A stretch of DNA of 53,396 nt from Clostridium tyrobutyricum DSM 2637 = ATCC 25755 = JCM 11008 (GTDB lineage: Bacteria > Bacillota > Clostridia > Clostridiales > Clostridiaceae): NCBI RefSeq assembly GCF_000359585.1, contig NZ_APMH01000029.1, forward strand, positions 1 through 53,396. The letters run 5' to 3'. The position numbers and the translations under genes were made by a program. Positions 1 to 53,396 of the stretch are shown piece by piece. How positions within the stretch are numbered: position 1 is the first letter of the stretch; each line of letters begins with the position of its first letter. The notes below the pieces were generated by a model. That model worked only from the letters and a program-made list of their open reading frames with translations. It did no database searches and was not told the origin of the DNA.

Positions 1-268
<268 letters not shown>

Positions 269-480
269 TTAATTAATATTTATATGACTTAATTTTAATT
301 ATTCTATATAATAAGCAATTAACAATTTTTAAATACTGTTTTCACCATAATCACATCCAATCTTCATTTGACGTAATAACTTTAAAATATGCATTTTTGG
401 CAATATTTTATGTATTCTGACATATATAATTCTCCTTTCTCAATTTATAAAATAATTAAATTTATAATTTATTAAAGAAA

Positions 481-635
481 TATAAAAACTTCCTACAGAG
501 AAACTGTAGGAAGCAATATCCTATTGTCTCTCATCTACCAGGTTTTATTACCTGCTGGAATTGGCACCGTTGAATATTCTATATTCAGGTTGCCGGGCAT
601 CATCGGGCCAGTCCCTCTGCCTCTCTCGATAAGAA
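481..635 (-). ncRNA. SAM-I riboswitch (S-box) plus terminator before metY
   Basis: Read on the minus strand it starts CTTATCGAGAGAGGCAGAGG, followed by ACTGGCCCGATGA and CCCGGCAACC, then GGTGCCAATTCC and a closing GATGAGAG: all the conserved blocks of the SAM-I aptamer. It is followed by a GC-containing hairpin with a T tract (about 483-515), the expression platform. About 230 nt of leader without a gene separate it from the metY start. Confidence 0.95.
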
Positions 636-659
636 CTTTCATATTTAATTTATGATTAC

Positions 660-688
660 ACTATACAACCTTTTATTTAATATGTCAA
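660..688 (-). promoter_or_regulatory. sigma-A promoter for the metY S-box leader
   Basis: TTGACA (688-683), a 17-nt spacer and TATAGT (665-660) on the minus strand, about 25 nt before the riboswitch. Confidence 0.8.
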
Positions 689-762
689 GATAATTTTTAT
701 AATTTTTTTAATGTTTTTAATTATCAGTATATTGTATATTAATTTCTATAATAATTAAAAAT

Positions 763-925
763 TTATACTAATCTGATTTTTTCCTTTGTTTCTATTTGAA
801 CTAATTTTCCATCTTGAATTACCATAGTTATAGAACCATATTTTATCTCCCCGAGTATAGAAAGCAGTTCACTGACATTTTTTTTAAAATACTAGAGCGT
901 AAATTTTTTTTGTTTTCCAATTCAT
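763..925 (-). pseudogene. yezD-like (DUF2292) small protein, frameshifted
   Basis: Starting at ATG 925 the frame gives MNWKTKKIYALVF and stops. After a one-base shift in the T4/A8 run the reading resumes as KKNVSELLSILGEIKYGSI and ends with a QDGKLVQIETKEKIRLV tail. This is the same small protein as the intact copy at 8852-9010 (KYGSITLVVQDG, ending KVRLV). The length is 163 nt, one more than a multiple of three, and deleting a single T restores one open frame. It is preceded by an S-box, as is the intact copy. YezD has no settled function; Bacillus yezD is an S-box gene. A sequencing error in the homopolymer is the alternative to true decay. Confidence 0.75.
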
Positions 926-967
926 GATCCCCCTTATATATTCCAATTTTACATATTCAAAGAAATA

Positions 968-1120
968 TAAAAACCTTTATGTAGACGAGTACAAAAAGGT
1001 TTAAACTTTTTCTCATCTCTCAGATTTCAACTGCTGGAATTGGCACCATTGAATACAATAAACATATATTCAGGTTGCCGGGCATCATTGGGCCAGTCCC
1101 TCTACCTCTCTTGATAAGAT
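968..1120 (-). ncRNA. SAM-I riboswitch (S-box) plus terminator before broken yezD
   Basis: Minus-strand blocks CTTATCAAGAGAGG, GGACTGGCCCAATGATGCCC, GGCAACC, GGTGCCAATTCC and GAGATGAGA identify SAM-I. The platform is an AAACCTTTTTGT / ACATAAAGGTTTTT terminator at about 971-1002. Confidence 0.95.
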
Positions 1121-1142
1121 TTTCCGTATTTAATTTATAATT

Positions 1143-1171
1143 ACTATACTGTTTTTTAATTTATTTGTCAA
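1143..1171 (-). promoter_or_regulatory. sigma-A promoter for the second S-box leader
   Basis: TTGACA (1171-1166), 17 nt, TATAGT (1148-1143) on the minus strand, just upstream of the riboswitch. Confidence 0.8.
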
Positions 1172-1268
1172 TAAAAAATTTTTAAATATTTTATCTTCAC
1201 ATATTTTTTCCATATGAATATTATAAATCAAGTGTTTAATATTAAATAAAAAAATTATTAAATTATTC

Positions 1269-1297
1269 TTGATTAAATGATTTTTTTATAGTATTAT
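1269..1297 (+). promoter_or_regulatory. Promoter of the ubiG-mccB-mccA T-box transcript
   Basis: TTGATT (1269-1274), 17 nt, TATTAT (1292-1297), about 30 nt before the T-box leader begins. Confidence 0.65.
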
Positions 1298-1324
1298 AAA
1301 TATTAATTAATCACAGCAAATATT

Positions 1325-1618
1325 TATTATTGCGATGATAGGAAGAGTAAATTAGTATTTGACTATAAGCGAGGATTTCCCTTGGGTGAAAGGATATCTT
1401 AGCCAATACTGATTGAAGTGCATCCTTGAGTACTGAATTGAAGTTTAGTAGACTTCAGCGGGTATGCCCGTTAAAGCATTGAGGTATGATTGTACCAAAA
1501 CAAGAGTTGTATTATATTCATGTTAATTATTCCATATTATCATGTTATATATTATAAACAGAGTGGAACCGCGGAAGTAACCTTCTGCCTCTGAATTGAG
1601 GCAGAAGGTTTTTTGGTT
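1325..1618 (+). ncRNA. T-box leader, probably cysteine-specific
   Basis: The core T-box sequence TGGAACCGCGG is at 1564-1574, followed by a strong terminator (CCTTCTGCCTC / GAGGCAGAAGG plus a T run, 1581-1617). The upstream part folds as Stem I. A likely specifier codon is TGC (1419-1421, in GAAG-TGC-A), giving cysteine. The cysteine reading fits the operon, which makes cysteine from methionine; the homologous ubiGmccBA operon of C. acetobutylicum is known to be controlled by a cysteine T-box. Uncharged tRNA-Cys should allow read-through. Confidence 0.9.
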
Positions 1619-1688
1619 TTTGGAATCCGGAATCTAAGGACCATTTTTATTATTAAAGTTTAAAATCATTTAAATAGGAGGAATAGTT

Positions 1689-2321
1689 ATGAATTCTATA
1701 GGCTATTTTGATTCGATTGCAGATAAATGGAATGTAATACGAGAAGAGTATTTTGAAGATAAATTAAAATATATAGCTCTTTCACAGTTTGATATAAAAG
1801 ACAAGATTTGTGCTGATTTAGGATGCGGTACTGGATTTATTTCACTTGCACTTTCTACAGATGCAAAGCTTGTATTCTCTATAGATAATTCAAAGAACAT
1901 GTTGAGACAACTCCACAATTCTACTGTCAATAGAGAAATTAAAAATATATATCCAATAAAAGGATCTATATCAAATCTACCACTTTTTGATGAATCAATA
2001 GATGCTGTATTCATAAACATGGCACTTCACCATGTAGTAGATGCAGAAGGTGCTTTTAAAGAACTCTTCAGAGTTTTAAAAAAGAATGGTACTTTTGTTA
2101 TATGTGATGTTGAACAGCACAATGGAGAGTGGGCAAAAATTGAAATGCATGATGAATGGCTCGGTTTCTCTAATGAACAAATAAATAGCTGGGCAAAAAA
2201 AGCTGGATTTTCAGACATAATTATAAAAAGTACTGGATTAAAATGCAAAGGATATTCAAGCAAGGGAGAATATACAGAAACAGGAATATTTATGGCAAGA
2301 GGTATACGAAAGGAGATATAA
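1689..2321 (+). CDS. ubiG: SAM-dependent methyltransferase, first gene of the ubiG-mccB-mccA operon
   Basis: A 210-residue class I methyltransferase. The SAM-binding motif DLGCGTG is at about residues 43-49, and SIDNSKNM, SISNLPLFDESIDAVF and an acidic motif IV follow. The ATG has an AGGAG site at 1676-1680. The name follows the clostridial ubiGmccBA operon, in which the gene feeds the methionine-to-cysteine route by consuming SAM; it is not a quinone-biosynthesis gene in this anaerobe and the methyl acceptor is unknown. It is separated by one base from mccB. Expression depends on the cysteine T-box upstream. Confidence 0.85.
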   Translation: MNSIGYFDSIADKWNVIREEYFEDKLKYIALSQFDIKDKICADLGCGTGFISLALSTDAKLVFSIDNSKNMLRQLHNSTVNREIKNIYPIKGSISNLPLFDESIDAVFINMALHHVVDAEGAFKELFRVLKKNGTFVICDVEQHNGEWAKIEMHDEWLGFSNEQINSWAKKAGFSDIIIKSTGLKCKGYSSKGEYTETGIFMARGIRKEI

Positions 2322-2322
2322 A

Positions 2323-3462
2323 ATGAATATTGAATCATTGTTAATACACGGAGGAATAGATGGAGATAAACAGACAGGAGCAGTTAGCGTACCCATATAC
2401 CAAACATCTACCTATAGACAAAATGGTTTGGGAGAAAATAATGGTTATGAATACTCAAGAACTGGAAATCCAACTAGAGAAGCATTGGAAAAATTAATAT
2501 CAGATATTGAAGCTGGATACAGTGGTCTTGCCTTTGCATCAGGTATGGCAGCTATAACAGCAGTACTAACGTTATTTAAAAGCGGCGATAAAATAATACT
2601 GTCAGATAATGTTTATGGTGGAACTTACAGAGTACTGGCCAAGGTATTTAAAAATTTTAATTTAAATTTTGAATTAGTTGATACGAGCAATATAAAAAAT
2701 GTCGAGGATAGTATTACAGATGATGTAAAAGCAATATATATTGAAACACCAACTAATCCCCTCATGACAATAACTGATATAAAAAAGATATCACAGATTG
2801 CCAAGAAAAATAAACTTCTTACAATTGTAGATAATACTTTCATGACTCCATATCTTCAAAAACCTATAGAACTTGGTGCAGATATAGTAATTCACAGTGC
2901 CACCAAATATTTAGGAGGACACAGTGATCTAGTAGCAGGACTTGTTGTAGTAAATAATGAAGATTTATCAAAAAGACTTCACTTTATACAGAATTCCACA
3001 GGTGGAATATTAAATCCATTTGACAGTTGGCTTTTAATAAGAGGAATAAAAACTTTATCTGTTAGGATGGACAGACATGAAGAAAATGCCCAATATATAG
3101 CAAAATTTTTAAATGAAAACCCACTTGTAGAAAAAGTGTATTATCCAGGACTTGAAAGTCATATAGGACATGATATACAAAAGAAACAGGCAAAAGGATA
3201 TGGTGCAATAATTTCATTTGTATTAAAAGACACTATCAATATAAATGACTTTTTCAAAAAGTTAAAACTTATAACATTTGGTGAAAGTCTTGGTGGAGTA
3301 GAATCATTAATGTGCCATCCCGCCAGTATGACTCATGCTGCTATACCATATGAAATAAGGCAAAAGGTTGGAATAGTAGATAATCTAGCTAGATTATCAG
3401 TGGGAATAGAAAATAAAGAAGACTTGATAGAGGATTTAACATCTGCAATTAAACTATTATAA
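2323..3462 (+). CDS. mccB: Cystathionine gamma-lyase / homocysteine lyase MccB
   Basis: A 379-residue PLP enzyme of the Cys/Met-metabolism family. It shows the YSRTGNPTREALE substrate-loop motif, a YGGTYR motif, and the PLP lysine in HSATKYLGGHSD at about residue 196. In the reverse transsulfuration pathway it splits cystathionine to cysteine, 2-oxobutyrate and ammonia, and such enzymes can also desulfhydrate homocysteine. It starts at ATG with a GGAGAT site inside the end of ubiG, so the two are translationally coupled. Length and motifs are complete. Distinguishing gamma-lyase from gamma-synthase relies on the operon context. Confidence 0.9.
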   Translation: MNIESLLIHGGIDGDKQTGAVSVPIYQTSTYRQNGLGENNGYEYSRTGNPTREALEKLISDIEAGYSGLAFASGMAAITAVLTLFKSGDKIILSDNVYGGTYRVLAKVFKNFNLNFELVDTSNIKNVEDSITDDVKAIYIETPTNPLMTITDIKKISQIAKKNKLLTIVDNTFMTPYLQKPIELGADIVIHSATKYLGGHSDLVAGLVVVNNEDLSKRLHFIQNSTGGILNPFDSWLLIRGIKTLSVRMDRHEENAQYIAKFLNENPLVEKVYYPGLESHIGHDIQKKQAKGYGAIISFVLKDTININDFFKKLKLITFGESLGGVESLMCHPASMTHAAIPYEIRQKVGIVDNLARLSVGIENKEDLIEDLTSAIKLL

Positions 3463-3491
3463 TATTATAAAATTAAGGGGAGACTACTTTT

Positions 3492-4445
3492 ATGGATGTT
3501 TTTAATGATATAAAAGAGATGATAGGAAATACTCCAGTATTAAAAATAAGTAGATTTAAATTAAAAGCTGGAGTTAATATATATGCAAAGCTTGAAAATT
3601 TTAATCCTGGAGGAAGTGTAAAAGATAGAATTGGAGCATATATGATAGACGAGGCAGAAAAAAGTAATAGATTAAAAAATGGCTATACCATAGTAGAAGC
3701 TACTGCAGGAAACACGGGCCTTGGAATTGCACTTGGAGCGCTAAATAAAGGTTACAAAGTTATATTTGCCGTTCCGGAAAAATTTTCTATAGAAAAACAA
3801 GTGCTTATGAAAGCTCTTGGTGCAGAAATAGTGCATACACCAGAAGAAAAAGGAATGAGAGGAGCCATAGAAAAAGCTCAGGAACTTCTAGGGAAAATAC
3901 CAAATTCTATATCTTTAGGCCAATTTCAAAATAAGGACAATCCTAAGGCACACTATCTTACAACAGGTCCTGAAATATATAAACAATTAGATGGCAAAAT
4001 AGATTATTTTGTAGCCGGTGCTGGTAGTGGAGGTACATTTACTGGCATAGTAAAGTATCTAAAGGAACAAAATAATGCTATAAAGGCTATTTTAGCTGAT
4101 CCAGAAGGTTCCACTTTAGGAGGTGGAACTGAAGAAAAATATGCAATTGAAGGTATAGGAAATGATTTTGTACCTGATACCATGAATATGAATCTGGTAG
4201 ATAAAGTTATAAAAGTAAATGATGATGAGGCTTTTATTATGGTACGGGAATTAGCTAAGAGAGAAGGTCTCATAGTCGGTTCCTCCTCTGGTGCAGCATT
4301 AGCAGCAGCATTGAAATTAGCTGATACTATAGATAGTGGAAATATAGTAACTGTTTTCCCAGATAGAGGAGATAGATATTTCAGCAAGAATCTTTACTCA
4401 CAAATATCTGAAAATGGAAATAAGACTTTATCTAGAAACCCTTAA
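3492..4445 (+). CDS. mccA: Cystathionine beta-synthase / O-acetylserine thiol-lyase MccA
   Basis: A 317-residue fold-type II PLP enzyme. NPGGSVKDR (PLP lysine at about residue 42), EATAGNTG and the phosphate-binding GAGSGGTFTG loop are all present, with no C-terminal CBS pair. It joins homocysteine to serine or O-acetylserine to give cystathionine, the substrate of MccB. It lies 29 nt after mccB with a GGGGAG ribosome site and ends the operon; a terminator follows at 4491. No antisense S-box is seen downstream, unlike the arrangement known in C. acetobutylicum. Confidence 0.9.
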   Translation: MDVFNDIKEMIGNTPVLKISRFKLKAGVNIYAKLENFNPGGSVKDRIGAYMIDEAEKSNRLKNGYTIVEATAGNTGLGIALGALNKGYKVIFAVPEKFSIEKQVLMKALGAEIVHTPEEKGMRGAIEKAQELLGKIPNSISLGQFQNKDNPKAHYLTTGPEIYKQLDGKIDYFVAGAGSGGTFTGIVKYLKEQNNAIKAILADPEGSTLGGGTEEKYAIEGIGNDFVPDTMNMNLVDKVIKVNDDEAFIMVRELAKREGLIVGSSSGAALAAALKLADTIDSGNIVTVFPDRGDRYFSKNLYSQISENGNKTLSRNP

Positions 4446-4490
4446 TAGAATGATAATATAAACATTTGTAAAATAGATTTGATTTAATTT

Positions 4491-4529
4491 TATATAACTG
4501 AAAATTTTTATTTTCAGTTATATTTTTTA
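4491..4529 (+). terminator. Terminator of the mcc operon
   Basis: Hairpin ATATAACTGAAAA / TTTTCAGTTATAT followed by a T run, 46 nt after the mccA stop. Confidence 0.85.
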
Positions 4530-4543
4530 TATTCGGATGAATT

Positions 4544-4590
4544 AGTAATGACCATGGATTTGCTTATTACGCAAAACAATGGTCATTACT
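4544..4590 (-). terminator. Perfect 12-bp inverted repeat after nifB-like gene
   Basis: AGTAATGACCAT (4544-4555) and ATGGTCATTACT (4579-4590) with a 23-nt loop. It lies just after the stop of the minus-strand nifB-like gene. There is no clear U tract, so it may be a weak terminator or an mRNA-stabilising hairpin. A 12-bp tandem repeat (ACTTTTCTAGTT twice) adjoins it at the gene end. Confidence 0.5.
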
Positions 4591-4605
4591 TTTCTAGTTA
4601 CTTTT

Positions 4606-5820
4606 CTAGTTGTTTTCCAGCAATTTTACAGTCTTTTCTATTCCACTATTTATTTCATCATACATCTGAAATATTCGTATGCCACTTTTCTTTAGCCTAT
4701 TTGCAGGCTCAAAACCTGCTCTCAATACTAGAACTGCATTACAATCCTCTATAGTCTTTATAATATCCAATATTTTATCTTCCTGTTTTTCACAGTCTTC
4801 TATACCATTACAGTATTTATTTACATTTCTCTTTTCTTTAAATTTGATCTGTCCATTTATTACATCATATATATAGAATTCTGATGCATGTCCAAAATGT
4901 TGATCTATATTCACTCCTGTTTTACTTGAAACTGCAATTCTATAATTATTTTTATTGTTTCTAAATTTCTTAGATATATCATTTTCTAAAGTTCCTATGG
5001 CATCTGCCCTACATTGCTTACAATGGAACATTTGTTTTAAATCCAGCTGGCACTTTTTTCTCATGTTATTTAATTCTTTTTCATCTGTAGCAGGCAAATT
5101 TTCAAATACTGTACCTGGAATTGGAATGAGAGGTATGATATTAGTCATATATGCACCACACTCTTTTACCTTTTTAACTATTTCAGGAACATGTGTATCA
5201 TTAATACCTTTTATCATTACAATATTTACTTTAGATATAATCCCTTTTTGCGAGATATATCTTAGTCCAGACAGTTGATTATTTAATATTATATCTCCAG
5301 CTTCTTCCCCTGAAAAATTTTTCCCTAAGTAATTGATAAATTTATAAACTCTACCTCCTATTTTAGGATCTACTGCATTTATAGTTATAGTAACATGACT
5401 TATTCCCAATTTCACTATTTCATCAGCGTAAAAAGGAAGCATCAAGCCATTAGTAGATAAACAAAAAGTAATATCAGGAGATTCTTCTTTTATTAATTCT
5501 ATAGACTTTTTAACTTCTTCAAAATTGGCAAGTGGATCTCCAGGTCCTGCTATGCCAACTACAGTTAAATTCTTTACTTTTTCTTTTACTATATTAAATT
5601 TATCTCTAGCTTCTTCAGGTGTTAAAATCTGACTGGTAACTCCTGGTCTACTTTCATTTACACAATCGTATTTTCTGCTGCAGAAATTACAACTAACATT
5701 ACATTTAGGTGCTACTGGTATATGCATTCTTGCATATTTATGTGCAATACAATTGTAGCATGGATGACTTAATGTTCTCTTCTCTATACTTTTTATTGGA
5801 CTTGCAATGTCTATACTCAT
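4606..5820 (-). CDS. nifB: NifB-like radical SAM cofactor synthase with NifX-like C-terminal domain
   Basis: A 404-residue protein. The radical-SAM cluster motif CNVSCNFC is at residues 40-47, preceded by the NifB hallmark HPCYNCIAHKYARMHIPVAP. A further cysteine pair (FHCKQCRADA) and GIAGPGDPLAN also match NifB. From about residue 290 a NifX/NafY-like domain follows (GVNIDQHFGHASEFYIYDV). NifB makes the Fe8S9C core of nitrogenase-type cofactors; MarB does so for methylthio-alkane reductases. I start at ATG 5820: the AAGGAG site is 9 nt before it, whereas the in-frame ATG at 5841 overlaps that site. It follows D1-K1 with an RNA attenuator in between. Confidence 0.88.
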   Translation of the reverse strand: MSIDIASPIKSIEKRTLSHPCYNCIAHKYARMHIPVAPKCNVSCNFCSRKYDCVNESRPGVTSQILTPEEARDKFNIVKEKVKNLTVVGIAGPGDPLANFEEVKKSIELIKEESPDITFCLSTNGLMLPFYADEIVKLGISHVTITINAVDPKIGGRVYKFINYLGKNFSGEEAGDIILNNQLSGLRYISQKGIISKVNIVMIKGINDTHVPEIVKKVKECGAYMTNIIPLIPIPGTVFENLPATDEKELNNMRKKCQLDLKQMFHCKQCRADAIGTLENDISKKFRNNKNNYRIAVSSKTGVNIDQHFGHASEFYIYDVINGQIKFKEKRNVNKYCNGIEDCEKQEDKILDIIKTIEDCNAVLVLRAGFEPANRLKKSGIRIFQMYDEINSGIEKTVKLLENN

Positions 5821-5855
5821 AATCTTATTTTCTCCTTCCATATATAAAAAAATAT

Positions 5856-5915
5856 AAAAAAGGCCAAGGTAAATTAAATAAATTTACCTTAGCCTTCAGA
5901 TTTCTGATCAACTAA
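5856..5915 (-). promoter_or_regulatory. GA-loop attenuator, copy 1 (between K1 and nifB-like)
   Basis: On the minus strand: TTAGTT-GA-TCAG-AAAT-CTGA-A-GGCTAA (5915-5889) forms a hairpin with a GA/A internal loop. The GGCTAAGGTAAATT strand then pairs with AATTTACCTTGGCC before T6 (terminator, 5895-5856), so the two folds exclude each other. It is the only copy with a U-A closing pair in the upper stem. It lies inside the operon, 10 nt after the K1 stop. Confidence 0.8.
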
Positions 5916-5924
5916 TAGCTAATT

Positions 5925-7253
5925 TTATTTGTACGTTTCTAATATATTGCCATATATATCCTCAATAAGTCGCATACCTCCATTATACCCTAAATATCCC
6001 CCATTTAATACCAATCTATGCATAATTGGAATAGATATATTAATTTTAAATGCATTAATCTCATCAGCTATGTCTCTATCCCATGAGCTGCCTAATATTA
6101 AAGGTATATGGGTTCCAACATCATATTCTCTCAATCTCTGATGGATCTTTCCTGAATCAACCTCGAAAAACACTTTAAAATCTCTAGTATCTGATAAGCT
6201 ATTAAACTTTTCTATTATATACTCCTGATATTTTTTGGGAACATCATCTGTTATATACTGCTCTCCAGGAACAATTCCAAGTTCATTCAATAGAAATTGA
6301 CTAATTCCAAGAGCATAAAATGAATCTGTTATATTAAAAAACCTGTCTGGTATACTATATCTAAATTCCAAAAAGAAATCTGCAGCTCTTTCTAAATAAT
6401 AATAGAATTTGTCCTCTTCTTTCTTAATATAATTTTCTACTACATCATTGTCCAGATCTGCGAATTCTTTAACTGATCTTAAAAATTTACTTGTCTCCTT
6501 AGCTCCTATAGGTGGAACGGCATAATGCAAATATGGAGTTCCATATTTCTGCTTCAATAATTTTGCTGTTTCCACTCCAACCCATGGTGAGGCTACTATA
6601 TTAAATTCAGCATCAGGTATTGTTTGCAACTCTTCTACTCCGCCAGACTCAGGTCCAAATAATATATTAACTTCCAGACCTATTCCTTCTAATAAATGCT
6701 TTATTATACTTAAATTTCCCGCCCAAAAGCTATCTTGAAATGGTACTGAAGCAAAAACATTCACCAAATTTTTTTTAATTTTTGGCTTTCTGTCTCCAAT
6801 AAATTGATCTATAATAGCTTTTAATACCAATTCATGTCCCTTAAAATTAGTACCTTTAAATCCTCCTGTTTCCGCAAAAACTATTGGTACTCCATTTTTT
6901 TTATATTCTCCAACTATCTGGCCTATATCATCTCCAACTATGTCAGATGTGCAGCCTGTTAATACTACAAATAGATCTCCCTTTAGAACTTTTAGTGTTC
7001 CATCAATAACTTCTTTCAATCTCTTGCTGCCACCAAATACTACTTCTTTTTCAGTAGAATTTGTACACGGAATTACGCCACCTCCTGAATATCCTGTTCC
7101 CTGATATCCTGAATCGGTACTAAGTCCTCTGAATAATTTTACGCCGCATCCTGGTCCAGAATGAAGTATTGGCATTGCACCTTTTATGGCAATTACAGAT
7201 TGCTGAGCTCCAAGAGTGCAGTAATGTCTGGGTTGTTCTATTATTTTTAGCAT
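5925..7253 (-). CDS. Nitrogenase-like reductase, NifK/MarK-type beta subunit (K1)
   Basis: A 442-residue component-1 beta-type subunit. The three P-cluster cysteines stand in HYCTLGA (C12), HSGPGC (C36) and LTGCTSDIVGDD (C101); FAETGGFKGTNFKGH and the C-terminal GYLGYNGGMRLIEDIY motif also match. It is shorter than true NifK and lacks its N-terminal extension. It begins one base after the D1 stop with its ribosome site in the D1 end, so it should be made in step with D1. The partner is D1; electrons should come from the NifH-like protein. Sulfur context favours C-S bond reduction over dinitrogen reduction, but the substrate is inferred. Confidence 0.88.
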   Translation of the reverse strand: MLKIIEQPRHYCTLGAQQSVIAIKGAMPILHSGPGCGVKLFRGLSTDSGYQGTGYSGGGVIPCTNSTEKEVVFGGSKRLKEVIDGTLKVLKGDLFVVLTGCTSDIVGDDIGQIVGEYKKNGVPIVFAETGGFKGTNFKGHELVLKAIIDQFIGDRKPKIKKNLVNVFASVPFQDSFWAGNLSIIKHLLEGIGLEVNILFGPESGGVEELQTIPDAEFNIVASPWVGVETAKLLKQKYGTPYLHYAVPPIGAKETSKFLRSVKEFADLDNDVVENYIKKEEDKFYYYLERAADFFLEFRYSIPDRFFNITDSFYALGISQFLLNELGIVPGEQYITDDVPKKYQEYIIEKFNSLSDTRDFKVFFEVDSGKIHQRLREYDVGTHIPLILGSSWDRDIADEINAFKINISIPIMHRLVLNGGYLGYNGGMRLIEDIYGNILETYK

Positions 7254-7254
7254 A

Positions 7255-8721
7255 TTACTTGCCCTCCTTTAAAAAAGTATCAGGTCTTTGTTTAAACCAC
7301 CAATCAGTATATGGGAATTTGGCATGGGCTGAAATATTCTTTACAAACTCTGGAGTTTCAAGTACATCCAAAACCTTATTTCCATAATTTATCAATCCTT
7401 GATATCCTAATCCAAAGTGCTCATCTCCCATTAAAAATGTAGGTATTCCAAGTTTTGCACCCCATATAGACATACCACCATGACGTGCAATAAAAATATC
7501 CGGTTTCAGTCTGTTAAGTGAATTCACAAGTTCATAAGCCTGTTTGTCACATACACTGAAATTTTTAATATCCCCATATGTGTTAACTGCATGATCCAAA
7601 CTTTTGCCTGATTCAGATCTATTATCATAGCAAGGATCATGATGAAATATTGAGGCACCAACAACTTCCAAGCCCAAATCTTCTAAAAGTGCTATTAAAC
7701 TATGCCCATGAGCTGCTCCAGCTGTAACATATGCTCTTTTTCCCTTTAACTTTTTTCTCAATTTTTCAAGTTCTGGATATATTCTTTCTTTTTCAGATTT
7801 AAGTAGTTCTTCAACTTCAGTTTCTTTATCAGTTATTCTGCCCAGTTCTCTAAACCACTCATCTGTTCCTTTTATTCCATATGCAGGTGGAGCTTTTACT
7901 TCAGGTACTCCATATTCCTGTTCCAAAGCAGCTGCCAAATAGGTGCCAAGAGTAGGACATATTTGAACGGTAGCTGCAGCTTCCGATATCTTTTGAAGCT
8001 GATCTATTGTAGAAAAAGGAACAATATAATTTGGTTTTAATCCTATTTTTCCAAAAAGACCAGTAAAAATATCACTTCCCCAAAAGTTAATTACATTTAT
8101 TAAATCTTTTCTTTTTTTAACAGGCGGTTTTACTATCTTTCTAATTATTCCATGATAGGCGGCATCAAAACCAGTTGTCCATATTTTTGATTTGAAACCT
8201 TCACAAGGAATATATACTATTGGTATCTTAAGCTTTTTTTCTGCTTCTTGAGCTATTGTATCTATATCATCGCCTATTATACCTGATGCACAAGAAGCTG
8301 TTATAAAAATTGCTTTAGGATTAAATCTTTCAAAAGCTTCATTTATTGTAGCCTTTAGTTTTTCACCTCCACCGTATATAGTGTCTTTTTCATCCAAATT
8401 TGTACTTAATAATCTAGCATTTTTAGGTTTGAAATTTCTCTTTCTCTGTCCAACTCTGTTTGTAAAATTAAAATCTGAAAAATCTGCTGAACATCCAAGC
8501 GGTGCATGATTTATCACAACCGCATCTTGTATCATAACCAACTGACACAGTGCCTGTCCTGAGCTACATCCAAGGCATTGGCTAAAAGAATGCTTCCTAT
8601 CACACAACCTTTTTCCTTTAGACATTTCACATAATTCAGATGCACTTCCTGAAAACCCAGTAATCGAACCAAGTCTATTTTCTCTGATTTTTACCTCTGG
8701 TGATTTTATATTAATACTCAA
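7255..8721 (-). CDS. Nitrogenase-like reductase, NifD/MarD-type alpha subunit (D1)
   Basis: A 488-residue component-1 alpha-type subunit. P-cluster cysteines lie in the CLGCSSGQALC segment (49-59), NHAPLGC (C77) and TASCASGIIGDD (C144). C255 in VQICPTLGTY fits the cofactor-binding cysteine of NifD. The segment CEGFKSKIWTTGFDAAYH (173-190) replaces the NifD stretch with the Gln191/His195 pair, as expected for a non-nitrogen-fixing group. By ungapped comparison from the GIP motif, Gln441 sits where NifD has His442. It starts with TTG (8721) behind AGGAGGG; no ATG is better placed. The leader carries an S-box, yezD and a GA-loop attenuator. Related to D2 at 28,484. Confidence 0.88.
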   Translation of the reverse strand: MSINIKSPEVKIRENRLGSITGFSGSASELCEMSKGKRLCDRKHSFSQCLGCSSGQALCQLVMIQDAVVINHAPLGCSADFSDFNFTNRVGQRKRNFKPKNARLLSTNLDEKDTIYGGGEKLKATINEAFERFNPKAIFITASCASGIIGDDIDTIAQEAEKKLKIPIVYIPCEGFKSKIWTTGFDAAYHGIIRKIVKPPVKKRKDLINVINFWGSDIFTGLFGKIGLKPNYIVPFSTIDQLQKISEAAATVQICPTLGTYLAAALEQEYGVPEVKAPPAYGIKGTDEWFRELGRITDKETEVEELLKSEKERIYPELEKLRKKLKGKRAYVTAGAAHGHSLIALLEDLGLEVVGASIFHHDPCYDNRSESGKSLDHAVNTYGDIKNFSVCDKQAYELVNSLNRLKPDIFIARHGGMSIWGAKLGIPTFLMGDEHFGLGYQGLINYGNKVLDVLETPEFVKNISAHAKFPYTDWWFKQRPDTFLKEGK

Positions 8722-8764
8722 AATAATTCCCTCCTAATACTCAATTTACCTTTGATAAGAAAAA

Positions 8765-8833
8765 TAAAAAAAGACCAAGCATAAGTCACAATAACAATGA
8801 CTCGCTTAGTCTCCAGTTTATCTGGTCAACTAA
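8765..8833 (-). promoter_or_regulatory. GA-loop attenuator, copy 2 (before D1)
   Basis: Minus strand: TTAGTT-GA-CCAG-ATAAA-CTGG-A-GACTAA, with the 3' strand also forming AGACTAAGCGAGTCAT / ATGACTTATGCTTGGTCT plus T7. The lower stem has six pairs, two beyond the core. It lies between yezD and D1, downstream of the SAM riboswitch. Confidence 0.85.
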
Positions 8834-8851
8834 TATAATAATATTATATAT

Positions 8852-9010
8852 TTACACCAATCTAACTTTTTCATTTTTCTCTATCTGTATTACTCTACCA
8901 TCTTGAACAACTAAGGTTATGGAACCATACTTCATTACTTTAAGCATTTCCAGTAACCTGTTTAAATCTTTTTGCGAAATACCAGTAGATAATTTTTTCT
9001 TATCCACCAT
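8852..9010 (-). CDS. yezD: YezD family small protein (DUF2292)
   Basis: A 52-residue protein starting MVDKKKLSTGIS and ending NEKVRLV, with the family core MKYGSITLVVQDGRVIQIE. ATG 9010 has an AGGAGTG site at the right spacing. The family is small, soluble and of unknown biochemical role, and recurs in sulfur-assimilation and S-box-controlled loci. Here it is the first gene behind a SAM riboswitch and just before a nitrogenase-like operon. A frameshifted paralog is at 763-925. Confidence 0.85.
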   Translation of the reverse strand: MVDKKKLSTGISQKDLNRLLEMLKVMKYGSITLVVQDGRVIQIEKNEKVRLV

Positions 9011-9040
9011 TATCACTCCTCATTTTATAGATAAGGACTC

Positions 9041-9195
9041 AAAAAACAAAACCTTCCTGCTGATAGATGCAAAGAAGGTAATTTTCTATTCTCTCATCTT
9101 TCAGGTATATTCCTGTAGGAATTGGCACCTTGAATTAAAATTTCATTCAGGTTGCTGGGCATCATAGGGCCATTCCCTCCGCCTCTCTTGATAAG
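9041..9195 (-). ncRNA. SAM-I riboswitch (S-box) before yezD-D1-K1
   Basis: Minus-strand blocks CTTATCAAGAGAGGCGGAGG, AATGGCCCTATGATGCCC, AGCAACC, GGTGCCAATTCC and GATGAGAG. The terminator is ACCTTCTTTGC / GCAGGAAGGT with a T run (9051-9079). Confidence 0.95.
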
Positions 9196-9219
9196 ACTAA
9201 TATAAATTTTATAATTTAT

Positions 9220-9248
9220 ATTATAATCAATAAACTTTAAGTTGTCAA
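9220..9248 (-). promoter_or_regulatory. sigma-A promoter of the yezD-D1-K1 operon
   Basis: TTGACA (9248-9243), 17 nt, TATAAT (9225-9220): a consensus promoter about 25 nt before the S-box. Confidence 0.9.
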
Positions 9249-9275
9249 TATATCATTATTATTTTTTATACAATT

Positions 9276-10718
9276 CTACATGATTTTTTTAAAATCTACA
9301 TCTCTTAATTTAATTATTTTTGTCTTGAATTTTTTCTTATATATTATAAATAGTAACAAAAATATAGGAAGTCCTATATAAGAAGATATTACTCCTCCCC
9401 AGTCTATTTTTGCCTGTTGAAAATACGTAATACCCTGTCCCAATATTACAACTGCACAAAGTAAAAATGCAATTATAGGTCCTAGTGGAAATAATTTTGC
9501 CTTATATTTGAGAATACTCATATCTTTATGTTGAGCTATGCAAGCTTTTCTAAACCTATAATGGCATATTGCTATTCCAAGCCATGCTATAAATCCTGAA
9601 AGCCCAGAAGCTGCTACAAGCCACACATAAACAGAAGTCTCGGCATACAATCCTGTTAAAAAGCAGGCAGAAGCTACTACTGTTGTTAGTATAACTGCAT
9701 TTACAGGAACACCCTTTGTATTAACTCTTCCAAAAATTCTAGGAGCCTTTTTATCGTTTGCCATAGAATACAGCATCCTTGTAGAAGCATACAATCCTGA
9801 ATTACCACAAGATAATACAGAAGTCAATATGACTGCATTCATAAGTGAAGCTGCCCCAGCTACTCCTGCTTTTTGAAATATCATAGTAAATGGGCTGGTT
9901 TGAACTCCTGCCCTGGTATATGGAATTAATGCACCAACTACAAATATGGTTCCAAGATAAAATAGTATTATTCTCCAAAATATAGTATTTATTGCCTTAG
10001 GTATAGTTTTCTCTGGATTTTCACTCTCTCCTGCAGCAATACCAATAAGTTCTGTACCCTGAAATGAAAACCCTGCAATCAAAAATACTAAAAATATAGA
10101 TTTAGGGCCTCCTACAAAAGGTGCTTCACCAATAGTAAAATTTTTAAGTCCTATTGGATTTCCATTAAAAATCCCAACTATCATCGCAACTCCTGTTACC
10201 AAAAATACTATAACAGTAGCTACTTTAATTCCTGCAAACCAAAATTCAGACTCACCATAAGCCCTTGCAGACAATAAATTTAATATTACTATAAGTGATA
10301 GAAATAAAACACTCCATATTACTGATGGAACAAAAGGAAACCAAAATTTCATTATTAATGCTCCTGCTACCATCTCTGCAGCTACTGTAATAGCCCAATT
10401 ATACCAATAGTTCCACCCTAGAGCAAAACCTAAAGCTGGATCAACAAATTTAGTTGCATAAGTTCCAAAAGATCCTGAATCAGGCATAAAGGTTGCCATT
10501 TCTCCAAGACTTGTCATTAAAAAATAAACCATTATTCCTATACAACAGTAAGCCACTATTGCTCCACCAGGACCGGCTTGTTTTATAGTATCTCCCAAAG
10601 CCAAAAATATGCCTGTACCAATAGAACCTCCAAGAGCAATCATATTCATATGTCTAGCTTTAAGCCCTCTTTTCAGCTTATGTGAATTATTATCTGATTC
10701 TTCCAAAGTATTTTGCAT
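9276..10718 (-). CDS. lysP: Lysine permease (APC superfamily)
   Basis: A 480-residue membrane transporter with about 12 hydrophobic segments. RGLKARHMNMIALGGSIGTG is the N-terminal signature of amino acid/proton symporters of the LysP/GABA-permease group, and GTELIGIAAGE is the conserved segment of TM6. The lysine riboswitch in its leader identifies the substrate as lysine better than the protein sequence does. I start at ATG 10718, which has an AGGAGTGG site; the longer reading from 10775 has none. It is the only gene in the left half not tied to sulfur or redox. Confidence 0.9.
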   Translation of the reverse strand: MQNTLEESDNNSHKLKRGLKARHMNMIALGGSIGTGIFLALGDTIKQAGPGGAIVAYCCIGIMVYFLMTSLGEMATFMPDSGSFGTYATKFVDPALGFALGWNYWYNWAITVAAEMVAGALIMKFWFPFVPSVIWSVLFLSLIVILNLLSARAYGESEFWFAGIKVATVIVFLVTGVAMIVGIFNGNPIGLKNFTIGEAPFVGGPKSIFLVFLIAGFSFQGTELIGIAAGESENPEKTIPKAINTIFWRIILFYLGTIFVVGALIPYTRAGVQTSPFTMIFQKAGVAGAASLMNAVILTSVLSCGNSGLYASTRMLYSMANDKKAPRIFGRVNTKGVPVNAVILTTVVASACFLTGLYAETSVYVWLVAASGLSGFIAWLGIAICHYRFRKACIAQHKDMSILKYKAKLFPLGPIIAFLLCAVVILGQGITYFQQAKIDWGGVISSYIGLPIFLLLFIIYKKKFKTKIIKLRDVDFKKIM

Positions 10719-10751
10719 TTTACCACTCCTAATGTTTCTTAATATTTTAAG

Positions 10752-10980
10752 ACAAAATAAAAATACCTTGAGCATAACTCAAGGCGCATAAAGTATAATA
10801 TAATTACTTCAACGTTTGATAGCTCCCCACATCTTATGTGACAGTTATATATATATTATATATATAACCAACTTATAATAAAGTAGCCTTACTATAAGTT
10901 TCGGCAATATCTCCTTTCAAACGGTTTCATAGTGCTCACCTCCACCATTCTACTTATAAATATCGCACCTCTATCCGATT
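10752..10980 (-). ncRNA. Lysine riboswitch (L-box) plus terminator
   Basis: Minus-strand blocks AGAGGTGCGAT, AAGTAG, GAAAGGAGATATTGCCGAA, ACTGTCACAT and ATGTGGGGAGCTATC are the lysine aptamer. The terminator is CCTTGAGTTATGCTCAAGG followed by TATTTTTATTTT (10784-10752). Confidence 0.93.
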
Positions 10981-10996
10981 ATACAATTATGTATAT

Positions 10997-11025
10997 ATTA
11001 TGAACTATAAGATGGTATTAGTCAA
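10997..11025 (-). promoter_or_regulatory. Promoter of the lysP leader
   Basis: TTGACT (11025-11020), 17 nt, CATAAT (11002-10997) on the minus strand, about 20 nt before the L-box. Confidence 0.7.
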
Positions 11026-11180
11026 TATATTTTAGGCAAATACAATTTTTATCATTAAGATTCTTTTTTCAATCTTTATTTCAACTTTTTTTAAATTTAA
11101 GCAGGAATAATCAAATTTTTATTGAATATAAAATATTAGTTAGTAATATAAATTAACAAAATATTTTTAGGAGGTATTTT

Positions 11181-11765
11181 ATGGGATCTTTAAAAGGTAC
11201 AAAGACTGCAGAAAACTTAATGAAATCTTTTGCTGGGGAGTCACAAGCTAGAAATAGATACACTTTTTATGCTTCTCAAGCAAAAAAGGAAGGGTATGTT
11301 CAAATAGCCAACATATTTTTAGAAACTGCTGAAAATGAAAAAGAACATGCAAAGAGATTTTTTAAATTTGCAAATGAAGATTTATGTGGTGAAGCGGTAG
11401 AAATAAATGCTTCTTACCCAGTAGCTCTTGGAGACACAAAATTAAATTTAAAAGCAGCTGCAGATGGTGAAAATGAAGAATGGACTCAATTATATCCTGA
11501 ATTTGCAAAAGTTGCTGATCAAGAAGGTTTTCCTGTTATAGCTACGGTATTTAGGAAGATTGCTGAAGTTGAAAAACATCATGAAGAAAGATATAAAGCT
11601 CTTCTTAAAAATATAGAAGAAGGTAAAGTATTTACTAAAGACAAAGTATATAAATGGAAATGCAGTAATTGTGGATATATATATGAAGGCACTTGTGCAC
11701 CTAAGGCTTGTCCTGCCTGTGCTCATCCTCAATCATATTTTGAATTGCTCGCAGACAACTTCTAA
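11181..11765 (+). CDS. rbr: Rubrerythrin
   Basis: A 194-residue protein: a four-helix diiron domain (ligand motifs [14 protein letters not shown] and [10 protein letters not shown]) followed by a C-terminal rubredoxin-like iron site (two CxxC-type pairs, [12 protein letters not shown] and KACPACAHP). It reduces hydrogen peroxide in the cytoplasm of anaerobes. ATG 11181 follows AGGAGG. It is a single-gene unit ending at a terminator shared with the convergent gene. Confidence 0.95.
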
Positions 11766-11779
11766 TAAAAAAATTTTTA

Positions 11780-11820
11780 TTAAAAAGTCGGGAAAATTAT
11801 TTTCACCCGACTTTTTAATA
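11780..11820. terminator. Bidirectional terminator between rbr and the MutS-like gene
   Basis: TAAAAAGTCGGG / CCCGACTTTTTA hairpin with A and T tracts on both sides. The stop codon of the minus-strand MutS-like gene (11817-11815) lies inside the right arm. Confidence 0.88.
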
Positions 11821-13653
11821 TTCTGTATCTGGAATATCTATACCTGCCATTTTCATTAGATACAGTGCATTCCTGGTTTTTGATATACCTCTTTGAAGTT
11901 TATAGTCAAAAAATATTTTATTATTTTTATAGTATTCCCTAAAATAATAATTTTTTATATGACCATTATCTTCATTTTCCATATCACACAATTCTAAATC
12001 ATGAGTAGATACCATACCACATGTATTTAAACTTTTTAATTCATTTATAAGTATTTTAGCACCTGTATGCCTATCTATCGAATTAGTTCCTTTAAATATT
12101 TCATCTAACAGGAAAAATATCCTTTCTCCCCTTTTAGCAGCTTCCACTATAGATTTTATTCTAATGATTTCTCCATAAAAAGATGAAATATTTTTTTCCA
12201 AATTATCGCTTATCCTCATACATGTATATAAGTTCATTATAGAGCAATTAAAATACTCTGCACACACACGAGTACCTAAATATGCCAACAATAAATTTAC
12301 TCCTGTTGTCCTCAAAAATGTACTTTTTCCTGACATATTTGATCCAGTAATTAAAAGTACTCTGGAATTGCTGTCTATATCTAAATTATTACTTATAGCC
12401 TTTCCTCTAATAAGTGGATGTGCCATAGATTTAGCTCTAATTTTAAGTGATTCATCATAAATCTTAGGTATAGTCCAATTAGAATGATCAAAATTTATAA
12501 CAGAAAGACTGGATAGCATTTCAATTTCAGCAACTGCATTAATCCAACTATATACATATGGACCATTTTTTCTTCTCCACTTTTCAATAGCGAACATACA
12601 TTGATAATCCCATAAAAACAATATATTTAAAATTATATATGCCATATTTCTTCTATCTGAGATATTATTAGCTATTTTAGTAAGTTCAGTCATCTGTCTA
12701 AAATTACTTTTTTTGTTTGATTTCTTCTTAGTATTGTCATTTTTAAAAACAGTTTTAATTTGATTTAAATATTGTGAACTAAAATTAGTGTTATATATAA
12801 TATTTATCATGCTTTCATAAGCTTTAATACCTTTTTTAAGTTTAAAAACTGTATCAAGCTGTTTAAATCTATTTTTAGAACCTATAAAAAGTATTAATAT
12901 GGATATCAAAATTGTACTGTATCCAATATAACTGCTAAATATTTTTAACACGAAAGTCATAACAAGGGATCCTATTATTATAACAGGAAGTATCTTAAAT
13001 AATGCAATTATAAATCCATTACTATAAATACTATTATCTAAAGGCTTTATAACATTAATTAAACTTTCCAACTTATTTTCATCATCTTTTGCAAAATATC
13101 CTTCTGCCTGTAATCTTTGTCTAAATTTTATTTTACTTGATAACTCATCTATAGCTTTTTGTCTTTTTATTATAGTGTTTTTAGTATCTGGTTTAGATGT
13201 CAATATTTCAAACAACTTTTTCTTTCCTAGATAAGTTTCAGTAGTATTTATCCATTGAAAGATAGAATTTTCACCAAATAAATCCAAATCATAGCTATAT
13301 GCATGATTTTCGTCTTTAAACTCTTTTCCATTTTCTTTAAATTTGTTCCATTTCCCATCTATTCTATCAATGCAAGTCTTATTTATACTACTAAGCTTTT
13401 CAGTAAACTTTAAGTTTTTATTTAACCTTTCATGTATTTTTACGAATACTATGAATAATATTAAAAATACAAGAAAACAACTTAAACTCATATAAATATA
13501 GTGTCTTGTATATAAATATATAGTACCAATTACTCCTAATAAAAATACAGCTAATCTAAATCTACTGACAAGTTTAATATATTTATTTTGCCTTTTTAAT
13601 AGTGAATTATAATGATTTTTTCTTCTAGTATAGATATCTCTTATATTTTTCAA
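11815..13653 (-). CDS. Membrane-anchored MutS-family ATPase
   Basis: A 612-residue protein. Two hydrophobic segments lie near residues 30-75 and another pair near 215-265. The C-terminal third is a MutS ATPase domain: Walker A GSNMSGKST (437-445), Walker B FFLLDEIFKGTNS (about 513-525) and the STHD signature. The mismatch-recognition domain of MutS1 is absent. Such MutS-like membrane ATPases are common in Clostridia and have no proven role; mismatch repair is unlikely. It lies 14 nt after the hemerythrin stop and probably shares its transcript. Confidence 0.8.
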   Translation of the reverse strand: MKNIRDIYTRRKNHYNSLLKRQNKYIKLVSRFRLAVFLLGVIGTIYLYTRHYIYMSLSCFLVFLILFIVFVKIHERLNKNLKFTEKLSSINKTCIDRIDGKWNKFKENGKEFKDENHAYSYDLDLFGENSIFQWINTTETYLGKKKLFEILTSKPDTKNTIIKRQKAIDELSSKIKFRQRLQAEGYFAKDDENKLESLINVIKPLDNSIYSNGFIIALFKILPVIIIGSLVMTFVLKIFSSYIGYSTILISILILFIGSKNRFKQLDTVFKLKKGIKAYESMINIIYNTNFSSQYLNQIKTVFKNDNTKKKSNKKSNFRQMTELTKIANNISDRRNMAYIILNILFLWDYQCMFAIEKWRRKNGPYVYSWINAVAEIEMLSSLSVINFDHSNWTIPKIYDESLKIRAKSMAHPLIRGKAISNNLDIDSNSRVLLITGSNMSGKSTFLRTTGVNLLLAYLGTRVCAEYFNCSIMNLYTCMRISDNLEKNISSFYGEIIRIKSIVEAAKRGERIFFLLDEIFKGTNSIDRHTGAKILINELKSLNTCGMVSTHDLELCDMENEDNGHIKNYYFREYYKNNKIFFDYKLQRGISKTRNALYLMKMAGIDIPDTEY

Positions 13654-13667
13654 TTGTTTAACCTCTT

Positions 13668-14111
13668 CTAAAATTTTTTTGTGTTTTTTACCAACTTAGA
13701 CGGTCTTAAATTGTCAAAATAATCTTTTAGTTTCAAATCCATGCCTAATATATGTTCACTTATCCATTTGTATACAAAATCTAAAAGTTTAATAACTTCT
13801 TCTTCAGGATTTTTTTCTATATCACTTTCATCTATACTCTCAATTTTTTCAATAAATTTGTCATGAACTAATTTTTGTTGTTTATATCCAGGATATTCAT
13901 ATAGCTGCATCAATCTTTCCTCATCTTCAAAATGATATATAGTATATTTTCTGAGTTCATCAATAGAATCTAAAATTTCATCTATATAAAATATTTGATT
14001 ATCTTCCTTTTTTATCATACTATATATCGATTGTCCAATCTCAAATAACTTTTTATGTTCATCATCTACTCTTTTTATTCCACAACTGTATTTATCCTTC
14101 CACTCGAACAT
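13668..14111 (-). CDS. Bacteriohemerythrin
   Basis: A 147-residue single-domain hemerythrin. The diiron ligands are in DDEHKKLFEIG, the HFEDEERLM segment, the HDKF segment and HILGMDLKLKDYF. It binds oxygen reversibly at a diiron site and probably scavenges or senses it in this anaerobe. ATG 14111 has an AGGAGT-like site. It is the first gene of a two-gene unit with the MutS-like ATPase. Confidence 0.88.
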   Translation of the reverse strand: MFEWKDKYSCGIKRVDDEHKKLFEIGQSIYSMIKKEDNQIFYIDEILDSIDELRKYTIYHFEDEERLMQLYEYPGYKQQKLVHDKFIEKIESIDESDIEKNPEEEVIKLLDFVYKWISEHILGMDLKLKDYFDNLRPSKLVKNTKKF

Positions 14112-14174
14112 ATTATCATACTCCTTATATTATAATAAACTTTAATAAATAAATTATATCATAATAATACAATA

Positions 14175-14226
14175 CAAAAATAAAGACAATATCTAAATTA
14201 TAAAATTTAAATATCGCCTTTATTTA
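14175..14226 (-). terminator. Terminator of the holin-like gene
   Basis: Minus strand: AAAGGCGATATTTAAATT / AATTTAGATATTGTCTTT with a T5 tail, 57 nt after the stop. Confidence 0.7.
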
Positions 14227-14282
14227 TAATACGAACTTTTAATAGTTATATCTTAAAATTTCATTATAGTTAGAACTATTTT

Positions 14283-14660
14283 CTACATAACAGCACTTGG
14301 TAATATTGCATCTAATATTCCAATAATTAAAGCGGCTATTATAGCTCCAATTATAGTTACTGACATATTAGGAACTATAAATTGAGCTAAATATAATATT
14401 ATGGCTGCAACAATAAATCCTTTTATTCCCTTACCAAAAGGAGATGCATCTACTCCCATAAATTTTTCTATGAGATAATCCACTACACTTATTACTACAG
14501 CTGCTATTATATATGACCATAATCCCACTATAGAAAAACCTGGTGTTAAAAAAGATGTTATAGCCAATATTATTACAGTAAAAACTAATCTTAAAAGATA
14601 TCTGGATATTGAAGATCCTTTTTGCCCATTATCATTAGTATTATTATTGGTATCGTTCAT
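14283..14660 (-). CDS. Four-TM membrane protein (phage holin superfamily IV / YvlD-like)
   Basis: A 125-residue protein with a short Asn-rich N-terminus and four hydrophobic helices, matching the small DUF360/YvlD-like family labelled holin superfamily IV. It is almost certainly a chromosomal membrane protein rather than a phage holin, as no phage gene is nearby. I use ATG 14660; the GTG three codons earlier overlaps the GAGGAGTG ribosome site. Its function is unknown; Bacillus homologs belong to envelope-stress regulons. Confidence 0.75.
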   Translation of the reverse strand: MNDTNNNTNDNGQKGSSISRYLLRLVFTVIILAITSFLTPGFSIVGLWSYIIAAVVISVVDYLIEKFMGVDASPFGKGIKGFIVAAIILYLAQFIVPNMSVTIIGAIIAALIIGILDAILPSAVM

Positions 14661-14786
14661 ACTAATCACTCCTCACTATATGTTATAATCTAGATACAAA
14701 CATACTATTTATATTAAATAGCTGTGATAATTATAGCTTTACCTAAATTCAAAAAAATATTTATTCATAAAAAAATTTTTTATTAT

Positions 14787-14828
14787 AAAAAAGGCACATA
14801 AACTCTTTTAAAAATATATACCTTTTTT
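14787..14828 (-). terminator. Possible terminator after rubrerythrin-like gene
   Basis: Minus strand AAAAAAGGTATATA and TTTATGTGCC can pair imperfectly ahead of T6. Weak but placed 25-60 nt after the stop. Confidence 0.5.
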
Positions 14829-14850
14829 ATACTTTAACTAATATGCTATT

Positions 14851-15405
14851 TTAAAATTCTTTAAATAAATCTTTTTTAACTCCACATATTGGGCACTTTT
14901 CCGGTGCTTCTTCTTCTACTGTAAAACCACATATTGGACAGACATATATTTTACTATTGTCTGTATCTTTATCTTGTTTTGCTAAATCTTGAGCTTTCTT
15001 AAATAATTTAGCATGTTCTTTTTCTGCACTAAGAGCATAATGAAATGATCTTTCTGCATCTTTTTCTCCCTGAAATCTAGCAGTTTCTAAATATACAGGA
15101 TACATTTGATCTATCTCATGAACTTCTCCATCAAACGCTCCTTGGAGATTTTCAACTATATTAGTTAATCCAAACACTCCACCTGCGGCTACTGTAGCAT
15201 CACCAACTTGATCTTTTAAAACATTAAAATGGTTTCTCGCATGAACCCATTCTGCATAGGAAATAGCTCTAAATAATCTACCTATGTTTGGAAAACCATT
15301 TTTTTCTGCACTTTCCGCCCATACCAAATATCTTATGTGAGCCATACTTTCTCCTCCATAAGCTGAACGGAGAAAATCTGCAGTCATAGCATTTTTTAAT
15401 GACAT
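14851..15405 (-). CDS. Rubrerythrin-family diiron protein with rubredoxin-like tail
   Basis: A 184-residue protein. The ferritin-like domain carries YGGESMAHIRYLVWAE and SAEKEHAKLFKKAQ metal-ligand motifs. A C-terminal pair of CPICG knuckles (YVCPICGFTVEEE and EKCPICGVKKD) forms the rubredoxin-like site. It diverges from the rubrerythrin at 11,181, so it may act on a different peroxide or partner. ATG 15405 follows GAGGTG; it is a single-gene unit. Confidence 0.88.
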   Translation of the reverse strand: MSLKNAMTADFLRSAYGGESMAHIRYLVWAESAEKNGFPNIGRLFRAISYAEWVHARNHFNVLKDQVGDATVAAGGVFGLTNIVENLQGAFDGEVHEIDQMYPVYLETARFQGEKDAERSFHYALSAEKEHAKLFKKAQDLAKQDKDTDNSKIYVCPICGFTVEEEAPEKCPICGVKKDLFKEF

Positions 15406-15575
15406 ATATTATCACCTCATTATAATATTGTGTATTGGAATAAATATTATTCACACTTTACGATTATGTCTTTAAAATATTTACAAATAAACTATTATAT
15501 TACAATTTTAAGTTTACTTTTTAATGTTATTAACATAATATATATTATTTATATTAAAGATAAATTTTTATAAAT

Positions 15576-15611
15576 AAAAAAGGCCAACATTATCAATGTT
15601 AGTCTTTTCTT
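15576..15611 (-). terminator. Terminator of the metY2-flavoprotein operon
   Basis: Minus strand GACTAACATTGATAATGTTGGCC followed by T6 and A/T, directly after the 15621 stop. Confidence 0.85.
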
Positions 15612-15620
15612 CATTATATA

Positions 15621-16070
15621 TTATACAAATTCTTTTACTTCTTTAGGATTTTTAGTATAATCAGCTAACTTAATAAATTTTGTTTTTATTCTATATATAG
15701 CTGATTCCCCAATTTTCCCTTTAGATACATTTTCCTTTAATATCGGATATCTAATACTTATTCCATCCACTGCCTTATTAAAATCATCGTCACCTTGTAA
15801 AACTTCTGATGCCTCTCCTGTTACAGAAACACTTTTAAAGGTATCATAGGCTTGATTTTCATTTTGGAAATAAAATGTAACTACTGGGTTGTTCTTAATA
15901 TGCTTTACTTTATTTGAATTTTTTCCTGTCTCAAAATATAAATTTGCTCCATCATTTGAAAAAGCCCCCATGATTCTTACATAAGGATAACCGTCCTCAC
16001 CTGTTGTAATAAGTAAACCTGTCTTTGATTGTTCTATATATTTTATTGACTCATTTAATACTTCACTCAT
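15621..16070 (-). CDS. Pyridoxamine 5'-phosphate oxidase-fold flavin-binding protein
   Basis: A 149-residue split-barrel protein (GYPYVRIMGAFSNDGANLYF and FYFQNENQAYDTFKSVSVTGEA segments). Members bind FMN, F420 or haem; the substrate cannot be told. It lies 54 nt after metY2 with its own AGGAGG site and shares that transcript and its GA-loop attenuator. A diverged paralog at 30,260 likewise follows an attenuator-controlled gene, so the pairing with this regulon recurs. Confidence 0.8.
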   Translation of the reverse strand: MSEVLNESIKYIEQSKTGLLITTGEDGYPYVRIMGAFSNDGANLYFETGKNSNKVKHIKNNPVVTFYFQNENQAYDTFKSVSVTGEASEVLQGDDDFNKAVDGISIRYPILKENVSKGKIGESAIYRIKTKFIKLADYTKNPKEVKEFV

Positions 16071-16124
16071 ATGTAAAATCCTCCTTTTTTATAATTATAA
16101 CTCAATGTTCACTATTAATACAAT

Positions 16125-17426
16125 TTAATCTATAGATTTCTTAAATGCCTGATCTAGATCTGAAATTAAGTCCTCAACATTTTCCAATCCGATAGATATC
16201 CTCAATGCATTTTCAAAAACTCCTGCTTTTATTTTATCTTCTTCACTAAGAGAAGAATGTGTTGTCTCAAAAGGCTGAACAATAAGTGACTTGGAATCTC
16301 CAACATTTACAAGAAAACTAAATATTTTTAAACTGTTTAGAAATTTATTGATATTATTCTGATTGCCCTTAAATCCAAAAGTAAACATAGTTCCAGGTCC
16401 TTTTGGAAAATATTTTTCTACAAGCTCTCTGTTATTTGGATTTATATTACTTGGAGCAGCAGGATAATTAACCCATTCAACTAGAGAATGATTAAGTAGA
16501 TAATTAACTATTATATGGGTATTTCTCACTTCTCTTTCAACTCTAATCGACAAAGATTCAAGCCCCTCAAGTATTAAAAATGCATCAAAAGGACTCAAAA
16601 CCGCTCCAAATTCAGATAAGTAATGTGTTCTTGCCCTAGTAGTAAATGCAACTTCAGGAAATTTTTCAACCAAATTTTCATTATCCAATTTATAATCCGG
16701 TTCAGTGAAATGTGAAAATTTTCCACTGCTCCAGTCAAATTTTCCACTTTCAACGATTAGTCCTCCAATAGTAGAACCATGCCCTCCTAATGCTTTAGTA
16801 GAAGAATATACAACTATATCTGCACCAAAATCAAATGGTTTTAAGAGATATGGAGTCGCAAAAGTATTATCTACTACAAGTGGTATAAATTGTTCATGTG
16901 CAATATTAGCTATATTTTCTATATCCAATATATTCATAAGAGGATTGCCTATGCTTTCTATAAATATCCCTTTTGTATTTTCTGTTATTGCCCTTTTAAA
17001 TGATTCAACATTTCCATGATCCTCCACCCAGTTTACTCTAATTCCAAACTTTGGGAGCGTATGAGTCAAAAGATTATAAGATCCTGCATATAGTGACTTT
17101 ACCGCTACTATTTCACCTCCTCCTTCAGTTAAATTCAATATGGAATATGCCACTGCTGCCATATCTGACGCTACTGCTAATGAAGCGGTGCCTCCTTCAA
17201 GTGCCGTTATCCTCTTTTCAAGTATATCAAGAGTTGGGTTTCCACTTCTTGTATAAAGAAAACCATGTTCCTCCTTGGACTTTATTCTTTCTAATCTATC
17301 TGTATCCCCCAAATTAAAAGATGCAGTCTGATAAATAGGTACAGTACATGCATAATTATGTTTCTTAGGATCATATCCTCCTCTAATTTGAAGAGTTTCA
17401 AACCCGTAGTTTATTTCGTGTGACAT
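16125..17426 (-). CDS. O-acetylhomoserine sulfhydrylase-like PLP enzyme (second copy)
   Basis: A 433-residue Cys/Met-metabolism PLP enzyme: FETLQIRGGYDPKKHN N-terminus, LYTRSGNPTLDILEKR, and the PLP lysine in YSSTKALGGHGSTIGG. The central region (FSHFTEPDYKL) and overall length match O-acetylhomoserine sulfhydrylases, which add sulfide or methanethiol to O-acetylhomoserine. It is about as long as the copy at 33,952 and clearly the same subgroup (both have RGGYD in the N-terminus). GGGGGAG precedes ATG 17426. A GA-loop attenuator and consensus promoter lie upstream. Acting on methanethiol is inferred from the regulon. Confidence 0.85.
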   Translation of the reverse strand: MSHEINYGFETLQIRGGYDPKKHNYACTVPIYQTASFNLGDTDRLERIKSKEEHGFLYTRSGNPTLDILEKRITALEGGTASLAVASDMAAVAYSILNLTEGGGEIVAVKSLYAGSYNLLTHTLPKFGIRVNWVEDHGNVESFKRAITENTKGIFIESIGNPLMNILDIENIANIAHEQFIPLVVDNTFATPYLLKPFDFGADIVVYSSTKALGGHGSTIGGLIVESGKFDWSSGKFSHFTEPDYKLDNENLVEKFPEVAFTTRARTHYLSEFGAVLSPFDAFLILEGLESLSIRVEREVRNTHIIVNYLLNHSLVEWVNYPAAPSNINPNNRELVEKYFPKGPGTMFTFGFKGNQNNINKFLNSLKIFSFLVNVGDSKSLIVQPFETTHSSLSEEDKIKAGVFENALRISIGLENVEDLISDLDQAFKKSID

Positions 17427-17458
17427 AGTATAACTCCCCCTTAAAAAATTAAAGACAA

Positions 17459-17524
17459 TGAAAAAACACTAGATACTCATACTCCTAAAACAGGAATAAG
17501 TCTCTAGTGTTTCTAGTCAACTTT
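17459..17524 (-). promoter_or_regulatory. GA-loop attenuator, copy 3 (before metY2)
   Basis: Minus strand: AGTT-GA-CTAG-AAACA-CTAG-A-GACT hairpin, then ACACTAGAGACTTAT with ATGAGTATCTAGTGT and T6 as the overlapping terminator. Confidence 0.85.
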
Positions 17525-17601
17525 TATATTTTATATAAAATCAAAAAACTCTCTTACAAAATAATGCTTTAATTTTCGTTTTCAAAATAAATATTATTAC
17601 T

Positions 17602-17630
17602 ATAATATCAAATCAAGTATACTCTGTCAA
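17602..17630 (-). promoter_or_regulatory. sigma-A promoter of metY2
   Basis: TTGACA (17630-17625), 17 nt, TATTAT (17607-17602). The -35 overlaps the last codon of the upstream aminopeptidase gene. Confidence 0.85.
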
Positions 17631-18856
17631 TAGATAAAGTTTCCATTTTTGAACACCTCTACTTCTTTACCTTCCTGTGTTATACCGATTATACCTAAAT
17701 CTTCAGTCCCTATCATAAAATCTACATGTTCAAGTGAATGATTTACTCCAGCAGCTTTAAGAGCTTCTTTAGACATATTTTTACCTTCTTTAAGACAAAC
17801 AGGATAGGCCTCTCCTATTGCTAAATGGCAGGATGCATTTTCATCAAACAATGTATTATAAAATAATATATTTAAATTTGAAATTGGTGAATCAAATGGT
17901 ACCAATGCCACTTCTCCAAGATAATGAGACCCTTCATCTGTTTGAATAATATGTTTTAACGTCTCATACCCTTGATCAGCTGTAAAATCTACTATTTTTC
18001 CTTTCCTGAAAATAATGGAAAAATTATTAATTATATTTCCATTATAGTTTAAAGGTCTGGAACTCACCACTTTTCCATTTACACCAGTCTTTAAAGGTAA
18101 TGTGAATACTTCCTCTGTCGGCATATTAGGCATAAACTCTATACCTTTTTCACTAATAGATGATCCTCCAAGCCAAATATGTCCTTGAGGAAGTTCTATT
18201 TTCAAGTCTGTTCCCAATTGGTTTTTATATTTAAGATATCTAAAATTGTTATTATTCAAAAATTCCATGCTTTTCCTTAAATTAATTTTATGTTTATTCC
18301 ATGCCTCTACTGGTTCATTTCCATTAACTCTCACTGTTTTAAATATAGTATCCCAAAGTTTTTCTAGTGCTTCACTCTCTGAAATACCTGGAAAAACCTT
18401 CTTTGCCCATGCTCTTGTAGGTATAGATACAACACACCACACATTCCTGTCACTCATCATTCTTTCTCTGTATTCTGATAAAGCTACATTTGATGCCTTG
18501 CTAGCCCTCATTATTCTCTTTGGATCTACATCTTTCATAAGTTCCGGGTCAGAAGCATAAACACTTAAAAATGCAGCATTTTCTCTTGCATAGTTAGTAT
18601 ATAGATCTTTTTTCCATTCAGGGAAATTATCAAATATTTCTTCTTTTCCATTTATATATTTAATTTTTGCGAATTTTTCATCACTCCAATTTACAACTAC
18701 ATCCCTAGCTCCTTTTTTATAAGCAACTTCTGAAATCATTCTGGTAAATTCAGCACATTCAATAGGTGAATTGATAACAAGAATTTGATTGTCTTGAATA
18801 TTTATGCCTATTTCAACAATAACTTTTGCATATTTCTCCAAATAATTTTTATTCAT
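17627..18856 (-). CDS. M29-family metallo-aminopeptidase (AmpS/thermophilic aminopeptidase)
   Basis: A 409-residue protein starting MNKNYLEKYAKVIVEIG, with VNWSDEKFAKI near residue 55 and the C-terminal catalytic block (HLAIGEAYP, NHSLEHVDFMIGTEDLGI) that supplies the metal-binding Glu, His and Asp. It removes N-terminal residues from peptides in the cytoplasm. AAGGAG precedes ATG 18856. A single-gene unit; its end overlaps the metY2 promoter. Confidence 0.9.
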   Translation of the reverse strand: MNKNYLEKYAKVIVEIGINIQDNQILVINSPIECAEFTRMISEVAYKKGARDVVVNWSDEKFAKIKYINGKEEIFDNFPEWKKDLYTNYARENAAFLSVYASDPELMKDVDPKRIMRASKASNVALSEYRERMMSDRNVWCVVSIPTRAWAKKVFPGISESEALEKLWDTIFKTVRVNGNEPVEAWNKHKINLRKSMEFLNNNNFRYLKYKNQLGTDLKIELPQGHIWLGGSSISEKGIEFMPNMPTEEVFTLPLKTGVNGKVVSSRPLNYNGNIINNFSIIFRKGKIVDFTADQGYETLKHIIQTDEGSHYLGEVALVPFDSPISNLNILFYNTLFDENASCHLAIGEAYPVCLKEGKNMSKEALKAAGVNHSLEHVDFMIGTEDLGIIGITQEGKEVEVFKNGNFIY

Positions 18857-18945
18857 TTCCAGACTCCTTAATATCTTATTATTAATATATGTTAACTCTA
18901 ATTATTTTTTAACTCAAGTTATTCATACATATTATATATAAATAG

Positions 18946-18995
18946 CCCCGATAAGTTGATGTTAAAATAATTTTTAACCGTATCCACTTATCGGG
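18946..18995 (-). terminator. Terminator of the spore-protein gene
   Basis: Minus strand CCCGATAAGT and ACTTATCGGG (10-bp stem) with a long loop, 43 nt after the stop at 19038. The tail is GCTATTT, with only a short T stretch. Confidence 0.65.
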
Positions 18996-19037
18996 ACTCA
19001 TTTTAAACTAAAATTTTATTTTAATCTCTGTATAACT

Positions 19038-19235
19038 CTATTTTAATCCTTGTTCATAAGCTTCTACCATCTTTTTAACCATGTTTCCACCTATTGATCC
19101 GGCTTCTCTTGAAGTAAGATCACCATTGTATCCTTCTTTTAAGTTTACACCTACTTCTCGTGCTGATTCCATTTTAAATCTGTTTAATCCTTCTTTTGCC
19201 TGTGGTACTAATACTCTATTTGATCTGCTTGCCAT
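19038..19235 (-). CDS. Small acid-soluble spore protein, alpha/beta type
   Basis: A 65-residue protein with the two family boxes: FKMESAREVGVNLKEGYNGD, containing the GPR-cleavage-like FKMEsARE segment, and LTSREAGSIGGNMVKKMVE. It coats and protects spore DNA and is degraded on germination. AGGAGG precedes ATG. It shows that the organism sporulates; no forespore promoter was judged with confidence. Confidence 0.95.
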   Translation of the reverse strand: MASRSNRVLVPQAKEGLNRFKMESAREVGVNLKEGYNGDLTSREAGSIGGNMVKKMVEAYEQGLK

Positions 19236-19466
19236 AAGTAATCCCTCCTAAAATTTAATTTGTTTTTTGTCTATATAATTTTGCCTTGCATTATAAGTTT
19301 GTTCTTTTTTGCATTTATTACTCTATAAAATTATATGAAAATAGTGTAGTTTCTATCATAATTAGAAATTTAATTCTATAATAGAAATAATTCTATAATT
19401 ATTTTGCACAACTTTTTTTAAATAGTATAATAAGTACATTAAATATTTTATAGGCAGGTGGTTTTA

Positions 19467-20309
19467 TTGTATAAAAAAGGCGATTTTCACTTACACTCTA
19501 CAGCATCAGATGGAAAGTTTTCCCCTATAGATTTAGTTAACCTTGCCAAAGATCAGCATTTGGATATTATGGCTTTAACGGATCATGACACAATATCAGG
19601 AATAGATGATGCTATTTCTCAAAGTACTAAAATTGGAATTAAATTCATTCCGGGTATAGAACTATCAACTTTGTATAAAGGACGTAGTGTTCACGTTTTA
19701 GGATATTTTAAAAATATAGATAATATAGATAATAACTTTAGGACTTTTCTTAAGAAAATGAATGACTATAGAGTGAATAGAGCAAGAGAAATAGTAGAAA
19801 ATCTGTATAAATTTTTTAATATCAAACTAGATTATGATGATATATTAAAAAAAGCAAATGGAATAATAGCAAGGCCTCACATAGCTAGAGCTATAATAGA
19901 TGCAGGATATGATTATACCTTTGATTATATATTTTCAAAATTTATAGGTGAAGACAGTCCCGCATATGTTCCAAATAAAAAAATATCCACCGAAGATGGT
20001 ATAGCTGTCTTAAAATCAATGAAGGCTATGGTAGTACTTGCACATCCTGTATTAATAAGAAAAGTTAATGTAGAAGATGTAATTAAACTTCCTTTTGATG
20101 GAATAGAAGCTATCTATCCTGCAAATACACAAGACGACACAATAAAGTTTATAAACTATGCAAGTAAATATAATAAGATTATATCTGCAGGATCTGATTT
20201 CCATGGATTAGATAGTAATAATTCAAAACACGGCTCTTTACCTGGATATGTATACCTTGAAGAGGATAGAATAGATATATTTTTAAACAAATTGGATTCT
20301 ATAAAATAA
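19467..20309 (+). CDS. PHP-domain phosphoesterase
   Basis: A protein of about 280 residues: GDFHLHSTASDGKFSP and ALTDHDTISG near the N-terminus, IPGIELSTLYKGRSVHVLGY, ARPHIARA and AGSDFHG supply the metal ligands of PHP phosphoesterases (YciV/TrpH group). Such proteins hydrolyse 3',5'-bisphosphonucleosides or short RNA 5' ends. I favour the TTG at 19467, spaced 6-7 nt from AGGTGG; the GTG at 19458 overlaps that site. Single-gene unit with its own terminator. Confidence 0.85.
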   Translation: MYKKGDFHLHSTASDGKFSPIDLVNLAKDQHLDIMALTDHDTISGIDDAISQSTKIGIKFIPGIELSTLYKGRSVHVLGYFKNIDNIDNNFRTFLKKMNDYRVNRAREIVENLYKFFNIKLDYDDILKKANGIIARPHIARAIIDAGYDYTFDYIFSKFIGEDSPAYVPNKKISTEDGIAVLKSMKAMVVLAHPVLIRKVNVEDVIKLPFDGIEAIYPANTQDDTIKFINYASKYNKIISAGSDFHGLDSNNSKHGSLPGYVYLEEDRIDIFLNKLDSIK

Positions 20310-20325
20310 ATTATTATCAGAAAAA

Positions 20326-20371
20326 ATGATATCCCTAAATAATCTTTTAAAGTTATTTTGGGATATCTTTA
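20326..20371. terminator. Terminator between the PHP gene and the convergent nifH-like gene
   Basis: GATATCCCTAAATAA and TTATTTTGGGATATC pair around a short loop; T-rich on the plus side, and it can serve both convergent genes. Confidence 0.75.
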
Positions 20372-20399
20372 TACATTAAATATTAATTGGGAGCTAATT

Positions 20400-21307
<908 letters not shown>

Positions 21308-21339
21308 AAAATTTATTATTATAAATTATATTTACATAT

Positions 21340-21368
21340 ATTATAAATAACGCATTCATTGCTGTCAA
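21340..21368 (-). promoter_or_regulatory. sigma-A promoter of nifH-like gene
   Basis: TTGACA (21368-21363), 17 nt, TATAAT (21345-21340). The predicted start puts the attenuator about 25 nt from the 5' end of the RNA. Confidence 0.9.
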
Positions 21369-21425
21369 TGACTTTTTATTTTATTAATAATATTTAATAT
21401 AAAGTTGAACTTTTTTATTAATATA

Positions 21426-21557
21426 TCAATAATTGTGCAAAATATTGTTGTATATATCCTCAGTTAAAGTTAATTCAGAAATTATGTTTTTATCCCAAAA
21501 ACTTTCTATAATCAAAGGTTTTTGATTTTTATGACAATCCAATTTTTTAATAGTAAC
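21426..21557 (-). pseudogene. C-terminal relic of a nitrogenase-like K gene
   Basis: The frame reads LDCHKNQKPLIIESFWDKN, then ISELTLTEDIYNNILHNY and stop. It matches the K2 end (RTKPLILGSGWDRVISKD, then RLIEDIYTVVLQDFQ) with about 40 residues deleted in between and everything upstream missing. It has no start and lies between the last importer permease and the nifH promoter, so it marks a former K gene at this spot. Confidence 0.75.
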
Positions 21558-21564
21558 TCTCCTA

Positions 21565-22329
21565 TTAACTATTTTCTCTATTTATCACAAATCTATTTTC
21601 AATAAATTTTATCAAAACATCTAAAAGTAATCCAAGAAAAGCTATAACAATGGCTGTTGCAAATATTCTCTTTATATCATAAATTTGTTGATAACTCAAC
21701 AATAACCATCCCAATCCTGAGCTGGCACCCATCATTTCAGCTGCAATAAGCATAAAAAAGGAGTATCCTGCACTAATTCTAATTCCTACAAAAATTGATG
21801 GGAGTGTAGATGGCATTACTACTTTATAAAAAAGTTTTCTGCGCCCAATTCCAAAAGATCTGGCTTCTTTTAAGATTAAGGGATCTACATGCCTTATACC
21901 ATAAATAGTATTAAACATTATAGGCCATATACATGTCCATGCAATCACTGCTATTTTTGTACTTTCTCCAATACCAAGCAGCAAAATAAAAACATGAAAT
22001 AATATAAATGGATTAACCTGGGAAAAAATTTCTACAACCGGCTCTGTTATTAAATCCACTTTTGGAAACCAGCCACCCAGTAAAAATCCTAAAGGTATGC
22101 CAATTATAATTGAAACTGCAAATCCCAGTAAAGCTCTTTCTATACTTGTACCAACACTTAAAATAAAATTTTGGGAAAGAAATGTATCAAATAAAGTTTC
22201 AATTATACTAGAGAAAGATGGTATAAATTGAGGATTTAATATTTCTACTCTGCTTAATACCTCCCATATTAAAATAAATATAACTATAATCAATAATTTA
22301 TAAACAATATCTATTTTTCTTTTTTTCAT
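21565..22329 (-). CDS. ABC transporter permease, sulfonate/nitrate/taurine type
   Basis: A 254-residue SsuC/TauC-like permease with six hydrophobic segments. IIIGIPLGFLLGGW and the EAA-type loop (EARSFGIGRRKLFYKVVMPS) contact the ATPase. It is the last gene of the D2-K2-importer operon, 22 nt after the previous permease. The importer has three permeases, two ATPases and one binding protein, so two channels may share one lipoprotein. Substrate inferred to be an organic sulfur compound. Confidence 0.85.
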   Translation of the reverse strand: MKKRKIDIVYKLLIIVIFILIWEVLSRVEILNPQFIPSFSSIIETLFDTFLSQNFILSVGTSIERALLGFAVSIIIGIPLGFLLGGWFPKVDLITEPVVEIFSQVNPFILFHVFILLLGIGESTKIAVIAWTCIWPIMFNTIYGIRHVDPLILKEARSFGIGRRKLFYKVVMPSTLPSIFVGIRISAGYSFFMLIAAEMMGASSGLGWLLLSYQQIYDIKRIFATAIVIAFLGLLLDVLIKFIENRFVINRENS

Positions 22330-22351
22330 TGTTTAATATCTCCAAAAAAAT

Positions 22352-23356
22352 TTATTTTGTCATATTCATGTGTTCAGAAGAATTGTCCTCATCTTCCATA
22401 TTCATTTCCATATGCCCAGCAGCGTTGCTATTGCTGAATCTATTATTAAATTCCGACGTATTAGAATAATTAACTTCATAGCTTCCAATTCCTAAAATAA
22501 CAATTACAACTACGATTAATGCAACAATTTGACGTTTTCTAAACTTGGTTTTTAATTTTCTAAATTTAATAAAGCTAGAATTCTGACTTGCCTCTTTCCA
22601 AAAAAATATTTTATTTTGAACATATATCAAAAACCTATTCAACAACACTCCAAGTATTATAATAAATAGTCCTGCTGAATACATTCTTGGAATTTGATTG
22701 TTCATAGATGCATTGTGAAAAAGCCACCCCAATCCTGCATTGGAACTTATCATTTCTGCAGCAATCACTATAAAAAATGACATCTCTGCTCCAACTCTCA
22801 ATCCTGCAAAAATAGATGGTTCTGCAGATGGTATCATTATTTTTTTAAACAACTGCCAATTTGATGCCTTCATAGAAATGGCCGTCTTTATTAAAAGCTT
22901 ATCAATACTTTTAGCTCCCTGTATAGTGTTATATAAAATCGGCCATATACTTGTCCATGTAATTACTGCCAACTTTGTAATTTCACCTGTCCCAAAGAAC
23001 AATATAAATGCAGGCAACAAAGAAAAAGGATTTACTTGACCAAGTATTCTAAAAAGTGGATCCATAAGATCAGCAGCTCTATTAAACCAACCTCCAAGTA
23101 TGAGTCCAAGTGGTACAGCAATAATAGATGCTATAATAAGGCCTAACGCAACTCTCCATAAGCTTACCATTATATTTGTAAATAGGGCATTATTAAACCA
23201 TAATACATGAATTTGTCCAAGAACAGTAGAAAAAGATGGAATGAATTGAGGATTAAATGCTCCAATTGCGGGAAGTAATTCCCATAATATTAAAAGTACT
23301 GCAACTCCACTATATCTTAGAATATAATAGGTCCAGAATTTTTTTGTCTTACTCAT
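22352..23356 (-). CDS. ABC transporter permease with an extra TM helix and a Met/His-rich tail
   Basis: A 334-residue SsuC-like permease (about 260-residue core, with IAVPLGLILGGWFNR and a KASNWQLFKKIMIPS coupling loop). It carries a C-terminal extension unlike its two sister permeases: a basic stretch, one more hydrophobic helix (IVALIVVVIVILGIGSY) and a tail containing HMEMNMEDEDNSSEHMNM. The tail should lie outside the cell and looks like a metal-binding (copper or silver) motif. It overlaps the upstream ATPase by four bases (ATGA). Confidence 0.83.
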   Translation of the reverse strand: MSKTKKFWTYYILRYSGVAVLLILWELLPAIGAFNPQFIPSFSTVLGQIHVLWFNNALFTNIMVSLWRVALGLIIASIIAVPLGLILGGWFNRAADLMDPLFRILGQVNPFSLLPAFILFFGTGEITKLAVITWTSIWPILYNTIQGAKSIDKLLIKTAISMKASNWQLFKKIMIPSAEPSIFAGLRVGAEMSFFIVIAAEMISSNAGLGWLFHNASMNNQIPRMYSAGLFIIILGVLLNRFLIYVQNKIFFWKEASQNSSFIKFRKLKTKFRKRQIVALIVVVIVILGIGSYEVNYSNTSEFNNRFSNSNAAGHMEMNMEDEDNSSEHMNMTK

Positions 23357-24195
23357 AAAATTCCACCATAGTCTAACTTTCTTTCTCCTTCTTTATTACT
23401 ATTACTGTGAAGAAGCTGCCATATTCTATTCCAAATATCATTATATTCTTTGGAAATTCTCATATTTACAGCATTTCTTGGTCTCTTTAAATTTAATTTG
23501 ATAATTTCTTTAATTTTTCCCGGATTATTAGTCATTACCACTACTTTATCCGCTAAAAATATGGCCTCTTCAATACTATGGGTTACAAATACAATAGTTT
23601 TTTTTGTCTTGTTCCAAATAGACAACAGTTCTTCTTGAAGCAATTCCCTGTTCTGGGCATCTACAGCTGCAAATGGTTCATCCATGAGTAAAATTTCTGG
23701 ATCATAAGCTAGAGCTCTTGCAATTGCCACTCTTTGTTTCATACCACCTGATAATTCATGTGGATACCTGTTTTCAAATTTATTTAATCCCACAAGATCA
23801 ATATACTTTTTACTTATTTTTTTCCTTTCTACTTTTGAAATACCTTTTATGTCAAGCCCAAATTCAATATTCTGCTTCACATTTAACCAGGGAAATAGTG
23901 CATAACCCTGTAAAATAATCCCTCTATCAAGATCCGGACCAGTAACTAGTTTGCCATCAATATATACCTTTCCAGATGTAGGTTTTGATAAACCAGCCAG
24001 AATATCCAAAATAGTTGATTTTCCACAACCACTTGGTCCTACTATAGTTACAAATTCTCCTTTTTTTATATTAAGATTAAAATTCTCCATGGCCAAAAAT
24101 TTTTTACTGCTTTTTTCATCTTCAGAGACCACATTATAGAGTTTTTTTACATTTTCAATTACAATCTTATAAATATTATTATATTTTTCAGCCAC
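23353..24195 (-). CDS. ABC transporter ATPase, sulfonate/nitrate/taurine type
   Basis: A 280-residue SsuB-like ATPase: Walker [11 protein letters not shown]-loop LQGYALFPW, signature HELSGGMKQR, Walker [13 protein letters not shown], and FVTHSIEEA. I start at GTG 24195, spaced 8 nt from GGAGG; the TTG at 24210 overlaps that site. It powers one of the adjoining permeases and is a clear duplicate of the ATPase at 24,291. Confidence 0.87.
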   Translation of the reverse strand: MAEKYNNIYKIVIENVKKLYNVVSEDEKSSKKFLAMENFNLNIKKGEFVTIVGPSGCGKSTILDILAGLSKPTSGKVYIDGKLVTGPDLDRGIILQGYALFPWLNVKQNIEFGLDIKGISKVERKKISKKYIDLVGLNKFENRYPHELSGGMKQRVAIARALAYDPEILLMDEPFAAVDAQNRELLQEELLSIWNKTKKTIVFVTHSIEEAIFLADKVVVMTNNPGKIKEIIKLNLKRPRNAVNMRISKEYNDIWNRIWQLLHSNSNKEGERKLDYGGIL

Positions 24196-24230
24196 TAAAC
24201 ATTCCTCCAATTAATATTTCTTATAAAATT

Positions 24231-24280
24231 AACCTTTCAAACAGTCTAATAATCAGACTAATTAGATAGTTTGAAAGGTT
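24231..24280 (-). other. Intercistronic hairpin between the two ATPase genes
   Basis: AACCTTTCAAAC and GTTTGAAAGGTT (perfect 12-bp arms) enclose a second inner stem (AGTCTAAT / ATTAGACT-like). No T tract on the minus strand, so more likely an mRNA-stability or partial attenuation hairpin. Confidence 0.5.
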
Positions 24281-24290
24281 GTGCAGAACT

Positions 24291-25163
24291 TTATAAACTT
24301 GCAGTAGCAGTATTAGTTATATTTTCATCATTAATACCATGAAGAAGTTTCCAAACTCTATGACTTAAATCATTAAATCTAGGAGTATTTTTTATTTCAC
24401 CAAGCTTTCTTGGTCTTGGTAAATTCACATCTATAATTTCCTTTACAGCGCCGGGATTAGATGATAAAACTACAACTCTATCTGCAAGAAATACAGCTTC
24501 ATCAATACTATGTGTTATAAAAATTATAGTTTTGCTGGTCTTTTCCCATATCTTTAAAAGTTCTTCCTGCATAGTTTCCCTTGTTTGTGCATCAACAGCT
24601 GCAAATGGTTCATCCATCAACAGAATTTCTGGATTATAAGCCAATGATCTGGCTATTGCAACTCTCTGTTTCATACCACCTGAGATTTCATGAATGTACC
24701 TATCTTCAAAACCATTCAAACCAACTAATTCTATATATTTTTGGCTTATTTCTCTTCTATCTTTTTTAGGAATTTTCTTTAATTCCAATCCATACTCAAT
24801 GTTTTTGCGAACATTTCTCCATGGAAATAGTCCATATCCCTGCAGAACCATTCCTCTATCCAGGGCTGGTCCAGTTACTAATTTTCCATCAATATACAAT
24901 TCACCAGATGTAGGCTTTGAAAGACCAGAAAGAATATCCAAAAAAGTTGATTTTCCACATCCACTTGGTCCGACAATAGTAATAAATTCACCTGAGCTTA
25001 CTTCTAAATTTATATCCTTGATTGCAGTAAATTTTTTAAATCCTCTCTTTTCTGAATCCCTGACTGTAAATGTGCGTGTTATATTTCTAGCTAAAATCTT
25101 AGTTTCTGTTGTATTTTTATTCTTTTTATCAAAATTTTTCAATATTACATTTTCACTACCCAC
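24291..25163 (-). CDS. ABC transporter ATPase, sulfonate/nitrate/taurine type (second copy)
   Basis: A 290-residue SsuB-like ATPase with intact Walker A (GPSGCGKST), [10 protein letters not shown]-loop, [10 protein letters not shown] signature, Walker B and ITHSIDEA H-loop. It begins with GTG behind GGGGAG. It lies between permease 25,202 and the hairpin at 24,231, and most likely couples to that permease. Confidence 0.87.
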
Positions 25164-25201
25164 ACAAACACTCCCCTTTATTTTTCAAATAAATTATTTT
25201 A

Positions 25202-26035
25202 TTACATAGTTGGTGAATCTTCCTTCCATGTTATTACCAAATGCTCCAATACCGTCAAAAGTTTTGACACCAATAGTCCAAGTGCTGCAATAGTAATTGC
25301 TGCTGAATATAGTCTAACAATATTATAATTATTTTCTGCATTTAATATTAACCATCCCAATCCCTTACTTGCTCCTATCATTTCAGCAGCAACAAGCATT
25401 AAAAATGCAGTGCCAACAGCTGATTTAAGACCTGCAAAAATCAAAGGTGCTGCTCCTGGTAAAACAACTTTATAGAAAAGTGTAAATTTAGGTGTAGCCA
25501 TAACTCGTGCGCCTTTTATCAACAATGGATCAATGTTTTTAATTCCATTAATGGTTTGAAAGAGTACTGGCCATAGTGCTACCCAAAAGATTATTGCAAC
25601 TTTTGAAACTTCGCCAATTCCAAAAAACAATATAAATATAGGAAAAAGTGTAAATGGATTAACTTTTGCAAACACCTGCAGTAATGGATCAAGTATTTCC
25701 TCAAACTTCTTGAACCATCCACCTAATAAAAATCCAAGCGGCACACCTACTAATACAGCTAGTGCAAAACCTTCCAATGCCCTTGTTAAACTTGCTCCTA
25801 CATGAACAAATAGATCTCCATCTACTGCCATTTGTACAAGATAAACTAAAATATCGGATATAGGTGGTATAAACTGCTTATTTATTAATCCTATATTAGG
25901 TGCTATTTCCCACAGAGCAAAGAACACTATCAATGCAATAGATCTTCTTCCAAAAACAATCAACTTATTTATCCAATTTGATTCTTTTTTAATTGAATTA
26001 GCCTTGCTACTCTTCTTAATTGTTATAGCTGTCAT
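25202..26035 (-). CDS. ABC transporter permease, sulfonate/nitrate/taurine type
   Basis: A 277-residue SsuC-like permease with six hydrophobic segments, VGVPLGFLLGGW and a coupling loop GARVMATPKFTLFYKVVLPG. ATG 26035 has an AGGGGGAT site. It is 30 nt after the binding-protein gene. Same operon as D2-K2. Confidence 0.87.
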   Translation of the reverse strand: MTAITIKKSSKANSIKKESNWINKLIVFGRRSIALIVFFALWEIAPNIGLINKQFIPPISDILVYLVQMAVDGDLFVHVGASLTRALEGFALAVLVGVPLGFLLGGWFKKFEEILDPLLQVFAKVNPFTLFPIFILFFGIGEVSKVAIIFWVALWPVLFQTINGIKNIDPLLIKGARVMATPKFTLFYKVVLPGAAPLIFAGLKSAVGTAFLMLVAAEMIGASKGLGWLILNAENNYNIVRLYSAAITIAALGLLVSKLLTVLEHLVITWKEDSPTM

Positions 26036-26065
26036 ACATCTATCCCCCTATTTCTAAAATAATTT

Positions 26066-27136
26066 TTATTTGTAATATTCATCTGTAACCATATCTGAAA
26101 CTTTAATCTTGCCTTTAGGTATGGAACCAACTTCTTCTGAAAACTTCAACCATGGTTTTAAGTAAGCTGTATTATCTATATCTAATTTTTCAGTATAATA
26201 GTGATTGCCGCTAACAGGCTGCTTTATGTGTTCTGCAGTCAATTTTGCCGCTTCTTTTGGATTATGATTTGCCCAAGTTTCAGCTTCTGTCATAGCCTTA
26301 AGAAACTTTCTAGTTACATTAGGGTTTTCTTTTGCCCAGGTTTTGTTTACAACCCAGTACGACAAACCTGCTGTTGGTCCAAGACCTGATTCCATTGTAT
26401 CTGCTATCTTTATATTTCCCGCTTTTTGCATCCCTGTATAATATGGTGGATGTACTGCAGAAACATCAACTGTTCCCTGTGAAAGAGCCTGTAGTGCTTG
26501 AACATCCGGCATTGTAACCCATTCTATCCTGTCTTTTGAAAGTCCATATTTTTCTGCCAAAGTACTACCTATGAAATCAGTACAAATATTAGCTGCTCCT
26601 GTAGTAAATTTCAATTTCTGACCTTTCTTGTAATTCACCAAATCTTTGAAAGTTTTAACGCCGGCTTTATTGGCCTTTGCACTTACAAACCACCACATAT
26701 GCCTGTATTTAGGATCTATGTTTGCAACAGGATCTATTCCTTCAGGTCCTATACCTATGAGATCTGCTCCACCGGCTATAGCTGGTGCAAATGTGTTTGG
26801 ATGAAATGATTCTACATAATTATCACCTTTTAAAATTGCCGGGATTTGCTGAGTTGACTGAGTTTCACCAGTATAAACTACTTTTAAACCATATTTCTTG
26901 AGATATCCTTTTTTATCAGCAACAACCCAGGGTGTAGATGAACAATCCAGTTTAGATGAGGTTTTTATAGCAACCAATCCATCTTTATCTGGTTTTAATT
27001 TATCTTTTGTTGATGAGGAAGACCCATTGCTAGAAGTAGCGGTGCTTTTTCCACAAGCAGTTAATGCAAAACTAGCTATACAAATTAATGAAATAAATAA
27101 TAGTATAATTTTTTTCTTAGACGATTTTTTAATCAT
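26066..27136 (-). CDS. ABC transporter substrate-binding lipoprotein (SsuA/NMT1 type)
   Basis: A 356-residue lipoprotein: hydrophobic signal, then lipobox LTAC with the acylated Cys followed by a Ser/Thr-rich linker. The SsuA/NMT1-like core includes TPWVVADKKGYLKKYGLKV. I start at ATG 27136, correctly spaced from AGGGGG; upstream in-frame ATGs overlap or precede that site. It captures the ligand outside the membrane. Sitting directly behind K2 it ties import to the reductase; the ligand is likely an alkyl sulfonate, thioether or similar, not determined. Confidence 0.87.
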   Translation of the reverse strand: MIKKSSKKKIILLFISLICIASFALTACGKSTATSSNGSSSSTKDKLKPDKDGLVAIKTSSKLDCSSTPWVVADKKGYLKKYGLKVVYTGETQSTQQIPAILKGDNYVESFHPNTFAPAIAGGADLIGIGPEGIDPVANIDPKYRHMWWFVSAKANKAGVKTFKDLVNYKKGQKLKFTTGAANICTDFIGSTLAEKYGLSKDRIEWVTMPDVQALQALSQGTVDVSAVHPPYYTGMQKAGNIKIADTMESGLGPTAGLSYWVVNKTWAKENPNVTRKFLKAMTEAETWANHNPKEAAKLTAEHIKQPVSGNHYYTEKLDIDNTAYLKPWLKFSEEVGSIPKGKIKVSDMVTDEYYK

Positions 27137-27167
27137 TTGATACATCCCCCTGAAACAAAATTTATAT

Positions 27168-28484
27168 TTATTGAAAATCTTGAAGTACAACAGTATAAAT
27201 ATCCTCTATCAACCTCATTCCACCATCATACCCTAAATATGAACGATCAAGTACCATTCTGTCGCTTACCGGTGCAGATATCGAAAGTTCATATCCTTTT
27301 ATATCTTTAGATATAACTCTATCCCATCCACTTCCTAAAATTAATGGTTTTGTTCTAAAATCAGTATCTTTAAGATAACTGTTTATGTCTCCACTATCAC
27401 TTGTAAATTGAATTTCAGGAACAATGTTATTATAAAATCCTGAAAAACTTTCTTTTACCTTTTTTTCATATTGTTTTGAAACATCTTCTGTTATAAATTG
27501 CCTAGCTGGAAGAAGTCCCAGATCATTTATCAAAAATTTGGATATAGCCAGAGCATATGTACTATCTGCTATAGTAACAAAATGCTTGGGAAGCAATCTG
27601 GTTTCAAGTAAAACATCTGCTGCTCTCTCCAAATAATAAAAATATCTGTCTTCCTGTTTTTCAATTTCCCTTTCAATAATACTTTTGTCTATTCCTAGGA
27701 ATTCCCCTATAGTTCTCAAAAACTTTCCTGTTTCTTTAGGTCCTATAGGAAGAACTGGATATTGTAAAAATTCAGTTCCAAATTTTTCTTTAAGGTGTTT
27801 TACATTTTTAAGTCCAATCCAAGGTGATATAAGTAAGTTATATTGTGCTTTAGGTACTTTATTTAAAGCATTTATTCCCCTTCCATGACCAAAAATTATA
27901 TTTGTTCTTACACCAATGGAATTTAATAACTTTTCGATAGTTTCCAAATTTCCAGACCAAAATGTGTCCTGATATGGAACAGTAGCCCATATATTCACAA
28001 GTCCTTCATCAATTTTATCTGATGGTTTCAGGTACTGATCTATTATTGCATCAATAACCAATTCATGCCCTATAAAATTACTCCCTTTAAATCCTCCTGT
28101 TTCTGCATATACTATAGGTTTTCCCTGTGCTTTAAACCTGTCTACTACTTCTCCTACATAGTCACCTACTATATCTGATGTGCAGCCAGTCAGCACTACA
28201 TATAAATCAGCATCCATTACCTTGAAGGAGTTTGAAATAACTTTTTCTAATCTATCTGTTCCTCCAAATATTACTTCTTTTTCTCCTGCATCTGTGCAGG
28301 GTATTGAATGTCCTCCTATATAACCTGTTCCCTGACATCCATTTTGCAAGCCCAGCGTTGCCCATATTTTAGCTGCACAACCAGGTCCGGAATGTATAAT
28401 TGGAACTGCCCTATCTATTGCAAGTACTGATTCATAGCTTCCAAGGGCACAAGCATGTCTCAATTGTTCCACTATATTACTCAT
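27168..28484 (-). CDS. Nitrogenase-like reductase, NifK/MarK-type beta subunit (K2)
   Basis: A 438-residue beta-type subunit with P-cluster cysteines in RHACALG (C12), HSGPGC (C36) and LTGCTSDIVGD (C101), YAETGGFKGSNFIGH, and the C-terminal GYDGGMRLIEDIY motif. The ATG overlaps the D2 stop codon by one base (TAATG), giving translational coupling. Paralogous with K1 throughout. Followed at 31 nt by the importer genes in the same direction, with no terminator between. Confidence 0.88.
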   Translation of the reverse strand: MSNIVEQLRHACALGSYESVLAIDRAVPIIHSGPGCAAKIWATLGLQNGCQGTGYIGGHSIPCTDAGEKEVIFGGTDRLEKVISNSFKVMDADLYVVLTGCTSDIVGDYVGEVVDRFKAQGKPIVYAETGGFKGSNFIGHELVIDAIIDQYLKPSDKIDEGLVNIWATVPYQDTFWSGNLETIEKLLNSIGVRTNIIFGHGRGINALNKVPKAQYNLLISPWIGLKNVKHLKEKFGTEFLQYPVLPIGPKETGKFLRTIGEFLGIDKSIIEREIEKQEDRYFYYLERAADVLLETRLLPKHFVTIADSTYALAISKFLINDLGLLPARQFITEDVSKQYEKKVKESFSGFYNNIVPEIQFTSDSGDINSYLKDTDFRTKPLILGSGWDRVISKDIKGYELSISAPVSDRMVLDRSYLGYDGGMRLIEDIYTVVLQDFQ

Positions 28485-29953
28485 TATTTCACCTCATCTT
28501 CAAGAAATTTAAATGCATCCTGTTTAAACCACCATGGATTATATGGAAATTTTATTCTCTTTGACAATTCTTCAGCCAGGCTATTGTTCTCTAAAGCATC
28601 TATTATCCTATACCCAAAATTTATAATTCCTCTATATCCAAAAGCCGTATATTCATCTGCTACCATTACAGATGGAATTCCCATCTTGGTTGGCCATACT
28701 GTTGTACCTGGATGTCTTGATATATATAAATCCGGTTTTATTTTATTCAACAAGTTTAACACCTCAAAATTCTGTCCATCACAAACACTTATAGGAATAT
28801 CCTTATCCCTGTTAGATAGTGCAATAGAGGATTCTGGTACACTTCCATGATCATAATGTTGATCGAAATGCCATGAAATACCCCATACTACTTCGATTCC
28901 AAGCTCTTTCAAAACTCTTATATAATTGTGTGAAAAGCTTGGGCCCATACCTACTACAGCTTTTTTACCCTTTAGTTTTTTTCTGATATCTTCAAGTTCT
29001 GGTTTTATTTCTTTCTTTGCTTTCACTATATAATCCTCAACTTCTTTTTCTTTTCCAACTACTTTTCCAAGTTCTCTAAGCCAGCTATCCATAGCTTTAA
29101 TTCCATGAGGTTGTATGGTCTTTACATAAGGAACTCCATATTTTTGCTCCAATCCATTTCCAAAGTAACTTCCAAGTGTCCCACATACACTAATTGTAGC
29201 TGCAGCTTCAGACATTCTAGATATTTGTTCTATAGTAGAATATGGAATTCCAAACTGAGGAACAAGCCCTAAATTTGATAATATTTCAGTTATATATTTT
29301 CTACCACTTCCGCTAAATTGTATCATGTTTATAAGTTCAGGACATTTCTTTCTTGGGGACTTTACTATACGTGTCAGCAGTGCATGAAATGCTGAATCAA
29401 AACCTGATGCCCATATTTTGGATCTAAATCCTTCACATAAAACCGGAACTACTGGAATTTTTATTTCTTCTTCCAGCTCATCTGCAATGGCTTTAACATC
29501 ATCACCAATTATTGCTGAAGCACATGATGTTGTTATAAATATAGCTTTAGGATTGAATCTTCTGTAGGCTTCTCTTATACCTTCCCTCAATTTATTTTTG
29601 CCACCAAATACTGTGGAATTTTCAGTCATATTTGTATTTATCAACTTTACATTTGTCTTTTCCCAATCTCTTATATTTTGGCCCCATTTTAATCCTGTGG
29701 TCTCCCCTATCACATCTGCAGAACAACCAATTGCCCCATGGTTTACAATAGCAGCATCTACTATACTTGATAAATATCCCTGTGCACAGCCAGAACTGCA
29801 ATTACTGGCCTGACTAAAGCATCTTTCCCTGTTTTTAAGTGTCCCACATTGTGCCTTTTTAACAAGATCTTTAACTGTACCAGTATATCCAGTGATTGAG
29901 TTAAGCCTGCTCTCTCTATTTGCTGCTTCAATGCTCTTTATATTAATTGACAT
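28484..29953 (-). CDS. Nitrogenase-like reductase, NifD/MarD-type alpha subunit (D2)
   Basis: A 489-residue alpha-type subunit. Candidate P-cluster cysteines are in RERCFSQASNCSSGC (45-56), NHGAIGC (C77) and TTSCASAIIGDD (C144). C257 in SVCGTLGSYFG fits the cofactor cysteine. The CEGFRSKIWASGFDSAFH segment matches D1. Where NifD has His442 the ungapped comparison puts Arg441, against Gln441 in D1. ATG 29953 follows AAGGAAT. Two GA-loop attenuators and a K relic lie in its leader. D1 and D2 may handle different substrates. Confidence 0.88.
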   Translation of the reverse strand: MSINIKSIEAANRESRLNSITGYTGTVKDLVKKAQCGTLKNRERCFSQASNCSSGCAQGYLSSIVDAAIVNHGAIGCSADVIGETTGLKWGQNIRDWEKTNVKLINTNMTENSTVFGGKNKLREGIREAYRRFNPKAIFITTSCASAIIGDDVKAIADELEEEIKIPVVPVLCEGFRSKIWASGFDSAFHALLTRIVKSPRKKCPELINMIQFSGSGRKYITEILSNLGLVPQFGIPYSTIEQISRMSEAAATISVCGTLGSYFGNGLEQKYGVPYVKTIQPHGIKAMDSWLRELGKVVGKEKEVEDYIVKAKKEIKPELEDIRKKLKGKKAVVGMGPSFSHNYIRVLKELGIEVVWGISWHFDQHYDHGSVPESSIALSNRDKDIPISVCDGQNFEVLNLLNKIKPDLYISRHPGTTVWPTKMGIPSVMVADEYTAFGYRGIINFGYRIIDALENNSLAEELSKRIKFPYNPWWFKQDAFKFLEDEVK

Positions 29954-29993
29954 AAAAACATTCCTTTCATAAAAGTAGTTTTACTGAATTATA

Positions 29994-30046
29994 AATAAAA
30001 GACCAAACATTTGATAATGCTTAGCCTCCAGTATTTCTGGTCAACT
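29994..30046 (-). promoter_or_regulatory. GA-loop attenuator, copy 5 (directly before D2)
   Basis: Minus strand: AGTT-GA-CCAG-AAATA-CTGG-A-GGCT hairpin, then AGGCTAAGCATT pairs with AATGTTTGGTCT before TTTT. No separate promoter is visible just upstream, so it seems to act on transcripts already past copy 6. Confidence 0.85.
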
Positions 30047-30061
30047 TAACCAATTATATAT

Positions 30062-30115
30062 TCAGTTGTGTTTTGATAATATTTTATTGTAAATACCTTC
30101 TATTAAATTCTCTCC
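30062..30115 (-). pseudogene. Second C-terminal relic of a K gene
   Basis: GENLIEGIYNKILSKHN then stop, matching the last residues of K1/K2 (GGMRLIEDIY plus 5-7 residues). It lies between two attenuators, as would be left by deletion of a whole D/K unit between copies 6 and 5. Confidence 0.6.
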
Positions 30116-30129
30116 TTAGATATTAATAA

Positions 30130-30191
30130 CAAAAACCAGAGGCTTTAAAACAAAACATTTTGTTTTAAAGCCTCTGGTTTTCCAGTCGACC
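30130..30191 (-). promoter_or_regulatory. GA-loop attenuator, copy 6 (upstream of the D2 leader)
   Basis: Minus strand: GGTC-GA-CTGG-AAAA-CCAG-A-GGCT hairpin, with CCAGAGGCTTTAAAACAAAA forming a long perfect terminator stem plus T5. The lower stem uses G-U, G-C, U-G and C-G pairs, different bases from copy 4. Confidence 0.88.
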
Positions 30192-30222
30192 AAACCTAAA
30201 TAATCAAATATCATTTTTATAT

Positions 30223-30251
30223 ATTATACAGAATATTATGAATACTGTCAA
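30223..30251 (-). promoter_or_regulatory. sigma-A promoter of the D2-K2-importer operon
   Basis: TTGACA (30251-30246), 17 nt, TATAAT (30228-30223), about 25 nt before attenuator copy 6. Confidence 0.9.
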
Positions 30252-30259
30252 TATTAATT

Positions 30260-30706
30260 TTATATTATTTTTTTTATTTCTTCCAGAGTTTCAATATAAT
30301 CAGTTAACCTTATAAATTCAGGTTTTAATTTGTATATGGAATATTCTTCAAGCAATCCATTTTTTATATATCTTCTTACAATATCATGTCTATTAATCAT
30401 TATCTTTAGTATATTGTAAAACTCTTTTCCCAATAAAATCTCCGATAGTTCTCCTATTACAGTGATATTTTTAAAAATATCACAACTTTGCAAATCATTT
30501 TCAAAATAAAGACCTGCTTTTGAATAGTCTTTTATTTTACAAATATCAGTATTGTATTTATTTACAATAAAATATATATTTGTTTCATTAACTAAAAATG
30601 CATTTATATTCGTTTTCTTAGTTTTACTATTTTTTTTCATTATAAACAATAGAGCATTTTTTGCTTTTTCTACATATTTTATTGCATCATTTAATATCTC
30701 ACTCAT
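30260..30706 (-). CDS. Pyridoxamine 5'-phosphate oxidase-fold protein, diverged copy
   Basis: A 148-residue paralog of the protein at 15,621: the same MSEILNDAIKYVEKAK opening and the same closing pattern (YKLKPEFIRLTDYIETLEEI). The central flavin-contact segments are much altered (NINAFLVNETNIYF replaces GAFSNDGANLYF), so flavin binding is doubtful. AGGAGG-type site before ATG. It lies 38 nt after the GldA-like gene and shares its leader. Confidence 0.7.
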   Translation of the reverse strand: MSEILNDAIKYVEKAKNALLFIMKKNSKTKKTNINAFLVNETNIYFIVNKYNTDICKIKDYSKAGLYFENDLQSCDIFKNITVIGELSEILLGKEFYNILKIMINRHDIVRRYIKNGLLEEYSIYKLKPEFIRLTDYIETLEEIKKII

Positions 30707-30744
30707 ACTTTATACCTCCAATGTATATAGGTATTATATCAAAA

Positions 30745-31878
30745 TCAAACAATTGCACTTAAAGGTTCATTTTCCTTATTATATTTTCTTTTAAGACTTT
30801 TAGTGCCTAATTGATCTGCCTTTGCTATTGCTTGTTTAATCAACTTATAATTCACATTAAAATTAAGATCATTTTCAGTACAGGAATTTATATGAACTCC
30901 ACTGGCTATATTTGATATACTGTTTGATACGTCATATTTTATTCCAAGTTGTTTTAAAGTAACAGGAAGACTTAATGCGTTTGCAAAATCAATAAGTTTA
31001 TATATTTCCTTATCAGTCTTTTTTTCAAGGATAAATTGCACAATCAATCCAAAAATAACTTTCTGTCCATGCAAAGCATATTTTGTTTCCGGTATATATG
31101 TCAAACTATCATGTATAGAATGGCTTATTGATATAATATTTTTTTGACTTCTAAAACTTCCTGCAAGTCCAGCTAAAATTATAATAGAATCAATTACATC
31201 TTTATATTGCCCATTTGTAATATAATTATTATTTGACTCTACATATAATCCTGTAGTATATTTTTCTAATATTATCAGTGCCAATTTTGCCGTCTGCAAT
31301 CCTATTTTTAAACTAATATCATCGTTGCTGTGTAAATTAGGCAGTATTTCGTACCATTTTACAATAGAATCAGCTATTCCAGAATTCAAGTATCTTATTG
31401 GTGCGTCTAAAATTACATTTATATCAACTAAAATAATCTTAGGTGCTTTTGATAAAATAATATAATCTGTATATTGTCCATTATTATCATATATTACCGA
31501 TAAGGCTGACCAGGCAGCACAAGTTGCAGCAATGGTAGGTATTGTAATTACAGATAGTTTTGTCATTTCTCCTACAGCTTTTGCCAAATCCATTATCTTT
31601 CCTCCACCTACACCTACTATTATATCCACTTTTAACTGTTTTGCTATTTCAGCATATTTTTCTATAGAATTAAATGTACAATACCCTTCATACTTTTCTA
31701 TTTTATATTCAATTCTTTCTTTAGTAAGACTTGATAAAATTTTTATTTGTGTTTTAGACCACGCAGTTTTTCCACAAATTATTAAAGCATATTTTCCTAA
31801 TTTTGAGATATATTTTCCACATTTTTCTAAAACATATTCACCACTGACATAACTATCTGGTGTTTTAATATTTATCAT
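30745..31878 (-). CDS. Iron-containing alcohol / glycerol dehydrogenase-like protein
   Basis: A 377-residue GldA-type dehydrogenase: nucleotide motif GVGGGKIMDLAKA, a metal-ligand Asp in SGIADSIVKWYE, and His ligands in SHSIHDSL and ALHGQKV. It should oxidise or reduce an alcohol or aldehyde with NAD(P). AAGGTG precedes ATG. A SAM riboswitch and then a GA-loop attenuator lie upstream, which is unusual for this family and points to an alcohol or aldehyde made during sulfur salvage (for example from a methylthio alcohol). That role is inference. Confidence 0.82.
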   Translation of the reverse strand: MINIKTPDSYVSGEYVLEKCGKYISKLGKYALIICGKTAWSKTQIKILSSLTKERIEYKIEKYEGYCTFNSIEKYAEIAKQLKVDIIVGVGGGKIMDLAKAVGEMTKLSVITIPTIAATCAAWSALSVIYDNNGQYTDYIILSKAPKIILVDINVILDAPIRYLNSGIADSIVKWYEILPNLHSNDDISLKIGLQTAKLALIILEKYTTGLYVESNNNYITNGQYKDVIDSIIILAGLAGSFRSQKNIISISHSIHDSLTYIPETKYALHGQKVIFGLIVQFILEKKTDKEIYKLIDFANALSLPVTLKQLGIKYDVSNSISNIASGVHINSCTENDLNFNVNYKLIKQAIAKADQLGTKSLKRKYNKENEPLSAIV

Positions 31879-31908
31879 TTTATCACCTTCCTATAATTCT
31901 TCTAAACA

Positions 31909-31969
31909 TAAAAAATCAGAGGTTTTGAAATAAATTTATTATTCAAAACCTCTGGTTTTCCAGTCAGCT
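31909..31969 (-). promoter_or_regulatory. GA-loop attenuator, copy 7 (before the GldA-like gene)
   Basis: Minus strand: AGCT-GA-CTGG-AAAA-CCAG-A-GGTT hairpin; CCAGAGGTTTTGAA pairs with TTCAAAACCTCTG before T6. Lies just downstream of a SAM riboswitch terminator, giving two attenuators in series. Confidence 0.87.
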
Positions 31970-31978
31970 AAAACATAA

Positions 31979-32152
31979 TAAAAGCCTTCTTCTACAATGA
32001 AGAAGGCTTTATGTCTCAAATATACACAAGCATCTCTCTTCCTCATCTCTCAGAATTAAACCTGCAGGACTTAGCACCTTGTATATATAAATGATATATA
32101 CTGGTTGCTGAAACTTCATCGGGCCAGACCCTCTGTTTCTCTAGATAAGAAA
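31979..32152 (-). ncRNA. SAM-I riboswitch (S-box) before the GldA-like gene
   Basis: Minus-strand blocks CTTATCTAGAGAAACAGAGG, GTCTGGCCCGATGAAG, CAGCAACC, GGTGCTAAGTCC and GAGATGAGG. More diverged than the other three S-boxes (GTTTC in place of GCCCG). Terminator AAAGCCTTCTTC / GAAGAAGGCTTT (31979-32010). Confidence 0.9.
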
Positions 32153-32184
32153 ATAAGCTATTAATTTTTAATTATATTGTATTC

Positions 32185-32213
32185 ATAATACATCTTTGTA
32201 ATAATCTTGTCAA
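32185..32213 (-). promoter_or_regulatory. sigma-A promoter of the GldA-like operon
   Basis: TTGACA (32213-32208), 17 nt, TATTAT (32190-32185), just after the third D/K remnant. Confidence 0.88.
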
Positions 32214-32228
32214 TATAAATTTTTATTT

Positions 32229-33131
32229 TTAATTAAATCGTGTAAGAACCACAGAATAAATATCCTCTAATAATTTAAGTCCCCCATCATATCCAACGTA
32301 AAAGCTATTTATTATAAGTCTCTAAAAAACAGGCCACGAAATTGCAATGTAGTGTGCTTTCGTTTCATTAGCAATCTTTTTCTCCCATGAGCTACCTATT
32401 ATCAGTGGATATTCATAAAAATCTGTGCTCTTGATTTCTTCATCTATTTTATAGCCATCAGTAGTAAATTCAACTTCTGCTTCTATTCCATCATTCAATT
32501 CTTTAAAATATCGTTTTATATCATCCTGATATTTTAAAGGAGCGTCATCAATTATATACTGCTTTGAAGGAAACAGCCCTAAGTCATTTACTAAAAATTT
32601 TGTTACTGCAAGAGTATATTGTGAATCTGAAACTACTACAAATCTTTTGGACATAACGCGTGTTTCCAAAAAAACATCGGCAAATCTTTCTATATAATGA
32701 TAATATTCTTGTTTATGATCATTAATAATTTTATCAACTTTTTCACTATCTAATCCTGCAAATTTACCTAGTTTTCTTAAAAATTTGCTTGTTTCAAAAG
32801 CTTCTATAGGAAGAACTGGATAATGAAAATACGGAGTACCAAATTTGTCTTTTAAAAGTTTCATATTTATCCGAGTTTTTAAATGACTTCACTATCTCCT
32901 CGGAATCATCTCCAACTATTTCTGAACTACAGCTGGTTAAAACTACATATAAATCTGCATCTACTACCTTCAGGGCATTTTCTATTGTCTCTTTCAATTT
33001 TCTTTCTCCACCAAATATTACTTCTTTTTCACTCATATTTGTACATGGAAATATATGAGATGAAAAATATCCAGAGCTTCCAAAATCCCTTTCAAGTTTT
33101 TCTGCGCACCCAGGTCCTGAATGCAAAATTC
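32229..33131 (-). pseudogene. K3: decayed nitrogenase-like beta subunit
   Basis: It enters at ILHSGPGCAEKL (K residue ~30), keeps FPCTNMSEKEVIFGGERK and VLTSCSSEIVGDD, then loses about 115 residues at 32,865-32,880 and changes frame. KLLKDKFGTPYFHYPVLP to SWPVF follow, then an in-frame TAG (32324-32322), after which the same frame continues RLIINSFYVGYDGGLKLLED to a TAA at 32231-32229. The N-terminus is fused to D3 by a deletion. It cannot encode a working subunit. Confidence 0.9.
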
Positions 33132-33663
33132 TGAAGCATCAAAGCCCGACGCCAATACTCTAGACCTGAATTCCTCACAATGCACTGATGCTATGGGAAC
33201 TGGTATTTCTTTTTTCAATTTTTCAACTAAACTGTCTACATCTTATCCTATAATGCCAGATACACATGATGTTCCTATAAATATGGCTTTTGGTTTATAC
33301 CTCTCATATACTTTTTTTGTAATATCTCCAAGGCTCTCAGAAGCACCAAATACAGTATCCTTTTCATTCATATCAGTTCCAACAAATACTGTATTATTGA
33401 TAATTCCTCTTTTAGCTGCCATTGCAGTACATACAACCTGATGGAGCATGGTTTATTACAGCCACATCTTTTATGCCTGATAATTGTCCCAATGCACAAC
33501 CCGCATTACAAGAACTGGACTGACTAAAACATCTTTCTCTATTATTTAACTTTCCATCTTTATATCTGCTTGCGAGGTCATTGAGATTTCCTTCATAACC
33601 TGTAATTGCACCTAAACGACTTTCCCTTGATGGAGCAGTGGGATTTTTTAAATTCAATGACAT
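33132..33663 (-). pseudogene. D3: decayed nitrogenase-like alpha subunit
   Basis: ATG 33663 follows AGGAGGT. The start (MSLNLKNPTAPSRESRLGAI) and the cysteine segments CFSQSSSCNAGC and NHAPSGC match D2. A frameshift follows near 33,430, then KRGIINNTVFVGTDMNEKD, then an in-frame TAA after SGIIG (near 33,243), then VHCEEFRSRVLASGFDAS, where it joins K3. All residues after about 185, including the cofactor cysteine, are gone. Confidence 0.9.
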
Positions 33664-33694
33664 ATAATCTACCTCCTGAGAACTCAATAATAAA

Positions 33695-33745
33695 AAATTA
33701 AAGCCAGAGATTTAGTTAATAAAATCTCTGGCTTTCCAGTCGATT
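33695..33745 (-). promoter_or_regulatory. GA-loop attenuator, copy 8 (before D3 pseudogene)
   Basis: Minus strand: AATC-GA-CTGG-AAAG-CCAG-A-GATT hairpin; GCCAGAGATTT pairs with AAATCTCTGGC before a T-rich tail. Still intact although the genes behind it are dead. The A-U, A-U, U-A, C-G lower stem differs at three positions from other copies but still pairs. Confidence 0.87.
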
Positions 33746-33788
33746 AAAATACTTTTTCTATTTAATAAAAATTAATTGTATAAAATTA

Positions 33789-33817
33789 TTGACAAAAAGA
33801 TAAGCGTATACTATTAT
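33789..33817 (+). promoter_or_regulatory. sigma-A promoter of metY3-importer operon
   Basis: TTGACA (33789-33794), 17 nt, TATTAT (33812-33817). An ATACTAT/ATAGTAT inverted repeat spans the -10 region and could be an operator. Confidence 0.85.
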
Positions 33818-33864
33818 ATCAATCATATAGTATTATAAATTAAACATTAAATTTAATTATAATT

Positions 33865-33920
33865 AACTGACCGGTGAACCGGAGGTTACATTTGTTAAAA
33901 GTGTAACCTCCGGTTTTCTT
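33865..33920 (+). promoter_or_regulatory. GA-loop attenuator, copy 12 (before metY3-importer)
   Basis: AACT-GA-CCGG-TGAA-CCGG-A-GGTT hairpin; AACCGGAGGTTACA pairs with TGTAACCTCCGGTT before TTCTTT. The CCGG/CCGG upper stem is unique among the copies and keeps full pairing. Confidence 0.88.
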
Positions 33921-33951
33921 TATACAAAATTTTATTAAGGGGGAATTTAAA

Positions 33952-35298
33952 ATGTCAGAAGTTAAAAAAGAAGAGTTAAAATTCGATACATTAAAAGTAA
34001 GAGGAGGCTATGATTCCAGTAAACACAATCATTCAGTTTCAGTACCAATTTATGAAACGGCAGCATTCGATTTGGGAAGTACGGACAGGGCAAAAAGATT
34101 GTTTTCCTTTTCAGAACCTGGATTTATTTATACCAGATTAAGTAATCCTACTGTTGAAGTATTGGAACAAAGAGTTGCCGCATTAGATGGAGCTTCCGGT
34201 GCAATTGCACTTAGTTCTGGAATGGCAGCAATAACTTATACTCTGCTCAACTTAGCTGAAGATGGTGGCAGGATACTTACTACACCTTATCTATACGGAG
34301 GAACACTTGATGGTTTTAAAAAATTATACCCAAAATTTGGAATAGATATAGACAAATTTCATGATTTCAATAATCCTGAAGCTATATCCAAAGAAATAAA
34401 ACCGGATACCAAAGCTATATTTATTGAAAGTATAAGCAATCCAAACACCTCAGTATCAGATATAGAAACAATTGCAAAGGTAGCTCATGAACATGATATT
34501 CCACTTGTTGTAGACAATACATTTGCTACACCGTACCTTTTAAATCCAATTAAATATGGTGCTGATATTGTAATTTATTCAGCTACTAAAGCACTTAACG
34601 GTCATGGGAATGTTATTGCAGGATTGATTTTGGAAAGTGGTAAATTCAACTGGGGAAACGGTAAATTCAATCAATTTTTAGAACCGTATTATACTCTTAG
34701 AGATAATAATGATGATGCCAGAAATTTTCTTGAGGTATTTCCAGACTTTCCATTTACCACAAGGATAAGGTTAAATTATCTTAATTACTTTGGATCAGCT
34801 TTAAGTCCTTTTGATGCATATCTCGCACTTTTAGGCATTGAGACTTTATCTGAAAGAGTAAAAAAACAAATTGAAAATACAGAAAAAATAATAAATTATC
34901 TTAAAAATAGCACTAAAGTTTCATGGATAAAGTACCCTACACTAGAAAATAATCCTTACAAAAAACTTGCAGATAAGTATCTGCCTAAAGGAGCTGGATC
35001 AATATTTACATTTGGATTCAAGGGAACCGATTCCCAAATAGACAAATTTATAAACTCTTTAAAAATATTCAGCTATCATACAAATGTAGGAGATTCAAGA
35101 TCTTTAATCGTGAATTCTCCTAAAACAACCCATAGTGAACTTACACCGGAAGAAAAACAACTATCAAATATATTGCCTAATACAATAAGGCTTTCAATAG
35201 GGCTTGAAGATGCAGAGGATCTTATACATGATCTGAATCAGGCATTTGAAAAAGCTTTTGAATCTGAAAAAATAGAAAGTAAAGATATTATCAAATAA
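33952..35298 (+). CDS. O-acetylhomoserine sulfhydrylase-like PLP enzyme (third copy)
   Basis: A 448-residue Cys/Met-metabolism PLP enzyme: FDTLKVRGGYDSSKHN, IYTRLSNPTVEVLEQR, and the PLP lysine in YSATKALNGHGNVIAG. GGGGGA precedes ATG. It heads an operon with a binding protein, permease and ATPase, so the sulfur taken up is probably fixed here. It is closest in the window to the copy at 16,125. Confidence 0.86.
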   Translation: MSEVKKEELKFDTLKVRGGYDSSKHNHSVSVPIYETAAFDLGSTDRAKRLFSFSEPGFIYTRLSNPTVEVLEQRVAALDGASGAIALSSGMAAITYTLLNLAEDGGRILTTPYLYGGTLDGFKKLYPKFGIDIDKFHDFNNPEAISKEIKPDTKAIFIESISNPNTSVSDIETIAKVAHEHDIPLVVDNTFATPYLLNPIKYGADIVIYSATKALNGHGNVIAGLILESGKFNWGNGKFNQFLEPYYTLRDNNDDARNFLEVFPDFPFTTRIRLNYLNYFGSALSPFDAYLALLGIETLSERVKKQIENTEKIINYLKNSTKVSWIKYPTLENNPYKKLADKYLPKGAGSIFTFGFKGTDSQIDKFINSLKIFSYHTNVGDSRSLIVNSPKTTHSELTPEEKQLSNILPNTIRLSIGLEDAEDLIHDLNQAFEKAFESEKIESKDIIK

Positions 35299-35339
35299 TA
35301 ATTTCATAAATCTAATATAGAAAGACGGGGAACTTAATT

Positions 35340-36356
35340 ATGAATAAAATTACTAGAATAGTTGCTGCTCTATTGCTTGTAGCAGCAGTACCAACTCTCG
35401 CTTCATGTGGAAAAAGTACTTCTACTTCTTCCACTCAAACAGGAAAATACAAATATGGAAAACTTGAAATCGAAGCCCTGGGAGGTGGGGTTTGTGGTGC
35501 TCCTGCTTATATAGCAAAAGAAAAAGGATTCTTTGCCAAAGAGGGATTTGATGTAACTCTTGTAAGTGGAACATTTGAAGATCAAAAAACTGGACTTGCC
35601 AGTGGTAAATTTACCGTTACAAACGGTGACTTTCAGTTTTTTCCTTCAGTTCAACAGGGACTTGACATTAAAGTTATAGGAGGACTGCATAAAGGTTGTA
35701 TAAAATTAGTTGTACCTCCTAATTCACCAATAAAAACTGCAAAAGATTTAAAAGGGAAAAAAATAGGAGTAGATGAAATAGGCGGGACACCTATGGCTAT
35801 AACAAGTGTAGTTCTTGCAAATCACAATATTGATCCAACAAAAGGAGTCAAATGGGTTCCATATCCTCTGGATCAGTTAACAAAAGCTGTAGATAAAGGT
35901 GATGTTGATGCTTTTGCAGCATGGGATCCTTTTGCCACATTGGCAGAAAAGAATAATAATTACAGAGTTGTAACAGATATTGCTCAAGATCCATTATTCA
36001 AAGGAAAGTCCTGCTGTTTCTTATATGCATCAAATAAAGAGATTAAGAATAATCCTGAAAAAATTGCAGCTCTTGTAAGAGCATATAAAGCTGCAGATGA
36101 ATGGATATCAAAACATCCAGAAGAAACTGCCAAAATTGAACTTGATAAGAAATATATATCAGGTGGTGATTTAAAGTTAATTACTGAACTTATAAAGAGT
36201 TATGATTTTGAATATACTACTGACGCTGCCAAAGATGACGTTAAATATTTTGTAGGACAATTGAATAAAACCGGATTCTTGAAAAAGAACACAGATCCTA
36301 CTAAATTTACTAATGATGTATATTATGATGCATTAGGTAGTTCAAAAAATAAATGA
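35340..36356 (+). CDS. ABC transporter substrate-binding lipoprotein (SsuA/NMT1 type)
   Basis: A 338-residue lipoprotein with lipobox LASC at about residues 20-23, then EALGGGVCGAPAYIAKEKGF, GVDEIGGTPMAI and AAWDPFATLAEK. It belongs to the sulfonate/nitrate/taurine binding family but is only distantly related to the one at 26,066, so the two importers likely take different ligands. GGGGAA precedes ATG. Confidence 0.86.
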   Translation: MNKITRIVAALLLVAAVPTLASCGKSTSTSSTQTGKYKYGKLEIEALGGGVCGAPAYIAKEKGFFAKEGFDVTLVSGTFEDQKTGLASGKFTVTNGDFQFFPSVQQGLDIKVIGGLHKGCIKLVVPPNSPIKTAKDLKGKKIGVDEIGGTPMAITSVVLANHNIDPTKGVKWVPYPLDQLTKAVDKGDVDAFAAWDPFATLAEKNNNYRVVTDIAQDPLFKGKSCCFLYASNKEIKNNPEKIAALVRAYKAADEWISKHPEETAKIELDKKYISGGDLKLITELIKSYDFEYTTDAAKDDVKYFVGQLNKTGFLKKNTDPTKFTNDVYYDALGSSKNK

Positions 36357-36375
36357 CATATTAGGGGTGAATACT

Positions 36376-37419
36376 TTGAGTGAATCTGTAAATTTAAAAG
36401 GCATATCAAAATCTAATGAATTATCAAATGTAGATAATAAATTACCTCTTGTTAAAGCACCAGATACAATAAATTGGAAACCTAAATCGAAGGTTTGGCC
36501 AATTTTGCAAATTGTTGCCTTTGCTGCAGCTTTAATTGAAAATACTTTGATGCCTACAGAACAAATTGTTAATAATTTTCCATATAGAATATTTTTAATA
36601 CTTTTTATAATATACTTAGGAGTGCAATATATTATTTCATTTTTTAACGAAACGATTAGTGTAAAAGTGAATCATAAATCTCAATTTTATTTTGCCATAG
36701 GAATTGGATTTATTGCTTGGGATATATTATCTACCAAAACCAATATATTACCACTCCCATTTTTTCCTGGAGCAGCTCAGATAGTTCAAGTATTAGTAGA
36801 AGATATTAATACACTCTTGATAAGTACAGCATACTCCATGAGACTTCTAGTACTTGGTTTTATTGCAGGTACAATTCTGGGTTTAGTATCAGGAATCTTA
36901 ATGGGATGGTATAGACAGTGGTATTACTGGTTTTTCCCCATACTTAAAATTATAGGAGTAGTACCAGCTGTTGCATGGATACCTATAGCAATGATAGTGT
37001 TTCCATCTACTTTGGTTTCCCAGGTATTCCTTATCGTCCTCTGCGTATGGTTTCCTGTAGCCTTTATGGCTTGTGGAGGTATAGAAAATATACCTAAATC
37101 ATATTTTGAAGCAGCAAAAACTCTTGGAGCAGATGAAAAATTTTTAATATTTAAAATTGCAATACCAGGTGCCATGCCATCTATATTTACAGGCATTTAT
37201 ACTGCTACAGGCTTGTCATTTACCACATTGGTAGTTTCTGAAATGCTAGGTGCAAAAGCAGGTCTTGGATGGTATATAAATTGGGCTAAAGGATGGTCTA
37301 ATTATGCAAAAGTATATGCAGCTATAGTTATAATGGCAGTAGTTTTTTCTATTGTACTGGCAATTATATTTAAAATTAGAGATAGAGTGCTTATATGGCA
37401 AAAGGGGTTGTTGAAATGA
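36376..37419 (+). CDS. ABC transporter permease, sulfonate/nitrate/taurine type
   Basis: A 347-residue SsuC-like permease with three or so extra N-terminal hydrophobic segments before the core (RMRLLVLGFIAG-like region, coupling loop EAAKTLGADEKFLIFKIAIP). I choose TTG 36376, spaced 8 nt from AGGGG; the GTG at 36367 overlaps that site. The stop overlaps the ATPase start (ATGA). Confidence 0.84.
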   Translation: MSESVNLKGISKSNELSNVDNKLPLVKAPDTINWKPKSKVWPILQIVAFAAALIENTLMPTEQIVNNFPYRIFLILFIIYLGVQYIISFFNETISVKVNHKSQFYFAIGIGFIAWDILSTKTNILPLPFFPGAAQIVQVLVEDINTLLISTAYSMRLLVLGFIAGTILGLVSGILMGWYRQWYYWFFPILKIIGVVPAVAWIPIAMIVFPSTLVSQVFLIVLCVWFPVAFMACGGIENIPKSYFEAAKTLGADEKFLIFKIAIPGAMPSIFTGIYTATGLSFTTLVVSEMLGAKAGLGWYINWAKGWSNYAKVYAAIVIMAVVFSIVLAIIFKIRDRVLIWQKGLLK

Positions 37420-38195
37420 TAGAAACTCAGACTACAAACAATGCTTCCATTAAAATAAATAATGTAAACAGAATATATATAGATGCAAATGGAAACCTGG
37501 TTGAAGCTTTAAGAGATATAAATTTAAATATCAGAGCTGGAGAATTCATTTCATTTATAGGTCCATCAGGTTGTGGCAAAACTACACTTATGAGGCTTAT
37601 AGCAGGTCTTGATAAACCTCAATCTGGAGAATTGTTTTTAGATAATGAAAAGATAGAAAATACTAACTTCGAAAGAGGTTATGTATTTCAACAGGCAAAT
37701 TTATTTCCATGGGAAACTATTGAAAATAACATTGCCGCAGGCTTGAAAGCTAGAAAAATTTATAAAGAGCACAAAAATGAAGTAAAGGAATATATAAAAC
37801 TTACCGGCCTTGAAGGATTTGAAAATTCTTATCCCCATCAAGTTTCTGGTGGTATGGCTCAAAGAGCCTCTCTTGCTCGTGCACTTATTAATAATCCCAA
37901 AGTATTACTGCTAGATGAACCTTTAGGAGCATTAGATGCTTTTACAAGAATGGATCTTCAGGATAAATTAATTGAATTATGGCAGCAAAGAAAAACAACT
38001 ATGGTATTGGTTACCCATGATGTAGATGAGGCAATTTATTTAAGTAATAGAGTAGTAATTATGACACCACGTCCTGGTAAGATAGAGGAAATTGTAAAAA
38101 TTGAACTTGAAAGACCTAGAAATAGAACCGCTCACAAATTTGTTGAACTCAGAAAAGAAATATTGGAAAAACTGCATATAGCAAGGAAACATTAA
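37416..38195 (+). CDS. ABC transporter ATPase, sulfonate/nitrate/taurine type
   Basis: A 259-residue SsuB-like ATPase: Walker A GPSGCGKTT, FQQANLFPW Q-loop, HQVSGGMAQR signature, Walker B VLLLDEPLGALD and VTHDVDEA. I start at ATG 37416 (AAGGGG 8 nt upstream), which overlaps the permease stop by four bases; the ATG at 37395 has no site. Last gene of the operon. Confidence 0.86.
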   Translation: MIETQTTNNASIKINNVNRIYIDANGNLVEALRDINLNIRAGEFISFIGPSGCGKTTLMRLIAGLDKPQSGELFLDNEKIENTNFERGYVFQQANLFPWETIENNIAAGLKARKIYKEHKNEVKEYIKLTGLEGFENSYPHQVSGGMAQRASLARALINNPKVLLLDEPLGALDAFTRMDLQDKLIELWQQRKTTMVLVTHDVDEAIYLSNRVVIMTPRPGKIEEIVKIELERPRNRTAHKFVELRKEILEKLHIARKH

Positions 38196-38198
38196 TTT

Positions 38199-38256
38199 AA
38201 GAACACTGGATATTTAATAAATCATCATTAATTTAATATCCAGTGTTCTTTATATT
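38199..38256. terminator. Bidirectional terminator
   Basis: AAGAACACTGGATATT and AATATCCAGTGTTCTT form a 16-bp stem between the plus-strand importer operon and the convergent response regulator. Confidence 0.88.
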
Positions 38257-38973
38257 TTATTTATCCTTAATTCCTATGAAGCGATAGCCTATACCTCTTA
38301 CAGTCAAAATATATAGGGAATTTTTAGGATTATCCTCTAGTTTTTGTCTTAAATTTTTTATATGAGAATCAATAGCCCTGTCATATCCATCAAAACTTTT
38401 TTCTAATACAATAGATATCAATTCTTCCCTGGTAAAATTCTTTTCAGGATATGAAGCCATTGTTTTAAGTATATTGTATTCTATTGGAGTAAGATTAACT
38501 ATAGTGCCTGATTTTTTAACTTCATATTTTAGAGTATCAATTATCAATTTACCATTATTAAATGAAATTAGACCTTCCTTGCGAAGTTTATCACCTTCTG
38601 TTCTTCTAATCAGTGCTTTTACTCTAGCTACTAATTGTCTTGGACTGAAAGGCTTGGTTACATAATCATCTGCGCCTATATCAAGTCCATTAATTATATC
38701 GCCTTCAGATGTTTTAGCTGTAAGCATTATAATAGGTATTTTTGACTTTTCTCTCAGTATTCTGCATAAATTCTCTCCATTAATATCAGGAAGCATCAAG
38801 TCCAATATCATAAGATCAGGATTTATTTTATCAAATAACTTCATAACAGTTATTCCATCATATGCGGAGTATACAAAATACTCCGCTTTTTCAAGATATG
38901 ATTTGATAACTTCTACAATCTTGGTTTCATCATCTACTACAAGTATTCTCTTTTTCTGTTTATGCATTTTCAT
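38257..38973 (-). CDS. OmpR/PhoB-family response regulator
   Basis: A 238-residue regulator: receiver with the acidic pair DD (14-15), phospho-acceptor Asp58 in LMILDLMLPD, and KPFS; then a winged-helix DNA-binding domain ending VRGIGYRFIG. It is the last gene of the minus-strand copper operon, about 3.8 kb from the kinase at 42,819, which has its own promoter. They may be partners as they are the only two-component genes here. It may regulate the copper genes; that is inference. Confidence 0.92.
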   Translation of the reverse strand: MKMHKQKKRILVVDDETKIVEVIKSYLEKAEYFVYSAYDGITVMKLFDKINPDLMILDLMLPDINGENLCRILREKSKIPIIMLTAKTSEGDIINGLDIGADDYVTKPFSPRQLVARVKALIRRTEGDKLRKEGLISFNNGKLIIDTLKYEVKKSGTIVNLTPIEYNILKTMASYPEKNFTREELISIVLEKSFDGYDRAIDSHIKNLRQKLEDNPKNSLYILTVRGIGYRFIGIKDK

Positions 38974-39018
38974 AATTCAAACTCCGTTCAAATTCAATAA
39001 TTTTTTACAAGTTGAATT

Positions 39019-39813
39019 TTATTTTTCAATTATAGATTTTACAGTTATTACAGAAAATTTTCTGCCATCGGCATCAGGTCCTAAATTAGTTTTTGTATTT
39101 CCATTCAAAACTCCTGTAATTTTAACAGGAACAGGACTTTTACCTTTTCCACTTTTAACTTTTTGTTCAACCAGTTGCCATGCACTTAGTTGAGAATCCG
39201 TACCATCAAAAGCCCATTTTCCATCAGAACCTTTTTTATTATCTGTAGAAAATGTGCCATCGAAATAATAGAAAAACCATTTTCCATCCTGTTGAAAAGT
39301 TATTCCAAGTCCCGACAATGCCATCAACCTCATATATATCATATCCGCCGTATCTTCTTTAAGTCCCGCTGCGAAATCATCCTCTGAAGTAACATACCCT
39401 TCAAAGTTCTGTATTTTAGGTGTGGAATTTTTGGAATTATTTTCTTTAGTCTTCTGTGTGTTGGAAATTTTTACTCCCACTACTTGAGATTTAGTCTGAG
39501 ACTTTGATTCTATATTGGATTTAGTTTCAAATTGTCCCTGATGCATATCTTGATGCTTTGGTTCCATGTTGGATTTAGTTTCAGATTTATTTTGGCCTTC
39601 ATTTTTTGATTTATTTTGTGGTTGTAAACTTGTTTTATTATCCCTTGATTGTACTGACTTATCATTCTTTATTTTATCTTTGCCGGCAGAAACTTCGTTG
39701 CTGTTTTGTCCAGCTGATTTTAAAGTTCTATCTTTTATACTCCATATAGCTCCAATTAAAACTATACATATTACTATAATTACTCCAATTAAAATTTTCT
39801 TTTTTATTTTCAT
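39019..39813 (-). CDS. Surface protein with Lys/Gln/Asn-rich spacer and a novel C-terminal domain
   Basis: A 264-residue protein. An N-terminal membrane helix (about 6-26) is followed by a charged low-complexity spacer of about 110 residues that includes MEPKHQDMHQGQ and repeated SETKSN/FETKSN motifs. The C-terminal domain (about 139-264) starts GYVTSEDDFAAGLKEDTADM and ends with GPDADGRKFSVITVKSI. The same domain ends the wall protein at 41,163. I know no name for it. The spacer has the Met/His content seen in copper-binding surface proteins. Confidence 0.7.
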   Translation of the reverse strand: MKIKKKILIGVIIVICIVLIGAIWSIKDRTLKSAGQNSNEVSAGKDKIKNDKSVQSRDNKTSLQPQNKSKNEGQNKSETKSNMEPKHQDMHQGQFETKSNIESKSQTKSQVVGVKISNTQKTKENNSKNSTPKIQNFEGYVTSEDDFAAGLKEDTADMIYMRLMALSGLGITFQQDGKWFFYYFDGTFSTDNKKGSDGKWAFDGTDSQLSAWQLVEQKVKSGKGKSPVPVKITGVLNGNTKTNLGPDADGRKFSVITVKSIIEK

Positions 39814-39820
39814 GTGTTTA

Positions 39821-39842
39821 CCGCTACTAAAATTATAGCGGT
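39821..39842 (-). other. Hairpin between ribosome site and start codon
   Basis: CCGCTA and TAGCGG pair around a short loop, seven to eight nt before ATG 39813. The only good ribosome site (GAAGGTGA) lies on the far side of the hairpin, so folding may be needed to bring it into range. Confidence 0.5.
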
Positions 39843-39873
39843 TTTCACCTTCTTTCTGAGTTATTTTTAAAAT

Positions 39874-41082
39874 TTAATTTGTAGGACTTTTAATTTGATC
39901 TTGTTTTAATTTGCTGAAATTATCAACTACTGTTATCTTGCTTTTTATCATACCCATCCAGCATGTATACATAAATTCCCCTTTTTCATAAGGAATAAAT
40001 TCAATTATATTATCTCCAACCTTCAGGTTTTTTTTGATTTTATATTTTGGTATTTGAATGGCTTTATTGCACTCATTTAGATTTTTTTCATCAACATGTA
40101 GATTCCATTTAACAGGTACGCCTTTTACTACCTCAATAGGTGGAAAAGTATCACTTCCCAATTCTGTCTTTATATTTTGATTTTTGCCTTCGATGGTTGA
40201 AAATCCTTCTCCAGATATACTAACCATACTTTTCATGCCCATTGATATACCATAAAGTGAAAGTCCTCTTCCAATCATAATAACTCCAAGAGAAAGTACA
40301 AGAACAGCACTGAATTTTAATATGATTTTAGAGAAATTTTTAGTTATAAATGTATTTAATATACCAAATGTAAACAATAGAGGAATTGTTCCAATAGAAA
40401 AAAAGAACATGGATACAGCACCTAATAATATACTTTTTGTCCCAAGTGCATATAACTGTATTATTTGAAGTGGACCACAGGGCATCAATCCTGTTAAAAA
40501 TCCAACAATAATAGGACTATAATTGTTTTTTCTTCGTACTTTTCTGGCAACAAAAGATGGCATGGTAATGTTTATCCTTCTCAACACTTTGAAAATACCC
40601 AATAGGTTTATTGACATTATAATCATAAATATGCCACCAATAATTGGGACAATGCCCCTGAGCGTACCTGATAGGCTTATTACACTTCCTAACCCTCCTA
40701 CAATTCCTCCAACAATAGTATAAGATAAAATTCTCCCTGCATTATAAAATAAAGAAGATCTGAATATTGTATTTTTGATTTTCCTTTCACTTTTATTAAT
40801 AGTCTGAGATAATGTTATTCCTCCACACATTCCTATGCAGTGAAAAGATGTCATTACTCCAAATATAAAAAGAAGTGCATAACTAGTATTATTACCCAGC
40901 CGAGGCAAATATTTTAGCATAAACAGGTTTTTAAGAACTTCTAGTATGTTTATCTTGAAAATACTCTTTAAAATTATTATAAACAACACAACTACCATAA
41001 TTGAGATTATAATCCATATGTTTTTATTTTTTTGTTTATTCAATTTATTATTAGTTGTGTTTTCCAATATATCTACTTTCAA
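39874..41082 (-). CDS. SafE/TauE-like membrane protein with a cupredoxin-like C-terminal domain
   Basis: A 402-residue protein. One TM helix near residue 25-45 precedes a COG2836-type core (HCIGMCGGITLSQ, GLMPCGPLQIIQLYALG) with about six more helices. The last ~120 residues are extracytoplasmic and end FIPYEKGEFMYTCWMGMIKS, with the Cys-x2-4-Met pattern of a type-1-like copper site. The SafE-like core is common next to copper-ATPase and FixH genes in ccoGHIS-like clusters. It starts with TTG behind GGAGGGG. I infer copper handling rather than sulfite export. Confidence 0.75.
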   Translation of the reverse strand: MKVDILENTTNNKLNKQKNKNIWIIISIMVVVLFIIILKSIFKINILEVLKNLFMLKYLPRLGNNTSYALLFIFGVMTSFHCIGMCGGITLSQTINKSERKIKNTIFRSSLFYNAGRILSYTIVGGIVGGLGSVISLSGTLRGIVPIIGGIFMIIMSINLLGIFKVLRRINITMPSFVARKVRRKNNYSPIIVGFLTGLMPCGPLQIIQLYALGTKSILLGAVSMFFFSIGTIPLLFTFGILNTFITKNFSKIILKFSAVLVLSLGVIMIGRGLSLYGISMGMKSMVSISGEGFSTIEGKNQNIKTELGSDTFPPIEVVKGVPVKWNLHVDEKNLNECNKAIQIPKYKIKKNLKVGDNIIEFIPYEKGEFMYTCWMGMIKSKITVVDNFSKLKQDQIKSPTN

Positions 41083-41107
41083 ATTTTCCCCTCCTCAAGA
41101 CCTGTCA

Positions 41108-41156
41108 GTAAAAATACTATAAACGAAACATTCTGGATAGTTTCGTTTATAGTTTG
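41108..41156 (-). terminator. Terminator between the wall protein and SafE-like gene
   Basis: Minus strand CTATAAACGAAAC and GTTTCGTTTATAG with TATTTTT tail. Read-through would be needed for the downstream genes unless they have their own promoter. Confidence 0.8.
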
Positions 41157-41162
41157 ATTTTT

Positions 41163-42620
41163 CTAATTTGCAGTTATGGATTGTACTTTTATTACAGGAT
41201 AATTAATTCCATCAGCATCAGGTCCTGGATTGGTTCGTGTAGTTCCATCTAATGTACCCGTTAAGGTAACAGGTACGGCTTTTTTACTGTCTGAACCATT
41301 GTTTCGTTTAATCTGATTTTCAACAATATTCCATGCATTTAGTTGTGATCCTGTACCATTAAACTTCCATTTACCATTATCTCCATCCTTATTATCTGTA
41401 GCAATGTTTCCATCAAAATAATAAAAAACCCATTTGCCATCCTTGTCCTTATATGTTATACCAAGTCCAGATAGTGCCATCATTTTCATATATATCATAT
41501 ATGCTGTATCTTCACCAAGTGATGCTGCATAATCATCTTCTGTAGTTATATATCCTGTAAAAGTCTGTTCAACTGGAACATTATCAGAAGATATGGCTGT
41601 TTTTATAGAATTTATAATTGTTTCAGGTATTACACCATTTCCCCCTAAAATATCCACTTCTGATGAAGAAGTTAAATTTGTTTTTAAATAATTAATAGCA
41701 TTTACTGTAGTACTTGATGTCTGTTTATCCAATAATACAAGTGGAGAATTATTCTTTCCTGCCAGTACAGATGCTACTAGTGCATCTGAAAATTGGTTGT
41801 CAAGGATATTCTTTGAAGCATTGGCTACATATGCTTTGTCGTATTTTAAATAACTTTTGAATTGATTCAATATATTTAAATTTGTAGCAAATCTGTCTGA
41901 GCCCCCATTGATTCTCTTATCTGCATGTATAGCATCATATATTGTTTTATTTATCGAATTGGTAGTACCAACCACTGTCACATATGAATCCCTGGCAAAA
42001 TTAATAGTATCCTGTATAGATGACTGATTATTATTGGTAAGCAACAATATTTGATTCTCAGCTGCTGCAATAGGTGCCACAGAAAGTGCATCTGCAAATC
42101 CATTTCCTGATACAGCTATTACATTCTCTTTGCTTGTTCCCAATTTATCAACTAATTCCTTAGCTACATTTAAGTTAGTTTCATATCTACTTACTCCACC
42201 AATCCTGATTACTTTATCACAACTTTCACTTAATTTAGTTTCAATTTGTGATGAAACCACACCTGTTCCACCAATTATATATATGTTCTTAGGTTTTAAC
42301 TGTTTCAATTCACTTATAGTATTTGAATCAAGTGAATTTTTACCTGTAAACAATATTGGCGCATCTAATTTTTTAGCTAATGTTGAAGCGCTTATTGCAT
42401 CTGCATAACTATTTCCATTTACAATAACAGCATTATCACTGCCATCAGTCCAATTTGCTTTAGCAGCATTTACTGCCGTTTCATATCTGTCCTTGCCACT
42501 TATTCTTGTTACCTGAACTAAAGATGATGCACTAACATCTGTTGAATTAATGCCACTTCCTAAAATCGTTGTTGTCAAACTTGCTAAAAGTACTAAAGAT
42601 ACTAATTTCTTATTTTTCAC
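41163..42620 (-). CDS. Cell-wall-binding protein (three CWB2 repeats) with the novel C-terminal domain
   Basis: A 485-residue secreted protein. A signal peptide is followed by three cell-wall-binding type 2 repeats (RISGKDRYETAVNAAK, RIGGVSRYETNLNVAK and RINGGSDRFATNLNI) that anchor to teichoic-acid-like polymers. The C-terminal ~130 residues (from GYITTEDDYAASLGEDTAYM to GPDADGINYPVIKVQSI) are the domain shared with the protein at 39,019. It starts with GTG behind GGGGGAA. A GA-loop attenuator and promoter lie upstream. Confidence 0.85.
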   Translation of the reverse strand: MKNKKLVSLVLLASLTTTILGSGINSTDVSASSLVQVTRISGKDRYETAVNAAKANWTDGSDNAVIVNGNSYADAISASTLAKKLDAPILFTGKNSLDSNTISELKQLKPKNIYIIGGTGVVSSQIETKLSESCDKVIRIGGVSRYETNLNVAKELVDKLGTSKENVIAVSGNGFADALSVAPIAAAENQILLLTNNNQSSIQDTINFARDSYVTVVGTTNSINKTIYDAIHADKRINGGSDRFATNLNILNQFKSYLKYDKAYVANASKNILDNQFSDALVASVLAGKNNSPLVLLDKQTSSTTVNAINYLKTNLTSSSEVDILGGNGVIPETIINSIKTAISSDNVPVEQTFTGYITTEDDYAASLGEDTAYMIYMKMMALSGLGITYKDKDGKWVFYYFDGNIATDNKDGDNGKWKFNGTGSQLNAWNIVENQIKRNNGSDSKKAVPVTLTGTLDGTTRTNPGPDADGINYPVIKVQSITAN

Positions 42621-42649
42621 AACTTATTCCCCCTTAATTTTTATAAATA

Positions 42650-42712
42650 AAAAAGGCCAGAATTCTCCTTTTATTCTAAGGAAAATCCTAGCCTCTAGCT
42701 TTCTAGTTAGCT
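42650..42712 (-). promoter_or_regulatory. GA-loop attenuator, copy 9 (before the wall protein)
   Basis: Minus strand: AGCT-AA-CTAG-AAAG-CTAG-A-GGCT hairpin; AGGCTAGGATTTTCC pairs with GGAGAATTCTGGCCT (imperfect) before T6. The internal loop reads AA instead of GA. Confidence 0.8.
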
Positions 42713-42740
42713 TTAAAATTAACTATTTATTGTTGAATAC

Positions 42741-42769
42741 ATAGTAATATAGATTGTATATATTGTCAA
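42741..42769 (-). promoter_or_regulatory. sigma-A promoter of the wall-protein operon
   Basis: TTGACA (42769-42764), 17 nt, TACTAT (42746-42741), about 25 nt before attenuator copy 9. Confidence 0.88.
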
Positions 42770-42818
42770 TACTTTTTTATTGTAGATTAGATGTATAAAA
42801 TATTAATATTTTGTTAAC

Positions 42819-44204
42819 TTATATATTGATGGGCAATGACACTACAAACTCACTACCCTCATTGACTCTGCTCTTTACTATTATTTTACCTCCATGAAGT
42901 TCCACAATAGTCTTTGTTATGGCTAATCCAATTCCATTTCCACCTGTTAATCTATTTCTTGATTTATCAGCACGATAAAATCGATCAAATATAAATGGTA
43001 TATCATCATCAGAAATACCTATACCAGTATCTTTCACACTTATTTCTGCTGTATTACTTGTCCCTTTTAAATTTATTATTACAATACCACCTTTTGGAGT
43101 ATATTTAAGAGCATTAGACATGAGATTTACTATAACCTGACTTATTTTGTCCTTTTCAGCAGATATATAGCATTTATTTCCATGAAATTTTATTCTTACT
43201 TCCTTATTTTTAAATTCTGCCTGAAAATTAAATATTACATTTTTTATTTGTTCACATAAATCATACTTTATCCTATTCAATTTGCTGTTTTGATATTTTC
43301 CTAACATCCCTAATTGATTGACTAAACTAGTGATTCTAATTATTTCTTCATAGTAACTTTGCAATCTCTTTTTATCAGGTTCCCATATACCATCTATCAT
43401 TGCCTCCATATGACTTTGAAGAGTTGCAAGAGGAGTCCTTAATTCATGAGCTATATCATCAGACATCCTTTCTTTTAATACTTTATGTGATTCCAAAGTT
43501 TTAGCCATGTTGTTAATAGTAGAAATCAATATATAAATTTCTTTAGTATTAGATTTTTCATCAACTCTATTTTTAAAATATCCCTTGGAAATGCTTTCTG
43601 CTGCTCTAACTACCCTTGCAATAGGTCTACTTAATATCTGCGCCATAAAAATTCCCATTATTTGAGCAAAAAATAGAGAAAATATAAATGCAAATATAAG
43701 TATTCTATTTTTTAATGTATAAATAAAACCAATATCAGTATTGTTGTAATAAAACGGTCCGTAATATCCCACAATTACTGTTCCTATTTTGCTTTCATCA
43801 TGATAAACTGGATATGATTTAGTCTTATACTTTCCACTCCAATTAGGATAATACTTGTTCATATTTTTTGACATATCATCAAGCATCTGCTTACATAAAC
43901 CATTATTATGAACAGCTGCATCCCATATTATTCTGTTATGTACATCGCTTACTTTGATAATCATTCCACGTTCAAGGTATCCAATTCCTATATTTTCAAT
44001 AACATCGTGATTCCATGATCCATTATTATATTGATTTTTTATAAGATTAAGCATTTCCTGATTTGAAAGTTCCTGATTATGTATGGTATACAACCTGAAT
44101 TGCTTTTCAAGAAGTGCATTCATCAATATACTTATTAAAAATACACAAACTATTGTAACAAGAACATATGATGCTGTTAATCTCATTCTCAAACTGATTT
44201 TCAT
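42819..44204 (-). CDS. Sensor histidine kinase
   Basis: A 461-residue kinase: TM helix near 10-30, an extracytoplasmic sensor of about 140 residues, TM helix near 170-195, HAMP, DHp box MSDDIAHELRTPLATLQSH, then N, G1 (VKDTGIGI), F and G2 (GGNGIGLAI) boxes. I start at ATG 44204 behind GAGAGGAG; the longer reading from 44222 lacks a site. The stimulus is unknown; the neighbouring copper genes make copper the first guess. It has a private promoter and attenuator. Confidence 0.92.
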   Translation of the reverse strand: MKISLRMRLTASYVLVTIVCVFLISILMNALLEKQFRLYTIHNQELSNQEMLNLIKNQYNNGSWNHDVIENIGIGYLERGMIIKVSDVHNRIIWDAAVHNNGLCKQMLDDMSKNMNKYYPNWSGKYKTKSYPVYHDESKIGTVIVGYYGPFYYNNTDIGFIYTLKNRILIFAFIFSLFFAQIMGIFMAQILSRPIARVVRAAESISKGYFKNRVDEKSNTKEIYILISTINNMAKTLESHKVLKERMSDDIAHELRTPLATLQSHMEAMIDGIWEPDKKRLQSYYEEIIRITSLVNQLGMLGKYQNSKLNRIKYDLCEQIKNVIFNFQAEFKNKEVRIKFHGNKCYISAEKDKISQVIVNLMSNALKYTPKGGIVIINLKGTSNTAEISVKDTGIGISDDDIPFIFDRFYRADKSRNRLTGGNGIGLAITKTIVELHGGKIIVKSRVNEGSEFVVSLPINI

Positions 44205-44228
44205 TTTTATTACTCCTCTCAAAAATCA

Positions 44229-44296
44229 TAAAAAAATACTAAGGATTATTTCAATAACTCAAAATATATCCTTAGTCTCTAGTTTTCCAGTTGACC
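44229..44296 (-). promoter_or_regulatory. GA-loop attenuator, copy 10 (before the kinase)
   Basis: Minus strand: GGTC-AA-CTGG-AAAA-CTAG-A-GACT hairpin; ACTAAGGATATATTTTGAG pairs with the matching strand ahead of T7. The internal loop is AA, as in copy 9. Confidence 0.8.
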
Positions 44297-44323
44297 CAAG
44301 TTAATCTTTAAATATTTGCATTC

Positions 44324-44352
44324 ATAATAATTCAGTTTTCTATACTTGTCAA
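44324..44352 (-). promoter_or_regulatory. sigma-A promoter of the kinase gene
   Basis: TTGACA (44352-44347), 17 nt, TATTAT (44329-44324). Confidence 0.88.
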
Positions 44353-44397
44353 TCAATTATTAACTTTCATATTGAATATTCTGGCTATTGCAAATCA

Positions 44398-44426
44398 TTG
44401 ACATAGCTTTATCAACATGCTAAAAT
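44398..44426 (+). promoter_or_regulatory. sigma-A promoter of the copper ATPase operon
   Basis: TTGACA (44398-44403), 17 nt, TAAAAT (44421-44426). The predicted start is about 20 nt before attenuator copy 11. Its -35 lies only 46 nt from the divergent kinase -35. Confidence 0.85.
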
Positions 44427-44454
44427 ACAATATATTATATTTAATTATCTAAAA

Positions 44455-44513
44455 AGTTGACCAGATAACTGGAGGCTAATAATCCTGTACAGGATTATTA
44501 GCCTTTATTTTTA
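44455..44513 (+). promoter_or_regulatory. GA-loop attenuator, copy 11 (before the copper ATPase)
   Basis: AGTT-GA-CCAG-ATAA-CTGG-A-GGCT hairpin; GGCTAATAATCCTG then pairs with CAGGATTATTAGCC followed by TTTATTTTT. Confidence 0.88.
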
Positions 44514-44542
44514 TTTAAATTATGAGGGGTGGGTGTTAAATA

Positions 44543-46834
44543 ATGATTAAGAATAGTTCATTGAAAATATACGGCATGACTTGTACTTTATGTGCTATTA
44601 CAATAGAAACTGCTGTTAATGAAATTGAAGGTATAAATAAAATAAACGTAAGTTATGCCGCAGAAAAAGCGAAATTACAATACGATAATAAGGAGACAAC
44701 CTTAGACAACATAAAAGAAAAAATAGAATTGCTTGGCTTCTCAGTAGGTGAAGAAAATGAAAAAAACACCAGCAATGGCCTTACAAGAGAAGAAATTGAA
44801 AGAAACAAACTTAGAAACCTATTCATAATATCCGCAATTCTAAGTGCTCCATTAATACTAGGAATGATACTTGGAGGTACAGGTTTCTGCCATAGTGATT
44901 TCAATCCTGATTCAGCCAATAAGTGGGGAACTTTTATTGAAACTTTAAGATGGAAAGCCTGGGTACTTCACAACTGGAAACTTCAGCTCACCCTGGCAAC
45001 TATAGTTCAATTTATAATAGGTTTCAGATTCTATAAAAGTTCATTTTATGCACTAATGTCTAAAACTTTCACTATGGATTTATTAGTTGTAATAGGAACT
45101 ACAGCAGCATATTTTTACAGTTTGTACACTTCACTGTTTAAAACTTTAACTTACACTTTGGGAATGGTAAATTTATATTTTGAATCGTCAGTCACTATAA
45201 TTACCCTTGTACTTCTTGGAAGATACCTGGAGTCCATTGCTAAAAACAGAACCGCTAATTCTATGAAGGAACTTAGCAAACTACAGCCCAAAACAGCTAG
45301 AGTTCTAAAAAATAATATTGAATATCCTGTTCCTATTGAAAAAGTATCCATAGGAGATATTCTAATGGTAAAACCTGGTGAAAAAATACCTGTAGATGGA
45401 GTTGTACTTAATGGCTATTCCTCCGTTGATGAATCCATGCTTACAGGTGAAAGCATACCTGTAGAAAAGAAAAAAGATGATTTTGTAACAGGTGCTTCAA
45501 TAAACAAAAATGGTACATTTACTTTCAAAGCTACTAAAATTGGAAGTGATACTGTATTTTCAAATATTATACGGCTTGTTGAAGAAGCTCAGGAAAGCAA
45601 AGCTCCAATACAGAAAATTGCAGATGAAGTATCTGGATTATTTATACCTGCTGTACTCAGTATATCAGTTTCTACATTTCTTATATGGTATTTTATTATT
45701 CTACATCATCAGCCTTTTATCATAGACATTGCTATAATCCATGCTGTATCAGTATTGGTTGTATCCTGTCCATGTGCACTTGGGCTTGCAACCCCTGCAG
45801 CACTAATGGTTGGAATGGGAAAAGGTGCTGAAAATGGCATATTAATTAAAAATGGTACTAAATTAGAACAAGCTTGTAAAATAGATACTATAGTATTCGA
45901 CAAGACAGGAACTCTTACCACAGGAGAACTTGATATCACAGATATTATTTTATTCAATGAAAAAGCTTTAAATTTAAATAATCAAAAAGACCTACTGGTT
46001 TTAGCTGCATCAGCTGAAAAGCTATCTGAACATCCCATTGGAGAGGCCATATATAGGTATGCAAAACATAAATATGGAGATGATCTGAAAACTGCAGACA
46101 AGTTTGAAGCTTTTCCTGGAAAAGGTATAACTGCGGTTGTAGATAATAAAACATTAATTATAGGAACTTCAAATTTTTTAAAAAAGTATTCTGTAGATTT
46201 ATTAGAGCTTAAAGACACTTTAAACAAATTTCAAGACCAAAGTAAAACGGCTATATTAGTAGCAGTTAATGGAGTTCTAGCTGGAACTATTGCCCTGTCT
46301 GATAAAATAAAAGATAATTCAGCAAAAGTTATTAGTTCTCTAAAAAAGATTAATATAGAAGTTTATATGCTTACGGGAGACAACAAATATACGGCTCTTT
46401 CAGTGGCAAATAAAGTTGGCATAAAAAATGTAATAGCAGAGGTTCAGCCTGAAAATAAAGCAGAAGAAATCTCTAAATTAAAAACAAATGGACATATAGT
46501 AGCTATGGTTGGAGATGGAATAAATGATTCACCTGCCCTTGCTACTTCAGATGTAGGTTTTGCTATGGGAACAGGCACTGATACTGCAATCGAAACTGGA
46601 GATATAGTAATATTAAAAGAAGATCTTACAGCCTTGCTAGATGCAATAAAGCTTTCAAAAGCAACCATGAGAAAAATAAGACAAAATTTATTTTGGGCGT
46701 TTATTTACAATATAATTGCAATACCAGTTGCTGTAACAGGCCATTTAAATCCTGTAATTGGAGCTGCTGCTATGTCATTCAGTTCTATATCTGTTTTATT
46801 GAATTCACTAAGTCTTAAAAGATTTAAATTTTGA
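44543..46834 (+). CDS. copA: Cu+-type P1B-ATPase
   Basis: A 763-residue heavy-metal ATPase. N-terminal metal-binding domain with GMTCTLC (C14, C17), eight TM helices, TM6 CPCALGL, phosphorylation motif DKTGTLT, HP locus [15 protein letters not shown] hinge, and YN ([11 protein letters not shown]) plus MxxS ([11 protein letters not shown]) in TM7/TM8, the Cu+ signature. An unusual loop between TM1 and TM2 ([15 protein letters not shown]) is longer than in CopA. With the YtkA/FixH-like protein next to it, it could be either a detoxifying exporter or a CcoI-like pump. GGGGTGGG precedes ATG. Confidence 0.93.
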
Positions 46835-46850
46835 AGGAGGAATTATCATT

Positions 46851-47300
46851 ATGATAAAAAGACGCATTAGCATTCTATCTATATTAGCAATTTTTATACT
46901 TGTATTATCTACAACTGTACTGGCAGATACCAATGCATCTAAAACTAAAAAAATCATAGATGGAATAAATGTTGAATTGATTTTAGATAATAATGGGATA
47001 AAAACTGGAATTAATAAATTGACAATTAAGTTTTATGATAATAAAAATCAGCCTCTGGAAAATGCAAATGTCAAAGTCACTGCAGATATGCCAGGAGATA
47101 ACATGGAGAACATGAAGATGGCTCATTCTACACCTAAATCCATCAAATTTAGTCCTACAAATAAAAATGGAGAATATACAGGTAATATAAGTTTTTCGGA
47201 CAAAGGTACCTGGAGAGTCAAAACAAATTTTACTGTAGAAGATCAGGAAAAAACAGTTTATTTTAATATAGATGCTTCAAAGGAGAAGATTAGAAATTGA
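46851..47300 (+). CDS. Secreted YtkA/FixH-like protein with a Met-rich loop
   Basis: A 149-residue protein with a signal peptide (hydrophobic to about residue 25, ending VLAD) and one immunoglobulin-like YtkA/FixH domain (INKLTIKFYDNKNQPLENA). The segment DMPGDNMENMKMAH is a candidate copper(I) site. GGAGGA precedes ATG, 17 nt after copA. It probably buffers or delivers copper outside the membrane. Ends in a four-base overlap with the next gene. Confidence 0.78.
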   Translation: MIKRRISILSILAIFILVLSTTVLADTNASKTKKIIDGINVELILDNNGIKTGINKLTIKFYDNKNQPLENANVKVTADMPGDNMENMKMAHSTPKSIKFSPTNKNGEYTGNISFSDKGTWRVKTNFTVEDQEKTVYFNIDASKEKIRN

Positions 47301-47749
47301 AATATTTAAAATTGTTTTGGAATGCTGAATTAAATGAAAAATTAAATCCAATTGCAGAAAAAGTATTTCTTTTTATAGGTTTCGTATTCTTTTTTTTACA
47401 AATACCTGATGCTTCAAAGCTTGAGAATTTTATATGGGCAACCACTGCTCTGACTATATTAAACATAATGCATATAATGATGTTTTTCTTGGTTTACAAG
47501 TGCCCTGCAAGATATATAATTGTAACTCTGAAACATTTAATCATAGCCCTTTTTAGACCAATAATTTATGTGTATATTTTTTTAGGATATTTATTTAAAC
47601 TCCATATTTATGAGTTCACTGTAACAGGTGATAAAGTATGTTCTATCGGTTTAATCTTGTGGTATCTTCTAAATATTGCTCTTTATTTTATGGAACTTTT
47701 GGAGGTAAAAAAGCAAAAAGAAAGGATGAATGTGAATGAAAAAATGTGA
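47297..47749 (+). CDS. Membrane protein of unknown function
   Basis: A 150-residue protein with about four hydrophobic segments (VFLFIGFVFFFLQIP, the TTALTILNIMHIMMFFLV segment, TLKHLIIALFRPIIYVYIF, and SIGLILWYLLNIALYF). It starts with TTG, overlapping the YtkA-like stop, behind AAGGAGAA. Not recognised; its placement suggests a membrane partner of the copper ATPase or YtkA-like protein. Confidence 0.7.
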   Translation: MKYLKLFWNAELNEKLNPIAEKVFLFIGFVFFFLQIPDASKLENFIWATTALTILNIMHIMMFFLVYKCPARYIIVTLKHLIIALFRPIIYVYIFLGYLFKLHIYEFTVTGDKVCSIGLILWYLLNIALYFMELLEVKKQKERMNVNEKM

Positions 47750-48482
47750 AGAATTAAAAGCTATTCAAGAAATATATCCCGAAACTAATTTGGATGATAA
47801 GATAATATTTCTTATAAAATCAAAAATGTATTTTCCTTTTAAATACATGCACAAAGAAGTATATATGAGTTGTTTTTATGAGGATGAACTTGAAGATTAT
47901 CCGATAAATTCAATAAACCCTTGTCTTAATAAAAACGTATCGGTAGCAGGTATGAAATATGGTAAGAAAACTTGTAGTATAGGTATCCCACTAATTTTTG
48001 ATAATATTGATGAACTAGATAAATTTAAATCTGTTAGTATACGGTGGAAATTTAAGTGTAAAGACAATGAAGGTAATAGTCTGTATTTTTATATATTAAT
48101 TTTATATGATTTAAATTTCATTAAAGTTGATGGATTTAACATATATGTTCTTAATAGTAACGATTTTCCTGTAAATACAGGTTTAAATCGAAAAAATACT
48201 TTAGAAAATTATATTTCCAAATTTGAAAGGATTATTTTTATAGATAATAAAAATAATCCTGGCGATTTCAATATCCAATACATAAAAGGCATCAAATCTG
48301 AGGATGAGGTAATGATAGCAATGTTTTATTCTTTTGATGTAGACTGGTCAGATGTAGATAACTTCTTTAAAGACGCACTAAGTGGAAATCCTATATATAA
48401 AAAAATATATTCATATTACTCAAACTTAACACTCACTCCCCATAAAATAGGTGAATATAGTAAGTATATCTACAAGATATAG
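47736..48482 (+). CDS. Hypothetical protein
   Basis: A 248-residue soluble protein rich in Lys, Asp and aromatic residues, without a signal peptide or a motif I recognise. It overlaps the preceding gene by 14 bases and has an AAGGATG site inside it, so it belongs to the copper ATPase transcript. FYSFDVDWSDVDNFF near the C-terminus is the most distinctive stretch. Confidence 0.65.
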   Translation: MKKCEELKAIQEIYPETNLDDKIIFLIKSKMYFPFKYMHKEVYMSCFYEDELEDYPINSINPCLNKNVSVAGMKYGKKTCSIGIPLIFDNIDELDKFKSVSIRWKFKCKDNEGNSLYFYILILYDLNFIKVDGFNIYVLNSNDFPVNTGLNRKNTLENYISKFERIIFIDNKNNPGDFNIQYIKGIKSEDEVMIAMFYSFDVDWSDVDNFFKDALSGNPIYKKIYSYYSNLTLTPHKIGEYSKYIYKI

Positions 48483-48720
48483 AGCACAGCTTATGATAAA
48501 AATTCAAATTTAAAGAATCAAAAAGATATTTTAAAATAACTACATGAGATAATTATAGGAGATGAACATTATGAATTTAGAAAATCTTATACAGTCAATA
48601 AAAAATAGGATACTTTCTAACACTCCAAGCTATACATTCCTTGGATAGGCTACAATAAATAAAACAACTTTTTTAAGAACATGATATAATAAAATAATTA
48701 TAAAAAAGGGGAAATTGGTC

Positions 48721-49017
48721 ATGTCTGAAAAAAAGGAAACAAAGAAGAGACATAATTATACAACGGAATTTAAAAATCAAATAGTGGAACTTTATCATAA
48801 TGGTAAGATGAAAAGTGAGATTGCCAGAGAATATAGTTTATCATTATCAATGGTGAGTAGATGGATAAGGCAGTCTGAAAATACGGGGTCATTTAAGGAA
48901 AAGGATAATCGAAGCAGGGAAGAACAGGAACTTATAGAACTGCGCAGGAAGAACAAACAACTTATGATGGAGAATGATATTTTAAAACAAGCAGCGCTGA
49001 TTTTGGGACGAAAGTAA
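48721..49017 (+). CDS. IS3-family OrfA (helix-turn-helix protein)
   Basis: A 98-residue protein: HNYTTEFKNQIVELYHNGKM, then a helix-turn-helix (EIAREYSLSLSMVSRWIRQ) and a C-terminal leucine-zipper-like coiled coil. It starts at ATG 48721 behind AAGGGG. OrfB lies in the -1 frame two bases after the stop; an OrfAB fusion by frameshift or re-initiation is possible. Confidence 0.9.
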   Translation: MSEKKETKKRHNYTTEFKNQIVELYHNGKMKSEIAREYSLSLSMVSRWIRQSENTGSFKEKDNRSREEQELIELRRKNKQLMMENDILKQAALILGRK

Positions 49018-49019
49018 AT

Positions 49020-49853
49020 GTGATAAGGAAGAATTCCCACAAATACTCTGTATCAGCAATGTGCAAAGTCCTGCAGATTTCAAGAAGTATCTACTATTAT
49101 AAAATTAGAAATAAAAGCAGTGAAGATGCTCTTATATCTATGATTAAGGACATATTTAACTCAAGCCGGAATAATTATGGAACACGAAAAATCAAGGTTG
49201 AGTTACAGAAAAAAGGATACAGAGTTTCAAGACGAAAAATAGGCAGAATAATGAAACAAAATACTCTTGTATCCAGTTATACAAAATTAAAGTTCAAACC
49301 ACATGTGGATAAATTCAATGAATCAAAAATAGATAATCTGGTTAAACGGGAATTTAAGAATCAACCATACAGGAATGTTGTAGTAAGTGATCTTACATAT
49401 GTCAGAGTTAGAGAAAGATGGGAGTATATCTGCATACTTGTTGACCTTTTTAACCGTGAGATTATAGGTTACAGTGCAGGAGACCATAAAGATGCAGCAT
49501 TAGTAAGAAAAGCTTTTGCAAAAGTAAATGGCAATCTAAGGAATATTGAAATTTTTCATACAGATAGAGGTAATGAGTTTAAAAACAAAATTATAGATGA
49601 GGCAATGCTGGCCTTTCAAATTAAACGTTCACTTAGTATGAAAGGATGTCCTTATGATAACGCAGTTGCAGAAGCAACATTTAAAATTATAAAAACAGAA
49701 TTTGTACGTGGAAAAGTATTTGAATCACTTGATGAGTTGAAATGGCAGCTTGCAGATTATGTTAACTGGTTCAATAACCATAGAATTCATTCATCTCTTG
49801 GGTATGTAACTCCATATCAATTTAAGTTAAATAACCTTAAAAAAGTTGTCTAG
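49020..49853 (+). CDS. IS3-family OrfB transposase (DDE integrase domain)
   Basis: A 277-residue transposase. The HTH_21 segment NNYGTRKIKVELQKKGYRVS is followed by a DDE core: first Asp in VVSDLTYV, second Asp in FHTDRGNEF, and Glu in AEATFKIIKTE. It starts with GTG. All catalytic residues are intact, so the element may be active; the frame is open to the 3' end. Confidence 0.92.
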   Translation: MIRKNSHKYSVSAMCKVLQISRSIYYYKIRNKSSEDALISMIKDIFNSSRNNYGTRKIKVELQKKGYRVSRRKIGRIMKQNTLVSSYTKLKFKPHVDKFNESKIDNLVKREFKNQPYRNVVVSDLTYVRVRERWEYICILVDLFNREIIGYSAGDHKDAALVRKAFAKVNGNLRNIEIFHTDRGNEFKNKIIDEAMLAFQIKRSLSMKGCPYDNAVAEATFKIIKTEFVRGKVFESLDELKWQLADYVNWFNNHRIHSSLGYVTPYQFKLNNLKKVV

Positions 49854-50439
49854 AAAAATGTTGACATTCCATATAATTGCTTCAAAATCTTTATATGTTT
49901 TTTCTAGAAAAATAAAATACATGTTATATGTATTACTATTCTTTATGGTTCCTGATTTTATACTATACATATACTCTATTATAATTGTCAAGAGAAAAAC
50001 CGAGTAATTAAACAGTTTAACAAACTTAATTATTATAATCAGCAGTAATCCTAATATTACATCTAGAAATATTCTTGATGCTCTAATAGAAAATTCTAAT
50101 TACTTAAAACCTTATCTACAAAAATTTAAGACCAATTATCTTATAAATAGGAATGAGACATATAGGGAATTCTTAAATCAGAGTAAGTATAAGCCTATAT
50201 TAAAATTAGTATCAGTATTAAGACAAATAGAGGAAAGTGATACCAAATCAACGATATATAATTTAGAAAATAATAATTCAAATATAGAAAAATCAAGGAA
50301 AATTACTTTTGAAAACATCTTAGAAAAAAAGGACGGTATTATGCTTATATTGTTTTCTTTAGGAGCATGTATGTTGTTAAAAATAGTCTTTGATGTTGCT
50401 GTTACTGCTATATCAAGTATGGGCAATCCAGGTTTTTAA

Positions 50440-50955
50440 AAATTGTAGTATTAATAAAGGGTAATTCAAAGTTATAAGTTGCTTTAAGTTATTCTTTATT
50501 AAATATAAGATTTTACTTTTTACTTTTGTTTTTTAATTTTGATTTTACTAAAGTGATTTTCAAGTGAAACAAAATTGAAAATTGTTTTTGTTTACTTTTA
50601 GTTTTAATTAACATAATTATTATTATTTTATAAATAATTCTAACATACATAAATCACTACAGTTTAATGGTAGTAAAAGTATCTGAATTATTTATATTAA
50701 TCTTGTATTGCCATATTTAGTAATGATTTTACTGTTCTTTTAATTAACTTAATAAAAAAATTTAGATCATGTGACAAATTATAACAATATATTTAAAAAT
50801 TATATGGTACACTATATCCAATAACAAATTATTAGCTTTTTAAATTTACAAAAACCTAGGTTAATAAAATTTGTTATAGTTATCCCTTTAGCATTAGAAA
50901 GTTTAAATAAATATCTTTATACTATTCATTTAAAGATTAATTTCTTTGTATTTAA
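50440..50955. other. Intergenic stretch without a recognisable gene
   Basis: About 510 bp of about 80% A+T with many short poly-T and poly-A runs. I see no ORF with a ribosome site and no structured RNA; it probably holds the promoter of the secreted-protein gene. Confidence 0.5.
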
Positions 50956-50997
50956 ATGTTATACTTAAAAAATATTTTTAATAAAAAGGAGAATATT

Positions 50998-51687
50998 ATG
51001 ATTAAACATTCGAAAAAAACAATAAGTGTTGTTTTAGGTGCATTAATATTAGCTTCTGGTACAGCTGCAATATCTTCCACAACAGTAAAGGCTCAATCTG
51101 TCCAACAAATTCAAGATGTAAAGACCATAACAAAAATAACAGATACTAGTGAAGCTATAAAATTAATAGAAAAAAATTTTTTAATCAGAAATTCAGATGG
51201 GACAACAACAATAAATGAACAAGCTAGTAAATATATTGATTCAAATGTTTTAGAACAGATAAAGAAAGGTTCTGAACAAATAAACTCAAGTATAAAAAGT
51301 GGAACTTTAATATATGATAAGAATAAAACATTGAAATATAATGAAAATAATAACCTCTTAATTAAAAATCCAAATATGATACAAGCAACTGCTACAAAAG
51401 TAGCTGGTACTTACATTTGGCACTGGTATGGGTTTGATTTTATAATGAATGCTTCTAATTCCGGTATTTTTTCTGCTAAGCTTGCTCAATATTCTGCAGT
51501 ATTAGCTGCAGGAGGTGTTGTAGGAAGTGTGATACCAGGCGTTTCTTTCGTATGCGGAGCTAGTTCTGCAACAATGGCTTACTGGTCTGCTTTAGCATCA
51601 CAAGGAGCTTCAAATGGGAGAGGTTCAATAGCATATTATCTTGGTGATCCATCTTGGGCTCAATTGACTCATGTAACAGTTAGATAG
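50998..51687 (+). CDS. Secreted protein of unknown function
   Basis: A 229-residue protein with a signal peptide (hydrophobic VVLGALILASGTAAI, then TTVKAQS). The middle is charged; the last ~100 residues contain TYIWHWYGFDFIMNAS and an Ala/Gly-rich hydrophobic run (the YSAVLAAGGVVGSVIPG segment). I start at ATG 50998 behind AAGGAG. The two-part layout resembles secreted bacteriocin- or toxin-like clostridial proteins but no family is recognised. Single-gene unit with a terminator. Confidence 0.72.
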   Translation: MIKHSKKTISVVLGALILASGTAAISSTTVKAQSVQQIQDVKTITKITDTSEAIKLIEKNFLIRNSDGTTTINEQASKYIDSNVLEQIKKGSEQINSSIKSGTLIYDKNKTLKYNENNNLLIKNPNMIQATATKVAGTYIWHWYGFDFIMNASNSGIFSAKLAQYSAVLAAGGVVGSVIPGVSFVCGASSATMAYWSALASQGASNGRGSIAYYLGDPSWAQLTHVTVR

Positions 51688-51701
51688 CCAGCAAGTCTAT
51701 T

Positions 51702-51735
51702 AGCAAAAGAGTGCTTTTACTCTTTTTGCTTTTTA
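51702..51735 (+). terminator. Terminator of the secreted-protein gene
   Basis: AGCAAAAGAGT / ACTCTTTTTGCT followed by TTTTTAT. Confidence 0.85.
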
Positions 51736-51824
51736 TATAATCTAAGTTAAAAACAGCTCTTCTCTTAAAATTAGATTATTTTAATGGGTCAAGTTATGAT
51801 ATAAGAATTTAGGAGTGAATAAAT

Positions 51825-52070
51825 TTGAAAAACAAATATTCAATAATTAGATTTATACTTGGAATATTAATAATTATATTATCTATAAGTATATTAATAG
51901 ATGCTAATAATACTAAAATAATAATACCTTTTATACTTATTTGTTTAGGTATTTTCCAATTTTTTAATGGCTTATATTTTTATAAACAAAATAAAAAATT
52001 AGATGGACTATTAATATTTTTATCTAGTATATTTATTTTTGCTATTGTATTTAAAATTTTAACATTATAG
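51825..52070 (+). CDS. Small membrane protein
   Basis: An 81-residue protein with three hydrophobic segments (IIRFILGILIIILSISILI, IIIPFILICLGIFQFF, and ILSSIFIFAIVF-like). It starts with TTG behind AGGAGTG. Not recognised; may be an immunity-type partner of the secreted protein 140 bp upstream, but that is a guess. Confidence 0.62.
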   Translation: MKNKYSIIRFILGILIIILSISILIDANNTKIIIPFILICLGIFQFFNGLYFYKQNKKLDGLLIFLSSIFIFAIVFKILTL

Positions 52071-52281
52071 TTTTCTTGGATATCAAAAAACTTTTATTCA
52101 TATTTTGAAACTTTTATGCCAAAATTTTATTCCTTCTTTATTAATATTTATAGACTATAAATGAGAAGATTTCATAACATATATTTACAATAATAAAAAT
52201 TTCATAAAAAATAGAGACAAAACTCACTTTTTGTTGTATAAATTATTTACCACAACAACTTTAACAACGGGAGTGAAGAAT

Positions 52282-53122
52282 ATGTCTCATAGAAGTATTT
52301 TAACAGAAAAATCACCAATAAATCAATTCCTATTTAAACTTGGATTTTTCCTATACTTCTCTAAGCCAGTATTAAAGCATATTGAGGAATTTATAAAAGG
52401 ATCTACACAAAAGGGATACAGAGGAAAAATAACAGATATTGTCCTGTTAAACCTTACAAGTTGTCACAGAACCACCTTTGGTAAATTTTTAAGCGAGGGT
52501 GTATGGAATACAAATTATGCATGGAAAGCACTAAGAAAGTTTGTTATAAATATTATTTATAGATGTTCAAGAATCAGTAACTTACCTATATTTGCAATTT
52601 ATGATGATACTATTTCTGAAAAAACCAAGCCCCAGTTAAAGGCAAGGAATCCAATTCAAGAAGCTAGTTTTCATTACTCACACTTAAAGGGAAAGCAGGT
52701 ATACGGACATCAACTACTTGCTGCCATGCTTTCATGTGGCAAAAAAGTGCTTCCATATTCCATTGAGCGTTATAAAAAAGGTAAAAAGAGTAAGATACAG
52801 ATGGTCTGTAATATTGCAGAAACTCTTCCAACGCCAAAAGGCGCAGCCTACGGCCTTTGTGATTCATGGTTTACAAATGAGAAAATTATAAATGCTCATT
52901 TTAAAAGAGGATATCATCTTATAGGTGCTTTAAAAACCAATCGTATTATTTACCCGAAAGGGTACGGCATTCAAATTAAACAATTTACTCAATATAAGGT
53001 GGCCTATAGAAATATTTTTTAGACAGACAAAAAATAATCTTGGAATTAATAAATATCAGGTTAGATCTTCCAAAGCTATTGATAGAATACTATTATTGGC
53101 TTCTTTAACCTATACTTATTAA
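52282..53122 (+). pseudogene. Broken DDE transposase (IS4/IS701-like)
   Basis: ATG 52282 follows GGGAGTG. AIYDDTISEK, GHQLLAAML and GLCDSWFTNE match DDE transposase segments. After KQFTQYKVAYRNIF the frame stops at 53,022, but the next frame gives FFRQTKNNLGINKYQVRSSK and DRILLLASLTYTY to 53,122, the expected C-terminal part. A deletion with frameshift joins the two, so it is inactive. Inverted ends were not found. Confidence 0.75.
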
Positions 53123-53156
53123 CCTATACTTATTGCTTAATAGAGAAAGATGCCAA

Positions 53157-53180
53157 TGATTCCTTTGGCAAAGGAATCAT
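53157..53180 (+). terminator. Perfect 12-bp palindrome downstream of the transposase
   Basis: ATGATTCCTTTG / CAAAGGAATCAT with almost no loop. It could be a terminator or part of the element end; no T tract follows. Confidence 0.4.
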
Positions 53181-53249
53181 ACTGCGTCGAAATCAAGTTA
53201 ATATAAATGTCTACTGTAAATATTTGTATCTGATTTTTCTCATTTATAG

Positions 53250-53375
53250 ATAGATGTAAACAAATCTGATATTAATTGGTATCCTATTATTCGAATATCA
53301 GCAGCAATTATTTTAATCATTGTAATTGTTATAATACGAAAGAATAAAAAACTACCTTCTTATGAGAGAATATAG
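53250..53375 (+). pseudogene. C-terminal fragment of a membrane protein
   Basis: An open stretch without start reads DVNKSDINWYPIIRISAAII, a hydrophobic run and KNKKLPSYERI, then TAG. It looks like the tail of an extracellular protein with a C-terminal membrane anchor, left by rearrangement next to the broken transposase. Low certainty. Confidence 0.35.
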
Positions 53376-53396
53376 ATAGATTTGTGTAAAATAGAT

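Follow-up and report, generated by a model that had tools for sequence, protein, structure and literature searches.

The window analysed here, a stretch of 53,396 nucleotides of Clostridium tyrobutyricum DNA, was predicted to carry twelve leaders that share one small hairpin, raising the question of what kind of regulatory RNA this hairpin represents and which factor acts on it.

A recurrent hairpin that overlaps terminators

A mechanical motif scan of the window (lower stem of 4, G or A followed by A, upper stem of 4, loop, A) recovered 12 of 12 copies between positions 5891 and 44477, ten on the minus strand and two (33865 and 44455) on the plus strand (Table 1). A stricter scan that required a loop of 4–5 nt and a downstream TTTT gave 13 matches, comprising the 12 copies and a match at 12828 that we regard as chance and not as a thirteenth copy, compared with a mean of 0.37 and a maximum of 2 in 60 dinucleotide-shuffled windows. 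The twelve-copy hairpin is thus confirmed as a real feature of the window.

Table 1 Positions of the predicted hairpins and associated features in the window.
Feature	Position	Strand	Basis
Antiterminator hairpin, before nifB-like gene 4606–5823; terminator 5859–5897	5891–5913	-	Scan, fold
Antiterminator hairpin and terminator (to ~8773), between DUF2292 gene and nitrogenase-like genes 7255–8721 / 5925–7253	8808–8831	-	Scan, fold
Antiterminator hairpin, before O-acetylhomoserine sulfhydrylase (MetY-type) gene 16125–17426	17499–17522	-	Scan, fold
Antiterminator hairpin, before nifH-like gene 20400–21218; terminator 21248–21295	21284–21307	-	Scan, fold
Antiterminator hairpin, directly 5' of nitrogenase-like genes 28484–29953 / 27168–28484	30023–30046	-	Scan, fold
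Second antiterminator, tandem with 30046; terminator 30133–30180; after consensus promoter 30251–30223	30169–30191	-	Scan, fold
Antiterminator hairpin, after SAM riboswitch 32040–32151, before Fe-ADH/GldA-like gene 30745–31878	31947–31969	-	Scan, fold
Antiterminator hairpin, before fragmentary nitrogenase-like gene (33412–33687 and more pieces, by eye)	33723–33745	-	Scan, fold
Antiterminator hairpin, before MetY-type gene 33952–35298 and substrate-binding/ABC operon 35340–38195	33865–33887	+	Scan, fold
Antiterminator hairpin (AA/A), before CWB2 cell-wall-binding protein gene 41163–42620	42690–42712	-	Scan, fold
Antiterminator hairpin (AA/A), before sensor histidine kinase gene 42819–44222	44274–44296	-	Scan, fold
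Antiterminator hairpin, before copper-type P-type ATPase gene 44543–46834; terminator 44470–44507	44455–44477	+	Scan, fold
DUF2292 gene (PF10055, YezD family; 52 aa), encoding the proposed antitermination factor	8852–9010	-	Pfam E 4.8e-19
SAM riboswitch immediately 5' of DUF2292 gene	9091–9197	-	RF00162, 86.2 bits
Second DUF2292 coding stretch, without start codon in frame; after SAM riboswitch 1010–1120	769–873	-	

Pairing had been predicted to survive every change, and standard pairs indeed fill 96 of 96 cells across the 12 copies, with both-sided changes at five of the eight pairs. Their covariation score was matched by none of 500 shuffles, which were used in place of R-scape to judge significance. 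In a hand-picked set of 59 members from this and 13 other genomes (A4; 47 covariance-model matches and the 12 window copies, excluding orthologues, sites recorded twice with different locus ids, and weak matches such as L024 and L025), 99.2% of 472 cells were paired and seven of eight pairs were altered on both sides. A further hand-picked set of 51 sequences adjoining DUF2292 genes, mostly in other genera (A7; identical copies and partial 6–27 matches left out), had 96.0% of 423 cells paired and both-sided change at eight of nine pairs; 47 of the 51 are distinct and 50 are absent from the alignment of the model, L159 being the same site as one alignment row.

The element is ~23 nt long, with a single 2x1 internal loop (rows of A2 and A4), a hairpin loop of 4–5 nt and flanks that are not conserved. 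Exactly as predicted, the internal loop is GA/A in ten window copies and AA/A in the copies at 42712 and 44296, the latter also having a G.U within its upper stem. Where the lower stem closes onto the internal loop, a U.G wobble is conserved (51 of 59 in set A4). Folded alone, the hairpins adopt the described structure, with one pair fewer in the copy at 31969. In the minimum free energy folds of all 12 full leaders, 3–9 of the 9 nt of the hairpin 3' strand lie within the terminator helix, bearing out the proposal that this strand doubles as a terminator arm, and the hairpin and terminator are mutually exclusive in these predicted folds. The predicted energies are -4.4 to -8.0 kcal/mol for the hairpin alone versus -17.1 to -34.1 kcal/mol for the full leader; the terminator should therefore win unless the hairpin is held by something.

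None of the Rfam 15 families reached its gathering score over the hairpin, and only SAM, lysine and T-box elements were found in the sequences searched, in agreement with the original prediction of an RNA outside the known families. In E-value mode, applied to two stretches holding four of the 12 copies and to one Bacillus copy, only sub-threshold matches appeared, mostly miRNA or sRNA models on the terminator hairpin. The S-box (SAM-I) riboswitch serves the same pathway and often shares a leader with the element but is a separate element upstream. Together, these results support an attenuator of the antiterminator/terminator type whose family is missing from Rfam 15.

Distribution of the element and its association with DUF2292

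A covariance model trained on the window only (R1) gives matches elsewhere that are independent. The subsequent model (R2), whose training rows came from G000 and from a further 13 genomes (G001, G003, G005, G007–G010, G012, G013, G016, G022, G028 and G041), detected 26 elements in the C. tyrobutyricum genome and 3–28 in each of 13 of the 15 other genomes tested, counts that are partly circular in its source genomes. The highest detected count was 33 sites in one genome (G576) of a family sample. The element is present genome-wide and across the phylum, mostly before sulfur genes, which by eye include those for nitrogenase-like enzymes, metY, metK and sulfonate, sulfate, methionine and cystine transporters. 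The copper-type genes with an element in the window follow the copies at 44455 (copA), 44296 (kinase) and 42712 (CWB2 protein), and the copA and CWB2 genes are also preceded by an element in G009 and G013.

Presence of the element tracks one uncharacterised family of ~52 residues, PF10055 (DUF2292/YezD). Among 206 genomes of the family sample, DUF2292 was found in 42 of the 47 genomes with an element (E ≤ 0.005; p 1.8e-33), including all 37 with at least two copies; the other five carry a single element, and two of these are 78 and 70% complete. The strongest DUF2292-less element in this sample (G493) is located in a decaying ABC operon. Conversely, the element was absent from 4 of 46 DUF2292 genomes. 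Across 398 genomes of a phylum sample, DUF2292 (E ≤ 0.001) occurred in 26 of 29 genomes with an element (E ≤ 0.02) compared with 68 of all 398 (Fisher p 2.7e-19), and 42 of those 68 lacked an element at E ≤ 0.02. Of 19 DUF2292 loci fetched from this sample, 13 had a match at E ≤ 1, one of them at E 0.88, just 3' of the gene.

In a sample of relatives, a DUF2292 match was present in 16 of 21 genomes with an element (E ≤ 0.1) versus 0 of 38 without; a split at E ≤ 0.005 separates the two perfectly but was chosen post hoc and hence is not used. The five unmatched genomes (G021, G033, G040, G054 and G057) have element matches at E 0.0087–0.079, about the number expected by chance, and as a group these were dismissed as such: that of G033 lies inside a low-complexity repeat, and those of G021 and G054 are unlike an attenuator by eye. 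The match in G057 (L026), a genome without DUF2292, is a fair hairpin by eye and may be a real element. G037, scored as a DUF2292 match within the 16, has a weak element 2.2 kb from a below-cut-off DUF2292 match; cobalamin riboswitches are close by and an Ig-like gene follows.

The association extends to gene order. Among the best 80 of 330 DUF2292 loci, 59 have a same-strand hairpin match whose start lies in the span from 9 nt 5' of the DUF2292 stop to 178 nt 3' of it, compared with ~0.03 expected by chance (scaled from 0.017 for 200-nt windows). DUF2292 itself is therefore not under the control of the hairpin at these loci. With nine near-identical loci removed, a T-run follows the hairpin in 49 of the remaining 50, and the next gene is cysH-like by eye in 34 of 50 (two tested were PAPS_reduct), cysH being the usual following gene in Bacilli. 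The other 21 of the 80 lack a hairpin just 3' of the gene, two of them having one just upstream; none was found at three Treponema loci (L153, L171 and L198) or, by eye, within 177 nt downstream of 9 of 11 two-domain DUF2292 genes. A SAM riboswitch lies 5' of DUF2292 in 25 of 40 loci examined, namely 13 of 19 including the second copy in the window, the main copy in the window, and 11 of 20 drawn from the best-80 set.

Candidate factors acting on the hairpin

Because the hairpin is nearly always accompanied by DUF2292, DUF2292 is the likely hairpin-binding factor, and we consider it probable that this protein acts on the hairpin as an antitermination factor, which would require it to bind RNA. 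It could instead be a small accessory member of a sulfur-metabolism regulon, with a different RNA-binding protein acting on the hairpin. Regulon genes can co-occur with the sites of their regulator, DUF2292 might adjoin the leader simply as one such gene, and it is present in genomes without a detected element. The AlphaFold model of the protein, a helix and a beta hairpin (mean pLDDT 81), matched no solved fold at E ≤ 0.001, Pfam labels it an 'uncharacterized small protein', and yezD is found in gene tables, being given as unknown in two papers (PMC6385201 among them). In that paper, B. subtilis yezD was raised 3.4- to 4.1-fold under deep starvation, but its deletion left survival undiminished, a starvation result that does not bear on sulfur. 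An accessory role is nevertheless unlikely, since the targets differ between nitrogenase-like genes in Clostridia and cysH in Bacilli while DUF2292 is constant, every family-sample genome with multiple copies encodes it, and the hairpin so often follows its gene. The internal loop and the A-rich loop are conserved from genus to genus, which would also suit a minimal, protein-free riboswitch sensing a small molecule or ion. We regard this as very improbable, as the element would be a very small aptamer, and its tight co-occurrence with one protein family and its terminator-free arrays (see below) would be left unexplained.

The original prediction had also set the hairpin apart from PyrR, BglG/LicT and ANTAR targets, and none of these systems tracks the element. 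BglG-family regulators carry CAT_RBD and PRD domains and bind RATs of ~30 nt with two internal loops; ANTAR targets are two successive hexaloop hairpins. Like the RATs of LicT, SacY and GlcT, the element is a short hairpin overlapping an intrinsic terminator, and the order of DUF2292 gene and hairpin resembles that of licT-bglP, in which the regulator gene is followed by its attenuator and target operon. In contrast to a RAT, it has one GA/A loop, and a CAT_RBD protein is encoded in just 3 of 15 element genomes. It likewise differs from ANTAR targets in being a single hairpin with a 4–5 nt loop, and an ANTAR protein is present in 10 of 15 element genomes (missing from G001, G003, G008, G012 and G013) and also in G002 and G006, both congeners without a clear element. 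PyrR binding sites (RF00515) are attenuators of Bacillota too, but RF00515 fell below cut-off in the window and was absent among the matches to E 10 at the B. methanolicus copy. All but one of 25 genomes have PyrR sites (E ≤ 0.001), the two element-poor congeners among them, and none of those listed coincides with an element. An RNA-seq study of B. methanolicus MGA3 (PMC4342826, accessible text) described leaders labelled '(SAM)-(PyrR)' upstream of ssu, of metNPQ and of an MFS gene, and these may be the same hairpin as the element. A divergent PyrR site or BglG/ANTAR target is, on these comparisons, scarcely credible.

In bacilli, Naville and Gautheret (2010, PMC2965389) described an attenuator that a sulfonate ABC operon and an unknown gene have in common upstream; by its text description, it could be this element. 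The accessible text names no partner protein or Clostridia regulon. Our literature search, mostly outside subscription journals and preprints, found no report on this hairpin or on RNA binding by DUF2292, nor one devoted to PF10055, and the accessible text of PMC12552129, PMC10714963 and PMC4591507 holds no such account.

Proposed circuit and tandem arrays

With DUF2292 as the antitermination factor, the nascent leader would by default fold into the overlapping terminator and transcription would stop. When methionine or SAM is short, the SAM riboswitch would permit expression of DUF2292, which may recognise the short upper stem of the hairpin together with its GA/A internal loop and the U.G pair closing it. 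Bound DUF2292 would keep the antiterminator form, allowing RNA polymerase to enter the sulfur-scavenging operons. In several Clostridium genomes, array RNAs would probably act as decoys that titrate DUF2292 when cysteine is abundant. Tentatively, as one quite possible integration of these parts, DUF2292/YezD may represent a new RNA-binding antitermination family that runs a sulfur-starvation regulon of Bacillota, its amount set by the SAM riboswitch and its availability in Clostridium by cysteine-codon-gated decoys, such that SAM and cysteine would each have an RNA sensor, the two converging on a single tiny protein. If so, PF10055 would gain its first function, in a sulfur regulon that reaches the site numbers detected above and controls nitrogenase-like enzymes in Clostridia and seemingly cysH in Bacilli. 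Protein-dependent antitermination would gain a new RNA–protein pair whose candidate regulator is unusually small, and the decoy circuit would be open to direct testing.

The candidate decoys are tandem arrays of 2–5 hairpins, without an overlapping terminator, located 3' of Cys-rich leader ORFs in several Clostridium genomes; six arrays were observed in five genomes, and one array (L061) is without a clean Cys-rich ORF. In ANTAR antitermination (EutV, NasR), decoy RNAs of the EutX/Rli55 type carry the target hairpins and titrate the RNA-binding factor. The arrays would similarly present the target hairpins of the proposed factor, but what precedes them is a leader ORF rich in Cys and not a riboswitch. 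They probably serve to titrate DUF2292 when cysteine is plentiful. It is possible, if somewhat doubtful, that they are instead 5' leader control sites of the gene that follows, as an ORF encoding a Met/Cys-rich protein lies 3' of the arrays at L059, L060 and L061. Against this, the array at L048 and the second array at L039 are followed, by eye, by a terminator and no ORF, and in the C. tyrobutyricum genome the hairpins are still present although the Met/Cys-rich ORF is broken.

A covarying hairpin ahead of sulfur genes

A mechanical structure scan of the window located all 12 hairpins of the original prediction, and the fold drawn for them there was reproduced by RNAalifold. The hairpin pattern with a downstream T-run occurs 13 times in the window, compared with 0.37 times in shuffled windows; 12 of these matches are the elements and one was taken as chance. 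Pairing had been claimed to survive every change, and all 96 pair cells of the 12 copies are indeed standard, with double-sided changes at five of the eight pairs. The 3′ strand, as proposed, also serves as the 5′ arm of an intrinsic terminator, wholly or partly so in every folded window leader. The terminator form of these leaders is far stabler than the hairpin form, so that read-through should need some factor holding the hairpin.

The check suggested with the prediction, a covariance model built from the 12 copies (R1), gave 23 sites in the window's genome (G000); of 58 other genomes, 20 had matches at E ≤ 0.1. A wider model trained on G000 and 13 other genomes (R2) found 26 sites in G000 and 3–28 sites per genome in 13 of the 15 other genomes scanned, with no site in G006 and two weak sites only in G002 (E 0.23 and 0.46). 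Genes downstream of the elements, assigned by NCBIfam and Pfam in the window and by eye elsewhere, are mostly sulfur genes, encoding nitrogenase-like relatives of NifD/K, NifH and NifB, MetY, MetK, a YbaK-type protein and transporters for methionine, sulfonate, sulfate and cystine; copA, CWB2 proteins and a sensor kinase also occur. By inference, the nitrogenase-like genes bring to mind group IV enzymes such as methylthio-alkane reductase.

Association of DUF2292 with the hairpin

DUF2292 (PF10055), first spotted adjoining elements, is a small family with a 37-position profile that is also found in B. subtilis and that we take to be the YezD family. In the relatives sample, a DUF2292 match was present in 16 of 21 genomes with an element at E ≤ 0.1, one of these DUF2292 matches falling below the family's cut-off, and in none of the 38 others. 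In the family sample of 206 genomes, DUF2292 accompanied the element in 42 of 47 cases and was present in 4 of the 159 genomes lacking an element; outside the first sample the figure for element genomes was 28 of 33. Every genome with at least two elements had DUF2292 (37/37). Across the phylum sample, DUF2292 was found in 26 of 29 element genomes versus 68 of 398 genomes overall.

To examine adjacency, the DUF2292 alignment was scanned against named genomes and the best 80 of 330 loci were used, mainly from Bacillus, Peribacillus, Neobacillus, Metabacillus, Clostridium and uncultured Bacillota. At 59 of these 80 a hairpin match on the same strand has its start in the interval from 9 nt upstream to 178 nt downstream of the DUF2292 stop codon, and no adjacent downstream hairpin was found at the other 21. 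A T-run follows the hairpin in 49 of 50 cases examined, and the next gene is cysH-like by eye in 34 of 50, two of which were tested by profile; other tested next genes encode NifH-type, radical SAM, FeMo-co-type, nitrogenase component 1, B12-binding, NMT1-like, PNPOx and NlpA proteins. The adjacent hairpins covary again (51 sequences, 50 of them outside the model's alignment). The licT-bglP locus consists of a regulator gene, its attenuator and then the target operon, and the DUF2292 loci have the same layout. DUF2292 itself is basic (11 K/R versus 6 D/E), occurs in natural tandem repeats and is predicted by AlphaFold to form one helix and a beta hairpin; no solved relative was found by sequence search or by Foldseek at E ≤ 0.001.

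It is possible that the hairpin is a protein-free sensor, or that some protein other than DUF2292 acts on it. Counting against DUF2292 as the factor are the five family-sample element genomes without it, each with a single element, and the weak but fair-looking match in G057; three element genomes of the phylum sample (93, 85 and 61% complete) also lack DUF2292. Elements were also not detected in 42 of the 68 DUF2292 genomes of the phylum sample, at three Treponema DUF2292 loci, or, with the downstream stretch checked by eye, at 9 of 11 two-domain DUF2292 genes. In B. subtilis, yezD deletion is reported to leave survival in deep starvation unaffected (PMC6385201). Among other candidate proteins, CAT_RBD does not track the element (3 of 15 element genomes), nor does ANTAR (10 of 15, and also both congeners without a clear element), and PyrR sites, present in 24 of 25 genomes, lie at places other than elements. 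On sequence evidence, we call the hairpin and DUF2292 a new candidate RNA–protein pair exerting a kind of control that is already known.

Literature searches turned up no account of the hairpin or of any DUF2292 role. Two papers may each contain a sighting of the same hairpin, its identity unrecognised: a 2010 survey reports that in bacilli one attenuator is shared by a sulfonate ABC operon and an unknown gene (PMC2965389), and an RNA-seq study from 2015 lists 'SAM-PyrR' leaders upstream of transporters for sulfonate and methionine (PMC4342826).

SAM riboswitches and tandem arrays

A SAM riboswitch lies upstream of the DUF2292 gene at 25 of 40 loci in all (13 of 19 in the first loci set, the window's main copy, and 11 of 20 taken from the 80). 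The order in the window is consensus promoter, SAM riboswitch, DUF2292, hairpin-terminator, nitrogenase-like genes, hairpin-terminator and nifB-like gene. With the riboswitch so placed, low SAM should raise DUF2292, which would turn the regulon on.

Tandem arrays of 2–5 hairpins within about 260 nt, sought in G000 and the 15 other genomes scanned with R2, were found in G000 (two), G001, G005, G009 and G010. No terminator overlapping the hairpins was seen in any of the six. By eye, five of the six lie downstream of a short ORF containing a cysteine-codon run, together with a terminator; three arrays are followed by a conserved ORF for a very Met- and Cys-rich protein, and two, by eye, by a terminator alone. 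The simplest reading is that the arrays are a putative decoy RNA made under abundant cysteine. ANTAR systems have decoy RNAs, which these would resemble. One G000 array is itself preceded by a hairpin-terminator, an arrangement that would provide feedback. Met and Cys make up about 44–45% of the L059 and L060 proteins (67 of 150 residues in L059), neither of which has a Pfam match; the protein may serve to store sulfur. The G000 copy of the ORF (L039) is broken.

Features of the window and of stretches fetched around elements or DUF2292 genes (L-numbers)
Stretch	Position	Strand	Feature
Window	766–891	−	Second DUF2292 coding stretch, downstream of a SAM riboswitch and without in-frame start codon; possibly a decayed copy or sequencing error
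Window	8852–9010	−	Main DUF2292 gene
Window	10812–10981	−	Lysine riboswitch ahead of amino acid permease-like gene 9276–10775 (gene by eye)
Window	30023–30191	−	Tandem pair of hairpin-terminators ahead of a single operon
Window	32322–33687	−	Nitrogenase-like gene pair in pieces (by eye), following hairpin 33745; resembles an operon in decay whose attenuator stays intact
Window	38257–47300		Copper-type genes (copA, DsbD_2/cupredoxin protein, kinase, regulator), some of them carrying the sulfur element
L026 (G057)	1501–1575		Weak match; fair hairpin and terminator-like stem by eye; genome without DUF2292 match
L249 (G493)	2199–3169		Strongest family-sample element without DUF2292: lone hairpin-terminator between broken ABC ATPase and truncated binding-protein genes, a decaying operon
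L059 (G009)	3585–4037		Met/Cys-rich ORF
L060 (G010)	2556–3029		Met/Cys-rich ORF
L061 (G005)	3018–3434		Met/Cys-rich ORF
L062 (G005)	3240–4420		SAM-riboswitch-like sequence (by eye), hairpin-terminator, short ORF ending Cys-Cys-Lys, ABC ATPase gene
L066 (G010)	2880–3560		Same order as L062, short ORF also ending Cys-Cys-Lys
L229–L239			Two-domain DUF2292 proteins, 106–132 aa, C-terminal DGEGI or DGDGI, mostly without neighbouring hairpin
L229			Two-domain DUF2292 gene ahead of a Cys/Met PLP-type gene (by eye)
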